From contig MABD01000021.1 of the NCBI GenBank assembly GCA_002162955.1, positions 1-53,662 of the forward strand: DNA of 53,662 nucleotides, read 5' to 3'. Of the stretch, positions 1 to 53,662 are shown piece after piece. This DNA is from Gammaproteobacteria bacterium 45_16_T64 (GTDB lineage: Bacteria; Pseudomonadota; Gammaproteobacteria; Pseudomonadales; Ketobacteraceae). Positions within the stretch are counted from its first letter, which is position 1. Each line of letters starts with the position of its first letter. The translations under genes and the position numbers were made by a program. The notes beneath the pieces were generated by a model. The model saw only the letters and a list, made by a program, of their open reading frames with translations. It was not told the DNA's origin and did no database searches.

Positions 1-88
1 ATTCTGTGGTATATTCTTTCTTTGTTCGCTTGCTCACTGCTTTCTCCTCAATTTCTATTCATAGTTTAAATGAAATTGAGTGTCCGGG

Positions 89-862
89 TTAGTGTAGCCA
101 GACCATATCTATGAAAATTATTGATGATGTTCCTGACCTTAAAGGGGAAGGTGATGTTTCGTTGATGGCCTCTATATTAATGGGAATGAACAGGCGGCAT
201 AAGTGATGGTGTGTTCGGGCTTTCTTTGTGAAATCCCTCCAGTCAAACCTGGATTGGTGGGGCGAAATTGTCATCATATACACTTCATTATCAATAACTA
301 TATGGTACTTATGTGATGGGGAGTGGGTATGTGATGAAAGTGCTTTCTTAGTTTGTAAAGCTAATTCCATAATAGAGCTGGCCCCGCCGTCACGTTTAGC
401 AAGTATCAACCTGTGCTTATCGAACGCTTGGATTGACTGAAAGTCCCTTATATCGTCATTATCCAGGATTCTAGACATCTCGGCATCAAACATCGGGCTT
501 CGATTAATCGAAAAAGTATTAACATAAATTCGATCAAAAAGAGAAAACGTTACAATCGCACCAAACGGCAACCAAAATGGAAGCCCCATCAATAGATAGG
601 CTACCAGCCATTTCCTTCTTTTCGTTTCATACTCGGGGTTTGGCTCCCCTCTCAGAAACCAATTGTGAACAAGATATTTTGACGCTATAGCAATATAGAA
701 ACAGGATAAACCAAATGCTAGGATGGCAAAACTGGCTTTATGTTGGCCAGTAAATATACGAAGTAAAATTCCAGATAAGATCCCTGTACCGGCTAAGAAA
801 GCATTTAGTCTGTAAAAATAGGTTATTCCGCGTAAAAAAATGTCTTGTAATGTCATCTGCAT
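89..862 (-). CDS. Hypothetical three-helix membrane protein
   Basis: I do not recognise this 257-residue protein. The N-terminal 110 residues contain three hydrophobic segments (about 16-37, 43-65 and 84-108) with a charged loop (EYETKRRKW) between the second and third. The remaining 150 residues are polar, histidine-rich (HTHSPSHK, THHH) and probably form a soluble domain. It is transcribed away from the next gene, with about 210 bp between their starts. No signal peptide or known motif is visible. Its length and membrane pattern favour a real gene, but no function can be given. Confidence 0.55.
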   Translation of the reverse strand: MQMTLQDIFLRGITYFYRLNAFLAGTGILSGILLRIFTGQHKASFAILAFGLSCFYIAIASKYLVHNWFLRGEPNPEYETKRRKWLVAYLLMGLPFWLPFGAIVTFSLFDRIYVNTFSINRSPMFDAEMSRILDNDDIRDFQSIQAFDKHRLILAKRDGGASSIMELALQTKKALSSHTHSPSHKYHIVIDNEVYMMTISPHQSRFDWRDFTKKARTHHHLCRLFIPINIEAINETSPSPLRSGTSSIIFIDMVWLH

Positions 863-1076
863 TTAAGCCTGTTCCCGATTCCGAGACTATGATATCACCC
901 TCCATACAAAATGCTTTGGGCTGCATACCATCTTTATTGTAAAGGCAAATCAGCCAGTGGGTAATGTAGAAAGGGTATTGATGATAGTTTCATGCCTTAA
1001 TTTATAATTATCTTGCTGGAAAAATGCTAATTTCTTACGGTTGTGTCGTCTATGTTGAAAATATAAGTGGCTGGAT

Positions 1077-1850
1077 ATGTCATTTATGTGGGTAAGAAAG
1101 GCAGCAAGAACCTTGGTGTGTTGTCTGGGTATTAAGCGTTTTAGACATAGGATGTCGAATATGAAAAAAATATTATGGTGGTTGTATTTTGTTGGGTATG
1201 TATTTTTCTTGTTTTTGAACGTGAATGCTAGTCTATCTAGTGTCGATAAAAGTAGTCTTTCATCGTTTATTACAATTTCCTTTGGGGTCGTTCATGTTAT
1301 TTGCATCCTTTCATATGTAACGAGAAAGCCACTGTTCACAACAGGATTGTGGGCGACTTGTCTCTCTGTTCATATGGTAATCATTACAGGGTTTTTCGTG
1401 ATTTTATTGTTTTCTATGTTCGATGACGTATGGTTTTTCGCATTTTTGCTGTTGTTAGGTTTACTATCTTTGTTGGTATCCTTTCCCCTATATTATTGTA
1501 TGTGGAATCTTGCTAGCAGATCGAGCTCAAATAATATGATTAGAAAAGATAGGTATATTGAGTTAAGCAGGATGCGTCTTTTTTTAGGCGTTTCTAATTA
1601 TGAAAGAAAAATAATATCTCAACATAATAACGAAAAACAGTATAGCAGCATACTATTTCGAAAAACTCAGCACTGTTATGAAGTCAATATTCGATGTAAA
1701 ACTGATAGTTCAGAGTCGACAAAGTATATCAGCTTTTTTGGGTTTAGAAATGCTTGTGAGTATATTGAATCCGAGTCGTTTTTTCGAATGACCGATTTCT
1801 TTTCATGCCCTCGCTACCAGCCCATATCCACCGGTTGCCAGTCCAAATAA
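1077..1850 (+). CDS. Hypothetical four-helix membrane protein
   Basis: This is an unrecognised 257-residue protein with four hydrophobic segments at about 32-52, 63-81, 91-113 and 118-143, followed by a polar C-terminal domain of about 110 residues rich in Lys, Arg and Ser. The first 28 residues are basic, and a second in-frame ATG at 1152 would begin just before the first helix, so the true start may be there. Its 3' end overlaps the convergent solute-binding gene by 37 bases, which is unusual for two real genes. The local sequence is very AT-rich compared with the genes that follow. Confidence 0.5.
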   Translation: MSFMWVRKAARTLVCCLGIKRFRHRMSNMKKILWWLYFVGYVFFLFLNVNASLSSVDKSSLSSFITISFGVVHVICILSYVTRKPLFTTGLWATCLSVHMVIITGFFVILLFSMFDDVWFFAFLLLLGLLSLLVSFPLYYCMWNLASRSSSNNMIRKDRYIELSRMRLFLGVSNYERKIISQHNNEKQYSSILFRKTQHCYEVNIRCKTDSSESTKYISFFGFRNACEYIESESFFRMTDFFSCPRYQPISTGCQSK

Positions 1851-2632
1851 GGCTGGTGGATAGTGTCAGTGATCTGCTTTAATTGACCGCTATCCTCCAG
1901 TGCCTGTAACAACTCGGAGAGAATGCCGTCCAATTGCTTTCCTTTTTCTTCCTTAGCTATCACAAAACATGAGTCCCATGTGGCGTATAGAGCCCTTTCT
2001 ATAGTCTTGAATTTGTTTTTTCTTATATGATCGTCAACGGCTTCTTGCTCCATGATGAAGCCGTCACTTCGACCACTGAGTACTTTTCGGATACCTTGTC
2101 GTACTGAATCTGTTCCCGACACAGGAAAGGGAAAGAAGTGTTCGTGGCCTCGCTGGGTCTCAATAGAATGATTACGAGGGTTTTGCAATACCGAGCTGGA
2201 TTGACCTGTACGTGTATAGAGGACAAAAGACACCTTCGTAATGGGCTTGCTTGCGTACGCAAAAGGCAGGCTTTCTTCTGGAATATGGTCAAGCTTAACC
2301 AGTGGTATGTGAAAATCAGCAGATCGGTTAAGGACATTGTTGATGGATCGCTTGAAAGGGTACTGCTCTATGGTTATGTTGCCATCTATATAGATATTGT
2401 CCATGGCTCTGATCAGCTCAATGAAGCCGCCATGGGGAGCACCATCGCGTCCCTGTTCAGAATGCAGAGGGATAAACGCGACGCTCGCAGTCAAATCTCG
2501 TGCTTGCGCAGTCGGATGGCAAAAAATACTGATTGCTGACAACAGTAGCAACCAAATCGCAGGTTTAGTCAATATGTTATTTCTCCGTTTTGTCGCTGAT
2601 CGTAATTTTAGCAGTGAGGGGTTGAATTTCAA
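1814..2632 (-). CDS. Periplasmic solute-binding-like protein (family 3 / PBP2 fold)
   Basis: The 272-residue product has a basic N-terminus, a hydrophobic signal segment (about 22-40) and a likely cleavage after ALA-type residues (AQARD). The mature part has the pattern of transporter substrate-binding domains of the amino-acid-binding family 3: a GGFIELIRAM segment early, an internal repeat of short beta-alpha units, and a C-terminal region (LSELLQALEDSGQLKQITD) typical of the last helix. No ABC permease or ATPase genes are adjacent, so it may be an orphan periplasmic binding or sensor protein of the kind common in aquatic Gammaproteobacteria. The ligand is unknown. Confidence 0.7.
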   Translation of the reverse strand: MKFNPSLLKLRSATKRRNNILTKPAIWLLLLSAISIFCHPTAQARDLTASVAFIPLHSEQGRDGAPHGGFIELIRAMDNIYIDGNITIEQYPFKRSINNVLNRSADFHIPLVKLDHIPEESLPFAYASKPITKVSFVLYTRTGQSSSVLQNPRNHSIETQRGHEHFFPFPVSGTDSVRQGIRKVLSGRSDGFIMEQEAVDDHIRKNKFKTIERALYATWDSCFVIAKEEKGKQLDGILSELLQALEDSGQLKQITDTIHQPYLDWQPVDMGW

Positions 2633-2773
2633 GACCTGAGATTTGCCCTCGGGAGTATGATTTGTTACGTCAAGCTATTGGCCTAGGCCTCCCGGTTGGG
2701 CTATAACAGGCAATAGGTATTCTGTAGATACTTACAGAGCACCTTCACTTTCTCTTGAATGTAGGATCTCAGA

Positions 2774-3283
2774 ATGAACGATACGTCAAATACACCCCCA
2801 ATAGACGATGTTAAGGCGAGTGGGGCAGAGCCTCCTCTGAATAGTACCTTAAGTACAATATTTACCCTACAAAGTCGGCTGGTAATGGTCGGTTGGTTTA
2901 TTTTGATTTGCCTACCATTTTGGGATTTCGGTAAGTCGATTGTGTTATTGGTAATAACCATGTTGTCGGCCGTTTATGCCTATCTCATATTCTTTGGCAG
3001 TCGATTTGACGAAGGACATAGAGCACCAAGTGTGAAAGGGTTTCTTAGCTTGCAAGGCGTGATGAAGCTGTTCAAAAACCCTAGAGCTACGCTTGCTGGG
3101 TGGATTCATTTTTTAGCGTTTGATCTGATGATAGGATTGTTTATTGTAATTGATGCACAACAGCAGATGATCTCACACTGGTTTCTAGTGCCGATCCTGT
3201 TATTTACCCTTATGATTGGACCTTCAGGTTTGTTGTTTTATATCATTCTGCGATTGGTATTAACGGGGGGAGTGTTTGTGTAG
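2774..3283 (+). CDS. ABA4-like membrane protein (DUF4281)
   Basis: This 169-residue protein has four hydrophobic segments (about 33-50, 53-73, 107-125 and 135-165). It carries the family signature of ABA4-like proteins: a FLSLQGVMKLF element, a GWIHFLAFDLMIG stretch with conserved Trp-His and Asp, then DAQQQMISH and GPSGLLFYIILR. The plant namesake is needed for neoxanthin formation, but the role of the bacterial members is not settled, so I assign the family only. The first 30 residues are a polar cytoplasmic tail. It converges on the dehydrogenase gene, with a 12-bp hairpin between them. Confidence 0.8.
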   Translation: MNDTSNTPPIDDVKASGAEPPLNSTLSTIFTLQSRLVMVGWFILICLPFWDFGKSIVLLVITMLSAVYAYLIFFGSRFDEGHRAPSVKGFLSLQGVMKLFKNPRATLAGWIHFLAFDLMIGLFIVIDAQQQMISHWFLVPILLFTLMIGPSGLLFYIILRLVLTGGVFV

Positions 3284-3291
3284 ACGATGAG

Positions 3292-3325
3292 GCTGTCATA
3301 GGTGGGAGTCATAACCTATGACAGC
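3292..3325. terminator. Hairpin between convergent genes
   Basis: A perfect 12-bp inverted repeat (GCTGTCATAGGT at 3292-3303, its complement at 3314-3325) with a 10-nt loop lies between two convergent genes. Neither side has a clear T-run, so it is a probable but not classical bidirectional terminator. Confidence 0.5.
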
Positions 3326-3343
3326 TCGTTACTATGAAAAGCG

Positions 3344-4129
3344 TTAGGCTCCTTTAGGACGCCATATCTTTTCATTGATTGCGATAAGCAATCTTGTTGG
3401 AATAAAACGCGGTTGCTTGGTGGCGATCTTGTTGATGATACCATCGGTTACCGTTGAGCGACGCCCAAGTGTGCGTAAACTTGAGCGTACAACATCCTCA
3501 GGTGTACGTTGAGATATTGGCATTTTCTTGTCAAAACTGGCACTGGATCTAAAATCACTGTGAGTATCACCAGGGCAGACGGCTTGTACGCTGATACCTT
3601 GTGTGCGTAATTCTCCGCTTAAGCTTTCGGCGAAGTAACGATTAAAGGCTTTAGTGGCAGAATAGGTGGACATATACGGTGTTGGCATTGTGCCGACAAC
3701 GCTGGATAGACAGATAATGGCTCCGCGTTTGTTTTGCTTCATGTTAGGCAGAAAACGATGGGTAAGTGAAATGACTTGGCGGCAGTTAAGGTCGACCATA
3801 TCGGTTTCACTTTGGATATCAATATCTTCAAATCGTCCGTAGCTGCCATAGCCTGCGTTATTGATTAAAATATCAACGTCACTGGTCGCTTTTTCGTAAA
3901 CGATCTCCGCAGCGTCATGGGCAATGAGGTCTTGTGCGATAACCTGAATATTTACACGGTGCCTTGCTTTAAGGTCGTCTGCTATATCATTTAATACGCT
4001 TTCTCGTCGAGCAACCAGAATAAGATTAACTCCTTCTGCCGCCAAGGCTTCTGCGTAGGCTTTACCGATACCGGACGAAGCGCCTGTAATTAACGCCGTT
4101 GAGCCAAATCGTTGTTTAATTTTGTACAT
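3344..4129 (-). CDS. Short-chain dehydrogenase/reductase
   Basis: A classical SDR of 261 residues. It shows the TGASSGIG nucleotide-binding motif at residues 15-22, the NNAG motif at 90-93, a serine pair at 142-143 and the catalytic Tyr156-x3-Lys160 (YSATK). The 'ARR' after the second strand suggests a preference for NADP. The C-terminus is extended (RFIPTRLLIAINEKIW), as in the acyl/keto-reductase-like SDRs related to DltE. The substrate cannot be read from sequence. It appears to be monocistronic, with a long upstream spacer containing an unusual inverted-repeat structure. Confidence 0.85.
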   Translation of the reverse strand: MYKIKQRFGSTALITGASSGIGKAYAEALAAEGVNLILVARRESVLNDIADDLKARHRVNIQVIAQDLIAHDAAEIVYEKATSDVDILINNAGYGSYGRFEDIDIQSETDMVDLNCRQVISLTHRFLPNMKQNKRGAIICLSSVVGTMPTPYMSTYSATKAFNRYFAESLSGELRTQGISVQAVCPGDTHSDFRSSASFDKKMPISQRTPEDVVRSSLRTLGRRSTVTDGIINKIATKQPRFIPTRLLIAINEKIWRPKGA

Positions 4130-4260
4130 AGCGATATCTCGATGATATGAGTGGATACTTGTTATTGGAGTATTTTAGGATCTCGGAATTCTTGATGCAT
4201 ATCAGGTCCAATTTGTTATTCGCATATATTGGATCTTGTTGCGGAAAGCACACGAAAGAT

Positions 4261-4315
4261 AACGGCCATATCCGTTCGCCCACCAATTAATGGTGGTAAG
4301 TGCTCCGAAGGCGAA
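4261..4315. other. Nested inverted repeats in the 4130-4609 spacer
   Basis: The 480-base spacer between the SDR and the peroxidase has no convincing gene. It contains a compact structured stretch: a hairpin AACGG (4261-4265)/CCGTT (4272-4276), immediately followed by TTCGCC (4275-4280) pairing with GGCGAA (4310-4315). The second stem encloses CCACCA (4280-4285)/TGGTGG (4291-4296). The two stems share bases 4275-4276, so they could be alternative folds. It lies about 130 bases upstream of the SDR start, so it could be an operator or a leader structure. No known riboswitch is recognised. The spacer also holds the peroxidase terminator at 4539-4595. Confidence 0.3.
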
Positions 4316-4538
4316 TATTACTCCATTTTTATTTTGATGCGAGTGTTTATTGATTAAAGTATCAAGAAAAATATGACTAGAAGGTTTCGAGAAAAATTAG
4401 GAATTTTATGATGGAAAGGAGCTATGATAATAATCGTTTTATCTAGTTCTTTCGTTGGTTTTTCTACGACAGACTAGGGAAACATCGTGAATACAATGTT
4501 GTTTGATCTAAGCGCCTAAAGGTTGCGTCGCTAGGGTC

Positions 4539-4595
4539 AAAAAATAGCGATAGGAAAACTGCTGTAAATAGTTTGGGGAGCAGTATTCCTATCGC
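4539..4595 (-). terminator. Rho-independent terminator of the peroxidase gene
   Basis: A 17-bp stem with a single mismatch (arms 4547-4563 and 4579-4595, 15-nt loop) begins 15 bases after the peroxidase stop codon. Read on the minus strand it is followed by a TATTTTTT tract (bases 4539-4546 complemented). Stem, loop and U-tract are all present. Confidence 0.85.
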
Positions 4596-4609
4596 ATAAG
4601 AGAGAAACC

Positions 4610-6361
4610 TTAACGTTTATTTTTCGATTTTTTGGGCACAAGAAAAACGGTATTGGATATTTCTTTGTTGATGGTCGTATTGCGACGAATAATGTCCGCT
4701 AGTGTTGTGGATTCTACTTTTTGTAATTTTTCTTTTGCTAATACGTTTTGATACCAGAACCGATCTGCATCACGCAGCGCTTCAAATTGTACTCGCATAA
4801 CCCGTTGGAGTAATTCACCCACTAATGCACCAGGCACGGGATCTTCTGCTAATCCACCCACCCACAGGTCTATATTATCAATGGAGTCATAGGCTTGGGC
4901 AATGCGAGTTTGTACTTCCAAATCTGTACTTATTTCCGAGAGACGTTTGATTCTAGGGAGACCAAAGCCTTCTCGTACGTCATTGTAGCTCGGTAGGCCA
5001 TGGTCTCTTCCGCGTTGAATATTGAGGGCAGCCAAATCAAATCCGCCACTCCCTGGATTCCCAAATAGAAAGTTCCTCACGTCGTCGATAACATAGATGT
5101 CGATTCCTTGATGCACTTGATGTGCTAGACCTCGCAGAATAGGTTCAATACCACCTTCTGTGGTAAGTCGATAAGGCGCGAAGAAAGCATTTCGTAGTGC
5201 TAAATGTCCGTATTCGGTTTCATCACCTTCAGCGTCTAAGCGCAATAGCTGCGGGCTAAGGGCTGTGTGGCCGTATCGATACGCACCATGAGCAAATAGG
5301 TTGGTGATTCTACCATTGGCTTGGGGGTTATAACCCTGATACGGGCGGATGGTATTTTCTCCGAGCAGTAGTGGCAAGTATTCGTTATAGGTGATTATCT
5401 GCATTTCCGCTTCAACCATTTGGCGTGCGGACCAGTAAAGCATTTCGCCAGACATGCGTGGGTCTTTTTGCTGATAATGGTTAGCCCACCAATTATGGTT
5501 GCGCATAAAAAGAGTATGCATGGAGGTGAGCCCGATTTGTTCATTGGCGCGAACATCTCCTGCGAGGAACAGTGCGTCGCTGCTACCCCCTGCGTTGGCA
5601 AGCCCTTCAGTGTTAAAGGGAAGCATATCGCCATCACTGGTTTTTAGACGACCGGTACCGTCGAGAGAACGTAGTGCAGTAGCCCTTGCGGTATCCGAGC
5701 CGTAGACGTTAGATGCGTCGATCCATGAGGTGATTTCATTTATTTGCTCACGGGGTTTGTTGGTGGCACTGTGACTATCATAGATCGAGCGGTTAAAGCT
5801 CATGCTGGCAGTACCTGTACTGTTAGGATCAAAGTAAGTATCTCCAGTAGGAATGTAGATGTCTGCGGGTTCCGCAGGATCAACACCATCGGTAAGGCCA
5901 ATGTCATGATCCAGAAATTGACCCCATTGCCAAAGATAGTCTGAGGCAGCGATCGGGTTTTCGATGGATGCTGTTTGCGCATTAACGATGTTGCTTATCA
6001 GTCTAGGACTGGCCCTATCGGCCCCTGCAAGTGACGAAATTCCGTCGGCATACTGTGACGGGATAACCCGGCGCAATGGGGTTTCTGCTGCGCCCATCTC
6101 GATATCCTGGTGATTGTTGTTTCGCCCATCAAATTCTCGTTGTGAGACATGGCGCTCATTAACACGCGGTTGTTGAATAGGCCTTTCAATACGCCGAATG
6201 GGAGAGACTCCAGGGCTCTGGCTGTGTTGGTCAGCGGAGTCTAGGATAGTTTGGGTTTGCTGGTTGGTAATTCTATCGGTGGATTCTCCATGGCTTAACG
6301 CCGGCATCGAGAGTAGGGTAGCAAGTATTGCTAGCGGTGTGTTGTGTCGTCCGGTTTTCAT
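4610..6361 (-). CDS. Secreted animal-type haem peroxidase (peroxidase family, peroxinectin-like)
   Basis: This 583-residue protein starts with a signal peptide (about 1-25, ending near SHGES) and then a single animal haem peroxidase domain. Every active-site position can be aligned to myeloperoxidase: distal Gln148, Asp151 and His152 in QFLDHD; catalytic Arg271 and Glu274 in DVRANEQ; proximal His365 in YRYGHT. Gln replaces the myeloperoxidase methionine next to the Glu, so the sulphonium haem link should be absent. TSWIDASNVYGSD and NIQRGRDHGLPSYND are further family hallmarks. It probably oxidises halides or phenolics with peroxide outside the cytoplasm. It is monocistronic with its own terminator. 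The substrate is unknown. Confidence 0.9.
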   Translation of the reverse strand: MKTGRHNTPLAILATLLSMPALSHGESTDRITNQQTQTILDSADQHSQSPGVSPIRRIERPIQQPRVNERHVSQREFDGRNNNHQDIEMGAAETPLRRVIPSQYADGISSLAGADRASPRLISNIVNAQTASIENPIAASDYLWQWGQFLDHDIGLTDGVDPAEPADIYIPTGDTYFDPNSTGTASMSFNRSIYDSHSATNKPREQINEITSWIDASNVYGSDTARATALRSLDGTGRLKTSDGDMLPFNTEGLANAGGSSDALFLAGDVRANEQIGLTSMHTLFMRNHNWWANHYQQKDPRMSGEMLYWSARQMVEAEMQIITYNEYLPLLLGENTIRPYQGYNPQANGRITNLFAHGAYRYGHTALSPQLLRLDAEGDETEYGHLALRNAFFAPYRLTTEGGIEPILRGLAHQVHQGIDIYVIDDVRNFLFGNPGSGGFDLAALNIQRGRDHGLPSYNDVREGFGLPRIKRLSEISTDLEVQTRIAQAYDSIDNIDLWVGGLAEDPVPGALVGELLQRVMRVQFEALRDADRFWYQNVLAKEKLQKVESTTLADIIRRNTTINKEISNTVFLVPKKSKNKR

Positions 6362-6557
6362 TGTGACTGCTCACTGTGTTGAGATTAATTGACTGCATAG
6401 AGCAAAGGCTGAGACAAGAATGTGTAAGAAATATGGAGCTGATACTGAGAATGTGCAATGGTGCATTTGAATACCGCTTTTGCCTGTGTTTTGTGTAAGT
6501 TCTCACAGTCGCAATGTGAATTAATACCTGTCTACTGAAGGCTAAAAAGGAAGTGTT

Positions 6558-6662
6558 ATGGAATTTTCTTGTCAGTGTGAAAACTTCTCGATTACCTGGA
6601 ATTCGAAACAGTCGCCTTGGGTTGCAAAAATGTGTGGGTGCCAATACCGCCAACAGCAATAG
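6558..6662 (+). pseudogene. Possible remnant of a GFA-type (CENP-V/GFA) zinc protein
   Basis: A 34-codon reading frame with a good ribosome-binding site (AAGGAAG, 5-6 bases before the ATG) encodes CQCENFSITWNSK followed by CGCQYR, then stops. Paired Cys-x-Cys elements spaced this way resemble the N-terminus of glutathione-dependent formaldehyde-activating-like proteins, where a further Cys would follow QY; here Arg takes its place and the frame ends. The next codons do not restore the fold. It is either a decayed gene start or a chance short frame. The surrounding 6362-6835 spacer holds nothing else except a short hairpin at 6725-6749 (CCCCTAT/ATAGGGG). Confidence 0.25.
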
Positions 6663-6838
6663 CGACGCTGGAGCAAAGGGACAATCGAGTTAGATGACTC
6701 TTGAGGATAATCCCGACGGTCTAACCCCTATCTTAATGTGGCATAGGGGGATTGTTGCGATCTCAATCACGGCTGCTAGAGTTATCTCTTGAGAGAGGAA
6801 AGTGACTAGATAGACAGCCAGATTAGCGAGAGGTAATG

Positions 6839-7078
6839 ATGGATAAGCCAGTAAGAGCAGCGGATCGTCCTTATATAGAAGATGTTGTGGCAGGAAAGAA
6901 GTATTTCTGGTGCGCGTGTGGCAAGAGTGCCAAGCAACCGTTTTGTGATGGGTCTCACAGTGGCACAGGGTTTAGCCCTGTGATGTACGAAGCCACTGAA
7001 ACAAAGTCGGTGTTTTTCTGCGGCTGCAAGGCGACTGCCTCGCAACCGGTATGCGATGGCAGCCATAGTAGAAGTTAA
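6839..7078 (+). CDS. Double CDGSH iron-sulphur domain protein
   Basis: A 79-residue protein with two CDGSH-type zinc-finger iron-sulphur motifs. Each has the C-x-C-...-C-D-G-x-H pattern that binds a 2Fe-2S cluster through three Cys and one His: first WCACGKSAKQPFCDGSH, then FCGCKATASQPVCDGSH. Bacterial two-motif proteins of this size are small soluble redox or cluster-transfer proteins related to mitoNEET. Of two adjacent ATG codons, the second (6839) is preferred because the AGAGG site sits 5 bases before it, against 2 for the first. It converges on the macro-domain gene with a 19-base gap. Confidence 0.92.
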   Translation: MDKPVRAADRPYIEDVVAGKKYFWCACGKSAKQPFCDGSHSGTGFSPVMYEATETKSVFFCGCKATASQPVCDGSHSRS

Positions 7079-7097
7079 CAGTGATTTTTAAGGCAGG

Positions 7098-7628
7098 TTA
7101 CGCTACTTGATTGTGTTCAATGTGTACGTCGTAGCATTCGGTCCAAGCGATACGGGCAAACTCTGAATTTAAGCAGATGATGATTTCGTCAAAATGATCA
7201 TGTTGCTCATGTAAAATATTGAGGCCAATATGGGCCGCAATGGAGTGAGGTGTTTTGTTCGATCCGGCGCCTAATGCGGGAAATGCAATACGCTTGATAT
7301 TCTGCTCGCGAGCTAATCGCAGGGTATTGTTATAACAGCATTCCAGTTGTTCCATTGAAGAGGCACCACCAAAATCACCACTGCTCCATAGCGGTGTGAC
7401 GGTATGAATAAGGTACTGAGCTTTAAGGTTTGGTGCAGGGGTGCAGCGTGCATCTCCAGTGTGCGATTTGCCTAAATCATTGCAAGCAGAAACCAAATCA
7501 GGCCCCGCTAAATCAAATATTTGTGCGGAGAGTCCTTGTCCGCGACTATAGTGCTTATGGGCCGGTAGTACTAATCCATCCACCGCTAACTCCGTGATAT
7601 CTCCGCAAATGATCTTGAGGTTCGTCAT
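7098..7628 (-). CDS. Macro-domain protein (ADP-ribose-binding/hydrolase type)
   Basis: The 176 residues form a single macro domain. The start IICGDITELAVDGLVLPA corresponds to the usual 'GDIT...DAIVNAAN' element, and GQGLSAQIFDLAG to the helix after it. The GDARCTPAPNL and IHTVTP strands follow, as does the IAFPALGAGSN loop that holds the phosphate of ADP-ribose. The usual 'NAAN' is altered to LPAH, so catalytic de-ADP-ribosylation is less certain than binding. A strong GAGGAA ribosome-binding site precedes the ATG. It is transcribed divergently from the diguanylate cyclase. Confidence 0.85.
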   Translation of the reverse strand: MTNLKIICGDITELAVDGLVLPAHKHYSRGQGLSAQIFDLAGPDLVSACNDLGKSHTGDARCTPAPNLKAQYLIHTVTPLWSSGDFGGASSMEQLECCYNNTLRLAREQNIKRIAFPALGAGSNKTPHSIAAHIGLNILHEQHDHFDEIIICLNSEFARIAWTECYDVHIEHNQVA

Positions 7629-7807
7629 TATTATTCCTCATTAATTACCTAGACATGTCTTTACAGTGTGGCATAGGGGGTGGTTGTTTTCTATTCGTTG
7701 ATCACAGACATAACAAAAAATGGTCTACTATATAGCTATATTAGTTCGCTGTTTTAGTCCATTTGCTTGTAATGGGGCTTGTAAATAGAATGAACATTTT
7801 TTAACTT

Positions 7808-9718
7808 ATGGCGTTATTTATCCTATTTGCTCCGAGCGGTGGTGTATTTTTGCAATATTTGATTGGTTTGTGTTCGAATGAGCGTGTTTCTAGGGTCAGG
7901 TTATTATTCTTACAGGTACTGGGTCTTATTCTTGTCATTCTTTCCTGTTCCTTATCCCCTTGGATTTATGCTGACGAGACTCCAGCCCCCAAAAAGCGTG
8001 TGACAGAGGGCTGGCAGTACCACTGGGGTGATTTGCCTAGAATTGAAACGACGGGGAAATGGTCGTTTGCGGGTGAGCAGTGGTTGCCGTCTGCGGTACC
8101 TAATTACTTCCCTGGCCGAGAGCAAGAGAATATTGTTTGGTTGAAAGTCGACATTCCTAAAGGCCAGTGGCGTGACCCTTATCTATTTATTGCCAGCGTG
8201 GACCTTACGATGCAGGTATTTCATCAAGGGAGAATGATTTATCACTTTGGTGAGATTAATGAACAGGGTGAAAGCCGGTTCGAAGGTTGGCCATGGCATA
8301 GTATTCGACTTCCTGAAGATTATCAGGAACACCCGTTGTACTTTAGGATCTACTCTTATTATCAGGATATTGGGTTATCCGGCGAGGTGGCTGTTGGTGA
8401 GCGATTTGATCTGTTAGAGGAGACCTATCGTCGTGGCGTGACCGGGTTATCCTTTATGTTGGTCGTGCTGCTGGTTGGGGTGATTACCACAGCGATGGGA
8501 ACGATTAAGAAAGATCGTCGTGTTGCGGTATCAACAGGCGTACTTTCATTTGATCTTGCACTGATGATGTTTGCTGAAAATGAGCTGAGTCAGGTGGTGT
8601 GGTTTGAACCATTGGTGTGGCGCTATGTTGCCGCTTTTTGTTATTTTCTAGTTCCCGTATTTTTATCGATCATTGTTATTTCGTGGTTAAGAAAAGAAGC
8701 ACCAAACGATAAGCCACAACGAATATCAAAAGTAGCCTACGGCGTGTTTGCGCTCAGTGTTGGATTTGTGGTTGGTGTTGCCGTGCTGTCGGCATTTACA
8801 CCGTTTAATTTTGTTAATGCCTATCCGCATTTTGACGTGCTGTTTATTGTAATGGTGTTGAGTTTGATGATTGGATGTTACCGGCGATTCAAATCGCTTG
8901 GTGCCCCCGGAGTATTGATGGCGTTTGGTATTCTTGCCTTATTTGTATCGCTTATATTGGATATGTTAAGTGCCCATGGAATGATTCTGTGGATTGGTCA
9001 TGCAGGGCAATGGGGTTTAGTGCTATTTTCTATTGCTTCTCTTATGGTGTATTTAGTTCAAGATTGGCGACAGCAAATTTCATTGGATATGTTAACGCAA
9101 CATTTGGAACATGAAGTAGAAATGCGTACGTCGGATCTTCAACAGAGTCAGCGAGAATTAGAACGCTTAGCGAAGGAAGATCCTTTGACTGAATTGTTGA
9201 ACCGACGGGCGTTTACAGCGTTAGCGACCAGTCGAATCAGTGATGCTATTCGGGAGAATTCAAATATATCGTTGTTGTTATTTGACATAGATCATTTCAA
9301 AGAGATCAATGATCTCTACGGCCATTGTGTTGGCGATACGGTATTGACGGAAATAGCGAAAGTAACGAAAAGTTCCTGTCGTGACAATGATGTTATTTGC
9401 CGGTACGGTGGCGAAGAGTTCGTTATTTTATTGAGCCAGACTGATACAATAAATGCTGAAATTCTGGCGACTCGGGTGAGTACTGCGATAAAGAATCTAG
9501 ACATTCAAGCAGAAAATAAGATGATACATGTTACGGCCAGTTTTGGATTAATTAGTCTTCCTGTTATTGCCGCTAAGGTCTCGCAGTCAGGGGATATCTT
9601 AGAACGTTTACTTATCGCAGCGGATAAGTTGATGTATGAGGTGAAGTCTTCTGGTCGGGATGGTATTAAGGTGTGGGAGTTGGACAGTAATATTTCATTC
9701 CAATTAGAATCTGTGTAA
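7808..9718 (+). CDS. Membrane diguanylate cyclase with 7TMR-DISM sensor
   Basis: A 636-residue sensor enzyme that should make cyclic di-GMP from two GTP. Order of parts: an N-terminal hydrophobic segment (about 32-53), a periplasmic domain of the DISM type (about 55-205), seven membrane helices (about 210-420), a coiled-coil (QQISLDMLTQHLEHEVEM onward), and a GGDEF domain starting at DPLTELLNRR (about 458). The active site reads GGEEF at about 534-538, and an RxxD inhibitory site (RDND) lies exactly five residues upstream, so product feedback is expected. The ligand of the periplasmic part is unknown; these domains often bind carbohydrates. The exact start is uncertain because no clear ribosome-binding site precedes 7808. 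Confidence 0.9.
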   Translation: MALFILFAPSGGVFLQYLIGLCSNERVSRVRLLFLQVLGLILVILSCSLSPWIYADETPAPKKRVTEGWQYHWGDLPRIETTGKWSFAGEQWLPSAVPNYFPGREQENIVWLKVDIPKGQWRDPYLFIASVDLTMQVFHQGRMIYHFGEINEQGESRFEGWPWHSIRLPEDYQEHPLYFRIYSYYQDIGLSGEVAVGERFDLLEETYRRGVTGLSFMLVVLLVGVITTAMGTIKKDRRVAVSTGVLSFDLALMMFAENELSQVVWFEPLVWRYVAAFCYFLVPVFLSIIVISWLRKEAPNDKPQRISKVAYGVFALSVGFVVGVAVLSAFTPFNFVNAYPHFDVLFIVMVLSLMIGCYRRFKSLGAPGVLMAFGILALFVSLILDMLSAHGMILWIGHAGQWGLVLFSIASLMVYLVQDWRQQISLDMLTQHLEHEVEMRTSDLQQSQRELERLAKEDPLTELLNRRAFTALATSRISDAIRENSNISLLLFDIDHFKEINDLYGHCVGDTVLTEIAKVTKSSCRDNDVICRYGGEEFVILLSQTDTINAEILATRVSTAIKNLDIQAENKMIHVTASFGLISLPVIAAKVSQSGDILERLLIAADKLMYEVKSSGRDGIKVWELDSNISFQLESV

Positions 9719-9738
9719 GGTTGTCGCCTTACACAGAT
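9709..9738. terminator. Perfect 12-bp hairpin overlapping the cyclase stop codon
   Basis: Arms ATCTGTGTAAGG (9709-9720) and its complement (9727-9738) enclose a 6-nt loop. The stop codon of the cyclase gene is inside the left arm, and the convergent carboxylase gene ends 9 bases further on. There is no long T-run, so termination is inferred from position and stem quality. Confidence 0.55.
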
Positions 9739-9746
9739 GTTGCCCC

Positions 9747-11762
9747 TTAGATCTCCTCTATCTCCACAAGCACAGCGTGTGCTTCTACGGTGTCGCCAGG
9801 CTGGTAGTGCACTTTGCTGATGGTGCCATCAACACTCGATGCTAAGCTTTGCACCATTTTCATGGCTTCCATGATAACCACGATATCACCTTTCTTAACT
9901 TTATCCCCAACAGCCACTTTGACTCCTTCGATGCTACCGGGCATTGCCGCTTTAACGCGGCCTTCACCGCTGAGTTGTGTGGTTGAGTTGGATGCTAACG
10001 CTTCCCGCTGAGATAAGTGTAAATAGGTATGGGCCGTGGTGTTAGTGGCGATGGTAATCTTATTTTGTCGAAATGATGTGCGAAAACACAGTAGCTTTCC
10101 GTCAACTTCTGCGCGAATAGTATCGTCGGTATGCGTGACATTGGTGACCCTCAAGGTAGATTCAACAATAGAAATAAGATAGCTATTGTTCCTTAATTGG
10201 TAACTTACGGTAATTTGTTCGCCAGTCACATCTTGAAAGATGAGTTGTGATTGGCTGTGGATATTTGTGTTGCCGGTGATGCGCCAAGCTTCCAGTGAAT
10301 GCCATGGAGAAGGTTGCGTTGAGTGTTTTATGGATTCGTTATTCAGTTGTTGTTTAAGATAAGCGACAGTTAGTAGAGCCAGCATATCGATTCGCGAGTG
10401 ATTGGGTGCTTGCCAGCCCTGTGGGAATTGCTGAGTGAGATAGCTTGTGGTTAGTGCTGCTTCTGAAAACGCAGGCAGACTCAATAGGTCTTTTAGAAAC
10501 TGAATGTTGTTACTAACACCTGCAAGCAAAAAATCATCCAATGCGCAGATTAGGCGTTGCGTAGCGATAGCCCTATTGTCGCCAGTGGCAATCACTTTAG
10601 CGATCATTGAATCGTAAAAGGGAGAAATCTCACTATGCTGTTGTACGCCGCTGTCTATGCGAATGCCGGTACCGCTAGGTTCGCGATAGAAGGTTAAATG
10701 GCCTATCTCCGGCCGATAGGATTCCGCTGGGTTTTCTGCGGCTACGCGAGCTTCTATTGACCAGCCTGAAGTCGTGATATCTTTTTGAGAAAATGGAAGA
10801 GTAGTGCCGGAAGCAATACGAATTTGCCACTCGACAAGGTCCAGTCCAGTGATATTTTCAGTGACAGGGTGTTCGACCTGTAATCGGGTATTCATTTCCA
10901 GAAAGAATACGTCGCCGGTGTTATTGTCAACGATAAATTCAACGGTCCCAGTGGAGCTGTATTGAATATGATTCGCCAATCGCAGGGCATAGTGGAAGAG
11001 TTGTTGTCGGGTGCCATCATCGAGAAAGTTGGCCGGGGCTTCTTCAATAACTTTTTGATGATTGCGTTGTATCGAACATTCCCGTTCAAATAGATGCACA
11101 ATATTGCCGTGTAAATCCCCAAGAACCTGAACTTCCAGGTGGCGTGGTTCTTCGATATAGCGCTCCAGTAAGACACTGGCATCGCCAAAGGCGGTGAGGG
11201 CTTCCTTTGTCGCAAGTTCAAGAGCTTCGCTGAAGGTCGATAGATCTCTCACAATTCTAATACCACGGCCACCACCGCCCGCACTAGCTTTAATTAGCAA
11301 TGGCGTCCCTATTTTTTTAGCTTCGCGTTTTAGGGTGTTAGGGTGTTGGTCTTCGCCAAAATATCCTGGAACAGTGGGTACGTCGCAGGCGAGGGCGATA
11401 TGTTTGGATTCTATTTTTGAACCCATTTGATGCACTACGTCTTTGCGCGGGCCAATAAAGATAATATCGTTGTCTTCACACTGTCGAACAAAATCAGTAT
11501 TTTCTGATAGAAAACCGTAACCCGGGTGGATCGCATCGGCTGATACTTTTTTCGCTAAGTTAATTATTTTATTGTTATCTAGATAGCTTGCGGACGCTTC
11601 GGACGCACCGATACTGTATGCCTCATGTGCCAATTGAGTGTGTTTGGCATTGCGGTCGGCATCGGAATATACGGCGATGGTAGTGATGCCCATTTTCTTA
11701 CACGTATTGATAACGCGAACGGCAATTTCACCGCGATTGGCAATTAAAAGTCGCTTAATCAT
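9747..11762 (-). CDS. Acyl-CoA carboxylase, biotin carboxylase + biotin carrier subunit
   Basis: This 671-residue alpha subunit carries out ATP-dependent carboxylation of its own biotin. The N-terminal biotin carboxylase domain (about 1-445) has the RGEIAVRVI start, the glycine-rich ATP loop KASAGGGGRGIRIV and the FLEMNTRLQVEHPVTE active-site stretch. A linker/BT-type region follows, then a biotinyl domain ending with the EAMKM motif, lysine near residue 635. The architecture fits methylcrotonyl-, propionyl- or geranyl-CoA carboxylases equally well. The carboxyltransferase gene lies 34 bases upstream in the same operon. None of the other leucine-degradation (liu) genes is adjacent, so the substrate is not assigned. 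Confidence 0.9.
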   Translation of the reverse strand: MIKRLLIANRGEIAVRVINTCKKMGITTIAVYSDADRNAKHTQLAHEAYSIGASEASASYLDNNKIINLAKKVSADAIHPGYGFLSENTDFVRQCEDNDIIFIGPRKDVVHQMGSKIESKHIALACDVPTVPGYFGEDQHPNTLKREAKKIGTPLLIKASAGGGGRGIRIVRDLSTFSEALELATKEALTAFGDASVLLERYIEEPRHLEVQVLGDLHGNIVHLFERECSIQRNHQKVIEEAPANFLDDGTRQQLFHYALRLANHIQYSSTGTVEFIVDNNTGDVFFLEMNTRLQVEHPVTENITGLDLVEWQIRIASGTTLPFSQKDITTSGWSIEARVAAENPAESYRPEIGHLTFYREPSGTGIRIDSGVQQHSEISPFYDSMIAKVIATGDNRAIATQRLICALDDFLLAGVSNNIQFLKDLLSLPAFSEAALTTSYLTQQFPQGWQAPNHSRIDMLALLTVAYLKQQLNNESIKHSTQPSPWHSLEAWRITGNTNIHSQSQLIFQDVTGEQITVSYQLRNNSYLISIVESTLRVTNVTHTDDTIRAEVDGKLLCFRTSFRQNKITIATNTTAHTYLHLSQREALASNSTTQLSGEGRVKAAMPGSIEGVKVAVGDKVKKGDIVVIMEAMKMVQSLASSVDGTISKVHYQPGDTVEAHAVLVEIEEI

Positions 11763-11796
11763 TGTTTCTACTCAGCCTTTATTCAATTTTTTAGGG

Positions 11797-13398
11797 TCAC
11801 ATGCGATAAACAGCGTAGGGGTCATCGAGTTTGGGTCGGCTATTGCACAACGCAAGGCATAGGCCCAGTACATTACGGGTGTCACCGGGTTCGATGAGAC
11901 CGTCATCCCAGAGCCGTGAGGTGGCGTAGAACGGGTCGTTATGCATTTCGAAAAGGCGGCGAGTTTCGCCTTCTATAGTATCGAGCTCCAATTGTGTTGG
12001 CGGTTCTTTACCCATCGCGTTCTTGCGTAATTCCATCATAATGTTGCTGCAGATTTCAGGGCTCATGCCGGCTACTTCTGCGGTGGGCCAGGCGAAGAGA
12101 AAGTCGGGCCAAAAGCCTCGGCCACACATACCATAGTTGCCTGCGCCGTACGATCCACCTATGAGCACGGTGATACGGGGAACTCTTGCAATCGATTGTG
12201 CATACACTAATTTTGCGCTGTCTTTGGCAATGCCATTTTGCTCGGCTTCTTTACCGACCATAAATCCCGAAACATTGTGTAAAAAAAGCAGTGGGATATT
12301 TCGCTGATTACACAGCTCAACAAAGTGTGCTGCTTTTAAAGAGGAGGCGGACGCGATGGGGCCGTTGTTGCCAATGATACCAATGGGGAAACCGTGAATA
12401 AATCCTGTGCCCGCGACAATTTCGGCAGCGTAGAGCGGTTTGAATTCCTGGAAGTCACTGTCATCGATTAATCGTGCAATGACCTCTCGAACATCATAGG
12501 GATATTTTCTGTCTCGACTAACAATGCCTAGCAGTTCAACACTATCGTAACGTGGCGGTAGTGCCGTATTGGGTGCGCACATACTGGGGCGCTGGAAATT
12601 ACTCTTGGCAATGATTTCTCGAGCAGTGGCGAGGGCTCCTTCTTCATCCTCTACAAAATGATCTGAGACACCGGATACGGTGGAGTGCATTTCTGCACCG
12701 CCGAGAGTTTCACCATCGACATCTTCATTCACTGCGATCTTAACAATAGAGGGGCCTCCGAGGTGAATGCGGGCATTATTTTTCACCATTACCATTTCAT
12801 CGGATAACGCTGGGATATACGCACCGCCAGCAGTACAGCCGCCAAACACCGCAGATACTTGAGGAAGCCCCATATAAGACATGCGGCATTGACGTAAAAA
12901 AGTATTGCCAAACCCATCGCGATCGGGGAAAAATTTATCCATCATTGGTAGATAACCACCACCACAATCCACCAAGTAAATGCAGGGCATCTTATTTTGT
13001 TCGGCGATTTCTTGTGCTCTAAGGTGTTTTTTGATGGTTTCAGGGAAGAACGACCCGGCTTTAACCGTTGCATCGTTAGCGATGATCATACAGGGGGTGT
13101 TTTCGACCATGCCGATACCTGTCACTATGCCTGCACAGGGTACAGCGCCATCATATTGTCCCCAGGCGGCTAGAGTAGAAAGCTCCAAAAACGCGGTATT
13201 AGTATCGATAAGCATATCGATACGCTCCCTTGGGAGGTACTTTTTACGTTTACGATGACGCTCAATATGACCGTCCCTGCCGCCAATCATTGCCGACTCT
13301 TGTTCTTCTCTGAGGCGGGTAAGCCGTTGTTGGTAGGATGCGTGATTAGCGAGAAATTCGTCAGATTGTGTGTCGATACGACTTTCTATGGTCGCCAT
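11797..13398 (-). CDS. Acyl-CoA carboxylase, carboxyltransferase (beta) subunit
   Basis: The 533-residue beta subunit transfers the carboxyl group from biotin to an acyl-CoA. Features of the crotonase-like carboxyltransferase fold are clear: PRERIDMLID near the start, GGGYLPMMDKFFPDR in the N-domain, and the oxyanion loops GGCTAGGAYIPALSDE and GSYGAGNYGMCGRGF in the two halves. Length and motifs resemble the LiuB/AtuC group, but the CGGGYLP and LGGAEMHSTVSGVSDH segments differ from the Pseudomonas LiuB sequence, so the substrate could be another branched or medium acyl-CoA. It is the first gene of a two-gene operon, with a palindrome-rich promoter region upstream. Confidence 0.9.
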   Translation of the reverse strand: MATIESRIDTQSDEFLANHASYQQRLTRLREEQESAMIGGRDGHIERHRKRKKYLPRERIDMLIDTNTAFLELSTLAAWGQYDGAVPCAGIVTGIGMVENTPCMIIANDATVKAGSFFPETIKKHLRAQEIAEQNKMPCIYLVDCGGGYLPMMDKFFPDRDGFGNTFLRQCRMSYMGLPQVSAVFGGCTAGGAYIPALSDEMVMVKNNARIHLGGPSIVKIAVNEDVDGETLGGAEMHSTVSGVSDHFVEDEEGALATAREIIAKSNFQRPSMCAPNTALPPRYDSVELLGIVSRDRKYPYDVREVIARLIDDSDFQEFKPLYAAEIVAGTGFIHGFPIGIIGNNGPIASASSLKAAHFVELCNQRNIPLLFLHNVSGFMVGKEAEQNGIAKDSAKLVYAQSIARVPRITVLIGGSYGAGNYGMCGRGFWPDFLFAWPTAEVAGMSPEICSNIMMELRKNAMGKEPPTQLELDTIEGETRRLFEMHNDPFYATSRLWDDGLIEPGDTRNVLGLCLALCNSRPKLDDPYAVYRM

Positions 13399-13486
13399 AT
13401 AGTGTGCCTTTGTTATTATAATTCAGTGTGTTGGAGGCCTTGGTACAGCGCAACGCCAAGTCAAAAGCTCAGTCTACATTGTAACG

Positions 13487-13537
13487 CTTAGGTCATTATG
13501 CATAAATATTGCAATATTGTCTCACAAGTGACCTAAG
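13487..13537. promoter_or_regulatory. Nested inverted repeats in a divergent promoter region
   Basis: Between the divergent carboxylase operon and the DUF6817 gene lies a perfect 9-bp inverted repeat, CTTAGGTCA (13487-13495) and TGACCTAAG (13529-13537), 33 bases apart. Centred within it is a perfect 14-bp palindrome AATATTGCAATATT (13505-13518). Two concentric dyads in a divergent promoter region suggest an operator, possibly for a regulator shared by both transcription units. No regulator gene is adjacent. Confidence 0.45.
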
Positions 13538-13569
13538 TAAACCTGGTGGCCTTAGATAGGGAGAATCAA

Positions 13570-14094
13570 ATGAAGTCTATTTTTCAACAGTTGCAGGCAT
13601 TGGGTGTCGGTGAATTTGTACATTTGCATGGTTCGCTGGAGATGCATCTGCGTGGTACCTATGACTTGCTAACCGAATGGGGGGCAAATACAGCGCTATG
13701 TGAAGCCGGCTTATATCATGCCGCTTATAGCACCGCGGGTTTTGAAGGGGCGTTGGCCTCACATGAACAGCGTGATCGTGTTATTGATATTATCGGAGAA
13801 CAGGCGGAGCAGATTGTCTATATGTACTGTGCTTGTGATCGGGACGTGGTGTTTTCGCGAATCGGCAAGCAGCAGCCTGTGTTTTTTAAGGATAGGTTTA
13901 CTCAAGAGGAGTACGAACTCAGTGTGGAGCAATGGAAACAATTTTGTGAACTCACTGTGGCGAATGAATTAGAAATTTCCCGCAATAGTGAGCAGTTTGT
14001 CGAGCAATACGGGGGTGAATTAAAAGAGCTATTTGGCCGTATGGATAGGTATCTGAGTGTCGCAGCAAAGCTCGCCACTGAAAAAACGCTATAG
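13570..14094 (+). CDS. DUF6817-like protein
   Basis: A 174-residue cytoplasmic protein. It has a conserved-looking N-terminal half with a FVHLHGSLEMHLRGTYDLL stretch and then CEAGLYHAAYSTAGF, a His-rich pattern I associate with DUF6817. Such spaced His/Asp elements recall HD-type metal sites, but no catalytic assignment is possible. The start at 13570 is chosen because AGGGAGA precedes it at normal distance; the upstream GTG at 13546 has none. It is transcribed divergently from the carboxylase operon and separated by about 145 bases from the cytochrome gene. Confidence 0.6.
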   Translation: MKSIFQQLQALGVGEFVHLHGSLEMHLRGTYDLLTEWGANTALCEAGLYHAAYSTAGFEGALASHEQRDRVIDIIGEQAEQIVYMYCACDRDVVFSRIGKQQPVFFKDRFTQEEYELSVEQWKQFCELTVANELEISRNSEQFVEQYGGELKELFGRMDRYLSVAAKLATEKTL

Positions 14095-14238
14095 AGCGGA
14101 TATACATAAGGTTATTGCTTATTGTTATACATTTTTTACGTTCGCCTTTTCACCAAACCCGCATAGTTTTCTGTCATTTCGTGAGAAATTTACTAGGCTT
14201 AACGATTAGGCTGGTTTACATTGTTTGGGAGAGGAATA

Positions 14239-15213
14239 ATGGCTCGAATCGCTTTGGTACTAATGTCTTTATTGATGCTGTTTGTAGGTAAAGTTTACGC
14301 TGCAGATCTTGCAACGCCGAGCATGGACGATATTGATTACCCTGAGGAAGAAGCCCCTTCTGCAAAAGAAGTGGAGCTGGGTAAAACGCTATTTTTTGAT
14401 CCCCGCTTATCGCTTAATATGAAGCAGTCTTGTGGTACCTGCCATAACCCCGATTTAGGGTTTGGTGATGGATTAGCCACGGGTTTAGGTACCATGGGTG
14501 GAGGCCTCGGTAGGAATACTCCCCACGTATATAACCTGGCGTGGAATGTGACGTTCTTTTGGGATGGAAGAGCAGGGTCTCTTGAAGAACAAGCATTGGG
14601 TCCTATTGAAGCTGCAGGCGAAATGAACATGCCATTGGAAAAATTAATTCCCCGCCTGCAGGCAGTGAAATACTACCAGGATATGTTCAAAGCGGTTTAT
14701 GGTGATGGCATCAATAAAGCCAATATTGGTAAAGCCATTGCATCATTTGAAAGAACCCTGAATGCTGTTAATACACCGTTTGATAAATACTTGGCCGGGA
14801 ATAAAACTGCCATGGGCCCTGAGGCTATTAGAGGCTTGGAACTATTCAAAGGAAAAGCTAATTGCACCGGTTGTCATGACGGCCCTAATTTTACGGATAA
14901 TTCTTATCACAACATTGGGGTTAAAGGTGATGACAAGGGGCGCGAAGGTATCGCTGGCGGCAAAGAAATGCGGGGAGCTTTTAAAACTCCAGGATTACGC
15001 AACGTGATATTTACCGCACCTTATATGCATGATGGCTCTGAAGGATCATTGGAAAGTGTGGTGCAATTTTATAATCGTGGTGGCGACCAGGATAAGAACA
15101 AATCCAACTTAATCAAGAAACTCAACCTAAGCGATCAAGAGGTCTCAGATTTGGTTGCATTCTTGGGTGCGTTGACTGATCCCATACAGGTAGAACGGCC
15201 TAAGATTCCGTAA
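14239..15213 (+). CDS. Di-haem cytochrome c peroxidase / MauG-like protein
   Basis: A periplasmic 324-residue protein with a signal peptide (cleavage near VYAAD, about residue 22) and two c-type haem sites: SCGTCH near residue 64 and NCTGCH near residue 210. The intervening NTPHVYNLAW and FFWDGRAGSLEEQA segments and the C-terminal APYMHDGSEGSLESVVQFYNRGG (possible Met ligand) are typical of the bacterial CcpA/MauG family. It may reduce peroxide or carry out a MauG-type oxidation of a partner protein. It starts a four-gene unit with a cupredoxin 19 bases downstream, a likely electron partner. The ATG at 14239 has a GAGAGGA site; the upstream TTG does not. Confidence 0.92.
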   Translation: MARIALVLMSLLMLFVGKVYAADLATPSMDDIDYPEEEAPSAKEVELGKTLFFDPRLSLNMKQSCGTCHNPDLGFGDGLATGLGTMGGGLGRNTPHVYNLAWNVTFFWDGRAGSLEEQALGPIEAAGEMNMPLEKLIPRLQAVKYYQDMFKAVYGDGINKANIGKAIASFERTLNAVNTPFDKYLAGNKTAMGPEAIRGLELFKGKANCTGCHDGPNFTDNSYHNIGVKGDDKGREGIAGGKEMRGAFKTPGLRNVIFTAPYMHDGSEGSLESVVQFYNRGGDQDKNKSNLIKKLNLSDQEVSDLVAFLGALTDPIQVERPKIP

Positions 15214-15232
15214 TTAACGAGAGATAGACAGT

Positions 15233-15877
15233 ATGATAAAAACAACAATATGTTGGGTCGCAGGGTTGGCCCTTGGTTTGGTTAGCCAGGTGACTGTTGC
15301 CGATACTATTACCGGAGAGTTAACGTTCGTTAAGAAGGCCTCCTTCGCGGGTGTTGTCTATATGGAGAGTGTTGATGGTGTTGAGGCGTCCTCTATTGAG
15401 GGTGCGAGCGTGGATCAAGTCGACAAAATGTTTACCAAGAAAATTGTGGTGGCGGGCAAGGGAGGAGATATCAGTTTTAGAAATTCCGATAGCATCGACC
15501 ATAATATATTTTCAAACGATTCTGATAGTGGTGTGAAATTTGATGTTGGTTTGATGACTCCAGCCGGGCAGAAGTCAGTGGATGTGACATGGGATGAGAA
15601 CCTCCTGGTGCGATACGGCTGTAAGATTCATCCTAAGATGAAGTCCTATATCTTCACCAGTCCAACCCCGTATTTTCAAGTGCTAGAGTTTGAAAAGAAG
15701 GTGCCGCGGTATACCTTTGTCCTAGGAGATGTGCCCAGTGGTTTAACCAGAGTATCGTTAACGATTCCTAAGTACGATACAGTGACCATTGAGTTATCCG
15801 TGGGAGAATCGAAGCAAGCGGATGTTATTAGGAAGGGAAAAAAGAAAGCAGTATTACAAGTGTCACGAGCGCAGTAG
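15233..15877 (+). CDS. Periplasmic cupredoxin (plastocyanin-like, MauL-type)
   Basis: A 214-residue exported protein (signal peptide 1-23, TVADT). The middle part has a complete type-1 copper site: His90 in SIDHNIF, then Cys130, His133 and Met136 in YGCKIHPKM. About 65 residues follow the copper domain (PRYTFVLGDVPSGLTRVSLT onward), possibly a carboxypeptidase-like beta sandwich. Proteins of this layout are annotated as methylamine-utilisation-related and sit beside MauG-like cytochromes, as here. An electron shuttle to or from the preceding di-haem protein is the natural inference. Confidence 0.85.
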   Translation: MIKTTICWVAGLALGLVSQVTVADTITGELTFVKKASFAGVVYMESVDGVEASSIEGASVDQVDKMFTKKIVVAGKGGDISFRNSDSIDHNIFSNDSDSGVKFDVGLMTPAGQKSVDVTWDENLLVRYGCKIHPKMKSYIFTSPTPYFQVLEFEKKVPRYTFVLGDVPSGLTRVSLTIPKYDTVTIELSVGESKQADVIRKGKKKAVLQVSRAQ

Positions 15878-15889
15878 AGGAGGGTGGTT

Positions 15890-16477
15890 ATGCAATACCT
15901 ATTGATTATATTTACCTCTGTATTATTGGCGATACCTTCCCTTTCTATTGCGGGTGGGGCTGATCCGTTTCAACAGAGCCTGTTCAAAATACCACCTAAG
16001 TACGAAAAAGACTTTGCTAACTATCGACAGCGATTTAAGCGAATGAGTGGTTTTGAGTTCTCAGGGTTGCACTGGAACAACTTTGTGGTGGTGTATTCGG
16101 GGCTTGATGAATCTGTGTATAAGAAAAACTACTTTGAATTTCTCAAGTTTCTCAATATGGATGAGGAAGATGAAGAAGATGAAGATATGCCCATTGACTA
16201 TAAGCTATATCCAGTGGGTGCAGTAGTGATTAAGGAAAACTATAGTAATGAGAGTTCTTTACCCAGAGAACCCGTATCACTTACCATCATGAAGAAGATG
16301 CCCCCAGGTTATGATCCTAAAAACGGTGACTGGTTGTATCTCCAGAGCGACCGAGACGGCAACATCATGATAGAGGGGAAGCATGGCGATCCAGGCGTGA
16401 CTAAAGTGTGTTCTGAATGTCATAGCAATATCAAAGAGAGGGATTTTATATTTTCGACATTTTTTACCGTGAATTAA
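15890..16477 (+). CDS. Cytochrome P460-like protein
   Basis: A 195-residue exported protein with a signal peptide (about 1-22). The C-terminal half matches the cytochrome P460 pattern: [12 protein letters not shown], then [20 protein letters not shown], and a haem c motif CSECH at 174-178 followed by RDFIFSTFF. Family members are periplasmic mono-haem oxidases with a Lys-to-haem cross-link (hydroxylamine oxidation); that activity is not shown here. Unusually, an acidic run of about 11 residues ([10 protein letters not shown]) is inserted before the P460 core. The ATG at 15890 is chosen because AGGAGGG ends 5 bases before it; the GTG at 15884 is too close. Confidence 0.82.
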
Positions 16478-16478
16478 T

Positions 16479-18494
16479 ATGAAGATTGGTATTAGAGGTA
16501 AGGTATGGACCGGCTATGGGTTAGTGGTGTTGGCGATTATTGCGAATGTAATCGTCACCTATATCGGTTTTTTCTACATAGAAAACAGTATTGATAGCGT
16601 TATAGAAGAAAGTCAGCCTAAGATAATCAATGCATTAGAAGTATCTAATCATATACGTTCTGGGTTGACGTCGTTAAGCGGGTATATGCTGTCTGCTGAT
16701 GTGGAGCAAAAAGACCAGTATCTCTCCTCTATCCATCTCGCGCGAGAGAGAATATCGTTGTTTGATGACATGCTGTTGTCTGACGTTGAAACAACAACGG
16801 CGGCTAATATCATGTCGCTGTTAGATCAGTCGGACAATATCAGTAAAGAGATCTTTGTGTATGTTCTCAATAAAGAGGAAAACCTCCCAGCGTTAAAAAT
16901 CACCCTTACGCATCTCGATCCGGTGTCTACCTCCATTATGAATATTCTTAATGACATGTTGCAGGAGGTAATATTATTACAAGAAGAAGATGGAGGCTTT
17001 GAGGATCTGATTACCCAAACCCAAGAGCTGCGGTATTCCTGGGCGATGTTAATAAGTCAAGCTAGAAATTACTTGGCGCTTCGGGATGAACGCAACTTAT
17101 CTGAAGTGTCGCTGTACACCCTGGGGGTAAAGCAGAAGTCCGACGAGCTAATGGAAGATGATGAAATGGATGATGATATTGTCGATTTTATCGAAGAAAT
17201 AAAAGAGAAAGAAACTCTGTATATAAAACACCTCGATGAAATGATTCACGTGCATAAAGCAGATGATTGGAAACGCGATAACTTTGTTTTCAAGTCTCAA
17301 CTGGTGCCCTTGTTTCATAGCTTAGATGCATCGCTGGATGTATTGATCGGTGAGAGCCACCGTCAAATTGGAGCGTCACGATTAAACCTCGTAAAAAGCA
17401 TCAACCTGTCTTCGAAAATTAACCTAATCGTGTTGGTGATATCGCTGATGATTGCGGTTTTCTGTGTTTACTTCAGCGGTAAATATATTATTGAACCCAT
17501 TTATAAGATAAGAGATGTATTGTTTGATGTCGCCCGTGGTGACGGTAATCTCAATGCTAGAATTGATGTGAAGCTGATGGATGAGGTGGGGGAGGCTGCG
17601 ACCTATTTTAATGAGTTATTGTCAAACTTCTGTGACACGGTATTGGTGATTCAGCAACAAACCGATGCATTATGTCAGAAGATCGAGAGGACAAATACGG
17701 TAATAGAACAAGTCATTATCAATATTGTGGAGGGTTTTGAATTGTCCGATCGCATAAGTTCGGCCAGTGATGACATTAAAAGCAATACCGACAATATCAT
17801 TAGCAAGACCTCAGAATCATCTTCGGAAGTACTTTATACCTCAGAGACAGTGACAAAAGGTGTGAAGACCATGGGCTTATTAAGTCAGCAATCGGACGCG
17901 CTTGGTAGCGGCATAACGACTCTACGGTTAGACGTGGTTAATCTATCAAAAAAAGGCAATTCGATGTTATCGATGATTGATGTGATCAAAACCATCGCCG
18001 ACCAGACTAACTTATTGGCACTAAACGCCGCGATCGAAGCGGCCAGGGCTGGGGAAAGTGGTAGGGGGTTTGCTGTGGTCGCTGATGAGGTCAGATCTCT
18101 GGCGCAGAAAACCCAAGAGTCCGCTGATCAAATTGCCAGTATGTTGCAAGAAAACCATTCCATCAGCCAAGCGCTGGATACCAAAATGGAGGCTACGGCC
18201 AATAGCACTAATTTATTGTCTGAGCAGATGGATACGGCAAAGCACTCAATTTTTGAAATACAAAACTGTGTTGAGAAGATAACGACCTTGTCGACGGAGG
18301 TGGTGGATTGCGCGCAGGTTCAAGGTGAACAGAGCAGTCGAATATCGGAAATACGTGAAAACCTTAATGCTATCGGTGCGTATAACAACCATATGGTCAA
18401 AGTGATGGAGACCAATATGTCAGAACTGAATGCCGTGGCGGAACGTTTAACGGAGACCATTTCTAACTATACAGCCAACGCACGAGGGGAGTAG
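16479..18494 (+). CDS. Methyl-accepting chemotaxis protein
   Basis: A 671-residue transducer starting one base after the P460 gene. Order: membrane helix 1 (about 8-33), a long helical periplasmic region (about 34-312) with an acidic patch ([13 protein letters not shown]), membrane helix 2 (about 314-334), a HAMP-like segment with [11 protein letters not shown], and the cytoplasmic signalling hairpin whose tip is [20 protein letters not shown] (about 505-524). There is no C-terminal receptor pentapeptide, so it probably depends on other receptors for methylation. Co-transcription with three periplasmic redox proteins suggests it senses a redox ligand or one of those proteins. No che genes are nearby. 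Confidence 0.93.
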
Positions 18495-18726
18495 CCCTTC
18501 CCTTATCTTGCTCTGCAATCGCTTCAATCTCGCCACTCACTGTGTTATTGACGTTAGGGAGTATGTGGCACCATAGATAATGGTGACCATCTGCAGGCGA
18601 ATTCTGTAAATACTCATTCAATGGAATATTTATGAACGCATACACGCTGTGAGAGTCAGATAAGTAGACCACACCGTAGTGGTGTTAGCGCTGAATAGAA
18701 TGATGAAAGCAAGAATGAAGGTAACA

Positions 18727-19590
18727 ATGCAGCTAAAAATAGAGTTATTAGGGTTTATTGCCCGTCGTGCGGTGAGCACATTACTGGTGTTGGGGTTAGT
18801 GATGACCAGCCCCTTGGTGTTGGCAGTACAACAATTTACCAGTGGAGAGCGCCAAGTGGTGTTGCTGGAGCTGTTTACCTCAGAAGGCTGTAGTAGTTGT
18901 CCGCCAGCAGATAAGTGGATCAGCACGCTAAAAACAACCCCAGGGCTTTGGGAAGACTTTGTTCCGGTGGCGTTTCACGTGGACTATTGGGATTGGATTG
19001 GGTGGAAGGATCGCTATGCAGAGCCGGAATTCAGTGCCCGTCAGCGACGTTATAAAGATCTAGGCTTTGCTCGCAGTGTGTATACCCCTGGTTTTTTTCT
19101 GGGGGGAGAGGAGTGGAAAGGGTGGTTTAAGGGGACCCCTCCGAATTGGCATAGTCTCAAAAAGGTGGGGCCGTTAGCCCTGTCTATTGAGGATAAGGGA
19201 GTTATTGATGTTGTGTTCTCACCCAGGTTTGACGCACTCAATATACGGCAAGTGAGTGATACCGGTAAGGCGCCAGAGACTTTGCAGTTACATATTGCGT
19301 TGCTTGGCTTTGACGAACAATCCCCCATTCGAGACGGCGAAAATACCGGTAAGAATCTTGTTCATGACTTTGTTGTGATGGACTATCGGGTTGTACGCTC
19401 GGATACGTTTACGCCAGCATCAGGGCCTCACACCACTGCACAACCCCAGACAAGGGCACCTTATGAGGGGGGAGAATATCAATGGAATACCAAGTACCTA
19501 CAGTCCACCTTAGCCAAAGGCATTGTGGCGTGGGTGACTACTGAGAACTCTCCAGAGCCACTTCAAGCCACCGGTGGCTATTTACGTTGA
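18727..19590 (+). CDS. Secreted DUF1223 protein (thioredoxin-like fold)
   Basis: The protein has a signal peptide followed by the DUF1223 hallmark VVLLELFTSEGCSSCPPADK with a CxxC pair, then VAFHVDYWDWIGWKDRYAEP and YTPGFFLGGEEWKGW. The family has a thioredoxin-like fold and is usually exported; its role is not established. Several in-frame starts exist (GTG 18679, ATG 18700, 18715, 18727). The last is preferred because GAAGG lies 5 bases upstream and it gives a normal-length signal peptide. It converges with the next gene, leaving only three bases between stops. Two different starts would only change the signal peptide length. Confidence 0.85.
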   Translation: MQLKIELLGFIARRAVSTLLVLGLVMTSPLVLAVQQFTSGERQVVLLELFTSEGCSSCPPADKWISTLKTTPGLWEDFVPVAFHVDYWDWIGWKDRYAEPEFSARQRRYKDLGFARSVYTPGFFLGGEEWKGWFKGTPPNWHSLKKVGPLALSIEDKGVIDVVFSPRFDALNIRQVSDTGKAPETLQLHIALLGFDEQSPIRDGENTGKNLVHDFVVMDYRVVRSDTFTPASGPHTTAQPQTRAPYEGGEYQWNTKYLQSTLAKGIVAWVTTENSPEPLQATGGYLR

Positions 19591-19593
19591 TAC

Positions 19594-20256
19594 CTAGCTT
19601 TGTGGTGTGCCTAAATTGTGTTTTCGAATGCGTTTGGCAACAATAATACCTAATAGAAAGCAGGCGACAGAAATACCGATAATGGTTATTCGATTGTCCA
19701 CTCCAGAGGCCACTGAACCACCGAGTAACACAAAAGATACTAAGCCTGGCATGATGCCAATAAAGGTGCCTAGGGCGAAGTCTCGCTGGCGCATGGAGGT
19801 TAATCCACAGCCGAAATTAACCGCATCAAAGGGGAGGTAGATTAGCCGCATGATCAACACGGTCATGAGGCCGTTATCACTGAGCTTTGCCTCCCATTTG
19901 ATGATGTCGTTATTCTCTCGCGCTTGAACCCAATCTCGGCCAAACCAACGGGCAACAACGAAGGCCAAATTCGCGCTGCAATTCTCGCCAATAATGGTAA
20001 ATAATACGCCATACCAAGGCCCAAACACCAGTCCTGAGGCAATGGTGAGCAGCGACGCGGGGAACAGAGTTAGCGGCCTAACGGTATATAATATGATGTA
20101 GATAAGAGCGGCATTAAAAAATCCCCACTGACGTAGCCAGTCGTTGAGTAAGTCAGGAATTTGGGTCAGCATCACATCGGATTGTAACCACAGGTAGAGC
20201 AATCCAAGCAATAGTACGCTCCATACGGAGATAACGATAAGTTTTAGGTATTGCAA
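19594..20256 (-). CDS. VTT-domain (TVP38/TMEM64-type) membrane protein
   Basis: A 220-residue inner-membrane protein with five to six hydrophobic segments and the VTT/SNARE-associated core: RPLTLFPASLLTIASGLVFGPWYG, then GENCSANLAFVVARWFGRDW and RLIYLPFDAVNFGCGLT. The DedA/TVP38 superfamily is linked to lipid scrambling and membrane homeostasis; the specific role here is not known. Translation appears to start at TTG, with AAGG eight bases before it and no in-frame ATG nearby. Confidence 0.88.
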   Translation of the reverse strand: MQYLKLIVISVWSVLLLGLLYLWLQSDVMLTQIPDLLNDWLRQWGFFNAALIYIILYTVRPLTLFPASLLTIASGLVFGPWYGVLFTIIGENCSANLAFVVARWFGRDWVQARENNDIIKWEAKLSDNGLMTVLIMRLIYLPFDAVNFGCGLTSMRQRDFALGTFIGIMPGLVSFVLLGGSVASGVDNRITIIGISVACFLLGIIVAKRIRKHNLGTPQS

Positions 20257-20328
20257 TGGAGAAGCCTTGGGTTGTGGGGTATTGAGTTGAGGCAGTGTAC
20301 TTGAGGATGAGCGAATGGCAACCGTAAC

Positions 20329-22560
20329 TTATTGAGTACTTAACCTATCTACTTCTCTTCGTTGTGCCCAGAGGGGTTTAGGTGAAAGAAGGTTTTCTGG
20401 CATACCTATGCTGGGGCGGTGGTAGTCGCAGACACCCTGCGGAAAAATCATTTGCAATTCTTCTTGCCTATTACTCATATCGATACCCCCATAGACATTA
20501 TTGCTAATAGCATTATTGACACTTTGTAGTTGGCATTTAAGGATCATGCCTTTTGCGTCTTCTCCAGCGACTTGTCGTGAAGTCTTAAAGGGTGGGTAGG
20601 TTTTTGTACAGGCTCCGCTGGCCTTGTTATTCCATTGACCGTCCCAGACATTCCCACCCTGTGCAATGATATTACCTTGATTGTCGAAGCAGCTGTCTGT
20701 TACTTGGTGGCTTTTCTTATGAAGCATCCATAGATGCATTTCGTCGAACGCTCTATCTGTAATATTGTTGTCTTTGTGGGATACCCAAATGCGGTGATTA
20801 TCGGCGTTTCCTATCGAGTCGATAATGCGTTTGCGGGCAGAAAGGCTAGCGAAGCTATGATGCATGTCTTGCTCGGTATCAAGGTAGTGGCGTATATCGA
20901 TGGTGGGGATATCCATTTTTCCAAGAAATACCATTCCAGAACGATAGGCCGCTTCAATGGCATCGATGTTGCCCTGTGTTCTTGCCGCTGGCCGATCTTT
21001 TTTCCAACGTAAATTAATATTGTGATGACTCCAGAGGCTAAAATCAGATAGATCGCTTCGTCCATCAATAAACCATAACCTGGCTTTCTTCATTCGTTGT
21101 GCAGAACGCCAGCCGCCAATTTTCTTATTGATGTCGAGGAAGGAATCAATAGAAATGGTTTTTTGTTGTAGGGCTTCCAGCCCATATTGGACTCCGACAT
21201 TATCCCATGTTGTTTGTGCAAAACCGTTCGATTTACCGTAGATCGCGTTGACGTCCTCCCAATGGCTCCAGTGAGTGCGGCGATAAACGTCTTTATGGTA
21301 GCGGAAAAAATTAACATGGAAGCGAGGGTTAACCACTACCTGTGCGGGGCCCCGCCATGAATGTGAACATTCGCTAATACCTTTGGGTGCGCTAGGCCAA
21401 TAACCATTGAGTATTTTAGCCAGGCGATAGGCGTTAGCATACGGGGGGTTGCTCATGCTTTTTGCACTTAAGCCCTCTATCTGGGTGCGGTTTTCCCAAT
21501 GCTGCCAATAGCTATTATGGCGATCGGTGACGTCAAAATAATATTCCATAGGGTCGCAATCTAATGCATAAACGGTTTGTGTAATCATGTCAGGATAGGA
21601 GTATTGAGGAATGGCAGCATTGAGTAACCCTGGCCTGTTTTGGGCCAGTAGATATTGCTGTAAGCCTCCTCCAGAACCGCCAATGCCAACGGTATAAATG
21701 GGATCTGCATACGCCGCTTGAAATTGTTTTTTAACACGCAGAGCCGTGTCTTCTTGGAGCCAAATATTAAAATTGTTGTCTGTTTCATTTCCGGTTGAAT
21801 AGGCAACGGCGTAGCCTTGAGCGATCTGATTATGGCGATGACGTAGTATTTTTTTGATCTTGATTTTTCCCTGATTAAAGCCAATACCAATACCACCATT
21901 AAATTGATATATAAGCACTTTATTCCATGGCGATAAATCGACTTTGTTAATGTTGTCATTGTCTCCTTTTAGCATGGCAATAACATAAATAAATCGATTT
22001 ATAGTTCCAGACTCCACTCGTACTATAAAGTCCTTTTCAGCACCATTAATAAGCACTTTTGCAATGTCGTTGTTGGCTTCTTCGATGGGGTAAAATTTCT
22101 TAGTATTCTTTCGATTATAGTAATAGTGCACGCGGGTTGGGAGTAGGCAGTCTTTACTGTAGCCAATGGGATGGCTATTGCTTTGTTTTGTTGTGGTCGC
22201 GTATACCGGAATGCCAATCTTATCTTGATTGTCAACCAAGGGTTGGCCTAAATAGGACTCTTCTGTTTGGCATAAGAAAGGATACTGCAATGGTCCAGCA
22301 AATAGAGGTGAGATTGGACCTACCTCTCCTAGCGTTATAGGGAAAGCAAAGTGCTCATCAGGCCTTTCAAACGTAGAAGGGTGAGGCCCTTTATAGGCTG
22401 CTCTAAAGGGGTTCTCGCTATCGGGAGGGACTCGCAGTACTACTTTTTCATCTTGGTCAAGCGATAGGTCAACTTGATTTCCCAGAAGAAGGCTGCATGC
22501 GGAGAGGGTAGCCACTCCGCAATAAATACCAAATAGTGCCATGATGAATCTATTACGCAT
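20329..22560 (-). CDS. DUF6351-family lipoprotein, alpha/beta-hydrolase-like
   Basis: A large (about 743-residue) exported protein beginning with a lipoprotein signal peptide; the lipobox LSAC places the lipidated Cys at residue 22. The sequence pattern (GPISPLFAGPLQYPFLCQTEE, VRVESGTINRFIYVI, DCDPMEYYFD) fits DUF6351. A GGSGGGLQQYLLAQNRPG segment resembles a nucleophile elbow of an alpha/beta hydrolase, and a DIRHYLD...HHSF region could carry the acid/base residues. Secreted hydrolysis of an ester or polyester is a guess. ATG 22560 is used in preference to the adjoining GTG. It lies downstream of trmA, separated by a terminator. Confidence 0.75.
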   Translation of the reverse strand: MRNRFIMALFGIYCGVATLSACSLLLGNQVDLSLDQDEKVVLRVPPDSENPFRAAYKGPHPSTFERPDEHFAFPITLGEVGPISPLFAGPLQYPFLCQTEESYLGQPLVDNQDKIGIPVYATTTKQSNSHPIGYSKDCLLPTRVHYYYNRKNTKKFYPIEEANNDIAKVLINGAEKDFIVRVESGTINRFIYVIAMLKGDNDNINKVDLSPWNKVLIYQFNGGIGIGFNQGKIKIKKILRHRHNQIAQGYAVAYSTGNETDNNFNIWLQEDTALRVKKQFQAAYADPIYTVGIGGSGGGLQQYLLAQNRPGLLNAAIPQYSYPDMITQTVYALDCDPMEYYFDVTDRHNSYWQHWENRTQIEGLSAKSMSNPPYANAYRLAKILNGYWPSAPKGISECSHSWRGPAQVVVNPRFHVNFFRYHKDVYRRTHWSHWEDVNAIYGKSNGFAQTTWDNVGVQYGLEALQQKTISIDSFLDINKKIGGWRSAQRMKKARLWFIDGRSDLSDFSLWSHHNINLRWKKDRPAARTQGNIDAIEAAYRSGMVFLGKMDIPTIDIRHYLDTEQDMHHSFASLSARKRIIDSIGNADNHRIWVSHKDNNITDRAFDEMHLWMLHKKSHQVTDSCFDNQGNIIAQGGNVWDGQWNNKASGACTKTYPPFKTSRQVAGEDAKGMILKCQLQSVNNAISNNVYGGIDMSNRQEELQMIFPQGVCDYHRPSIGMPENLLSPKPLWAQRREVDRLSTQ

Positions 22561-22630
22561 CACTCAAATATAAGTTGAAATCTACCTAAGTAGTATCATG
22601 ACAACAGATAAACTTAACACTATTTTTTCA

Positions 22631-22661
22631 TAAAAAAATCATGCTTTGGACTAGGAAAGCA
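22631..22661 (-). terminator. Rho-independent terminator of trmA
   Basis: On the minus strand, stem ATGCTTT/AAAGCAT (22655-22661 with 22640-22646, 8-nt loop) is followed after two bases by seven T residues (A-run 22631-22637 on the plus strand). It begins about 13 bases after the trmA stop. Confidence 0.75.
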
Positions 22662-22674
22662 TTAGCATTGAATG

Positions 22675-23757
22675 TTAACGCTTTTTTAATAGCACTCCGG
22701 ATTCGATGTGATGTGTATAAGGGAACTGGTCAAATATCGCATAATGTTCTATATCATGGGTTTTGGTCAGCGTTTCTAGATTATTCTTCAACGTTTCCGG
22801 GTTGCACGATATGTAGATTATGTTGTTGTATTGTTGGATCATTTTTACGGATTCATCATCGAGCCCGGCCCTAGGAGGATCCACTAATACGGTCTGAAAA
22901 TCATAGCTGTCGAGATCAATATCCTTTAATCGTCGAAACTCTCGTTGTTTCTGAATTGCTTGGGTAAATTCTTCTGCTGACATACGGACAAAGTGTAAAT
23001 TGTCGATGTTGTTTATGTCTTTGTTATATTGTGCCGCCTTAATCGATGTCTTGGAAATCTCTGTGGCGACAACTTGATTAAATGCACCCGCGAGCGCGAT
23101 AGAGAAGTTTCCGTTACCGCAGTAAAGTTCAAGAAGGTCGCCTTGCAGCCCTGTGGAGGCATGTTGAGCCCAACTCAACATCTTCTCATTCATCTTGGCA
23201 TTGGGTTGCGTAAAGCCGCCTTCAATTTGTTGATACTTAAAGGTCTTTCCGTCAATGTTAAGTTCTTCTAATACCCAGTCTTTTTCCAAAACAAGCTTTT
23301 GTTTTCTCGAACGCCCAATAACATGGACGTTGAGATTATCTTGAAGTGCTTTTGCCGCCTGCTCCCATTCTTCATTGAGCGCTTTGTGGTAGATAAGGGT
23401 GACCAACGCATCACCGGACAAAGTGGTAAGAAACTCAATCTGGAATAACTTGCGGCTGAGAATGTCCTGTTGGTTGACCGTTTCCATTAGCGGCGTCATG
23501 ATCTCGTTAATGCGGGTTGACGCGATTGGAAACTCAACGACTTCGTGAGGGTCGTTATTTTTGCCTCGTTCAAACATGGCGTAAAAACAACGACCTTTGG
23601 TATGCCAAATTCTAAATTCAGTGCGATAGCGAAAGTGTAGAGGGTCACTGGAAAAAACCTCGATTTCGGGCATTTCCATATCGCTAAATAGTGTCTGAAT
23701 CTGGGTCAATTTACTGTCTAGTAGACTCGCATAAGTCGTAGGGTCAGGAGTTTGCAT
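22675..23757 (-). CDS. trmA: tRNA (uracil-54-C5)-methyltransferase
   Basis: A 360-residue enzyme that methylates U54 of tRNA to ribothymidine using S-adenosylmethionine. It aligns nearly throughout with E. coli TrmA (366 residues): PLHFRYRTEFRIWH near the N-terminus, the SAM loop DLLELYCGNGNFSIALA, DPPRAGLD, the catalytic Cys318 in ISCNPETL and Glu352 in HHIESGVLL, with the same 34-residue spacing as the E. coli pair. The start at 23757 is chosen by homology; an upstream in-frame extension would add 44 residues and run through the promoter. It is monocistronic, with its own promoter and terminator. Confidence 0.96.
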   Translation of the reverse strand: MQTPDPTTYASLLDSKLTQIQTLFSDMEMPEIEVFSSDPLHFRYRTEFRIWHTKGRCFYAMFERGKNNDPHEVVEFPIASTRINEIMTPLMETVNQQDILSRKLFQIEFLTTLSGDALVTLIYHKALNEEWEQAAKALQDNLNVHVIGRSRKQKLVLEKDWVLEELNIDGKTFKYQQIEGGFTQPNAKMNEKMLSWAQHASTGLQGDLLELYCGNGNFSIALAGAFNQVVATEISKTSIKAAQYNKDINNIDNLHFVRMSAEEFTQAIQKQREFRRLKDIDLDSYDFQTVLVDPPRAGLDDESVKMIQQYNNIIYISCNPETLKNNLETLTKTHDIEHYAIFDQFPYTHHIESGVLLKKR

Positions 23758-23791
23758 GTTGAATCCGGTAAGCCTCTTTTTTGGAGCGCGC

Positions 23792-23820
23792 ATTATAAGG
23801 CAAAAGGCGGGCTTTGTGAT
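23792..23820 (-). promoter_or_regulatory. trmA promoter, rRNA-P1-like
   Basis: On the minus strand a perfect TATAAT -10 box (plus 23792-23797) is preceded at exactly 17 bases by ATCACA (plus 23815-23820, 4 of 6 to TTGACA). It is followed directly by a GC-rich discriminator GCGCGC. The E. coli trmA promoter is known to resemble rRNA P1 promoters and to be stringently controlled; the GC discriminator here suggests the same. The predicted leader is about 28 bases. Confidence 0.65.
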
Positions 23821-23897
23821 GAATAACTGGGCTACTGAGTTTAGGTTAAAAAATAACCTTGTTACGCTAGCCCCACGAATTCGTGGCATAGAGAAGC

Positions 23898-23946
23898 TTC
23901 TACCGTGTAACGCACAGAGTTATCCACAGAAAATGTTAGCAACTTT
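23898..23946. repeat. Copy 1 of a 49-bp direct repeat with a perfect DnaA box
   Basis: This copy contains TTATCCACA (23920-23928), an exact DnaA-box consensus, flanked by sequence shared with copy 2 at 24110-24158 (ACAGAGTTAYCCACAGAAA core). An imperfect inverted partner (TGTTAGCAAC) follows the box. It lies about 80 bases upstream of the trmA promoter. The 23758-24264 spacer otherwise contains no gene I can support. Confidence 0.55.
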
Positions 23947-24109
23947 TGGATCGGTGGTTCGTTTTAGTACGATCGAACGATAAATGTACCGAATGTCAGA
24001 TGACTGAATGGTGTAGTCGGTATTATTTACCAATTTCAACAGGATAGGTTGTTTAGGTGAAAAAATGATCGGTTGCTTGTGGGCCTTTAGTTTATTGGCG
24101 TTGAGAGGT

Positions 24110-24158
24110 TTCTACATCGTAATGCACAGAGTTACCCACAGAAATTGTGGGCAACTTT
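24110..24158. repeat. Copy 2 of the repeat, forming a 10-bp dyad of DnaA-like boxes
   Basis: GTTACCCACA (24131-24140) and TGTGGGCAAC (24146-24155) form a 10-bp inverted repeat with one mismatch and a 5-base loop. Each arm is one or two mismatches from TTATNCACA. It is about 80% identical by eye to copy 1, 212 bases away in the same orientation. It could be a replication-protein or regulator site or a REP-like palindrome. Confidence 0.5.
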
Positions 24159-24264
24159 AAAAATGGGGATATTTTTGAAACTATTCCGGTTAACTGAAGT
24201 GGGAATAACATAATGATCGAAGGTAACACTTATTTTGTTGTCGGTAGGGGGGCTGGTTGAATTC

Positions 24265-25008
24265 CTACAGGTCTAGCTGCTGTCGAATAAAAAACGACAT
24301 TTGCTCTGAACCGTCGGGGTCAGGGTGATAGTTGTCTCCACCAAAAGGGCTAATAGTTTGAATGAGTGGGACACCTATACCGTAAGTTTCGACATACTCT
24401 ACAGATTCATCTGCATTGGCTATGGTTCGGTAGCTTTCATTAAGTTGGTCAACATAAGGGAAGCAGGCACCGATAAAGGAGTTATCATCCAAAGGAGGAT
24501 AATAGGACATAAGGGCGATCGTAGCATTAGAGCTAGATTGGACTCTATTGATTATGTTTAGCATTTCTTCGTTAATATCCACAATTTCCTGAAGGCAAGC
24601 ATCGTGATTTAATATGCCATTACAATCACAGGCTGTTTCTTCAGGGGCCCCCGGTTTACTATTGGCGATAAGGTCGTTTAGGCCTCCGTTGATTACAACA
24701 TACCCGTAATCGGGGCCTTCTAGAGGAGGGGGAGCGTACTGTTCGTAGATTTCTCTAATCTTGGCACCTGTGGCGGGGTTTATGCGTACGGACTCTTGAA
24801 TTTCAAGTCCAATCCTATGTCCAACACTTTTACAGTTGATGCCGTGGTATGCCAGTATGGAATCACCGATCACTTGGATATTTAAGTCAGTGTTGTCATG
24901 TTCACTTGCTGGAATCGCTTTGTAGTCATCACAAATACTTTCTCCAACACATCCTGTTAATCCTATTGTTGCCGCTAACAACAATGTCCTTTGGTATTGA
25001 TACTTCAT
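24265..25008 (-). CDS. SGNH/GDSL-type hydrolase lipoprotein
   Basis: A 247-residue exported protein. The signal peptide ends in lipobox LTGC, with the lipidated Cys at residue 20. All SGNH blocks are visible: block I VIGDSILAYHG with nucleophile Ser50, block III INGGLND (about 107-112), and block V DNYHPD with Asp225 and His228 completing the triad. Several paired cysteines (CDCNGILNHDAC) suggest disulphides. Esterase or lipase activity toward an extracytoplasmic substrate is likely; the substrate is unknown. A strong AAGGAAG ribosome site precedes the ATG. Monocistronic. Confidence 0.87.
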   Translation of the reverse strand: MKYQYQRTLLLAATIGLTGCVGESICDDYKAIPASEHDNTDLNIQVIGDSILAYHGINCKSVGHRIGLEIQESVRINPATGAKIREIYEQYAPPPLEGPDYGYVVINGGLNDLIANSKPGAPEETACDCNGILNHDACLQEIVDINEEMLNIINRVQSSSNATIALMSYYPPLDDNSFIGACFPYVDQLNESYRTIANADESVEYVETYGIGVPLIQTISPFGGDNYHPDPDGSEQMSFFIRQQLDL

Positions 25009-25229
25009 GTTACTTCCTTTGCGAGCATACTACTTAGAGGACAGTGGCATCCTAGGTTGCCTAATCAAACTGCCGTTGAAATAAATAGGGGCAATACTAC
25101 TATCGCATTTGGGAAATAGAAACCGTCGGAAGGGCACAATTGAAAGGTTAAGGTTACGGTTTGTAATTGACGTTTAAAAGGTAAATATTGTCCTTCATTG
25201 ATGTTTACTTTTTTGTCGAAAAAGAAGGC

Positions 25230-25269
25230 AATACAGTAGAGTTTTTATTCTAAAAAACACTACTGTATT
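25230..25269 (-). terminator. Terminator hairpin after the SDR pair
   Basis: Arms 25230-25246 and 25253-25269 form a 17-bp stem with one mismatch (AATACAGTAG core) and a 6-nt loop, six bases past the stop of the downstream dehydrogenase. A CTTCTTTTT tract follows on the minus strand after a few bases. Confidence 0.7.
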
Positions 25270-25275
25270 TTGTAT

Positions 25276-26208
25276 TTATGCGATGGCGTCGAATTGTATA
25301 TTGGTTAATTCTTCTGAAAGAGACCAAAGCTTGTTCGCCAAATCTTCTCGTTTTGAATAGCGTGAAGAGCTGACTTTTTTGGGAGCACCGATCACCTCAA
25401 ATAAGCGTGAGGGTCCAATGTAGTCTCCGCCATCAGCTTCTTGTGCCGTAGCGCCGAATAGTGTTGGTAGTGCGCCGCTGTCGGCTCCCTGTGTAACGTA
25501 GGGGAAGAACGCTTTAGCGACGCCGGTGAATAGACTTGCGCCTTTTTCGAATCCAGGGTTGGCTAAGTTTGTTGATGATCCCCCTGGATGTACAGCAATT
25601 GAGCGAGTCTCTTTTCCGGCTGCTTTGAGCTTGCGATCTAGCTCGTAGGCAAACATTAAATTAGCTAACTTTGCTTGCGCATAGGATTTATGTTTGCCGT
25701 AGCGTTTATCTAACTGGATGTCGTCGAAATGAATTTTACCAGTGTAGTGACCAAGACTACTAACGGTAACAATACGTGAATTAGGAGTATTGATTAACGT
25801 ATCCAATAACAGTCCAGTTAATGTAAAGTGCCCGAGATGATTGGTGCCAAATTGCATTTCAAAACCATCTTCAGTCTGTGATTTTGGTAACCACATAACA
25901 CCTGCGTTGTTAATGAGTATGTCTAGGCTGCTATTGTTTTCTTTGAAATTAGCAACTGCATTCTTGATGGATGTTTGGCTTGCCAAATCCATGGCCAAAA
26001 ATTCCAACTTTGCCTTGGGTAACGATGACTTGATCAACGCTATGGCCTCTTCGGCTTTTTGTTGGTTGCGACAAGCAAGAGTCACTCGAGCGCCTTTTTC
26101 CGCTAGCGCTTTTGCTGCTTCAAATCCAATACCGCTGTTCGCGCCGGTAATGAGAGCCGTTTTTCCATCTTGAGAAGGTATATCTTTTGTAGACCAATGA
26201 GAGCTCAT
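25276..26208 (-). CDS. SDR oxidoreductase (retinol-dehydrogenase-like), copy B
   Basis: A 310-residue short-chain dehydrogenase: TGANSGIG near the N-terminus, ACRN after the second strand (NADP-type), LINNAGVMW, VTVSSLGHYTG with the catalytic Ser, and YAQAKLANLMFAYEL with Tyr-x3-Lys. It belongs to the retinol/WW-domain oxidoreductase-like SDRs. The start at 26208 follows an AAGGA site; the longer frame overlaps the end of the upstream gene. It is closely related to the next gene, 28 bases upstream in the same operon, and looks like the product of a tandem duplication. Confidence 0.88.
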   Translation of the reverse strand: MSSHWSTKDIPSQDGKTALITGANSGIGFEAAKALAEKGARVTLACRNQQKAEEAIALIKSSLPKAKLEFLAMDLASQTSIKNAVANFKENNSSLDILINNAGVMWLPKSQTEDGFEMQFGTNHLGHFTLTGLLLDTLINTPNSRIVTVSSLGHYTGKIHFDDIQLDKRYGKHKSYAQAKLANLMFAYELDRKLKAAGKETRSIAVHPGGSSTNLANPGFEKGASLFTGVAKAFFPYVTQGADSGALPTLFGATAQEADGGDYIGPSRLFEVIGAPKKVSSSRYSKREDLANKLWSLSEELTNIQFDAIA

Positions 26209-26236
26209 AATAATGTCCTTAGATTGGAAAACTGCG

Positions 26237-27187
26237 TTAACTGGCAAGTACGTCAGAGTAGTTTACGTGCGTTAGTTCTTCTGATAAGCGCCACAGTTTT
26301 TCGGCGTCAACAAGGCTACTTGCGTGCTTGGCAATTCGTGCTTTTTTCGGGGTACCGAATATCTCCGCGTACTTAGGACCAAAATACTCTCCACCAATAA
26401 CGTCGGAAGATGTTGCGGCAAGCAACGTGGGTAAGCAACCCAGTGCCGCAGGTTGTGTCATAAAGGGAGTGAGTAACTCAGACACTTTGGCAAATCGCTT
26501 TAATTTGCCAGATTCGATTGCGGTAGTCGCAATGTTCGTACCTGACATGCCTGGGTGTACGATGATAGATTTAATGTCGACGTTGTTTTTTTCAAATTGA
26601 CGCTGTAATTCTAAGCCAAACATTAAATTGGCTAGCTTACTTTGGCCGTAGCCGCGGACTTGGCTGTATTTCTGATTTAGTTGGATGTCGTCAAAGTGAA
26701 TTCTTCCCCAGACATGAGCGAGGCTTGCGACAGAAACCACTCTTGCTTCAGGAGCTTTCTTGAGTAGGCCGATCACTTGAGAGGTTAGGGCAAAATGACC
26801 AAAATGGTTGGTACCGATTGCCATTTCAAAGCCGTCTTTGGTTTCTTTACGGTCAATCCATCCCAACCCGGCATTATTGATTAGGCAGTCGATCTGATCG
26901 TAGTGAGCGTTAAGGTACTCTGCACATTGACGAACGGATTCCAGGTTTGCGAGATCTAGGCTCACCAAGTCAAGCTTAGCGCTGGGGCTTTTTTGAAGAA
27001 TGCTCTGCTTAGCGTCTTCTGCTTTTTGTGGATTACGACAGGCCATGATGACATGGGCATTCTTGCTGGCTAATGCATTGGCAGCTGCGAATCCGATACC
27101 GCTGTTAGCGCCTGTAATCAGAAAAGTTTTACCTGTTTGATCTGCCACATTAGTGTCAGTCCAGCGATGTATCTTGGTGTCTGTCAT
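26237..27187 (-). CDS. SDR oxidoreductase (retinol-dehydrogenase-like), copy A
   Basis: A 316-residue paralogue of the following gene, with TGANSGIG, MACRNPQKAE, LINNAGLGW, VSVASLAHVWG and YGQSKLANLMFGLEL. The two products share the same start (WTDTN/WSTKD), the same IHFDDIQL element and the same C-terminal KLW(S/R)LSEELT ending, so both are full-length and probably functional with different substrates. It is the first gene of the pair. Hydrophobic alcohols or ketones are typical substrates of the family; nothing more specific can be read. Confidence 0.88.
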   Translation of the reverse strand: MTDTKIHRWTDTNVADQTGKTFLITGANSGIGFAAANALASKNAHVIMACRNPQKAEDAKQSILQKSPSAKLDLVSLDLANLESVRQCAEYLNAHYDQIDCLINNAGLGWIDRKETKDGFEMAIGTNHFGHFALTSQVIGLLKKAPEARVVSVASLAHVWGRIHFDDIQLNQKYSQVRGYGQSKLANLMFGLELQRQFEKNNVDIKSIIVHPGMSGTNIATTAIESGKLKRFAKVSELLTPFMTQPAALGCLPTLLAATSSDVIGGEYFGPKYAEIFGTPKKARIAKHASSLVDAEKLWRLSEELTHVNYSDVLAS

Positions 27188-27391
27188 GGGGTACCCTGTT
27201 ATAGTGATTATGTATTGTTCATTTGATGGCCATTACGATACTTCGATACTTATCGTAATGTCAAATAAATGATTTAGGGTAATGATAACTTAGACGGCCA
27301 GTTGCTTGAGTTTGGCTGGTTGTAGACTATATTGTAGACATATGAAAACTTGTTTGTACTGAACGAGTTAACGTGAGTTTAGGGATGGTTT

Positions 27392-27946
27392 ATGAGTTAT
27401 TTCGTTGGGATTCATAGCATTAGTCAGCTAAAAAAAGAATATCGACGATTGGCCTCCACTTATCACCCTGATAAGGGTGGGGACTCCCGTCAGATGCAAG
27501 AAATTAATGCGTATTATGAGCATGTCTTGCGTCGACTAAAGATAATTCAGCGGGTGACGCGACGCAGGCAGGCAGCAACGGTTGTGGAAGCGGAGCCACC
27601 GCAACATAACTCTCGATACCAAGAGCCAGAATACGACAAATCCCGCGTAGAAGAACCCGTGTACCAAGGTGAGAGTACGAAAGTAGAAGAAAAAACGGCT
27701 TATGATAATAGTGCGGGTCAGTCGTCTTGGGCAGTCGACTTTCGTCACGTGAGAGTGGGGGAGACGCTCTATGTGAATGGTACGGAGTGTGAGGTTTTAT
27801 GTGTAAAGACTGACAGTTTTAGAATTGTTGCTAAAGGACGGGCTCGTCAGGCTATATTTTCCAAAGAGGGTGGAAGAGGGAAGTACAACCCGCGCTTGCA
27901 TGCCTCTTACGACAATCGTCATAAAAAGCATACAACGCAAGTATAA
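27392..27946 (+). CDS. Short J-domain protein with unknown C-terminal domain
   Basis: The first 50 residues contain the core of a DnaJ domain: LKKEYRRLASTYHPDKGGD with the HPD triplet needed to stimulate Hsp70, then QEINAYYEHVLRRL. Helix I of a typical J domain is shortened. A charged, low-complexity linker (about 60-112, rich in Glu, Tyr, Arg) leads to a compact C-terminal domain (VGETLYVNGTECEVLCVKTDSF...) that I do not recognise; it may bind a client. The protein ends in a basic tail (HKKHTTQV). The gene converges on the nitroreductase with 11 bases between them. Confidence 0.75.
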   Translation: MSYFVGIHSISQLKKEYRRLASTYHPDKGGDSRQMQEINAYYEHVLRRLKIIQRVTRRRQAATVVEAEPPQHNSRYQEPEYDKSRVEEPVYQGESTKVEEKTAYDNSAGQSSWAVDFRHVRVGETLYVNGTECEVLCVKTDSFRIVAKGRARQAIFSKEGGRGKYNPRLHASYDNRHKKHTTQV

Positions 27947-27957
27947 AGTATCGCAGG

Positions 27958-28620
27958 CTAGCTAATAAATGTGACTGCGTCGTTAAGTTCGGCTCTATCT
28001 GTACGGGCTTTGTTTACGTCGGCTTGATCATCAGCATACCCAAACGACATCCCAAATAAGATTCCCTGCTGCTCTGGAAGGTCAAAAAGTTCACGGGCAG
28101 GGTTGGGGAACTGGCCAAGAGCGCCTTGGAAACAACATGAAATGCCTTTCTCTTGAAGCAATAGAGCTAATGTTTGAGAGTAAATCCCTAAATCTACGGC
28201 GCCCATTAAGTTAAGATATTTATCCATAGTAAAAAAGGCGACATGGGGCGCATCAAAGAAAGTCCAATTTTTTAACATGGCCATTTGGCGAGCTGGCTTA
28301 TCTTCGCGGGGAATATTCAGCGCAGAATATAATGCATTAGCAGACCCGAATTGTCTGTCTCGATGTACGCCTTCATATTTGATGGCCCATTCGAAATCAG
28401 GTTTTGGCGGTTGCCCCTTCATTACTTCCTGAATAAGCGCATTTTTGAGCGCATCTTTTTTTTCGCCAGAAACGATATAAGTTTGCCAAGGCTGTACGTT
28501 ACAATTGGAAGGAGCCAGCTGGGCATTGCTGAATATTTCTTTCAGCTCACTTTCGGGAATGGGGGTATTCTTGAAGGCGCGTACAGATACTCTATTCGAG
28601 ACAGCTTCTACTACTGACAT
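27958..28620 (-). CDS. Nitroreductase family protein
   Basis: A 220-residue FMN-dependent oxidoreductase. The N-terminus has the flavin-binding NRVSVRAFKNTPIPESEL and LAPSNCNVQPWQTYIVSG elements; later parts include GAVDLGIYSQTLALLLQEKGISC and PEQQGILFGMSFGYADD, matching the NfnB/FRase-type nitroreductases. Such enzymes reduce nitroaromatics or quinones with NAD(P)H; the physiological substrate is unknown. GGAG precedes the ATG. Confidence 0.88.
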   Translation of the reverse strand: MSVVEAVSNRVSVRAFKNTPIPESELKEIFSNAQLAPSNCNVQPWQTYIVSGEKKDALKNALIQEVMKGQPPKPDFEWAIKYEGVHRDRQFGSANALYSALNIPREDKPARQMAMLKNWTFFDAPHVAFFTMDKYLNLMGAVDLGIYSQTLALLLQEKGISCCFQGALGQFPNPARELFDLPEQQGILFGMSFGYADDQADVNKARTDRAELNDAVTFIS

Positions 28621-28838
28621 ATTGGGCTCCTAAATAGTTTGACGTGTAATGGAGGTTATTTGTTTTATAGGAATAGGAGGAAAAAGGCAAATGACAGCGT
28701 GGTTATTTGTGTTCGCGAAGGGGGTGGCCAATTTGGCCATGTATATAGGCATATTTCGCTAGTGCAATACATGCCCAAGAGTGTTTTGTATGTCATACTA
28801 TCGGGATTACTTAGATATGATATTTACGGAATATTCCC

Positions 28839-29492
28839 ATGCGCGTGGTTAGAAATGATCGTTTGGTTGTGTGTGAAAAGCAGGCTACAAAATCGATCAA
28901 AAATAAGACGCCGGTTTTTCGGTTATCATCTAAGAGTAAAAAAGGAAAAGTATTCCTGTCGTTGAAAGGTTTTAGTCAACAGAAAGTAGTTGATGTAAAT
29001 AATGTAGCTGAGATGTTAAATGGATTGCCCGTTGCCCATTTAGAAGGCTTGGATGAAATTCGTTTTTTCCCAGAAGCTAACAAGAAAATTAAGGCTGCTT
29101 ATCGAGCGACACGGAAAGGCCCTTGGTTTGGTCGTTTCTTTACTTCAGAATCTCGTATTGAGTTGTATCGAATAGAATCGGAGGTCGAGTTTTACTGGTC
29201 TTTATGTCATGAGCTGGGACACTTTGTTATGGACAGAAAGTTGTCTGCGAGCGACAAGAAACAATGGGTCACTGAACTACATAATAGGCTCGGTGCTGTG
29301 TCTAAATATGCACTAACAAATGCTGGTGAGGACTTTGCCGAAAGTTATGCATGTTACTTGGTTGACTCTACAAGGCTTCTTGAGAGTGATCCAGCCCGCT
29401 ACGATTTTATCAAAGAACGAGTATTTCAGAGCAAAAAGAACCCCGCCGCGTTAGCCAAAAACCAGAAGCGAAAGCTCGACTTGACAGTATAA
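28839..29492 (+). CDS. Putative zinc metallopeptidase (HELGH protein)
   Basis: A 217-residue protein with a gluzincin-like active site: HELGH at 124-128 in SLCHELGHFVMD, and a downstream GEDFAES (Glu164, Glu168) about 40 residues later that could provide the third zinc ligand. This spacing and the 'EDFAES' signature occur in many small uncharacterised Zn-peptidases. No signal peptide is evident, so it is probably cytoplasmic. The N-terminal 45 residues are very basic. It precedes a TPR gene by 56 bases and may form a unit with it. The target is unknown. Confidence 0.65.
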   Translation: MRVVRNDRLVVCEKQATKSIKNKTPVFRLSSKSKKGKVFLSLKGFSQQKVVDVNNVAEMLNGLPVAHLEGLDEIRFFPEANKKIKAAYRATRKGPWFGRFFTSESRIELYRIESEVEFYWSLCHELGHFVMDRKLSASDKKQWVTELHNRLGAVSKYALTNAGEDFAESYACYLVDSTRLLESDPARYDFIKERVFQSKKNPAALAKNQKRKLDLTV

Positions 29493-29548
29493 AACGATAG
29501 AATACACGTCATAGTAAATTTGTTACCCTAATATAATAAGGTGTTGAA

Positions 29549-30157
29549 ATGGAAGTAAAGGGCGCATCTCTAGATCACGAGGAATTATTTCACTTAGCTC
29601 TGCAGGCGAGTTCGACGGGGGATCATGATAAAGCTATCCGTTATTTGAAGGAAGGCATTACACTATCTCCGACGGCTAAGTTTTACTACATATTGGGCGC
29701 ACAGCATGCAGAAATAGGCATGTTTGACCGTGCGGTTGAGGAGATGACTAAGGCATTGGAGCTAGATGGTTCTATGCATACCGCTAGGTTTCAATTGGGG
29801 TTATTGCAGTTAACCATGAACGATGTTGATGGTGCGACGCTGACTTGGTCTGGGCTTGATCAATTACAAGACCAGGATTCGCTGAAGCTATTTAAGATGG
29901 GGATTTTGACAGCAGTTACAGGGGATTTTGCGAAGGCACTGGAGTTGGCTAATAAGGGCATCGAGAATAACCTTGAGAATCCAGCGTTAAATAAAGATAT
30001 GAGCAATTTGATTGAGCGTTGGCAGGGTTTTCTTGAGGATTCTGATAAAGAGTTAATTGCGACGGAAGCTGAATCCAGCTCGAAAGAAGCGATAGATGAG
30101 AGCAAGAATAGTAATCACTTCTTCTTATCTGCATATAAAGATGACCAGACCGACTAG
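29549..30157 (+). CDS. TPR-repeat protein
   Basis: A 202-residue cytoplasmic protein containing three to four tetratricopeptide repeats from residue 10 to about 150 (ALQASSTGDHDKAIRYLKEG, LGAQHAEIGMFDRAVEEMTKAL, FQLGLLQLTMNDVDGATLTW), then an acidic tail. Its FQLG...A...W element also occurs in the TPR protein at 31712-32233, suggesting they are related. It is followed nine bases later by a small basic protein gene. TPR proteins of this size act as scaffolds or chaperones; position beside the flagellar-type operon makes a chaperone role worth testing. Confidence 0.75.
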   Translation: MEVKGASLDHEELFHLALQASSTGDHDKAIRYLKEGITLSPTAKFYYILGAQHAEIGMFDRAVEEMTKALELDGSMHTARFQLGLLQLTMNDVDGATLTWSGLDQLQDQDSLKLFKMGILTAVTGDFAKALELANKGIENNLENPALNKDMSNLIERWQGFLEDSDKELIATEAESSSKEAIDESKNSNHFFLSAYKDDQTD

Positions 30158-30165
30158 AACACATA

Positions 30166-30519
30166 ATGGTTGGTAAAATACGGTCGGGGGCAAAAGCTGC
30201 ACTTCGAACAGAAAAGGCAGGGGCGAAGAGTAAAGATACTTCGTTGACAAATGGTACTTGTAAGGCAGAAACTTTGGATGTACCTCCAGCCTTACAAGCC
30301 CTGCTTATTAAAAGGCTGTCTAAAATAGATAGGGATCTTGCTCGAATATCAATAGAAAAGAAGAGAGACGTATTTGTTAAATTGTCACTGGAGCAACACT
30401 TTGGGTCTGATTTTGTGCTGAGCCAGCAATATGAAACAGTTCACAAGCGAGTTATGGATAATTTGTGTGAGACTAAAGGTGTAGGTGCTCTCGATGTGTT
30501 GCTGAAAAAGCTGGGGTAG
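30166..30519 (+). CDS. Hypothetical small basic protein
   Basis: A 117-residue protein of unknown function. The first 40 residues are basic and probably disordered (KIRSGAKAALRTEKAGAKSK); the rest is helical (PPALQALLIKRLSKIDRDLARISIEKKRDVFVKLSLEQHF...). It lies 8 bases downstream of the TPR gene, likely co-transcribed, and ends just before the long inverted repeat. It may be a partner of that TPR protein. Confidence 0.55.
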   Translation: MVGKIRSGAKAALRTEKAGAKSKDTSLTNGTCKAETLDVPPALQALLIKRLSKIDRDLARISIEKKRDVFVKLSLEQHFGSDFVLSQQYETVHKRVMDNLCETKGVGALDVLLKKLG

Positions 30520-30520
30520 C

Positions 30521-30583
30521 GCATCTAAACGAGAAACTAAAAAGCTGCAATTAATGCAGCTTTTTAGTTTCTCGTTTAGATGC
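30521..30583. terminator. Bidirectional terminator: 63-nt perfect inverted repeat
   Basis: Two 29-base arms (30521-30549 and 30555-30583) are perfectly complementary, with a 5-base loop ATTAA. The core is AAAAAGCTGCA/TGCAGCTTTTT, an intrinsic terminator usable on both strands, extended outward by another 18 perfectly paired bases. It sits between two convergent genes; the right arm codes for the last residues (KRETKKLH) and stop codon of the minus-strand TPR gene. Confidence 0.85.
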
Positions 30584-31699
30584 GTACCGTTGTAGGCCTT
30601 GTTGCATACTGATGCCGCCAGCAATTGGGCGAGTCATTAACTCTTCCATCCTGTGGGTAATATCGTCTTTGTCTTGGGTCGCTGATAATAGAAGTGTTTG
30701 GGCAAAATGTGCTGAGATGCACATCGGGTCGAGTCTTAATGCGATTTTAATGGACCTTTCTGCCGTATCATGCTCACCCTGCATAACTTGAATTACAGCC
30801 AAAGTACCATGTGATTCGGAGAACGTTCTATCTTTCTCCATCGCAATATCAATAGACTCCCTAGCACCTGTGAGGTCTTTTTTCATGATTCTCAGCCAGG
30901 CAAGGGTGTTCCAAGTGCCTAGATGATTCGGCATGTACTTGGTTGCAGTAATAAGGTGATCTTCACCGGTATCAACATCGTGATCGAGCAAAGCGCCAAG
31001 GCCAAGTCCAAGCCAAGCCCGGCCATCTTTAGGTTGGATGGCAAGAATTTTTCTGAAGCAGTCATTGGCTTTTCGAGACTCGAAATCCTCTAGTGCCAAA
31101 TGTCCGATAGTAGAAAGTGATTCCGTGTTACCAGGAGATGATTGTTGAGAAAGTTCGGCGAATTCGAGGGCCTGGACTTTGTCATCCATATCCAAATACA
31201 GCAAAGAGATCACACCATGGAGGTCGCCATTATTGGGTTCTTCTTCTAGGAGAGTATTGGCCAGAGAGAGAGCATCTTGTAATTCACCAGAATGATGCAT
31301 AAGTCTTGCCATGAGTATGTCGGCAGCAAAGAAACGCTGAGCTTGATTGCTACAAAGAGTTTGCAGGATCTCTTTGGCCTTCATCATTCGGCTAGTCATG
31401 GACAGAGCTAACGCGAGATTGTAGCGCACACCAGGGTTATCAATGCCAGAATCGAGCAAGGGTTGCAATATGTTACAAGCGCTTTGATAGTCTCCTTCTG
31501 CAATATGTAAAGTGCTTTGCTGGAATAAGAGTCGTGGATTATCGGAATCAATGGCTAATCCACGATTTACATATTCTTTCACCTTGGATAAAGGCCCAAT
31601 TTGCAGGTATATATCTACGATATCTCCGTACAAATTGGTGTTGCCAGGGTCGGCCTCTAAATACGTTTGGAGTTGATTGACGCGCGCAGATAAGTCCAT
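30551..31699 (-). CDS. Multi-TPR protein
   Basis: A 382-residue protein made almost entirely of TPR-type helix pairs (about ten, e.g. NLYGDIVDIYLQIGPLSKVKEY, RYNLALALSMTSRMMKAKEIL, AWLGLGLGALLDHDVDTGEDHL, TWNTLAWLRIMKKDLTGARESI). There is no signal peptide, so it is a cytoplasmic scaffold or adaptor. It is the last of three minus-strand genes (exported protein, small TPR protein, this one) transcribed divergently from the flagellar-type operon. Its 3' end is inside the long inverted repeat. Confidence 0.75.
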   Translation of the reverse strand: MDLSARVNQLQTYLEADPGNTNLYGDIVDIYLQIGPLSKVKEYVNRGLAIDSDNPRLLFQQSTLHIAEGDYQSACNILQPLLDSGIDNPGVRYNLALALSMTSRMMKAKEILQTLCSNQAQRFFAADILMARLMHHSGELQDALSLANTLLEEEPNNGDLHGVISLLYLDMDDKVQALEFAELSQQSSPGNTESLSTIGHLALEDFESRKANDCFRKILAIQPKDGRAWLGLGLGALLDHDVDTGEDHLITATKYMPNHLGTWNTLAWLRIMKKDLTGARESIDIAMEKDRTFSESHGTLAVIQVMQGEHDTAERSIKIALRLDPMCISAHFAQTLLLSATQDKDDITHRMEELMTRPIAGGISMQQGLQRYASKRETKKLH

Positions 31700-31711
31700 A
31701 GCAATGCTCTT

Positions 31712-32233
31712 TTATTGGTAAAGCGAAGACGGAGTGTTTTCTTGTACAGAAATCGAAGTTTTCATCTTATCTAGAATTTCTTTTGCTTTTCCAAAATAAA
31801 GATTGTCCGCAGGTGCTGATTGCAATAGTACATTTAGGTGACGAATTGCATCGTCTTGTCGCTCAAGTTCAATCAAGGCGACTGCACTATAGTATAAGCT
31901 TGGTGGATGCGTTGGCTCTTGCTCTAATAAATTTGACCAAATGGAGATCGCTTCTTCTTTGTTACCAGACTCTAGGTTAACCATGCCCAGTTGAAAGCGC
32001 TCTGTGTTAGATTCAGGGGAGGCGACTAAGAATTCCTTATAGAGCATGGCAGCTTTATCGAACAGCTTGATTTGAGCGTATAAACGTGCGGCAATACCCC
32101 TTGCTTCAAGAGGGCAGTCATCTTTTTCAAGCGCGCTTTTGATTTTCTCGAGAGCGAAATCAATCTTATCGTGTTCTAAATCAAATTTAGCTAATGCGAT
32201 TAGTTCTTCAGTGTCGAATTTTTCTAGATCCAT
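31712..32233 (-). CDS. Small TPR protein, T3SS-chaperone-sized
   Basis: A 173-residue protein with about three to four TPR units from residue 8 to 150 (LAKFDLEHDKIDFALEKIKSAL, ARLYAQIKLFDKAAMLYKEF, FQLGMVNLESGNKEEAISIW, YYSAVALIELERQDDAIRHL). Size and fold resemble the class II chaperones of type III secretion (SycD/LcrH type), though that is only an analogy. It overlaps the exported-protein gene by 26 bases and is 12 bases from the next TPR gene, so the three are co-expressed. Confidence 0.75.
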   Translation of the reverse strand: MDLEKFDTEELIALAKFDLEHDKIDFALEKIKSALEKDDCPLEARGIAARLYAQIKLFDKAAMLYKEFLVASPESNTERFQLGMVNLESGNKEEAISIWSNLLEQEPTHPPSLYYSAVALIELERQDDAIRHLNVLLQSAPADNLYFGKAKEILDKMKTSISVQENTPSSLYQ

Positions 32234-32684
32234 CTTTTCTTTTCCTTTTGTTATACGTTATATCCGTACTAATGAGTGCAGCAGGAAGATCATAAGTCAT
32301 TTTTTTCACGACATAAACCGGTAACCCCAACAGAAACTTACCCACAATGCTAAAACCATCGCTACTAGCTTGTAATGTTCCATCAAACCCGAGGTTTGGG
32401 TCGTCATGGGTGATTTGTGTCACCAGGCCACCAACAAACCCTAGGGGAATACCAACGACGAACCCTACGGAACCTAGAATGTGTCCACCTACTATATCTG
32501 CACCCTCAACTAAGGCACCTTCGTCTTTGAATGGAGGGTATACGGTTGACCAAGTGTCAGTAATTCCTGGTTCAGCACTTTCATCTGCGCTTAGAGAGTA
32601 TGCTGATGTGCACATGAGTATCGAAAAATAAAAAACAAATACTCTACTGCCTTTACGTATAAATTTAGAAATATTCACAGTCAT
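32208..32684 (-). CDS. Hypothetical exported Gly-rich protein
   Basis: A 158-residue protein with a signal peptide (basic start, hydrophobic 14-28, cleavage near AYSLSA). The mature part has a glycine-rich hydrophobic stretch of about 25 residues (VGGHILGSVGFVVGIPLGFV) with GxxxG spacing and a second hydrophobic segment (FLLGLPVYVVKKM), suggesting membrane or oligomer contacts. The C-terminus is strongly basic. I do not recognise a family. It is the first gene of a three-gene unit divergent from the flagellar-type operon. Confidence 0.55.
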   Translation of the reverse strand: MTVNISKFIRKGSRVFVFYFSILMCTSAYSLSADESAEPGITDTWSTVYPPFKDEGALVEGADIVGGHILGSVGFVVGIPLGFVGGLVTQITHDDPNLGFDGTLQASSDGFSIVGKFLLGLPVYVVKKMTYDLPAALISTDITYNKRKRKDGSRKIRH

Positions 32685-33008
32685 CCTTGAAACGGCTTGT
32701 CGGTATAATTAAGCGCGGATTCTACACATAAGGTTGCGACGAGTGAAGGTAATAATGTGAATTTGTCACAACAAAAAAGTGACTAATGCAAGCGTCATCA
32801 TTTGTATTTTAATGTAATCGACGTGTACTTCACAAAATAAATGAGTTAAGGTCCGCGTCACTAAGAATTTGGCTAGTTGAGCAGGAAGCTAAAAGCTAAT
32901 TGGGGCCAAGTAAGCCTCTATACGGTCTTCATTATTGAATAATGTTTAAGACTGAATTTTGCCTCCTAAACGCAAGCCTGTAAGCAATAACAATGAGGGA
33001 TCTTCGTT
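32685..33008. promoter_or_regulatory. Divergent intergenic region upstream of the flagellar-type operon
   Basis: These 324 bases separate the exported-protein unit from fliQ and must hold promoters for both. I see no convincing sigma-28 or sigma-54 promoter: TGGGGCCAAGTAAGCC at 32901-32916 has GG and GC at sigma-54 spacing but poor flanks. The fliQ ribosome site GAGGGA ends eight bases before its GTG start. No ORF in the region is credible. Confidence 0.4.
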
Positions 33009-33281
33009 GTGAACACGGATTTGGCGTTGGCAATGTCCCAAGAAATGTTAATCACTGCTGCGATGGTAGCTGCGCCTGTACTCGGGGTGGCATTGGTGGT
33101 CGGTTTGGCGATCAGTATTTTCCAGGTTGTCACACAAATTCAAGAGATGACACTTACTTTCGTTCCTAAGATTATGGCAGTCGTTGGTGTTTTTTTTGTT
33201 TGTGGCCCGTGGATGTTGCAAACGTTGTTAACTTTTGCAACAAATCTAATAACGAATATTCCTAATATTATCGGGCACTAA
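33009..33281 (+). CDS. fliQ: Flagellar-type export gate protein FliQ
   Basis: A 90-residue inner-membrane protein of the type III export gate, with two membrane helices (about 14-36 and 56-78) and the family signature VGLAISIFQVVTQIQEMTL followed by FVPKIMAV and GPWML. FliQ packs around the FliP-FliR core. Translation begins at GTG, with GAGGGA upstream. It is the first gene of the 25-gene unit, and its stop overlaps the fliR start (TAATG). Confidence 0.94.
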   Translation: MNTDLALAMSQEMLITAAMVAAPVLGVALVVGLAISIFQVVTQIQEMTLTFVPKIMAVVGVFFVCGPWMLQTLLTFATNLITNIPNIIGH

Positions 33282-34051
33282 TGTTATTTCAGGGAGAGAT
33301 ACAATGGGTAGTAACACTGATGTTAGTGGCCATTAGAACAGGCGTGTTATTTTTTGCGACACCATTAGATGCGTTCGGTAAGGTACCAACTCAGGTGAAG
33401 TTGTGGGTGTCTGTTGCGTTTTCTGTCCTAATAGCGACAACAATGGACCTCCAGATGATTGTTGTGCCATCGGATGTTGTGGAACTTGTCATGATGGCAG
33501 TATCCGAGGTGATGGCCGGGCTTATTATGGCATTCGGACTCTATACCGCTTTTGGGGCATTTATGATTGCCGGTGGAATATTGGATTATCAGACGGGTTT
33601 TGCGGCCGCTAATGTTTTTAACCCAGCGTTAAATTCTCAGAACCCTTTGCTGGGAACGGTGATATCAATGTTTGCACTGTTGTTCTTTTTTTTGGTGGAT
33701 GGCCATCACATGTTACTCAGAGGCATTATTTTTTCTTACCAAATGATGCCGGTAGGCAGTGCGCTTCCAGACATTAGTATGTCGTTAATTATGGCTCAAT
33801 TTGGCATGATGTTTACCTTTGGTGTTGTTCTTGCCGGCCCTGTAATAGCGGTGCTGCTAATGCTTGACGGTGGAGCGGCAATCATGGCTAGAACCATGCC
33901 GCAGATGAACGTATATTTCTTGTTTTTACCTCTTAAAATATTGGTTGGATTGATGCTTTTGGCGAGTGTCTTCATATATATGACGCCTGTTATGAACGAG
34001 ATATTTCAACGTACCTTCCGTTTTTGGCATTCTGCCTTTGTTTTGAGTTAG
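33281..34051 (+). CDS. fliR: Flagellar-type export gate protein FliR
   Basis: A 256-residue inner-membrane protein with six to seven hydrophobic segments. Typical FliR features include RTGVLFFATPLDAFGKVPTQVKLWVS near the start, EVMAGLIMAFGLYTAFGAFMIAGGILDYQTGFA in the middle, and NPLLGTVISMFALLFFFLVDGHHMLLRG. FliR completes the FliP5-FliQ4-FliR1 gate through which substrates are exported. It overlaps fliQ by one base and is followed closely by flhB. Confidence 0.94.
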   Translation: MLFQGEIQWVVTLMLVAIRTGVLFFATPLDAFGKVPTQVKLWVSVAFSVLIATTMDLQMIVVPSDVVELVMMAVSEVMAGLIMAFGLYTAFGAFMIAGGILDYQTGFAAANVFNPALNSQNPLLGTVISMFALLFFFLVDGHHMLLRGIIFSYQMMPVGSALPDISMSLIMAQFGMMFTFGVVLAGPVIAVLLMLDGGAAIMARTMPQMNVYFLFLPLKILVGLMLLASVFIYMTPVMNEIFQRTFRFWHSAFVLS

Positions 34052-34062
34052 GGCGACAGACT

Positions 34063-35142
34063 ATGTCTAGTGAAGAACCTGATAAGCATGAAAAAACGGA
34101 GCAAGCGACACCGTTTAAATTAGAAGAAGCCAAAAAAAAGGGTTCAGTCGCGAAGAGTCAGGAAGTGAACTCCCTCTTGGTACTGTCAGCCGTTCTTTTG
34201 CTGTTGTTTGGTCTAGGGAATGATATCGCTAAAAACATGCTTGCACTTTGTGTTGACATTTTTTCAAGTGCTGGGAAGCTAGAATTCTCAGCGGAAACGA
34301 TAATGTGGCAGTGTGGGGATTGGATAATGAAAGGGCTGGCGGTGATTAGCCCGATCACTATATTTATTCTAATCGTGGGTGTTCTGGCAAATTTGATGCA
34401 GACAGGGCCTATTTTCTCTACTTTCCCGTTAAAGCCAGATTTGAAAAAAATTAACCCCGTGAAAGGCTTCAAAAAGCTATTTTCGAAAAAGACGTTATTT
34501 GATACGGTCAAGAATGTGATTAAGTTAGGTCTGATGTCATCGGTGCTCTATTTCGCCGTAGAGCAAAGCCTTCCTGATTTTATTGGACTGTTACAGCGCC
34601 CCCCGAGTGGTTACATACCATTTTTTATCATGGCGTACGGGTCTGCGTTATTTAAGATTTTAATGGTGATTTTATTGATTGCTCTAATTGACTTTCTTTT
34701 TGTGCGCTGGGAATTTTCTAGCAATATGAAAATGACAAGGAAGGAGGTAAAGGACGAATCTAAGAGAAGAGATGGTGATCCGCTCATAAAATCTAAGCGA
34801 AGAGAGCTCGAGAAAGAGCTTAGAAAACGCAGTGAAACAGCACAAAGTGTGCCTGGGGCAGATCTTATTATCACAAACCCAACCCATTATGCAGTCGCAC
34901 TAAAATACGATAGAAGCTCTATGGCTGCCCCAACGGTAGTCGCGAAAGGGACGGGGGAAATGGCTCTTAGAATAAGGGAAATTGCGTTTTCACATCGTGT
35001 TCCGGTGTTTGAGTCGGCGAGATTAACTAGGCAGATTTTTAAAAAAACAGCAGTAGATAATGCGATACCTGAGGATACTTATGTCCTTGTCGCAAAGTTG
35101 TTGCGAAAAGCCTATGCCCAAAAAAATAAAGTTACGGCATAA
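34063..35142 (+). CDS. flhB: Flagellar-type export switch protein FlhB
   Basis: A 359-residue protein: four membrane helices in the first 210 residues, then a cytoplasmic domain with the autocleavage site NPTH at 272-275, close to the E. coli position. The N-terminal EKTEQATPFKLEEAKKKGSVAKSQE is a hallmark of the family. FlhB switches export from rod/hook to later substrates, so the system is expected to undergo substrate switching. The ATG at 34063 is selected by homology; the longer frame overlaps fliR. Confidence 0.95.
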   Translation: MSSEEPDKHEKTEQATPFKLEEAKKKGSVAKSQEVNSLLVLSAVLLLLFGLGNDIAKNMLALCVDIFSSAGKLEFSAETIMWQCGDWIMKGLAVISPITIFILIVGVLANLMQTGPIFSTFPLKPDLKKINPVKGFKKLFSKKTLFDTVKNVIKLGLMSSVLYFAVEQSLPDFIGLLQRPPSGYIPFFIMAYGSALFKILMVILLIALIDFLFVRWEFSSNMKMTRKEVKDESKRRDGDPLIKSKRRELEKELRKRSETAQSVPGADLIITNPTHYAVALKYDRSSMAAPTVVAKGTGEMALRIREIAFSHRVPVFESARLTRQIFKKTAVDNAIPEDTYVLVAKLLRKAYAQKNKVTA

Positions 35143-35172
35143 CGAGATGAGCTTGATAGGCAGTAGAAAATT

Positions 35173-37311
35173 ATGATACCCAATGAATCAGTAGTGAAAC
35201 AATTATTCGGTACCAAGAGCGAGATAGTGCTTGTTGCCGCAATGATTGGAATTCTCTTTGTCCTATTCTCCCCAATACCAGCATTTATGCTGGATTTCCT
35301 ATTGGTTATCAATTTCAGCTTCGGTCTTCTTGTGCTGTTGTTGACATTCTATACCGATAAACCAACCTCTTTTTCTACATTTCCATCGCTTTTGCTGATT
35401 GCGACTTTATTCAGGTTATCGCTAAATATTGCTGCTACTCGACTAATACTGTCGGATGGGGATGCAGGTGAAGTGATAAATGCGGTTGGAACCTACGTAG
35501 TGGGTGGAAATTATGTGATTGGTTTGGTGGTTTTTCTCATTCTCATCGTTGTTCAATATGTTGTGGTAACAAGTGGGGCGCAACGTGTAGCTGAGGTTGC
35601 GGCTAGGTTTACCCTAGATAGCATGCCTGGTAAGCAGATGAGTATTGATGCTGATCTTAATATGGGCCTTATTGATGAAGCAGAAGCAAAGGAACGCCGA
35701 GAAAATATAGAGAAGGAGGCGAATTTCTATGGTTCGATGGACGGTGCCAGTAAATTCGTCAAAGGTGATGCTATCGCGGGAATTATTATTATTCTTATCG
35801 ACATCATAGGTGGATTAACAATAGGTATCGCGCAGAAAGGTATGGCGTGGGGGGATGCACTGCATACTTACACGTTGTTAACGGTAGGGGATGGAATAGT
35901 TACCCAGATACCTGCGCTAGTGATATCAACAGCGACGGGAATTATTGTAACGCGTGCGGCCAGTGACGCCATGTTTGGAGAAGAAGTAGCGCAGCAAATT
36001 GGCAGATTTCCAAAGAGCCTAGTCATTGTGAGCATAGGGTTGCTTGGTTTAGCGTTTTTGCCCGGGATGCCCGTGTTTCCAATGCTTACGATGTTCGTCG
36101 TTTTTGTCGCACTTGCCTATTTTGCATTTAAGAACTCGGCTAACTTGCTAAACGAGGGTGTTGAGGAAGAAAAAATAGACGAACTTGATGAAGAAGATGA
36201 TCTCTACAAAACGATTCAAGTGGACCCTATAGAAATATTTGTTGGGGACAATCTAGCGGAGTGGATAGGCGACGAAAGTGGTGTATTCATGGAGAAGATA
36301 AAGGCCTTTAGAAAACAATACGCCATGGATATGGGCTATGTATTTCCTGCAATCAGAATAAAGGAAGATGGGCGAAGTAATACCTGCGGTTACGAAGTAA
36401 AGGTGTTTGGAGCTAGGGTTGCGGAAGGGGAATTGTATAGAGATCGCGTGATGGCGATATCTGCTGGCGAGGCGAAAATCCAAGTAGACGGTATTGCTAC
36501 TAAGGAGCCCTCCTACGGTTTACCTGCGGTGTGGATAGAACAAGATTGTGTCGATGATGCAAAAAATAAGGGTTATACCCTGGTTGATCCGTTAACAGTG
36601 CTCGTTACTCATTTCAGTGAAATCATCAAGAACCATACAGATGAGTTACTGACCCGTTCTGAATGTGAAAGCATGTTGCAGCGAGTGAGAGAGTCTCAAC
36701 CGTCGCTTTTGGAAGAGCTTATTCCAAACGTGATGTCCATTAGTGATGTGCAAAAAGTACTGCAAGCATTGCTCAACGAAAAAGTGTCAATTAGAAATTT
36801 AGAAATGATACTGGAAACCCTAGTTGATAAGGGTAAGCAAACCAAAGATCCACAGGAGCTTGCTGAACAAGTGCGAGGTAGTTTGGGTAGAACTATATGC
36901 GAACAGCTTGTTGATAAATCCGGTCAACTCAAAGTATTGAGTCTAGAGCCTGCTTTCGAACAGACACTGCAAGCAGGTTTACGGGTTAATGAGCACAAAA
37001 CAACATTGTTGGTTGATCCCAAGGTTACAGAGCAGTTATTTAAGAAGCTTAGTAAATATGGAGAATCCATGATGTCAGAGAATATTCGCCCGGTGTTGCT
37101 GTCGTCTCCGCTATTGAGAAGGCACCTTCGAAAGTTGATTGAGCGAATGATGCCGCATCTACACATACTCTCTTTGACCGAGGTTCCGACTTCTGCTCAT
37201 ATCGTTTCTTATGGGGTTGTGACGTTAGAGCGTAGCGCACAGGTGACTCCTGTTCAAAAGAAACTGAATAAAATGAACCCAAACGTAACGAATAAGAAGG
37301 GTGTGAAGTAG
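35173..37311 (+). CDS. flhA: Flagellar-type export apparatus protein FlhA
   Basis: A 712-residue protein with about eight membrane helices in the first 330 residues and a large cytoplasmic domain that forms the export nonamer ring and docks chaperone-substrate complexes. Signatures include DKPTSFSTFPSLLLIATLFRLSLNIAATRLIL, AARFTLDSMPGKQMSIDADLNMGLIDEAEA (FHIPEP region) and DGASKFVKGDAIAGI. A short acidic linker (EEEKIDELDEEDD) precedes the cytoplasmic part. It is immediately followed by flgF with no gap. Confidence 0.95.
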   Translation: MIPNESVVKQLFGTKSEIVLVAAMIGILFVLFSPIPAFMLDFLLVINFSFGLLVLLLTFYTDKPTSFSTFPSLLLIATLFRLSLNIAATRLILSDGDAGEVINAVGTYVVGGNYVIGLVVFLILIVVQYVVVTSGAQRVAEVAARFTLDSMPGKQMSIDADLNMGLIDEAEAKERRENIEKEANFYGSMDGASKFVKGDAIAGIIIILIDIIGGLTIGIAQKGMAWGDALHTYTLLTVGDGIVTQIPALVISTATGIIVTRAASDAMFGEEVAQQIGRFPKSLVIVSIGLLGLAFLPGMPVFPMLTMFVVFVALAYFAFKNSANLLNEGVEEEKIDELDEEDDLYKTIQVDPIEIFVGDNLAEWIGDESGVFMEKIKAFRKQYAMDMGYVFPAIRIKEDGRSNTCGYEVKVFGARVAEGELYRDRVMAISAGEAKIQVDGIATKEPSYGLPAVWIEQDCVDDAKNKGYTLVDPLTVLVTHFSEIIKNHTDELLTRSECESMLQRVRESQPSLLEELIPNVMSISDVQKVLQALLNEKVSIRNLEMILETLVDKGKQTKDPQELAEQVRGSLGRTICEQLVDKSGQLKVLSLEPAFEQTLQAGLRVNEHKTTLLVDPKVTEQLFKKLSKYGESMMSENIRPVLLSSPLLRRHLRKLIERMMPHLHILSLTEVPTSAHIVSYGVVTLERSAQVTPVQKKLNKMNPNVTNKKGVK

Positions 37312-38046
37312 ATGTCAGATATCATGGCAATTGTAAATCAGGCAATGAATGCTGACGCGGAACGTTTGAGGTCAATCGGACAAAACCTAGCGAATGTTAA
37401 TACCGAAAGTTACAAACGAGAGGTAGTGACGCAACAGTTCGATCGCATGATGGTAGAGAAAAATGAGTCTCGGGTTGGGCTTTATTCGACGGGAAGTGAC
37501 AGTGCTTTACACCCGAAGGTTATGAGGGATCTTTCTCAAGGTGTCCTGAAGCAGACTAATAATCTGATGGATATCGCTCTAAATGGTCAAGGGTTTTTAC
37601 AAGTTGAAAAGTCTGGTGATACCTATTTTACGCGTAAAGGACATTTGGCGGTGGACGAGAACGGTGTGCTATCACTGACTACTGGGGAAAAAATCCTGGG
37701 TATAGGTGGGAATATCTATCTGGATGGCACCAATGTAGAAATAGATACCGAGGGGAGCTTGATACAAAGTGGGGTGGATATCGGACAACTTGCTGTCGTT
37801 CATTTCGAGAATGCAGACGAGTTGGACTACGTCGGTGAGGGACTATTTAAGCAACGAGATGCACAGATCTCTGTGTCGGGAAATACGAGAGTAAAGCAGG
37901 GTTTTATTGAAGTGTCCAATGTTGATTCGCTTACTGAAATGACGGCACTTATTGAAGCGACTCGACATTTCGAAGCGTCTAGTCAAGTGTTGAAAGGGTA
38001 CGATTCGATGTTGGATTCTGCAATTAACACGCTAGCGGATTTTTAA
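37312..38046 (+). CDS. flgF: Proximal rod protein FlgF
   Basis: A 244-residue rod protein starting directly after the flhA stop. N-terminal ADAERLRSIGQNLANVNTESYKRE and C-terminal GFIEVSNVDSLTEMTALIEATRHFEASSQVLKGYD are the paired coiled-coil regions common to axial proteins; the middle carries DIALNGQGFLQVEKSGDTYFTRKG. Position before flgG and length close to the usual 245-250 residues support FlgF over FlgG. Confidence 0.88.
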   Translation: MSDIMAIVNQAMNADAERLRSIGQNLANVNTESYKREVVTQQFDRMMVEKNESRVGLYSTGSDSALHPKVMRDLSQGVLKQTNNLMDIALNGQGFLQVEKSGDTYFTRKGHLAVDENGVLSLTTGEKILGIGGNIYLDGTNVEIDTEGSLIQSGVDIGQLAVVHFENADELDYVGEGLFKQRDAQISVSGNTRVKQGFIEVSNVDSLTEMTALIEATRHFEASSQVLKGYDSMLDSAINTLADF

Positions 38047-38107
38047 TAGACGAAATGTAAATCGAACGTTTGAATTGAATAATAAAGAATAAACAAAAGG
38101 AATAGAT

Positions 38108-38887
38108 ATGTTTGACGCGTTGTATATAGCGGCCACAGGAATGCAGTCAGAGAAAACGCTGATTGATAATATTTCAAATAATCTAGCGAATTTGAATACG
38201 CCTGGATTCAAAAAAACCAGGGTTGAATTTACCGATCTGATGTATGCGGATTCTAGCAATGCGACGTCAGAATTATCTAAACTCGATTCTGAAGTGAAGA
38301 TGGGCATGGGTTCATCGATTACGGCCGTAAATCGAGATTTTTCAGCGGGTGACTTGAAGACCACAGAGAATCCAATGGATCTTGCGATTAACGGAGAAGG
38401 TTTTTTTGAAGTGGAACTTGGTAATGGAGAATATGCCTACACTAGAATTGGTTCTCTACGGCTGATGGATGACGGCTTCTTGTCGACAGTCGCTGGAAAG
38501 AAGTTATCAGCGAATATAAATGTACCATTAGAAACAACTCGACTTATTGTTAACAAAGATGGACTTGTGCAAGCCCAGATAGCTCAAGAAGATGAGTTAG
38601 TTGAGCTGGGGCAGATGGATATTGTAAAATTCCCTAATGCACAAGATTTAGATCCAATTGGAAGTGGGATGTACTTGGCGACTGAAAAATCTGGCGGCGC
38701 TCTTTATTCAGAACCAGGAGAAAACGGAGCTGGACAAATTGTCCAGGGGTTTATTGAAACATCTAACGTTGATCTTGTTGCGGAAATGATTGACTTAGTT
38801 GTAGCGCAACGCGCCTACGAAGTCAGTTCACAGATTATTCGAGCATCTGATGAGATGCTCAAAATAACCAATAATCTACGTGGCTAA
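38108..38887 (+). CDS. flgG: Distal rod protein FlgG
   Basis: A 259-residue protein with the classic FlgG start MFDALYIAATGMQSEKT, NISNNLANLNTPGFKKTRVEF, the middle DLAINGEGFFEVELGNGEYAYTRIG, and the C-terminal GFIETSNVDLVAEMIDLVVAQRAYE. Length is normal for the family (about 260). It forms the distal rod that crosses the P and L rings. A good AAAGGAAT ribosome site precedes the ATG in a 61-base spacer after flgF. Confidence 0.94.
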   Translation: MFDALYIAATGMQSEKTLIDNISNNLANLNTPGFKKTRVEFTDLMYADSSNATSELSKLDSEVKMGMGSSITAVNRDFSAGDLKTTENPMDLAINGEGFFEVELGNGEYAYTRIGSLRLMDDGFLSTVAGKKLSANINVPLETTRLIVNKDGLVQAQIAQEDELVELGQMDIVKFPNAQDLDPIGSGMYLATEKSGGALYSEPGENGAGQIVQGFIETSNVDLVAEMIDLVVAQRAYEVSSQIIRASDEMLKITNNLRG

Positions 38888-38904
38888 GAGTTAGGGCAGG
38901 CTTA

Positions 38905-39912
38905 GTGAATAGATCGGATTTCTTGTTGCGTGTTTTGATATTCCTAGCGCTCAGTTTGGGGGGGGGCTGTGGCACCTCACAGTCGGTGAACGCTGCGGAA
39001 CGTGTGACCCTACAAGTATATCCACAAATTCAATGGGCTAAAGTTGAAACACCTCTGTATTCCATTACAAAAATCTATGCAAGAAAGGATGTAAAGGAAA
39101 TAGTTAAGCCAATTCCGGTAGATCTGACAGGGTTGATCGGCAATGGCGAAAGCGATGTGCAGGTGCCTTTGACTTTACTTAAGGAACTGTTGGTTTTATC
39201 GATGGAGACGACTGGCTATGATCTTAGAGTTGTTGGACCAAGTCGAGTTACGTTTAAGAAAAAAGTGGAAAAAACTGATAAAGCGCGGTTAATAGAATTC
39301 GCCAAGATAGAGTTGCAGAATATATTGCAAGGGTCCTTTGATAAGGTGACATTGACACCCGCCACTAAGTCCATCTCTGGTGTTGCGCTTCACTTTGATG
39401 ATCGCTTGCGGATAGATAAAACTGACTATCTATCACAACTATCTCATTCAATGACAGTCGGCGTTGAGGTGTTACGTCGTGGCGTGGTGGTTAGTCGGGT
39501 TCCTGTTGGTTTTTCGGTGAGCGTCCATAGAGATGTACTGGTGTTATTGGATGATATGTCGGAAATGGAGCGTGTTACACCTGATCTAATCCAGCGAAAA
39601 CTAATGGATATAACTGCGATCCATCGTGATGTATTGAATGATGAAGGTGTTGTTGGGAGTATGGCTAAGCATCGACTTCGAAAAGGTATGGTTCTAAAAG
39701 AAGGTGATCTTTTACCTGTACCTGATGTGATAAAAGGTGATGCGGTGAATGTTATATCGCGGGTGGGTGTTGTCACTATTAGAGCTGGTGCCATTGCTTT
39801 ATCCCATGGGTATGTTGGTGAAAGTATCAGGGCCAAAAATGCGAAAAGTGGCGAAATATTTGAGGCAAATGTCATCGCCAAAAATCAGCTAAGTGTCGAC
39901 GATAAAGGTTAA
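38905..39912 (+). CDS. flgA: P-ring assembly chaperone FlgA, enlarged, with a G9 tract
   Basis: The C-terminal 130 residues carry the SAF-type FlgA domain (MAKHRLRKGMVLKEGDLL, VNVISRVGVVTIRAGAIALSHGYVGESIRAKN), which helps assemble the FlgI ring in the periplasm. At 335 residues it is about 100 longer than common FlgA proteins because of an extra N-terminal domain. The signal peptide region encodes SLGGGCG through an uninterrupted run of nine G (38958-38966), a classical slippage-prone tract. A Cys at that point could also make it a lipoprotein, although the lipobox is weak. Start is GTG. Confidence 0.88.
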   Translation: MNRSDFLLRVLIFLALSLGGGCGTSQSVNAAERVTLQVYPQIQWAKVETPLYSITKIYARKDVKEIVKPIPVDLTGLIGNGESDVQVPLTLLKELLVLSMETTGYDLRVVGPSRVTFKKKVEKTDKARLIEFAKIELQNILQGSFDKVTLTPATKSISGVALHFDDRLRIDKTDYLSQLSHSMTVGVEVLRRGVVVSRVPVGFSVSVHRDVLVLLDDMSEMERVTPDLIQRKLMDITAIHRDVLNDEGVVGSMAKHRLRKGMVLKEGDLLPVPDVIKGDAVNVISRVGVVTIRAGAIALSHGYVGESIRAKNAKSGEIFEANVIAKNQLSVDDKG

Positions 39913-39925
39913 GGGTAACAACGAA

Positions 39926-40534
39926 ATGAAGTTTGGGAAAACAATGTTCTTGAATACGATATATCAACGAATAGTAATGGTCACAATGTTGCTTGCTGCA
40001 ATCAGTATGAACGTAAATAGCGAAAGTCTTTATTCAGAATCGACCTTTGAGTCATTGGTTAGTGACCACAGAGGGATATCTGTGGGGGACGCTATTACCG
40101 TACTTATCGTGGAAAATTCTCGTGCTCGTTCTCAGACGAACGCGTCACTCAATGAGAGTATTGGTTTGAGTGGATCTGTGGGCCAGACCAATCAAACGGA
40201 GCTAGGGTCTGTTGATATTGGTGTCGGGCGTAACTCTGGCGGACTTACGCAAAGAGAAGGGCAAATGGATGCTCGAATAACGGTTATCGTAGAAAAAATT
40301 GACGAAGCTGGGAACCTATTCGTAAAGGGTGAGCAGAAGTTGGTGGTAAATGGCGAAGAGCAGCGTATTAAAGCCGAAGGTTGGCTACGGAAGGAAGATA
40401 TTGGTGCAAACAATGTGGCGATATCTACTCGGTTAGCAAATGCGAACATCGAATATTCGGGTTTTGGTTATGGCAGTGATACAGAAAAACCAGGGTTTCT
40501 CCATTGGCTAATGTCGAAAATCGGTTTGATATAG
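39926..40534 (+). CDS. flgH: L-ring protein FlgH lacking the lipoprotein cysteine
   Basis: A 202-residue exported protein with FlgH features: SLYSESTFESLVSDHRGISVGDAITVLIVE, then ARITVIVEKIDEAGNLFVKGEQKLVVNGEEQRIKAEGWLR and ISTRLANANIEYSGFG. FlgH normally carries a lipobox and is anchored in the outer membrane. Here there is no cysteine anywhere; the signal peptide appears to end near MNVNSES. The ring may be assembled without lipid anchors, or anchored by other proteins. The ATG at 39926 is used in place of the upstream GTG overlapping flgA. Confidence 0.92.
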   Translation: MKFGKTMFLNTIYQRIVMVTMLLAAISMNVNSESLYSESTFESLVSDHRGISVGDAITVLIVENSRARSQTNASLNESIGLSGSVGQTNQTELGSVDIGVGRNSGGLTQREGQMDARITVIVEKIDEAGNLFVKGEQKLVVNGEEQRIKAEGWLRKEDIGANNVAISTRLANANIEYSGFGYGSDTEKPGFLHWLMSKIGLI

Positions 40535-40545
40535 GAAGCTTTGTA

Positions 40546-41658
40546 ATGAATAGTACGATAAAAACAGGACTGGCTTTATTGCTTATGAGCGTGTTGCTTG
40601 TGTCACATAGCAACGCCGCCGTTAGATTAAAGGAATTAGTGCGCGTAGAAGGCGTGCGAGATAATCCCCTGATGGGGTATGGGATTGTCGTGGGTCTAGC
40701 GGGATCTGGTGATACATCTCGATCTAAAGCGACGCTACACTCAATTTCCAACGCCCTTCAGCAATTTGGGGTTATCGTAAGCGAAGATCAAATCAGGAGT
40801 AGGAATGTTGCTGCAGTGATGGTGACTGCGACTTTGCCTGCGTTTACTTCGGTGGGCACAGAGCTGGATATAAGCGTTTCCTCAATGGGAGATGCTCGCA
40901 GTTTAGTGGGTGGAACGTTGTTGATGACCCCACTAAAAGCGGCAAACGATAAAACCTATGCGTTGGCGCAAGGGCAGGTTTCTGTCGGGGGATTTAAGTA
41001 TGATGTGAATGGAAACCTTTTGCAGAAAAACCATCCTACGGTTGGGCGTATCCCCGGTGGGGCGGTTGTGGAGAAATCTACTACCACAAGTCTAGAAAAA
41101 GATGGAAAAATAGTACTTGTACTTCATAGGCCTGATTTTACGACAGCTGATAGGGTTTCACGAGTTTTGGAGTCAGAGTTTCCTGGATTGAGCGCGGAAC
41201 CTTTGCATGCGGGGAAAATCGAAATGACCCTTACGGAGAATCAAAACCCCATTAGAGTTATTTCGAAAATAGAGGGGCTATTAGTTGAGCCCGATAGGGT
41301 CGCAGTTGTCGTTATTAACGAGCGTACAGGCACTGTGGTATCAGGGGGGGATGTGAAATTGCAGAATATCACTATTTCACATGATAATTTAAAAGTGATT
41401 GTTTCAACCGATTTTCTCGTGTCACAACCCAGTTTTGTACGACAAACGGGAGCTGGAGTCGCCTCTGTCGTTGTTCCTGATACAGAACTTGATGTTAAAG
41501 AGTCGATAGCTCAGGCGGTTGATCTTCCTTCGGGTGCATCGATTGCGGACTTGATTTCTGCTCTGAGAAAAATAAAAACCAGTACTCGCGATGTTATCGT
41601 TATTCTCCAGGCGATAAAAACCGCCGGGGCATTAAACGCAGAATTAGTGATTCAATAA
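40546..41658 (+). CDS. flgI: P-ring protein FlgI
   Basis: A 370-residue periplasmic protein with a cleavable signal peptide (about 1-23, SNAAV). The N-terminus VRLKELVRVEGVRDNPLMGYGIVVGLAGSGD is diagnostic, and the later VMVTATLPAFTSVGTELDISVSSMGDARSLVGGTLLMTPLKA and C-terminal GASIADLISALRKIKTSTRDVIVILQAIKTAGAL also match. It forms the peptidoglycan ring around the distal rod with help from FlgA. AGGAAG sits seven bases before the ATG at 40546. Confidence 0.95.
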   Translation: MNSTIKTGLALLLMSVLLVSHSNAAVRLKELVRVEGVRDNPLMGYGIVVGLAGSGDTSRSKATLHSISNALQQFGVIVSEDQIRSRNVAAVMVTATLPAFTSVGTELDISVSSMGDARSLVGGTLLMTPLKAANDKTYALAQGQVSVGGFKYDVNGNLLQKNHPTVGRIPGGAVVEKSTTTSLEKDGKIVLVLHRPDFTTADRVSRVLESEFPGLSAEPLHAGKIEMTLTENQNPIRVISKIEGLLVEPDRVAVVVINERTGTVVSGGDVKLQNITISHDNLKVIVSTDFLVSQPSFVRQTGAGVASVVVPDTELDVKESIAQAVDLPSGASIADLISALRKIKTSTRDVIVILQAIKTAGALNAELVIQ

Positions 41659-41689
41659 TTTACACAGTAGTTTTTGGTAGGTCGATTAA

Positions 41690-42070
41690 ATGGAAAGTAT
41701 TATTAGTAACGTGACATCAACATTGTTGACTAAAGCATTGGACGTTGTCTCTCAAGAGCACAAAGCCATTGCAAACAATATCGCGAATGTGGATACACTC
41801 AATTATCGTGCAATGCATGTTGATTTTGATCAGGTGTTTGCCTCTGTGAGTGATGTTGTCATTAGTGGCGACAAAGAAGCATTAAGCCAGGTAGTTGGCC
41901 AATTAGGTACAATGGATCTGCCGACAGTCGAGGAACTATCTACGCAAGTTGTATTGGATAGTGAAATGGTCAGAATGACCGAGAATACGATGCGTTACCA
42001 AGCCTTAATTGGGTTTAAAAAAGGACTTGGTGCTTTAACGGGGATTGCCATCAATGGAGGTCGTTCTTGA
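41690..42070 (+). CDS. flgB: Proximal rod protein FlgB
   Basis: A 126-residue rod protein: ALDVVSQEHKAIANNIANVDTLNYRAMHVDFDQVF near the N-terminus and MTENTMRYQALIGFKKGLGALTGIAINGGRS at the C-terminus. Length is close to the usual 130-137. It overlaps flgC by one base (TGATG) and starts the block flgB-flgC-fliE-fliF, whose order matches the Bacillus fla/che operon. Confidence 0.93.
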   Translation: MESIISNVTSTLLTKALDVVSQEHKAIANNIANVDTLNYRAMHVDFDQVFASVSDVVISGDKEALSQVVGQLGTMDLPTVEELSTQVVLDSEMVRMTENTMRYQALIGFKKGLGALTGIAINGGRS

Positions 42071-42501
42071 TGGATGACTCAATATTTGCAATTAGCCAAA
42101 CGGGGCTAGACTTTCAGCGTCTTAGAATGGAAGTCATAGCGACAAATCTTGCGAATGCCAACACGACGCGAACTGATGGGGGGAAAACGTTTACTCCTTT
42201 GGAGGTCGTCGCATCAACATCGTCGAGCAATTTTGGCAAAGTATTTGATGACGTATCGGGTGAGTCTATGATGCGAGGGATCGATAATGTTAACGTGATC
42301 GAACGTGACGTTACGCCTCGGATGAAATTCGACCCTGCGCATCCAGACGCAGATGCGCAGGGATTTGTTCATATGCCTGCGATTAACCCTATCAACGAAA
42401 TGACGAACCTCGTGGAAGCGACAAGAGCGTATGAAGCGAATATCAAAGTCATGAGCGCAGCTAAATCGATGGCTGCTCGTGCATTGGAAATTGGAGAATA
42501 G
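42070..42501 (+). CDS. flgC: Proximal rod protein FlgC
   Basis: A 143-residue rod protein with FAISQTGLDFQRLRMEVIATNLANANTTRTDGGKTF and the C-terminal PAINPINEMTNLVEATRAYEANIKVMSAAKSMAARALEIG. The ATG at 42070 overlaps the flgB stop, indicating translational coupling. FlgB, FlgC and FlgF form the proximal rod on top of FliE. Confidence 0.94.
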   Translation: MDDSIFAISQTGLDFQRLRMEVIATNLANANTTRTDGGKTFTPLEVVASTSSSNFGKVFDDVSGESMMRGIDNVNVIERDVTPRMKFDPAHPDADAQGFVHMPAINPINEMTNLVEATRAYEANIKVMSAAKSMAARALEIGE

Positions 42502-42505
42502 TACG

Positions 42506-42808
42506 ATGATTGAAGCAATCGGTCAGACGATGATAAGTGAAATATTACCTGAGAAACCCCTGATGGGTGTAGGTTCCTCGCAGCCAGCGGCGGGCTTCGA
42601 GCAATGGTTGGGTAACGAAATCGCGAATACAAATACGAATATCATAAACGCGGAAAATGCGGTGCAGAATTACGTAGTCGGTGAAACTGATAATCTACAT
42701 CAGGTCATGATTTCGATCTCCAAAGCACAAACGTCATTAGAGCTAACAGCACAGGTTCGAAATCGCCTTGTGGAAGGCTTTCAAGAAATAATGAGAATGT
42801 CCATTTAA
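42506..42808 (+). CDS. fliE: MS-ring/rod adaptor FliE
   Basis: A 100-residue protein linking the FliF ring to the rod and the first export substrate. The C-terminal half VGETDNLHQVMISISKAQTSLELTAQVRNRLVEGFQEIMRMSI is diagnostic. The ATG at 42506 gives the usual length; the longer frame starts inside flgC. Only four bases separate it from flgC. Confidence 0.93.
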   Translation: MIEAIGQTMISEILPEKPLMGVGSSQPAAGFEQWLGNEIANTNTNIINAENAVQNYVVGETDNLHQVMISISKAQTSLELTAQVRNRLVEGFQEIMRMSI

Positions 42809-42819
42809 AGGAATAGACA

Positions 42820-44247
42820 ATGTCTACAATACGTGAATTCTGGATGGACTTGGGCGCTGGCCAAAAAACATCGTTATTACTGGCTGCTTTCTTAATAGTA
42901 GCATTACCGTTATTTGCTCTAACTTTTCTATATAAGAGTGATACTGCGATTCTGTATTCAGATATCAGAAGCGAAGATGCGGCTGCTATTGTGGGGCGCT
43001 TAGAAGAGCTCAAAATAGAATACGAACTGTCAGGTGATGGGAATACCATATTAGTGGCCAAAGATGATTTGTATGCAACACGTCTTAAAATGGTAGGTAA
43101 GGACGGTCCTGTAACGGGCAGTGCAGGTTTTGAGCTATTTGACGATGCCGACTATGGTATGACTGAATTCACTCAAAAAGTAAATTTAAAGCGTGCAATG
43201 CAAGGGGAGCTGGAGCGTACAATATCATCTCTGGATGAGGTTAAGTTTGCACGGGTACACTTAGTTATCCCTGAAGCGGTATTGTTTAAGAAGGATCAAA
43301 AACACCCTAAAGCATCGGTAACCCTTGTGCTTCAAAATGGAATGTCGGTAACACCAGAGCAAGTTGCAGGAATTCAACTGCTTATCGCGTCATCTGTTGA
43401 TCGATTGGACTCGGAAAAAGTGATTGTGTTAGACGGGCAGGGTCGTATGATAAGTGCCGCTGGTGATGATTTAGCGATGTATGGAAAAAAGTCGATGGAT
43501 CGTGCTCGTACTCTTGAACTTCATTTGGAAGTGAAAGCCCAGAAAGCGCTAGATATGATGTTTGGTGTTGGAAAAAGTGTAGTGTCGGTGAATGTTGACC
43601 TGTCTTCCAAGACGGTGGAAAGGATTGTTGAAAAAGTGCTACCTGTTCAAGGTAAAGCAAAAGGTATGCTAGCCAAGAGGAAGCATACCAAGACGGTAAA
43701 TAATGCGTCAAAAGGCAAGACTAAGAAAGGTGCCTCTCTTGCTGATGTCAAAGAAAATACAGAGGAAGTGTTTGAGTTCGGGCGATCACGAGAAAACAGT
43801 GTTGAAGAACCTGGAGCTGTTAAGCGTCTAACCATTAGCGTACTTCTGCCAACAAACTTAACTAATACTCGTATTTCTGAAGTTGAATCGGTCATCAAAA
43901 ATTCGGTGGGCTATAAGGACAGTAGAGGAGATCAAATAACGGTAGTGTCGGTGTTGGGGCGATCATTGTTGGAAGCTACTCCGCTGGCCTTGATCCCAGG
44001 TGTTGAGGAGGGGGTAAGCGAAGGCGTTGCTCAGGAAGTCTATCGAGACGGTTATTTTTCAAAAGAATATGAGTTGCTAATACTGGTTGTTGGAATTGCG
44101 TTATGCTTCTCGAGCATTGTTTTGGTGGTTGCATTGCGAAGAAAGCCTCAGCGCTTGACGATAGAGGAAAGAGATCGGCTGCTGGATGATATACAGTTAT
44201 GGCTTTCTGACAATAAAGAAACGGCATTAATCGAGGTGGGAAAATAG
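42820..44247 (+). CDS. fliF: MS-ring protein FliF, short form
   Basis: A 475-residue inner-membrane ring protein with membrane helices near residues 17-39 and 412-436. Diagnostic stretches are LYSDIRSEDAAAIVGRLEELKIEYEL, GSAGFELFDDADYGMTEFTQKVNLKRAMQGELERTI and VKFARVHLVIPEAVLFKKDQKHPKASVTLVL. The E. coli protein is about 552 residues; the shortening lies in the collar region and in the C-terminal cytoplasmic tail (about 45 residues here), the part that binds FliG in known flagella. This fits the absence of a recognisable FliG. It is followed after one base by the unknown gene in the fliG position. Confidence 0.94.
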   Translation: MSTIREFWMDLGAGQKTSLLLAAFLIVALPLFALTFLYKSDTAILYSDIRSEDAAAIVGRLEELKIEYELSGDGNTILVAKDDLYATRLKMVGKDGPVTGSAGFELFDDADYGMTEFTQKVNLKRAMQGELERTISSLDEVKFARVHLVIPEAVLFKKDQKHPKASVTLVLQNGMSVTPEQVAGIQLLIASSVDRLDSEKVIVLDGQGRMISAAGDDLAMYGKKSMDRARTLELHLEVKAQKALDMMFGVGKSVVSVNVDLSSKTVERIVEKVLPVQGKAKGMLAKRKHTKTVNNASKGKTKKGASLADVKENTEEVFEFGRSRENSVEEPGAVKRLTISVLLPTNLTNTRISEVESVIKNSVGYKDSRGDQITVVSVLGRSLLEATPLALIPGVEEGVSEGVAQEVYRDGYFSKEYELLILVVGIALCFSSIVLVVALRRKPQRLTIEERDRLLDDIQLWLSDNKETALIEVGK

Positions 44248-44248
44248 T

Positions 44249-44746
44249 ATGCAAGATGCGATCAAAAATACTGCCGCAGTGTTGCATCAATTGCACAATA
44301 AGGATCGAGATTGGATCCTTAAAAAACTGCCGTTGGATAAGAAAAAGCAACTACGACGCGCGCTTGTCGATTTGAAGAGAGTGAAATCGTTGCAACGTCT
44401 CGATTTTGAAGAGATATATCAGCTGATAAAACCTTCACCGCAAAACCCAATCGAAGAAACCGTTGAATCGGAACCAACTGAAACACCAGTAGAGAGCATG
44501 GTGAAAGCGTTGAGTGCAGCGACGATGAAGGAAGTGCAAGTCGTCGTAGAAAGTATGTCCCCAGAAGCGCTGGTTCAATTGATGGGGGTTACTGAAAGTT
44601 CCAAAATACGCCGTGCTGTTCTTGCGGCCGGAGAGGAGTTTTCTGTAAAGATGAAAACCGCAGAATCAACTAAAGTAAGCCACGCGACTATGAAAGTAAC
44701 GGATAGTCTTGCGTCTTATATGACCAAACAACTGAATAGGTTGTAG
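44249..44746 (+). CDS. Unknown protein in the fliG/sctK position
   Basis: A 165-residue protein between fliF and fliH, where flagellar clusters have fliG (about 330 residues) and injectisome clusters have sctK. Residues 1-70 are charged and helical (NKDRDWILKKLPLDKKKQLR, LDFEEIYQLI); 71-88 form an acidic Pro/Thr linker (ESEPTETP); 89-165 form a second helical part (ATMKEVQVVVESMSPEALVQLMGV) that faintly recalls FliG armadillo-type helices. The charged torque helix of the FliG C-terminal domain is not visible. It may be a half-size FliG, a SctK-like adaptor, or something new. One base after fliF and seven before fliH. Confidence 0.8.
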   Translation: MQDAIKNTAAVLHQLHNKDRDWILKKLPLDKKKQLRRALVDLKRVKSLQRLDFEEIYQLIKPSPQNPIEETVESEPTETPVESMVKALSAATMKEVQVVVESMSPEALVQLMGVTESSKIRRAVLAAGEEFSVKMKTAESTKVSHATMKVTDSLASYMTKQLNRL

Positions 44747-44753
44747 AATACTC

Positions 44754-45587
44754 ATGACAAAAGTGATTCGTTCTCATCCCGTAGTGGGAAGCAGAAAGTT
44801 ACAGGCACCGTTTCAAGAGGGACATGAGTCTCAACAGAAAGCGAGAAGCACACCCAAAAGAGGATCCTCTGGTAAGCCAGAGTTGATTGAGGAAGTTACG
44901 GTAAAGGAAGCGACAAAAGATACCGTCGAACGAGTGACTGCTAACGGTCCTACAAACCTGGTCGTAGAGAATGTAAATACACCTTTGTTTGATGAGTTAA
45001 GAAAGCAGCTCGATACAGAAGTGTCGGTTCGCGAGTCGTTGGAAAAAGAGGTTGAATCACTGACTGCAAAACTGGCTAATATAGAAAGTGTTTTGGTCGT
45101 AGAAAAGGAAAAAGGACTAGCGCTAGGGCAAAAAGAAGGGCTAAAAATAGCGGATCAAGCGTTGGCCAATAAAGTTGAAGAACTAGATGCTTTATCGGTA
45201 CTTTTTACCAACAATCTGTCAGAGAAAATTCAAGATGCAGAAAAGCTCGCGGTAGAAATGACCTTCGAGGCTCTTTGTAAAATTCTTGGTGAGAGATATG
45301 TTGAGAATAATGTACGTATCGCAATTGTTGAAAATGTAATCTCTTCATTAAAGGATTTAAGCAACCTCTCTGTGTATGTAAACCCCGATGATATCAAAGT
45401 ACTGTCTGTCTTAGGTGAAAAGATAGGGTATCAAGATATACAGTTTATTGCAGATGATAGGGTAACCAGAGGTGGCTGTATCGTCGAGTCGAGTTCTGGT
45501 AGTTGGGATGGACGGCTAGAGACCCAAGTGCAACGACTAAAAGAAACGTTGGTTTCTTTTATCAAGTCTGAAGAGTTGAATGTCTAA
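44754..45587 (+). CDS. fliH: Export ATPase regulator FliH/SctL
   Basis: A 277-residue cytoplasmic protein: a variable N-terminal 85 residues, a coiled coil (about 85-150) and a C-terminal FliH domain with AEKLAVEMTFEALCKILGE, VYVNPDDIKVL and the RGGCIVESSSGSWDGRLETQVQRL ending typical of the FliH/SctL stator stalk. It links the ATPase to the cytoplasmic ring. The stop overlaps the fliI start by one base. Confidence 0.88.
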   Translation: MTKVIRSHPVVGSRKLQAPFQEGHESQQKARSTPKRGSSGKPELIEEVTVKEATKDTVERVTANGPTNLVVENVNTPLFDELRKQLDTEVSVRESLEKEVESLTAKLANIESVLVVEKEKGLALGQKEGLKIADQALANKVEELDALSVLFTNNLSEKIQDAEKLAVEMTFEALCKILGERYVENNVRIAIVENVISSLKDLSNLSVYVNPDDIKVLSVLGEKIGYQDIQFIADDRVTRGGCIVESSSGSWDGRLETQVQRLKETLVSFIKSEELNV

Positions 45588-46891
45588 TGGACAAACGCCA
45601 GATTCTTCGGGCAATAAAGCACTGCGAGACTATTCAGCGAACTGGCCGGGTGCTGCAGTTTTATGGTCTCGTGTTAGAGGCTTCGGGTCCCGATGTGTTT
45701 CTGGGTGAGATTTGTGAAATCTACACCCCGAAAGCTGCCCACCCTGTGGTTGCAGAGGTTGTAGGGTTTAGGGATGGCAACGTATTGATGATGCCCTATG
45801 GGAACCTAAGCGGTATCCATGTCGGCAGTGAAATCGTCGCGACCGGCCGATCTGCCTCTCTCCGTGTGGGGGAGCATTTGATGGGGCGAGTGGTTGACGC
45901 ATTTGGCCGGCCGATTGACGGGAAGGATTTTCTGAGTGAAGGAGAGGAATACCCATTATACCCAGACCCCATAAACCCGCTTGATCGACAGCGAATAACC
46001 GAACAGTTTACGACGGGGATTCGTTCAATAGATGCGATGCTAAGTGTTGGCGTTGGACAACGCGTTGGACTTTTTGCAGGAAGTGGTGTGGGCAAAAGTA
46101 CGTTGTTGGGGCAAATAGCTCAAGCATCGAGTGCTGATGTCAATGTTATTGCACTGATCGGAGAAAGGGGGCGTGAAGTTCTCGATTTTGTTGTGGAGAA
46201 TTTAGGCGAAGAGGGGCTTAAGAACAGTATTGTTGTTGTTGCTGGGGCCGATCAACCTGCCTTGGTTCGTGTTCATGCGGCTTATGCAGCAACGACCATC
46301 GCTGAATATTTTAAGAACCAGGGTAAAAAGGTATTTTTGGCCATGGATTCGATTACTCGCTTTGCTATGGCACAGCGGGAGATTGGTCTAGCAATTGGTG
46401 AGCCCCCTACGGCTAGGGGTTATACCCCATCTGCATTTGCGCAGATCCCCAAATTGGTGGAAAGGGCGGGTAACTTTAGGGATAGCGGTTCTATTACTGC
46501 AGTGTATACCGTTTTGGTTGAAGGTGATGATTTTAATGAGCCCGTATCTGATGCGACTCGAGCGATACTTGATGGGCATATCATTCTATCGAGAAAGATT
46601 GCCACTAGAGGCCGCTTTCCTGCGATAGACCTATTAGAAAGTGTTAGTCGCTTGCAAAAGCAAGTGTCGTCAAATGAAGACCAATTGTTAGTAACGAAGT
46701 CTATTAAATTGTTAAGCCTCTACCAAGATTCTAAAGATCTTATCGAGTTGGGTGCTTATCAAGAAGGGAATAATCCGCAGTTGGATGAAGCTATTGTATT
46801 CTATCAAGGCTTTGAAGAGGTTGTCTCGCAAGTTAGTCCCGAAGAGGACGCAGCGGAGATACTTCGACGCTGGCTGCGAAAGAACGTTTAG
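45587..46891 (+). CDS. fliI: Export ATPase FliI/SctN
   Basis: A 434-residue hexameric ATPase of the F1-beta type that unfolds and feeds export substrates. Walker A is GSGVGKST (165-172), Walker B includes VFLAMDSITRFAMAQREIG, and the EPPTARGYTPSAFAQIPKLVERAG and SNEDQLLVTKSIKLLSLYQDSKDLIELGAY segments are specific to FliI/SctN rather than to F1. It overlaps fliH and is followed by fliJ. Confidence 0.95.
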   Translation: MDKRQILRAIKHCETIQRTGRVLQFYGLVLEASGPDVFLGEICEIYTPKAAHPVVAEVVGFRDGNVLMMPYGNLSGIHVGSEIVATGRSASLRVGEHLMGRVVDAFGRPIDGKDFLSEGEEYPLYPDPINPLDRQRITEQFTTGIRSIDAMLSVGVGQRVGLFAGSGVGKSTLLGQIAQASSADVNVIALIGERGREVLDFVVENLGEEGLKNSIVVVAGADQPALVRVHAAYAATTIAEYFKNQGKKVFLAMDSITRFAMAQREIGLAIGEPPTARGYTPSAFAQIPKLVERAGNFRDSGSITAVYTVLVEGDDFNEPVSDATRAILDGHIILSRKIATRGRFPAIDLLESVSRLQKQVSSNEDQLLVTKSIKLLSLYQDSKDLIELGAYQEGNNPQLDEAIVFYQGFEEVVSQVSPEEDAAEILRRWLRKNV

Positions 46892-46906
46892 GGATGAATG
46901 TCTTGA

Positions 46907-47380
46907 GTGAAAGATACAGTGAAAGATGAAAAGAGAAAAATAAGAGCGTTGCGATTTCTTCATCAAGAAAACGAACAGCGTATTGGAAATAAAAATAGAG
47001 AGCTCATATCGGCGAGTGATATGGTGAATACATTAATTGAACGGTGCAATCAAATAGCGTTGCTAATCGAAAACAGCCAGAAACGGCTGGCTGAGACGCT
47101 GGCTCCAGGCGGTATTATCGCTCCGAACAGTGTGATGCAAATACACCACTTTATCACAGAGCAAAGTACTCAAGAATCCTACGTAAAAGAAGAGTTAAAA
47201 GATGCTAGGAATCGATATGACGAGTTACACAGCGAATTAACGTCACTTAATGTCGAGCGTCGACTGTTAAGAGAAAAGATAGAACAAAAAGAACAGGAAA
47301 CAATACAAATGCTTAATAGCGTAGAATATTCAGAAGTCGAAGATCTGTTTCTCGCTAGAATGGCCAGGGGAGAGAGTTAG
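46907..47380 (+). CDS. fliJ: FliJ/SctO-like coiled-coil export protein
   Basis: A 157-residue protein predicted to be almost entirely an antiparallel coiled coil (LRFLHQENEQRIGNKNRELI ... NRYDELHSELTSLNVERRLLREKIEQKEQE). This is the usual form of FliJ/SctO, the central stalk of the export ATPase. Sequence identity across this family is low, so the call relies on coiled-coil character, length (about 147 in E. coli) and position directly after fliI. The start is GTG. Confidence 0.78.
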   Translation: MKDTVKDEKRKIRALRFLHQENEQRIGNKNRELISASDMVNTLIERCNQIALLIENSQKRLAETLAPGGIIAPNSVMQIHHFITEQSTQESYVKEELKDARNRYDELHSELTSLNVERRLLREKIEQKEQETIQMLNSVEYSEVEDLFLARMARGES

Positions 47381-47382
47381 TA

Positions 47383-48027
47383 ATGGATGGTGCCGGTATC
47401 ATTTTGTCAACGTCGTATGGCGAGAAAGGGGCAAGTAAACCCAAAGCAGATAGGCAGGGTTGGTTGAGAGCATTCGAGGAAGAAGCTTTTGATGATTTTG
47501 GTGAGAAAGCTGCGACTAAAACACTTGAAGGTAAACCAAGTGAAGACTTTGTTCCATTGAAGGAGCATGACCAGAATGTAGACAAGAGAGTTACTAGTAA
47601 CGTAGTGGTCGAGAAAAACTCTCACGTTGTAGAAATGGAAAATACGCTAAATACCTCCGTGGTATTTTCACAATTAGCTCCTGTTTCAACAGAAATCTCG
47701 TCAATAACGAGTAAGGTGCTAGATGTCGCTTATACCCAGTCAACCTATCGATCAGATGCTTCTCAGCTTAATCGTCATAATAGTTCACAGATAAAACATG
47801 CATCTGAAGCGTTGGCAAAAGAAAACTCTGAATTCAAAGAGATAAATATACTGGTTTCCCAACACGGTGATAAGACAACACTGTTGTTGAGGAATTTCTT
47901 TGTTGATAATGAGAAAGATAAGATTCACTGGGCAATGCGCTTGCAAAAATTACTTGAAAGCACGGGCATGGTGATAGATGAAATTAAAGTTAATGGACAA
48001 TTGGTAGAACTACCGGAGAGTAAATAA
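47383..48027 (+). CDS. Candidate hook-length control protein (FliK/SctP position)
   Basis: A 214-residue protein with a long, polar, probably disordered N-terminal part (1-155, rich in Ser, Thr, Lys, Glu) and a compact C-terminal part (FKEINILVSQHGDKTTLLLRNFF ... LQKLLESTGMVIDEIKVNG). That layout is characteristic of FliK/SctP ruler proteins, whose C-terminal domain contacts FlhB. Direct similarity to FliK is too weak to be sure, and at 214 residues it is about half the E. coli length (405). It sits between fliJ and flgD, exactly where fliK lies in many flagellar operons. Confidence 0.6.
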   Translation: MDGAGIILSTSYGEKGASKPKADRQGWLRAFEEEAFDDFGEKAATKTLEGKPSEDFVPLKEHDQNVDKRVTSNVVVEKNSHVVEMENTLNTSVVFSQLAPVSTEISSITSKVLDVAYTQSTYRSDASQLNRHNSSQIKHASEALAKENSEFKEINILVSQHGDKTTLLLRNFFVDNEKDKIHWAMRLQKLLESTGMVIDEIKVNGQLVELPESK

Positions 48028-48028
48028 C

Positions 48029-48424
48029 ATGGCGATTGAATCAATAGGTCGAGTTGCATCGTCCGATAGTGCCGCTACGCAAAATTCTGTAGGTATTGAC
48101 GACTTTCTAGAGATATTCTTAACCCAGCTAAATTTCCAAGACCCTTTGGAGCCAGTGGATAATCGTGAGTTTATCGCTCAGCTAGCCCAGTTTTCTTCAC
48201 TGCAAATTGCCAGTGAGACGAATGATAACCTTGAAGGGTTATTGGAAGTGAACTCTGTGGACCAAGCCGTGGGGTTAATCGGACGTAGTGTTACCTTTAA
48301 TGGGGGGTTAAGCGGGCGAGTTATTGCCATGCGTCTCCAGGGTGAGGATCTTGTGCTGGATATAGATGATGGCAGTGGTGTTCAGCGTGGTATCAGCCCG
48401 GTAAATGTTACCCTTGTTCAATAA
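48029..48424 (+). CDS. flgD: Hook-capping protein FlgD, short form
   Basis: A 131-residue protein with the conserved FlgD N-terminus (GIDDFLEIFLTQLNFQDPLEPVDNREFIAQLAQFSSL) needed for export and hook capping, followed by AVGLIGRSVTFNGGLSGRVIAMRL. Common FlgD proteins are about 220-230 residues; here the C-terminal Ig-like and Tudor-like insert is missing, leaving a minimal cap. This might fit the unusual hook protein encoded next. It starts two bases after the previous stop. Confidence 0.9.
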   Translation: MAIESIGRVASSDSAATQNSVGIDDFLEIFLTQLNFQDPLEPVDNREFIAQLAQFSSLQIASETNDNLEGLLEVNSVDQAVGLIGRSVTFNGGLSGRVIAMRLQGEDLVLDIDDGSGVQRGISPVNVTLVQ

Positions 48425-48471
48425 ATTAAATATGTTATGTATTTGACTATGTTAAGAAGCGAGAAAAAAGG

Positions 48472-50508
48472 ATGAGTTCACTCAGCTCTCTGTATAACAG
48501 TTTAAGTGGCCTGGCGGGTTTTACCAAAGCGCTAGATAACCTTAGTAACAACGTGGCGAACCTAAATACTCCAGGTTATAAAGGACGTGATGTTTTTTAT
48601 CGCGAGCTAGCTGGCGGAAACCCTGAGCAGGGGGTGCCTGGAAATGGAGTTGAAGTTGGTGGTGGGTCCATTCGGTTTGCTGACGGTGATACTAACCAAA
48701 CAGGGAATGCAACAGATCTGGCAGTTGACGGTAATGGTTTTTTTATTCTTCGGGATCAGCGGGATGGTGTTTCGCAAACCTACACAAGAGCTGGTCAGTT
48801 TACCTTTGATGCAGATGGCTATTTGATTGATGCAAGCACTGAAAAAAGGGTTGCTGGAATAAATGAGTCAGGAAACCTTACGGATATCAATATCCAGGAT
48901 TATAGGTTCAGTGATCCGATTGTTACCAGTGTTGCCAAGCTAACGGGAGGGTTAAGCTCTTCTGCAACAGAAGGTAGTGTATATCCAGCAGATGACGAAA
49001 CACCCATAGAGCTATCGTTGTTTGACGATGCGGGCCGCAGTGTAAACGTTAAGTTGTTGTTCAAGAAACTTGAGGGCAGAGACTGGGAAGTATCCATTGT
49101 CGACGAAAATGATGTGCAGGTGGCGGCAAGCCAAACTCTCGAGTTCTCAGACCTTGGTAATCCGGTAACTGCAACACATACCTTCCTTAGAGATATCCAG
49201 CTTTTTAACGTGTTAGATGAACTGGATTACACATCTGCATTTAGTGCCGGTGAGGAAGTAGCATTCACCGATGGAACCCCTGAGAGTGGGGATGCCACTA
49301 GTTTTGAAATTGATGATGCCTTTTTTGTGACACGTGACAATGGAGATATCCATTTTAGTAACACGGGTGTGTATACGTTTGATGATGACGGGTTACTCAC
49401 CGATGCCGACACTGGTTTCGCTGTTGCTGCTGTGACTGACGCGGGTGGTTTGGAGGATTTTTCTCTTGCAGATTCCCTAACAACACCTGCGGTAGCCACA
49501 ACGAGCGTGAACATCGTCGGTAATATTGATGCAAGTGTAGAAAATGGTATTGAGGTTCCTAGCGATACAGAAGACCCATTTACATTTGAAGTCATGGGCC
49601 CAGAGGGTGAGCTAAGAACGATACAGCTACAGTTTTTAAAAGAGTCGCTGACGGGGTGGTCTGTGATCGCCAAGAACGACATTGGAGGGGACTTAAATAA
49701 TACTGCTGCTGATGGGTCGGGTACGGGTGTCGTAACGTTTAATGCATATGATGAAACGAACGATGCCCTTGATGGGAACGTGATCCCCAGTCAGTCTGAA
49801 GTGATTATTGAATATGCACAAGACGGCCATGAGACATTTGATTTCACCTTGTCGTTTGTGGATGAAAATGGAGATTCCTCGTTTACCGCTATTAATGAAC
49901 AGGTCAGTGATCTATCGGGAGCGATGGCTGATGGCAAAGAAGTCGGTGTGTTAACTACCGCTAGTTTTGATGAAGACGGCATTGTTACCGTTAATTACAG
50001 TAATGGCGAAGTTGAAGTTCTGCAGAGGCTTGCGGTGGTAGACCCACAAGGGCAAGTGATTAATGATGTAGAGTTTGATTTTTCTGGTGTCGCATCACAA
50101 TCCACGACATCAAGCATCGAAGTGTCGGAGATTGATGGAAGGTCAAAAGGTTTACTTTCCGATTCGCGATTCGATGAAAATGGCCAACTTATTCTGAGTT
50201 ATTCCAATGAAGATGTTTATGAAGCTGAATATGTCGCTCTTGCCCATTTTAGCGACCTAGGCGACCTGGTGTCTGTGGGGGATACGCAGTTTAGATTAAG
50301 CGAAGGTGGAAACATCATCATCGGGCGTCCAAATGATGAGGGTTTAGGGAAAATACAAGGCGGGGCAATTGAACTGTCCAATGTAGAACTTTCCCGAGAA
50401 TTTGCAGACATCATCATTGTACAGCGTGGCTATCAGGCGAGTTCGCAAGTGCTTAACGTCACAAATCAAATACTAGAAGAACTTTATAATAGCGTAAAAG
50501 GTCGATAA
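48472..50508 (+). CDS. flgE: Hook protein FlgE, enlarged by internal duplications
   Basis: A 678-residue hook protein (E. coli FlgE has 402). N-terminal SLYNSLSGLAGFTKALDNLSNNVANLNTPGYKGRDVFY and C-terminal AIELSNVELSREFADIIIVQRGYQASSQVLNVTNQILEEL are the axial coiled-coil ends. The middle contains two internal repeats: residues 90-213 resemble 284-404 (FF...RDxxD..., F(T)FDxDGxLxDA), and 490-527 resemble 557-599 (FDE(D/N)G...YSN). The extra domains should decorate the hook surface. AAAAAGG precedes the ATG. A 47-base spacer separates it from flgD. Confidence 0.93.
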   Translation: MSSLSSLYNSLSGLAGFTKALDNLSNNVANLNTPGYKGRDVFYRELAGGNPEQGVPGNGVEVGGGSIRFADGDTNQTGNATDLAVDGNGFFILRDQRDGVSQTYTRAGQFTFDADGYLIDASTEKRVAGINESGNLTDINIQDYRFSDPIVTSVAKLTGGLSSSATEGSVYPADDETPIELSLFDDAGRSVNVKLLFKKLEGRDWEVSIVDENDVQVAASQTLEFSDLGNPVTATHTFLRDIQLFNVLDELDYTSAFSAGEEVAFTDGTPESGDATSFEIDDAFFVTRDNGDIHFSNTGVYTFDDDGLLTDADTGFAVAAVTDAGGLEDFSLADSLTTPAVATTSVNIVGNIDASVENGIEVPSDTEDPFTFEVMGPEGELRTIQLQFLKESLTGWSVIAKNDIGGDLNNTAADGSGTGVVTFNAYDETNDALDGNVIPSQSEVIIEYAQDGHETFDFTLSFVDENGDSSFTAINEQVSDLSGAMADGKEVGVLTTASFDEDGIVTVNYSNGEVEVLQRLAVVDPQGQVINDVEFDFSGVASQSTTSSIEVSEIDGRSKGLLSDSRFDENGQLILSYSNEDVYEAEYVALAHFSDLGDLVSVGDTQFRLSEGGNIIIGRPNDEGLGKIQGGAIELSNVELSREFADIIIVQRGYQASSQVLNVTNQILEELYNSVKGR

Positions 50509-50510
50509 CC

Positions 50511-51305
50511 ATGTCATCACCATTTATTTTATATTCAAGTACGCAAAAGCACGCTATTGCTGATGTTATTGTCACGACATTAACAGATTGGGCTAAGTCC
50601 TGGCTGGGTGTGGGTAGTTTGCATTGTGAAGTCAGTGAGCTTCAGGATGCGTCTGAGCAGCTATTCGATTTACATTTTCATGAGGCTCTGGGTACTTCAG
50701 AAGGGGCTGTTTTTATTAAAAAAGATCACTTTTCAGTGTCGCTTGATAAGGAAAATTCGAGTGTTCTGGTTAATAAGATGCTCGCCGCCAAAGATCTCTC
50801 AACCGGTTTGGGTGATGAAAGTAGTTTCCTATTGGAGAGCTGCATAACAGAAATAGAACACGCCCTTCTTTCGGTAATATCTAAAAAGCAAGGGGAGTCA
50901 GATACCCCTTCTTCTCCGCGGGTTAAAGGAGGCGGTTGGTGCTTTTGTTCTCTTTCATTTGGAGAGCTACAGTTTTCGATTGCGGTAGATAGAGTCATGG
51001 TTGATGCGTTAATCCAGCTGCCAAGCCTAATAACCCGGAAAAAACTGGGTTTACACTCATTACCTACCGCTATCACTCATGGTGATGTTGAGCTGAATGC
51101 CGTGGTAGCAACCCTTGAATTGACTTTAGGTGAACTACAGCAACTTCAAATTGGTGATGTTGTTCGTCTAGAAAAGAATATCGGCGACACCATTGCTGTG
51201 TGCAACAAGCAAGGAGAGGTTGTTTGTTCGGGTTATTTAGGGAAACGTAACGAATCAAAAGCCATCATGTTGGCAAAAAACACAATAGGAGCAACACGTG
51301 TCTAA
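50511..51305 (+). CDS. C-ring protein, FliM/SctQ-like, lacking the CheY-binding N-terminus
   Basis: A 264-residue protein whose C-terminal 75 residues form a SpoA domain (ELNAVVATLELTLGELQQLQIGDVVRLEKN ... GYLGKRNESKAIML). The first 185 residues are poorly conserved, with a WAKSWLGVGSLHCEV start that recalls SctQ rather than FliM. FliM is about 334 residues and begins with a CheY-P-binding EIDALL motif, which is absent here, so ordinary chemotactic switching is unlikely. It lies between flgE and fliN, where Bacillus has fliM. It overlaps the fliN start by eight bases. Confidence 0.75.
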   Translation: MSSPFILYSSTQKHAIADVIVTTLTDWAKSWLGVGSLHCEVSELQDASEQLFDLHFHEALGTSEGAVFIKKDHFSVSLDKENSSVLVNKMLAAKDLSTGLGDESSFLLESCITEIEHALLSVISKKQGESDTPSSPRVKGGGWCFCSLSFGELQFSIAVDRVMVDALIQLPSLITRKKLGLHSLPTAITHGDVELNAVVATLELTLGELQQLQIGDVVRLEKNIGDTIAVCNKQGEVVCSGYLGKRNESKAIMLAKNTIGATRV

Positions 51306-51624
51306 TAGCAAATCACATAACGATGCTGAAAATATAGAACTAACCGAATTGCCTGAAAAAGAAGGCGCTGCAGAAGCCGTCGGAGAAAATAAAATTGACC
51401 TAGTAAGTGGCGTTAAAGTTGAGCTGACGGCAATACTGGGTAAAACCAAAATTTCTGTGGGTGAGCTGTTTAACTTAAAAGAAAACAATGTGCTGCCTCT
51501 GGAAACAACCACAGTTGAGCCTATAGATCTAATGCTAGATGGAAACTGTGTTGCTCGAGGGAACCTCGTCGTGGTTGATGAGCAGTTTGGTATTCAGTTA
51601 ACCGAGATTGCCGTAAAGGCATAG
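51298..51624 (+). CDS. fliN: C-ring protein FliN
   Basis: A 108-residue protein: a short acidic N-terminus (about 1-35) and a SpoA domain (VKVELTAILGKTKISVGELFNLKENNVLPLE ... CVARGNLVVVDEQFGIQLTEI). FliN tetramers form the lower part of the C-ring and bind FliH during export. Length fits a classical FliN rather than the longer FliY. GTG start inside the end of the previous gene suggests translational coupling and a defined FliM-like:FliN ratio. Confidence 0.92.
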   Translation: MSNSKSHNDAENIELTELPEKEGAAEAVGENKIDLVSGVKVELTAILGKTKISVGELFNLKENNVLPLETTTVEPIDLMLDGNCVARGNLVVVDEQFGIQLTEIAVKA

Positions 51625-51632
51625 GGTTTTAC

Positions 51633-52064
51633 ATGTTTTTGCGATCCCTACTGCTGCTAATAATGGTTTTTGTGTTGCCGATAGAAGGCGTGGCAGAAAC
51701 CATTGAAACCGCACCAAACGTGACGATGGAGCAAGCAGCCAAAGGTTTGGGTTTTAAGCAGAGCGAAGAATCCTATGCCAAAGTATATTCACGTTTTGCC
51801 GGTGTTGGGCTAGTACTGCTGTTTTGTGTCGGCGTATGGGTGCTGCTCAAAGGCAAAATTAACAAAGGTAGGGCCCTTGCCAGTGACAAAACAACTGGCA
51901 ACAAGATAGTAACTAAAGAGAGCACCCAAATTGCATACGGTGTAAAAGCGATATTGCTTCAGGTAGAAGGAAAGGATGTGTTAGTGGTACAAACCAAAGA
52001 TAGTCATACGGTAACCCAGTTAATGAGTGAGCCGACGGCGAAGTCGGAACAAGAGGTAGATTGA
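51633..52064 (+). CDS. fliO: Export gate assembly protein FliO
   Basis: A 143-residue membrane protein with a signal-like N-terminal hydrophobic segment (about 3-21), a short outer loop, one membrane helix (about 52-72, GVGLVLLFCVGVWVLLKG) and a small basic-then-beta cytoplasmic domain (AYGVKAILLQVEGKDVLVVQTKD). This matches FliO, which helps assemble FliP. Primary similarity in this family is low; position directly before fliP supports the call. It overlaps fliP by four bases (TTGA). Confidence 0.82.
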   Translation: MFLRSLLLLIMVFVLPIEGVAETIETAPNVTMEQAAKGLGFKQSEESYAKVYSRFAGVGLVLLFCVGVWVLLKGKINKGRALASDKTTGNKIVTKESTQIAYGVKAILLQVEGKDVLVVQTKDSHTVTQLMSEPTAKSEQEVD

Positions 52065-52813
52065 CGTTGTTTATATTGATTCGTTATTTACTCGCAATGG
52101 TGTTATTACTCGTCTCAAGCAGTGCTATGTCAGAAACGGGGTCCAATCTATTTACGCTTAGTATGCCTACAGTGGATGCGGAGCCAGAGAGTGTTTCTAA
52201 TTCGCTCAAAATCCTTGCGTTATTAACCGTATTGAGTCTTGCACCAGCTTTCTTAATGGTTGCAACGTCCTTTACCCGTATTATTATTGTTTTGTCGATG
52301 TTGAGGCATGCGTTTGGTATGCCTTCAACGCCGCCTAATACGGTGATGATCGGTCTCGCCTTATTGCTTACATTGTTTACCATGACGCCAGTACTCGATC
52401 AAATACAGGAGCATGCATTACAGCCTTACATAGACAAGACCATTGACGATGTGACAGCGTTGGAAAACGCCAGCGTACCGATCAGAGAGTTCATGATATC
52501 TCAAACACGGGATAAGGATATTGCGTTGGTATTGGAGTTGTCCGGTGATGACGTACCTAATTCGGTGAATGATGTATCGATGACTCAACTTGTTACCGCT
52601 TTTCTACTAAGCGAATTACAAACGGCATTTCAAATTGGTTTTATTATCTTTTTGCCGTTTCTTGCGATAGACCTTATTGTTGCCAGCATACTGATGTCAA
52701 TGGGTATGATGATGGTGCCGCCCATGACCATATCACTACCGATAAAGATTCTGATGTTTGTACTTATTGAGGGCTGGGTATTGGTTGCCCAGGCATTGGT
52801 GTCTAGCTTTTGA
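52061..52813 (+). CDS. fliP: Flagellar-type export gate protein FliP
   Basis: A 250-residue protein with a cleavable signal peptide (about 1-25) and four further membrane helices. FliP hallmarks are LAPAFLMVATSFTRIIIVLSMLRHAFGMPSTPPNTVMIGLALLLTLFTM, LVTAFLLSELQTAFQIGFIIFLPFLAIDLIVASILMSMGMMMVPPM and LPIKILMFVLIEGW. It forms the pentameric core of the export gate. It begins at TTG overlapping the fliO stop (TTGA). It is separated from fliQ and fliR, which open the operon 18 kb upstream. Confidence 0.95.
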   Translation: MTLFILIRYLLAMVLLLVSSSAMSETGSNLFTLSMPTVDAEPESVSNSLKILALLTVLSLAPAFLMVATSFTRIIIVLSMLRHAFGMPSTPPNTVMIGLALLLTLFTMTPVLDQIQEHALQPYIDKTIDDVTALENASVPIREFMISQTRDKDIALVLELSGDDVPNSVNDVSMTQLVTAFLLSELQTAFQIGFIIFLPFLAIDLIVASILMSMGMMMVPPMTISLPIKILMFVLIEGWVLVAQALVSSF

Positions 52814-53526
52814 CGGAGAATACCACGAGGACAAAGGACGTCGATGATACCGCCATTGGAATCTTGTGGCGGTACTTCTCGATACAGCCAGCAAACGCTA
52901 ATCGAAATGCACTGATAGAATATTACGTACCGTTCGGTCATTCTGTTAGTGATTTATTTTCTCGACGGTACCAAGGGTTTGGTGTTTGCAAAGATGATTG
53001 CAGGCAAAATGGATTGGTCGGCCTAATGGATGCTGTCACTAAGTACGAAACAAAATTTGGTGCCCGCTTTGAGACATACGCATCCTTTAGAATAAGGGGC
53101 GAGCTGGTTAATGGCCTTAAGAACTATTGTGTGGACTTGGATCTGTTTAGGGCTGAACACAGAAAAGAGGGTGTGTTAGCGCTGTCTATTCCCGAAGATA
53201 CGCGGACACTGGAAGGTTGGTCAGGAAGCATTGCTGATATGGCAATTTCAGCGAGCCTGTCTCTTGATGACGATTTGAATATCGTTGATCCGAAGGAGCA
53301 CGGATATGATGAGAGTAATCTATTTTCCAGGAAGGTGTGGAGCCAGGTTGAGAAGCTAAGTGAAAATGAAGGTCATGCGATCATATACCATTATCTTTAT
53401 GAATGTAGTTTTGCTGAAATCGCAGAAATCCTGGACGGCTCTAAATCTCGCGTATACAAAGATCATAACCAAGCGATTCGTAATTTGAGAGGATTTCTCA
53501 GTAAAGACTTTGATATCTTAGTTTAA
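52810..53526 (+). CDS. FliA-like sigma factor (sigma-28 family)
   Basis: A 238-residue RNA polymerase sigma factor. Region 2 is visible in LIEYYVPFGHSVSDLFSRRY through GLVGLMDAVTKYETKFGARFETYASFRIRGE; region 4 is the C-terminal LSENEGHAIIYHYLYECSFAEIAEILDGSKSRVYKDHNQAIRNL helix-turn-helix. Length equals FliA (239), but the sequence is divergent, suggesting a dedicated sigma for late genes of this system. A TTG start overlaps the fliP stop by four bases. No FlgM-type anti-sigma gene is in the window. The 136 bases after it contain no clear gene or promoter. Confidence 0.88.
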   Translation: MTENTTRTKDVDDTAIGILWRYFSIQPANANRNALIEYYVPFGHSVSDLFSRRYQGFGVCKDDCRQNGLVGLMDAVTKYETKFGARFETYASFRIRGELVNGLKNYCVDLDLFRAEHRKEGVLALSIPEDTRTLEGWSGSIADMAISASLSLDDDLNIVDPKEHGYDESNLFSRKVWSQVEKLSENEGHAIIYHYLYECSFAEIAEILDGSKSRVYKDHNQAIRNLRGFLSKDFDILV

Positions 53527-53662
53527 AGAAATGTCAGGAATCTTTTCTAAATCCACGAGGATGTAAAGTAAGTTTTCGTCTTGTGTGTGTTTATTATACT
53601 ATTTCAAATTTATTTCACTTTTTTTCATAAAAAACGAAACGATCGCGATTTTTTTGTGGATA

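What the first reader, a model, noticed from the sequence alone, without database searches (positions are those of the whole stretch)
33009..53526. A 25-gene flagellar-type operon without fliG, flagellin, stator or chemotaxis genes
Every gene runs on one strand with overlaps or tiny gaps and encodes a complete export gate, ATPase complex, rod, P and L rings, hook and sigma factor. Yet the rotor protein FliG is not recognisable, and no filament, hook-filament junction, stator or che gene of the system is present. Either a divergent secondary flagellum borrows or places these parts elsewhere, or this is a flagellum-derived secretion or adhesion device ending in a hook-like tube. The window stops just after the sigma factor, so genes beyond could change the picture.
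Basis: partly seen in the sequence, partly recalled or inferred. Interest (0 to 1): 0.88.

Follow-up and report, generated by a model that had tools for sequence, protein, structure and literature searches.

The report
Motorless flagellum paired with giant proteins
The window holds a complete flagellum-type export and hook machine that has lost its motor and filament, and in many unrelated bacteria and on some plasmids the same machine is found together with genes for enormous toxin-like proteins, so it is probably an undescribed weapon or secretion device built from a flagellum.

Summary
The operon is real: 25 same-strand genes at 33009-53526 encode a full flagellar export gate, ATPase complex, rod, P/L rings, hook and a FliA-like sigma factor, with no filament, junction, stator or che gene among them. 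One correction: fliG survives as a 165-aa remnant (44249-44746) that matches the N and middle domains of FliG; the torque domain is gone.

The system is a distinct lineage. FlhA of 15 such operons forms one clade (100/99), apart from canonical flagella and injectisomes. Two bearers, Legionella maceachernii and G578, showed no other FlhA and no flagellin, so it need not borrow flagellar parts.

The likely cargo lies outside the window. Giant YD/RHS proteins (up to about 12,900 aa), mostly almost cysteine-free, with a shared N-terminal leader and variable C-termini, occur in 24 of 27 distinct system-bearing genomes searched, are linked to the operon in 9 of these, and sit on 3 of 3 plasmids with system-type FlhA. 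The window's last 64 bases equal the upstream region of its own genome's 7,758-aa giant.

Best reading: a third kind of type III machine, dedicated to giant polymorphic toxins. Export is inferred, not shown; at least four genomes carry divergent giants without any FlhA.

The parts
29549..30157 (+). TPR protein (202 aa), conserved companion of the system
   Evidence: Pfam TPR; aligned with counterparts beside the operons of G001, G009, G162, G083 and a B. ubonensis plasmid
30166..30519 (+). 117-aa protein paired with the TPR gene
   Evidence: no Pfam hit; short gene in the same place in the same five loci, weakly alike
30551..31699 (-). TPR protein (382 aa), possible chaperone
   Evidence: found beside the operon in most system loci read; weak NCBIfam likeness to T3SS chaperones SctY and LcrH, below cut-off, other TPR families score higher
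31712..32233 (-). TPR protein (173 aa)
   Evidence: Pfam; counterparts in G001, G009, G534, G613
32208..32684 (-). 158-aa protein, unknown
   Evidence: no Pfam hit; counterparts in G001 and G009
33009..33281 (+). fliQ, export gate
   Evidence: PF01313 E 1e-27
33281..34051 (+). fliR, export gate
   Evidence: PF01311 E 2e-53
34024..35142 (+). flhB, specificity switch; NPTH motif present (motif meaning recalled)
   Evidence: PF01312 E 5e-111; translation
35173..37311 (+). flhA, export gate
   Evidence: PF00771 E 1e-247; system clade 100/99
37312..38046 (+). flgF, rod
   Evidence: Pfam rod/hook domains
38108..38887 (+). flgG, rod
   Evidence: Pfam rod/hook domains
38905..39912 (+). flgA, P-ring chaperone
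   Evidence: PF13144 E 5e-20
39893..40534 (+). flgH, L ring
   Evidence: PF02107 E 7e-35
40504..41658 (+). flgI, P ring
   Evidence: PF02119 E 5e-115; marker A6 used
41690..42070 (+). flgB, rod
   Evidence: PF00460 below cut-off; position
42067..42501 (+). flgC, rod
   Evidence: PF06429 E 8e-15, PF00460 E 5e-6
42479..42808 (+). fliE
   Evidence: PF02049 E 6e-24
42820..44247 (+). fliF, MS ring (475 aa)
   Evidence: PF01514 E 7e-55; invariant residues near the C-terminus in the alignment of 8
44249..44746 (+). shortened fliG (N and middle domains only)
   Evidence: hhalign with full FliG, probability 95.4, residues 1-217 of 340; no FliG_C match on this contig
44754..45587 (+). fliH
   Evidence: PF02108 E 5e-13
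45587..46891 (+). fliI, export ATPase
   Evidence: PF00006 E 3e-85, T3SS_ATPase_C E 7e-13
46907..47380 (+). fliJ
   Evidence: PF02050 E 0.006, below cut-off; position
47383..48027 (+). fliK-like hook-length gene, by position
   Evidence: no Pfam or NCBIfam hit; counterpart in the same place in relatives
48029..48424 (+). flgD, hook cap
   Evidence: PF03963 E 6e-19
48472..50508 (+). flgE, hook (678 aa, internally duplicated)
   Evidence: Pfam and NCBIfam; duplication 30% identity over 152 columns, E 3e-19
50511..51305 (+). fliM, short; only the C-terminal SpoA-type domain is recognised
   Evidence: PF01052 E 7e-10; TIGR01397 only over residues 182-255
51298..51624 (+). fliN
   Evidence: PF01052 E 5e-20
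51633..52064 (+). fliO, by position
   Evidence: no Pfam hit; counterparts in relatives
52061..52813 (+). fliP, export gate
   Evidence: PF00813 E 2e-74
52810..53526 (+). FliA/WhiG-like sigma factor
   Evidence: Pfam sigma-70 regions 2 and 4; NCBIfam FliA/WhiG below cut-off
53599..53662 (+). contig end, identical to the upstream region of the genome's giant YD gene
   Evidence: 64-base exact match to C41, -186..-122 from the giant's start

Best explanation
The operon builds a non-rotating, filament-less flagellar basal body ending in a hook, used as a dedicated type III secretion machine for giant YD/RHS-repeat proteins. Shown by sequence: full export gate, ATPase complex, rod, P/L rings and hook; FliG cut down to its N and middle domains; FliM reduced to a recognisable C-terminal domain; no stator, filament or junction genes in the operon; consistent association with giant proteins that share an N-terminal leader, are mostly nearly free of cysteine, carry (8 of 9 full ones) a Cys just before a hydrophobic stretch near the end, and end in a variable tip with a small unrelated gene close behind. 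Inferred: OrfG joins FliF to the FliM/FliN ring, which serves as a sorting platform; FlhB and the FliK-like protein switch export from hook to giant once the hook is built; TPR proteins may act as chaperones; the giant emerges unfolded at the hook tip, folds as a long YD shell and delivers its tip to neighbouring cells, while the following small gene protects the producer.
For: Co-occurrence: in 293 genomes of the order, giants (profile A2, E<=1e-10) are in 9 of the 12 genomes with system-type FliF and 0 of 281 others (Fisher 6e-15, kinship not corrected). In 369 genomes of the class the four best FlgI matches (473-656 bits, next 345) are the same four genomes as the four best giant matches. 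Among 20 genomes reached through the FliI scan, 12 of 13 with system architecture and 0 of 7 others have giants matched from the leader on. Linkage: giants beside the operon in G001, G004, G009, G022, G298, G303, G305, G534, G578 and on 3 of 3 plasmids with system-type FlhA. Window end = giant upstream sequence. Cysteine: 23 in 61,679 residues of 9 full giants against 0.88% in window ORFs; the window's FlgB, C, D, E, F, G and FliE have none. Toxin anatomy: bodies of the G000 giant and one G004 giant 82% identical up to about 280 residues from the end, then unrelated; small same-strand ORF within -35..+39 bases behind 13 of 13 giants, five with a 4-base overlap, no two alike, against 79 of 144 and 16 of 144 for other long ORFs of these loci. 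Independence from motility: one FlhA and no flagellin in G312 and G578. Single clade. dN/dS 0.02-0.18 where computable.
Against: No experiment shows export of a giant. G319, G406, G488 and G594 (and G620, 58% complete) hold divergent giants with a similar leader but no FlhA match, so the leader is not exclusive to this machine; non-system giants are cysteine-richer (52 of 6,580 residues over 8 partial sequences, one of them an unrelated lipoprotein, against 35 of 20,153 for 23 system ones), but L. fairfieldensis, a system bearer, has 17 in 876. Three of 27 distinct system genomes showed no giant (G103, G124 and the L038 MAG). Profile A2 missed the giant of G173, found later with A5 in the same genome under the handle G296, so '0 of 281' rests on a profile that can miss giants. 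Giants are unlinked in 15 of 24 genomes, our own included as assembled. No toxin domain in ten tips against Pfam and one weak NCBIfam match (XopAI, E 0.011) in ten. A small ORF close behind is common for other long ORFs too (79 of 144). G613's best giant match covers model positions 43-211 only, with positions 1-82 on another contig.
Confidence: 0.7

Rival explanations
1. A filament-less hook organelle for attachment or another small cargo; the giants are co-inherited and perhaps co-regulated but leave the cell by another route.
For: Genomes without any FlhA match carry divergent giants with a similar leader; giants are unlinked in 15 of 24 genomes; export is not shown.
Against: All 9 genomes with A2-detected giants in the order sample have the operon; linked in nine genomes; three plasmids carry operon and giant together; cysteine depletion largely follows the operon.
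Confidence: 0.18
2. A secondary motility flagellum that borrows FliG, stator and flagellin from the canonical flagellum of the same cell.
For: 12 of 14 bearers tested also have flagellin, and G000 has canonical flagellar genes.
Against: L. maceachernii and G578 have one FlhA (this system) and no Flagellin_N match; the short FliG was recognised in 22 of 23 further system loci that cover the place, 11 of them not used to build the profile; no FlgK/L or FliD in the window's operon.
Confidence: 0.08
3. A flagellar operon in decay.
For: Shortened fliG and fliM.
Against: All 25 frames are open; dN/dS 0.02-0.15 between G001 and G004 in seven genes, 0.07 for the short fliG; largely the same gene set and order over several families and on plasmids.
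Confidence: 0.02

Closest known systems
Bacterial flagellum, including secondary (flag-2 / lateral) systems (PMC6993521, passages read)
   Same: Export gate, ATPase complex, rod, P/L rings, hook, hook cap, FliA-like sigma; the flag-2 authors also raise a possible secretion role and mention an Rhs cargo gene in one locus.
   Different: No flagellin (flag-2 keeps LafA), stator, junction or filament cap in the operon; FliG lacks its torque domain; giants instead; separate FlhA clade (no flag-2 FlhA was included).
Non-flagellar type III secretion system (injectisome)
   Same: Export without motility; protein delivery proposed.
   Different: Keeps P/L rings, rod and hook; no secretin or needle family was reported for the operon's proteins; FlhA clade distinct from the three injectisome-type FlhAs tested.
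Type III-like system that myxobacteria assemble at contact sites to kill prey (abstract start in listing, PMC10433427; details recalled)
   Same: A type III-related machine outside the classical two kinds, linked to killing.
   Different: Sequences not compared here; no hook, rings or giant YD proteins are recalled for it.
Rhs/YD polymorphic toxins (PMC3482391, passages read)
   Same: DUF6531 start, YD repeats, variable tips, adjacent small genes.
   Different: Several times longer than the Rhs toxins I recall, with a shared leader; paired with a flagellar-type machine. The passages of that paper that I saw mention a flagellar-operon RNase in Firmicutes but not this pairing.

Membership tests
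Bacterial flagellum | flagellar export gate, rod, rings and hook | tested here: met
Bacterial flagellum | filament protein in the system | tested here: not met
   none in the operon; no Flagellin_N match in G312 and G578, which have only this FlhA
Bacterial flagellum | FliG with torque (C) domain | tested here: not met
   only the N and middle part
Bacterial flagellum | stator (MotA/B) | tested here: inconclusive
   none in the operon; not searched genome-wide
Bacterial flagellum | rotation or motility | not testable with these tools
   needs experiment
Injectisome (NF-T3SS) | secretin outer ring | tested here: not met
   no secretin family reported for the operon's proteins; FlgH/FlgI instead
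Injectisome (NF-T3SS) | FlhA/SctV within the injectisome clade | tested here: not met
   15 system FlhAs apart from 3 injectisome-type ones
Injectisome (NF-T3SS) | exports effectors | not testable with these tools
   only genomic association with giants
Polymorphic toxin system (the giants) | conserved body with variable C-terminal tip | tested here: met
Polymorphic toxin system (the giants) | small diverse gene directly after the tip | tested here: met
   13 of 13, mutually dissimilar; other long ORFs 79 of 144, so the feature alone is weak; protective function not tested
Polymorphic toxin system (the giants) | recognised toxin domain in the tip | tested here: inconclusive
   none in ten tips against Pfam; one weak hit in ten against NCBIfam

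The most novel reading that the evidence does not exclude
A third functional kind of type III machine besides flagellum and injectisome: a motorless hook-basal body that exports single polypeptides of about 5,000-13,000 residues, probably as contact-delivered polymorphic toxins, and that moves between bacteria as a self-contained island, in one case on a conjugative plasmid.
Probability: 0.6. Interest if true: 0.93.

Novelty: new variant of a known kind. Interest (0 to 1): 0.86.

Why it matters
It would be a separate case of a flagellum turned into a secretion device that kept its hook and rings and lost only rotation and filament, which makes the flagellum-to-weapon transition testable. It would also give an export route to giant YD proteins that the plasmid records shown here annotate only as 'LysM', 'tandem-95' or hypothetical proteins, and set an extreme length for type III substrates.

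Tried and rejected
Extending the contig: impossible, the window is the whole of C44. FliA-type promoter scan upstream of giants and operon with a recalled consensus: nothing convincing. AlphaFold of the short FliG: pLDDT 64, pTM 0.31; Foldseek listed FliG entries near the top but with E>=1.5, so it is not used as proof. FliI, FliF and FliP separate the system poorly from canonical flagella in the 80 scanned loci, FlgI and the 382-aa TPR well; at the order-level cut-off FliF may therefore be less clean than FlgI. Phage records: only weak FliF fragments. Papers: ten searches listed no paper that I recognised as describing this pairing; I saw search listings, plus passages of PMC5080296, PMC3482391 and PMC6993521. 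The library lacks most subscription journals, so absence from print is not shown.
Full report
OBSERVATION. The window is one whole contig (C44, 53,662 bases) of a 6.49-Mb draft genome in 58 contigs, 97% complete. From 33009 to 53526, 25 ORFs run on the plus strand with overlaps or short gaps. Pfam places most of them firmly as flagellar: fliQ fliR flhB flhA flgF flgG flgA flgH flgI flgB flgC fliE fliF [orfG] fliH fliI fliJ [fliK-like] flgD flgE fliM fliN [fliO] fliP sigma. No flagellin, junction, filament-cap, stator or chemotaxis family was reported among them.

THE MISSING FLIG IS A STUMP. The 165-aa gene between fliF and fliH has only a sub-threshold MgtE_N hit in Pfam. Fourteen counterparts from this and related operons, compared by hhalign with 56 full FliGs taken from the canonical loci of the same scan, match FliG residues 1-217 of 340 with probability 95.4 and E 6e-9 (one comparison, no random control). 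A profile of the 14 finds the short gene in 22 of 23 further system loci that cover the place, 11 of them not used to build it; the B. ubonensis plasmid has an unrecognised 156-aa gene there. The fliF-to-fliI gap is 1.07-1.52 kb in system loci, 0.5 kb in Massilia aquatica and M. atriviolacea, where fliH no longer lies in between, and 1.66-2.47 kb where a FliG-sized ORF over 300 aa follows fliF. So the FliF-binding and middle parts are kept and the torque-bearing C domain is gone (domain roles recalled). A structure model was too poor to add weight. FliM is likewise recognisable only in its C-terminal domain.

OWN GENOME. FlhA occurs three times: on C50, in this operon, and on C5. C30 and C50 hold canonical flagellar genes and C5 an injectisome-type set. 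FliG_C matches once, on C30; five Flagellin_N matches lie on C30, C38 and C35.

RELATIVES. A FliF search of 15 genomes of the family found the system in four: G000 (own), G001, G004 and G009. G022, G083, G138, G150 and G162 of the order and G534, G578 and G613 of the class have it too. A 382-aa TPR protein stands beside most of them, and a TPR / 100-aa pair beside several. A maximum-likelihood tree of 25 FlhAs puts 15 system sequences in one clade (100/99), separate from seven canonical and three injectisome-type ones. Two genomes with the system, L. maceachernii (G312, completeness not told) and G578 (97% complete), have a single FlhA, the system's own, and of 14 bearers tested they are the only two without a Flagellin_N match. 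dN/dS between G001 and G004 is 0.02-0.15 in seven genes, 0.07 for the short fliG; between G000 and G001 most synonymous distances were saturated.

THE GIANTS. Directly after the sigma gene of G001 lies a 7,599-aa ORF; beside the operon of G009 an 8,836-aa one; after the sigma gene of G004, with one gene between, two of 7,721 and 7,871 aa. They start with a shared leader and a DUF6531-like part, continue with YD/RHS repeats, and near the end hold LysM in some, a Cys before a hydrophobic stretch in 8 of 9 full ones, and a variable tip. The leader-led N-terminus was found in G000 (C41, 7,758 aa, 88% identical), G001, G004 and G009, exactly the four family genomes with the operon; a fifth, marginal match in G006 (7e-4) is internal.

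CO-OCCURRENCE. Order, 293 genomes: system FliF (A1, E<=1e-60) in 12, giants (A2, E<=1e-10) in 9, all within the 12; none in 281 others. Both profiles were built from the window's family only, so hits in two other families are independent of the query. The three FliF-only genomes were G103 (79% complete, partial gene), G124 and G173 (660 and 730 contigs). G173 proved to be the genome of L037 (same contig), searched as G296 with the broader profile A5, and it does have a giant (2e-88); so A2 undercounts, possibly among the 281 too. Class, 369 genomes with A5: 43 have some match at E<=1e-10, largely internal repeats; the four best (G000, G534, G578, G613) are the four genomes with system FlgI (473-656 bits, next 345). 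G613's match is split over two contigs. FliI-derived set of 20: 12 of 13 with system architecture, 0 of 7 others; the miss is the 2.7-Mb Luminiphilus MAG. In all, 24 of 27 distinct system-bearing genomes searched. Linked on one contig within about 30 kb: G001, G004, G009, G022, G298, G303, G305, G534, G578 (contigs of G298, G303 and G305 matched to the operon records by equal length, and by reading); not linked in the other 15 as assembled. Fisher values (6e-15, 1e-9, 1e-4; with the seven divergent giants below counted, 4e-7 for the class) ignore kinship.

PLASMIDS. In 72,556 plasmid records the three best FlhA matches (49-55%, next 44%) are a Variovorax, an Undibacterium and a Burkholderia ubonensis plasmid. 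Of the 15 records listed for a Duganella giant N-terminus, the same three, an Undibacterium KW1 plasmid and two Eleftheria terrae plasmids match from residue 1 at E<=1e-53; the next is 2e-15. The last three have giants without a listed system FlhA on the same replicon. The conjugative B. ubonensis plasmid carries the island complete: operon, two TPR genes, a 4,897-aa giant with one Cys, and a 196-aa ORF overlapping it by four bases, between insertion sequences. The Undibacterium plasmid has a giant gene of 38,847 bases, the Variovorax one a 6,200-aa ORF.

THE WINDOW'S END. Its last 64 bases are identical to positions -186 to -122 before the giant on C41, and similarity stops there. The contig therefore breaks inside a repeat that elsewhere in this genome precedes a giant, as expected if another giant follows the sigma gene. 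The join itself is inferred.

EXPORT AND TOXIN CHARACTER. Nine full giants hold 23 Cys in 61,679 residues (0.04%; nine of the 23 in G150's), window ORFs 0.88%; FlgB, C, D, E, F, G and FliE of the window have none. The G000 giant and one of G004 are 82% identical to about 280 residues from the end and then part. All 13 giants examined are followed on the same strand by a small ORF (61-229 aa) within -35 to +39 bases, five with a four-base overlap, no two alike; the three shortest may be spurious. As a control, 79 of 144 other long ORFs in these loci, operon genes included, have such a neighbour and 16 the four-base overlap, so the dissimilarity of the followers says more than their presence. 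Ten tips gave no toxin domain in Pfam, and ten gave one weak NCBIfam match, to the type III effector XopAI.

AGAINST. G406, G414, G319, G343, G620, G488 and G594 carry divergent giants with a related leader (E 1e-22 to 1e-34) and no system FlgI. Five of them (G620 only 58% complete) have no FlhA match; G343 has a canonical flagellum with a FliG-sized 333-aa gene, and its giant has 45 Cys in 4,000. Either the leader serves another exporter there or the link to this machine is looser than it looks. L. fairfieldensis' giant is not cysteine-poor (17 of 876).

CONCLUSION. The most economical account is a motorless, hook-ended type III machine whose late substrate is a giant polymorphic toxin instead of a filament. 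Anatomy, clade, constraint, association and presence on plasmids are shown; export, delivery and protection are inferred. None of ten literature searches in the held library listed a description of it that I recognised.

Noticed in passing
48472-50508: The hook protein FlgE is duplicated inside (residues 64-215 against 259-403, 30% identity, E 3e-19); hooks outside the window's family are mostly about 390-420 aa.
   Followed up: partly
L060:8773-9294 and L102:7954-8469: Margulisiibacteriota and Saganbacteria MAGs also have a FliG of about 172 aa that matches the N and middle part of FliG (probability 98.8): perhaps another motorless flagellar lineage.
   Followed up: partly
L133:429-878 (own genome C41): A 149-aa ORF downstream of the giant repeats a stretch seen near the C-terminus of the G001 giant, like an orphan tip cassette.
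   Followed up: no
L134:5115-5741 (own genome C41): A gene just upstream of the giant has a weak metallopeptidase match.
   Followed up: no
L012:1-8479 (own genome C5): A third type III set of injectisome type (FlhA, FliI, FliN, FliP, FliQ, FliR, FlhB relatives).
   Followed up: no
L214, L216, L211, L208: Genomes without any FlhA match carry divergent giants (open frames of 3,288-4,251 aa) with a similar leader; their export route is unknown.
   Followed up: partly
L255:8338-9503: flgI on the Undibacterium plasmid is annotated as two adjoining frames.
   Followed up: no
L050:9486-9998 and L054:9480-9983: In Massilia aquatica and M. atriviolacea fliH is not between the short fliG and fliI; in L050 it lies on the other strand at 18501.
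   Followed up: no
4610-26247: Ordinary neighbourhood: animal haem peroxidase, GGDEF protein, biotin carboxylase and carboxyltransferase, MauG peroxidase, one chemotaxis receptor (16479-18494), DUF6351 (ten of the ORFs scanned).
   Followed up: no
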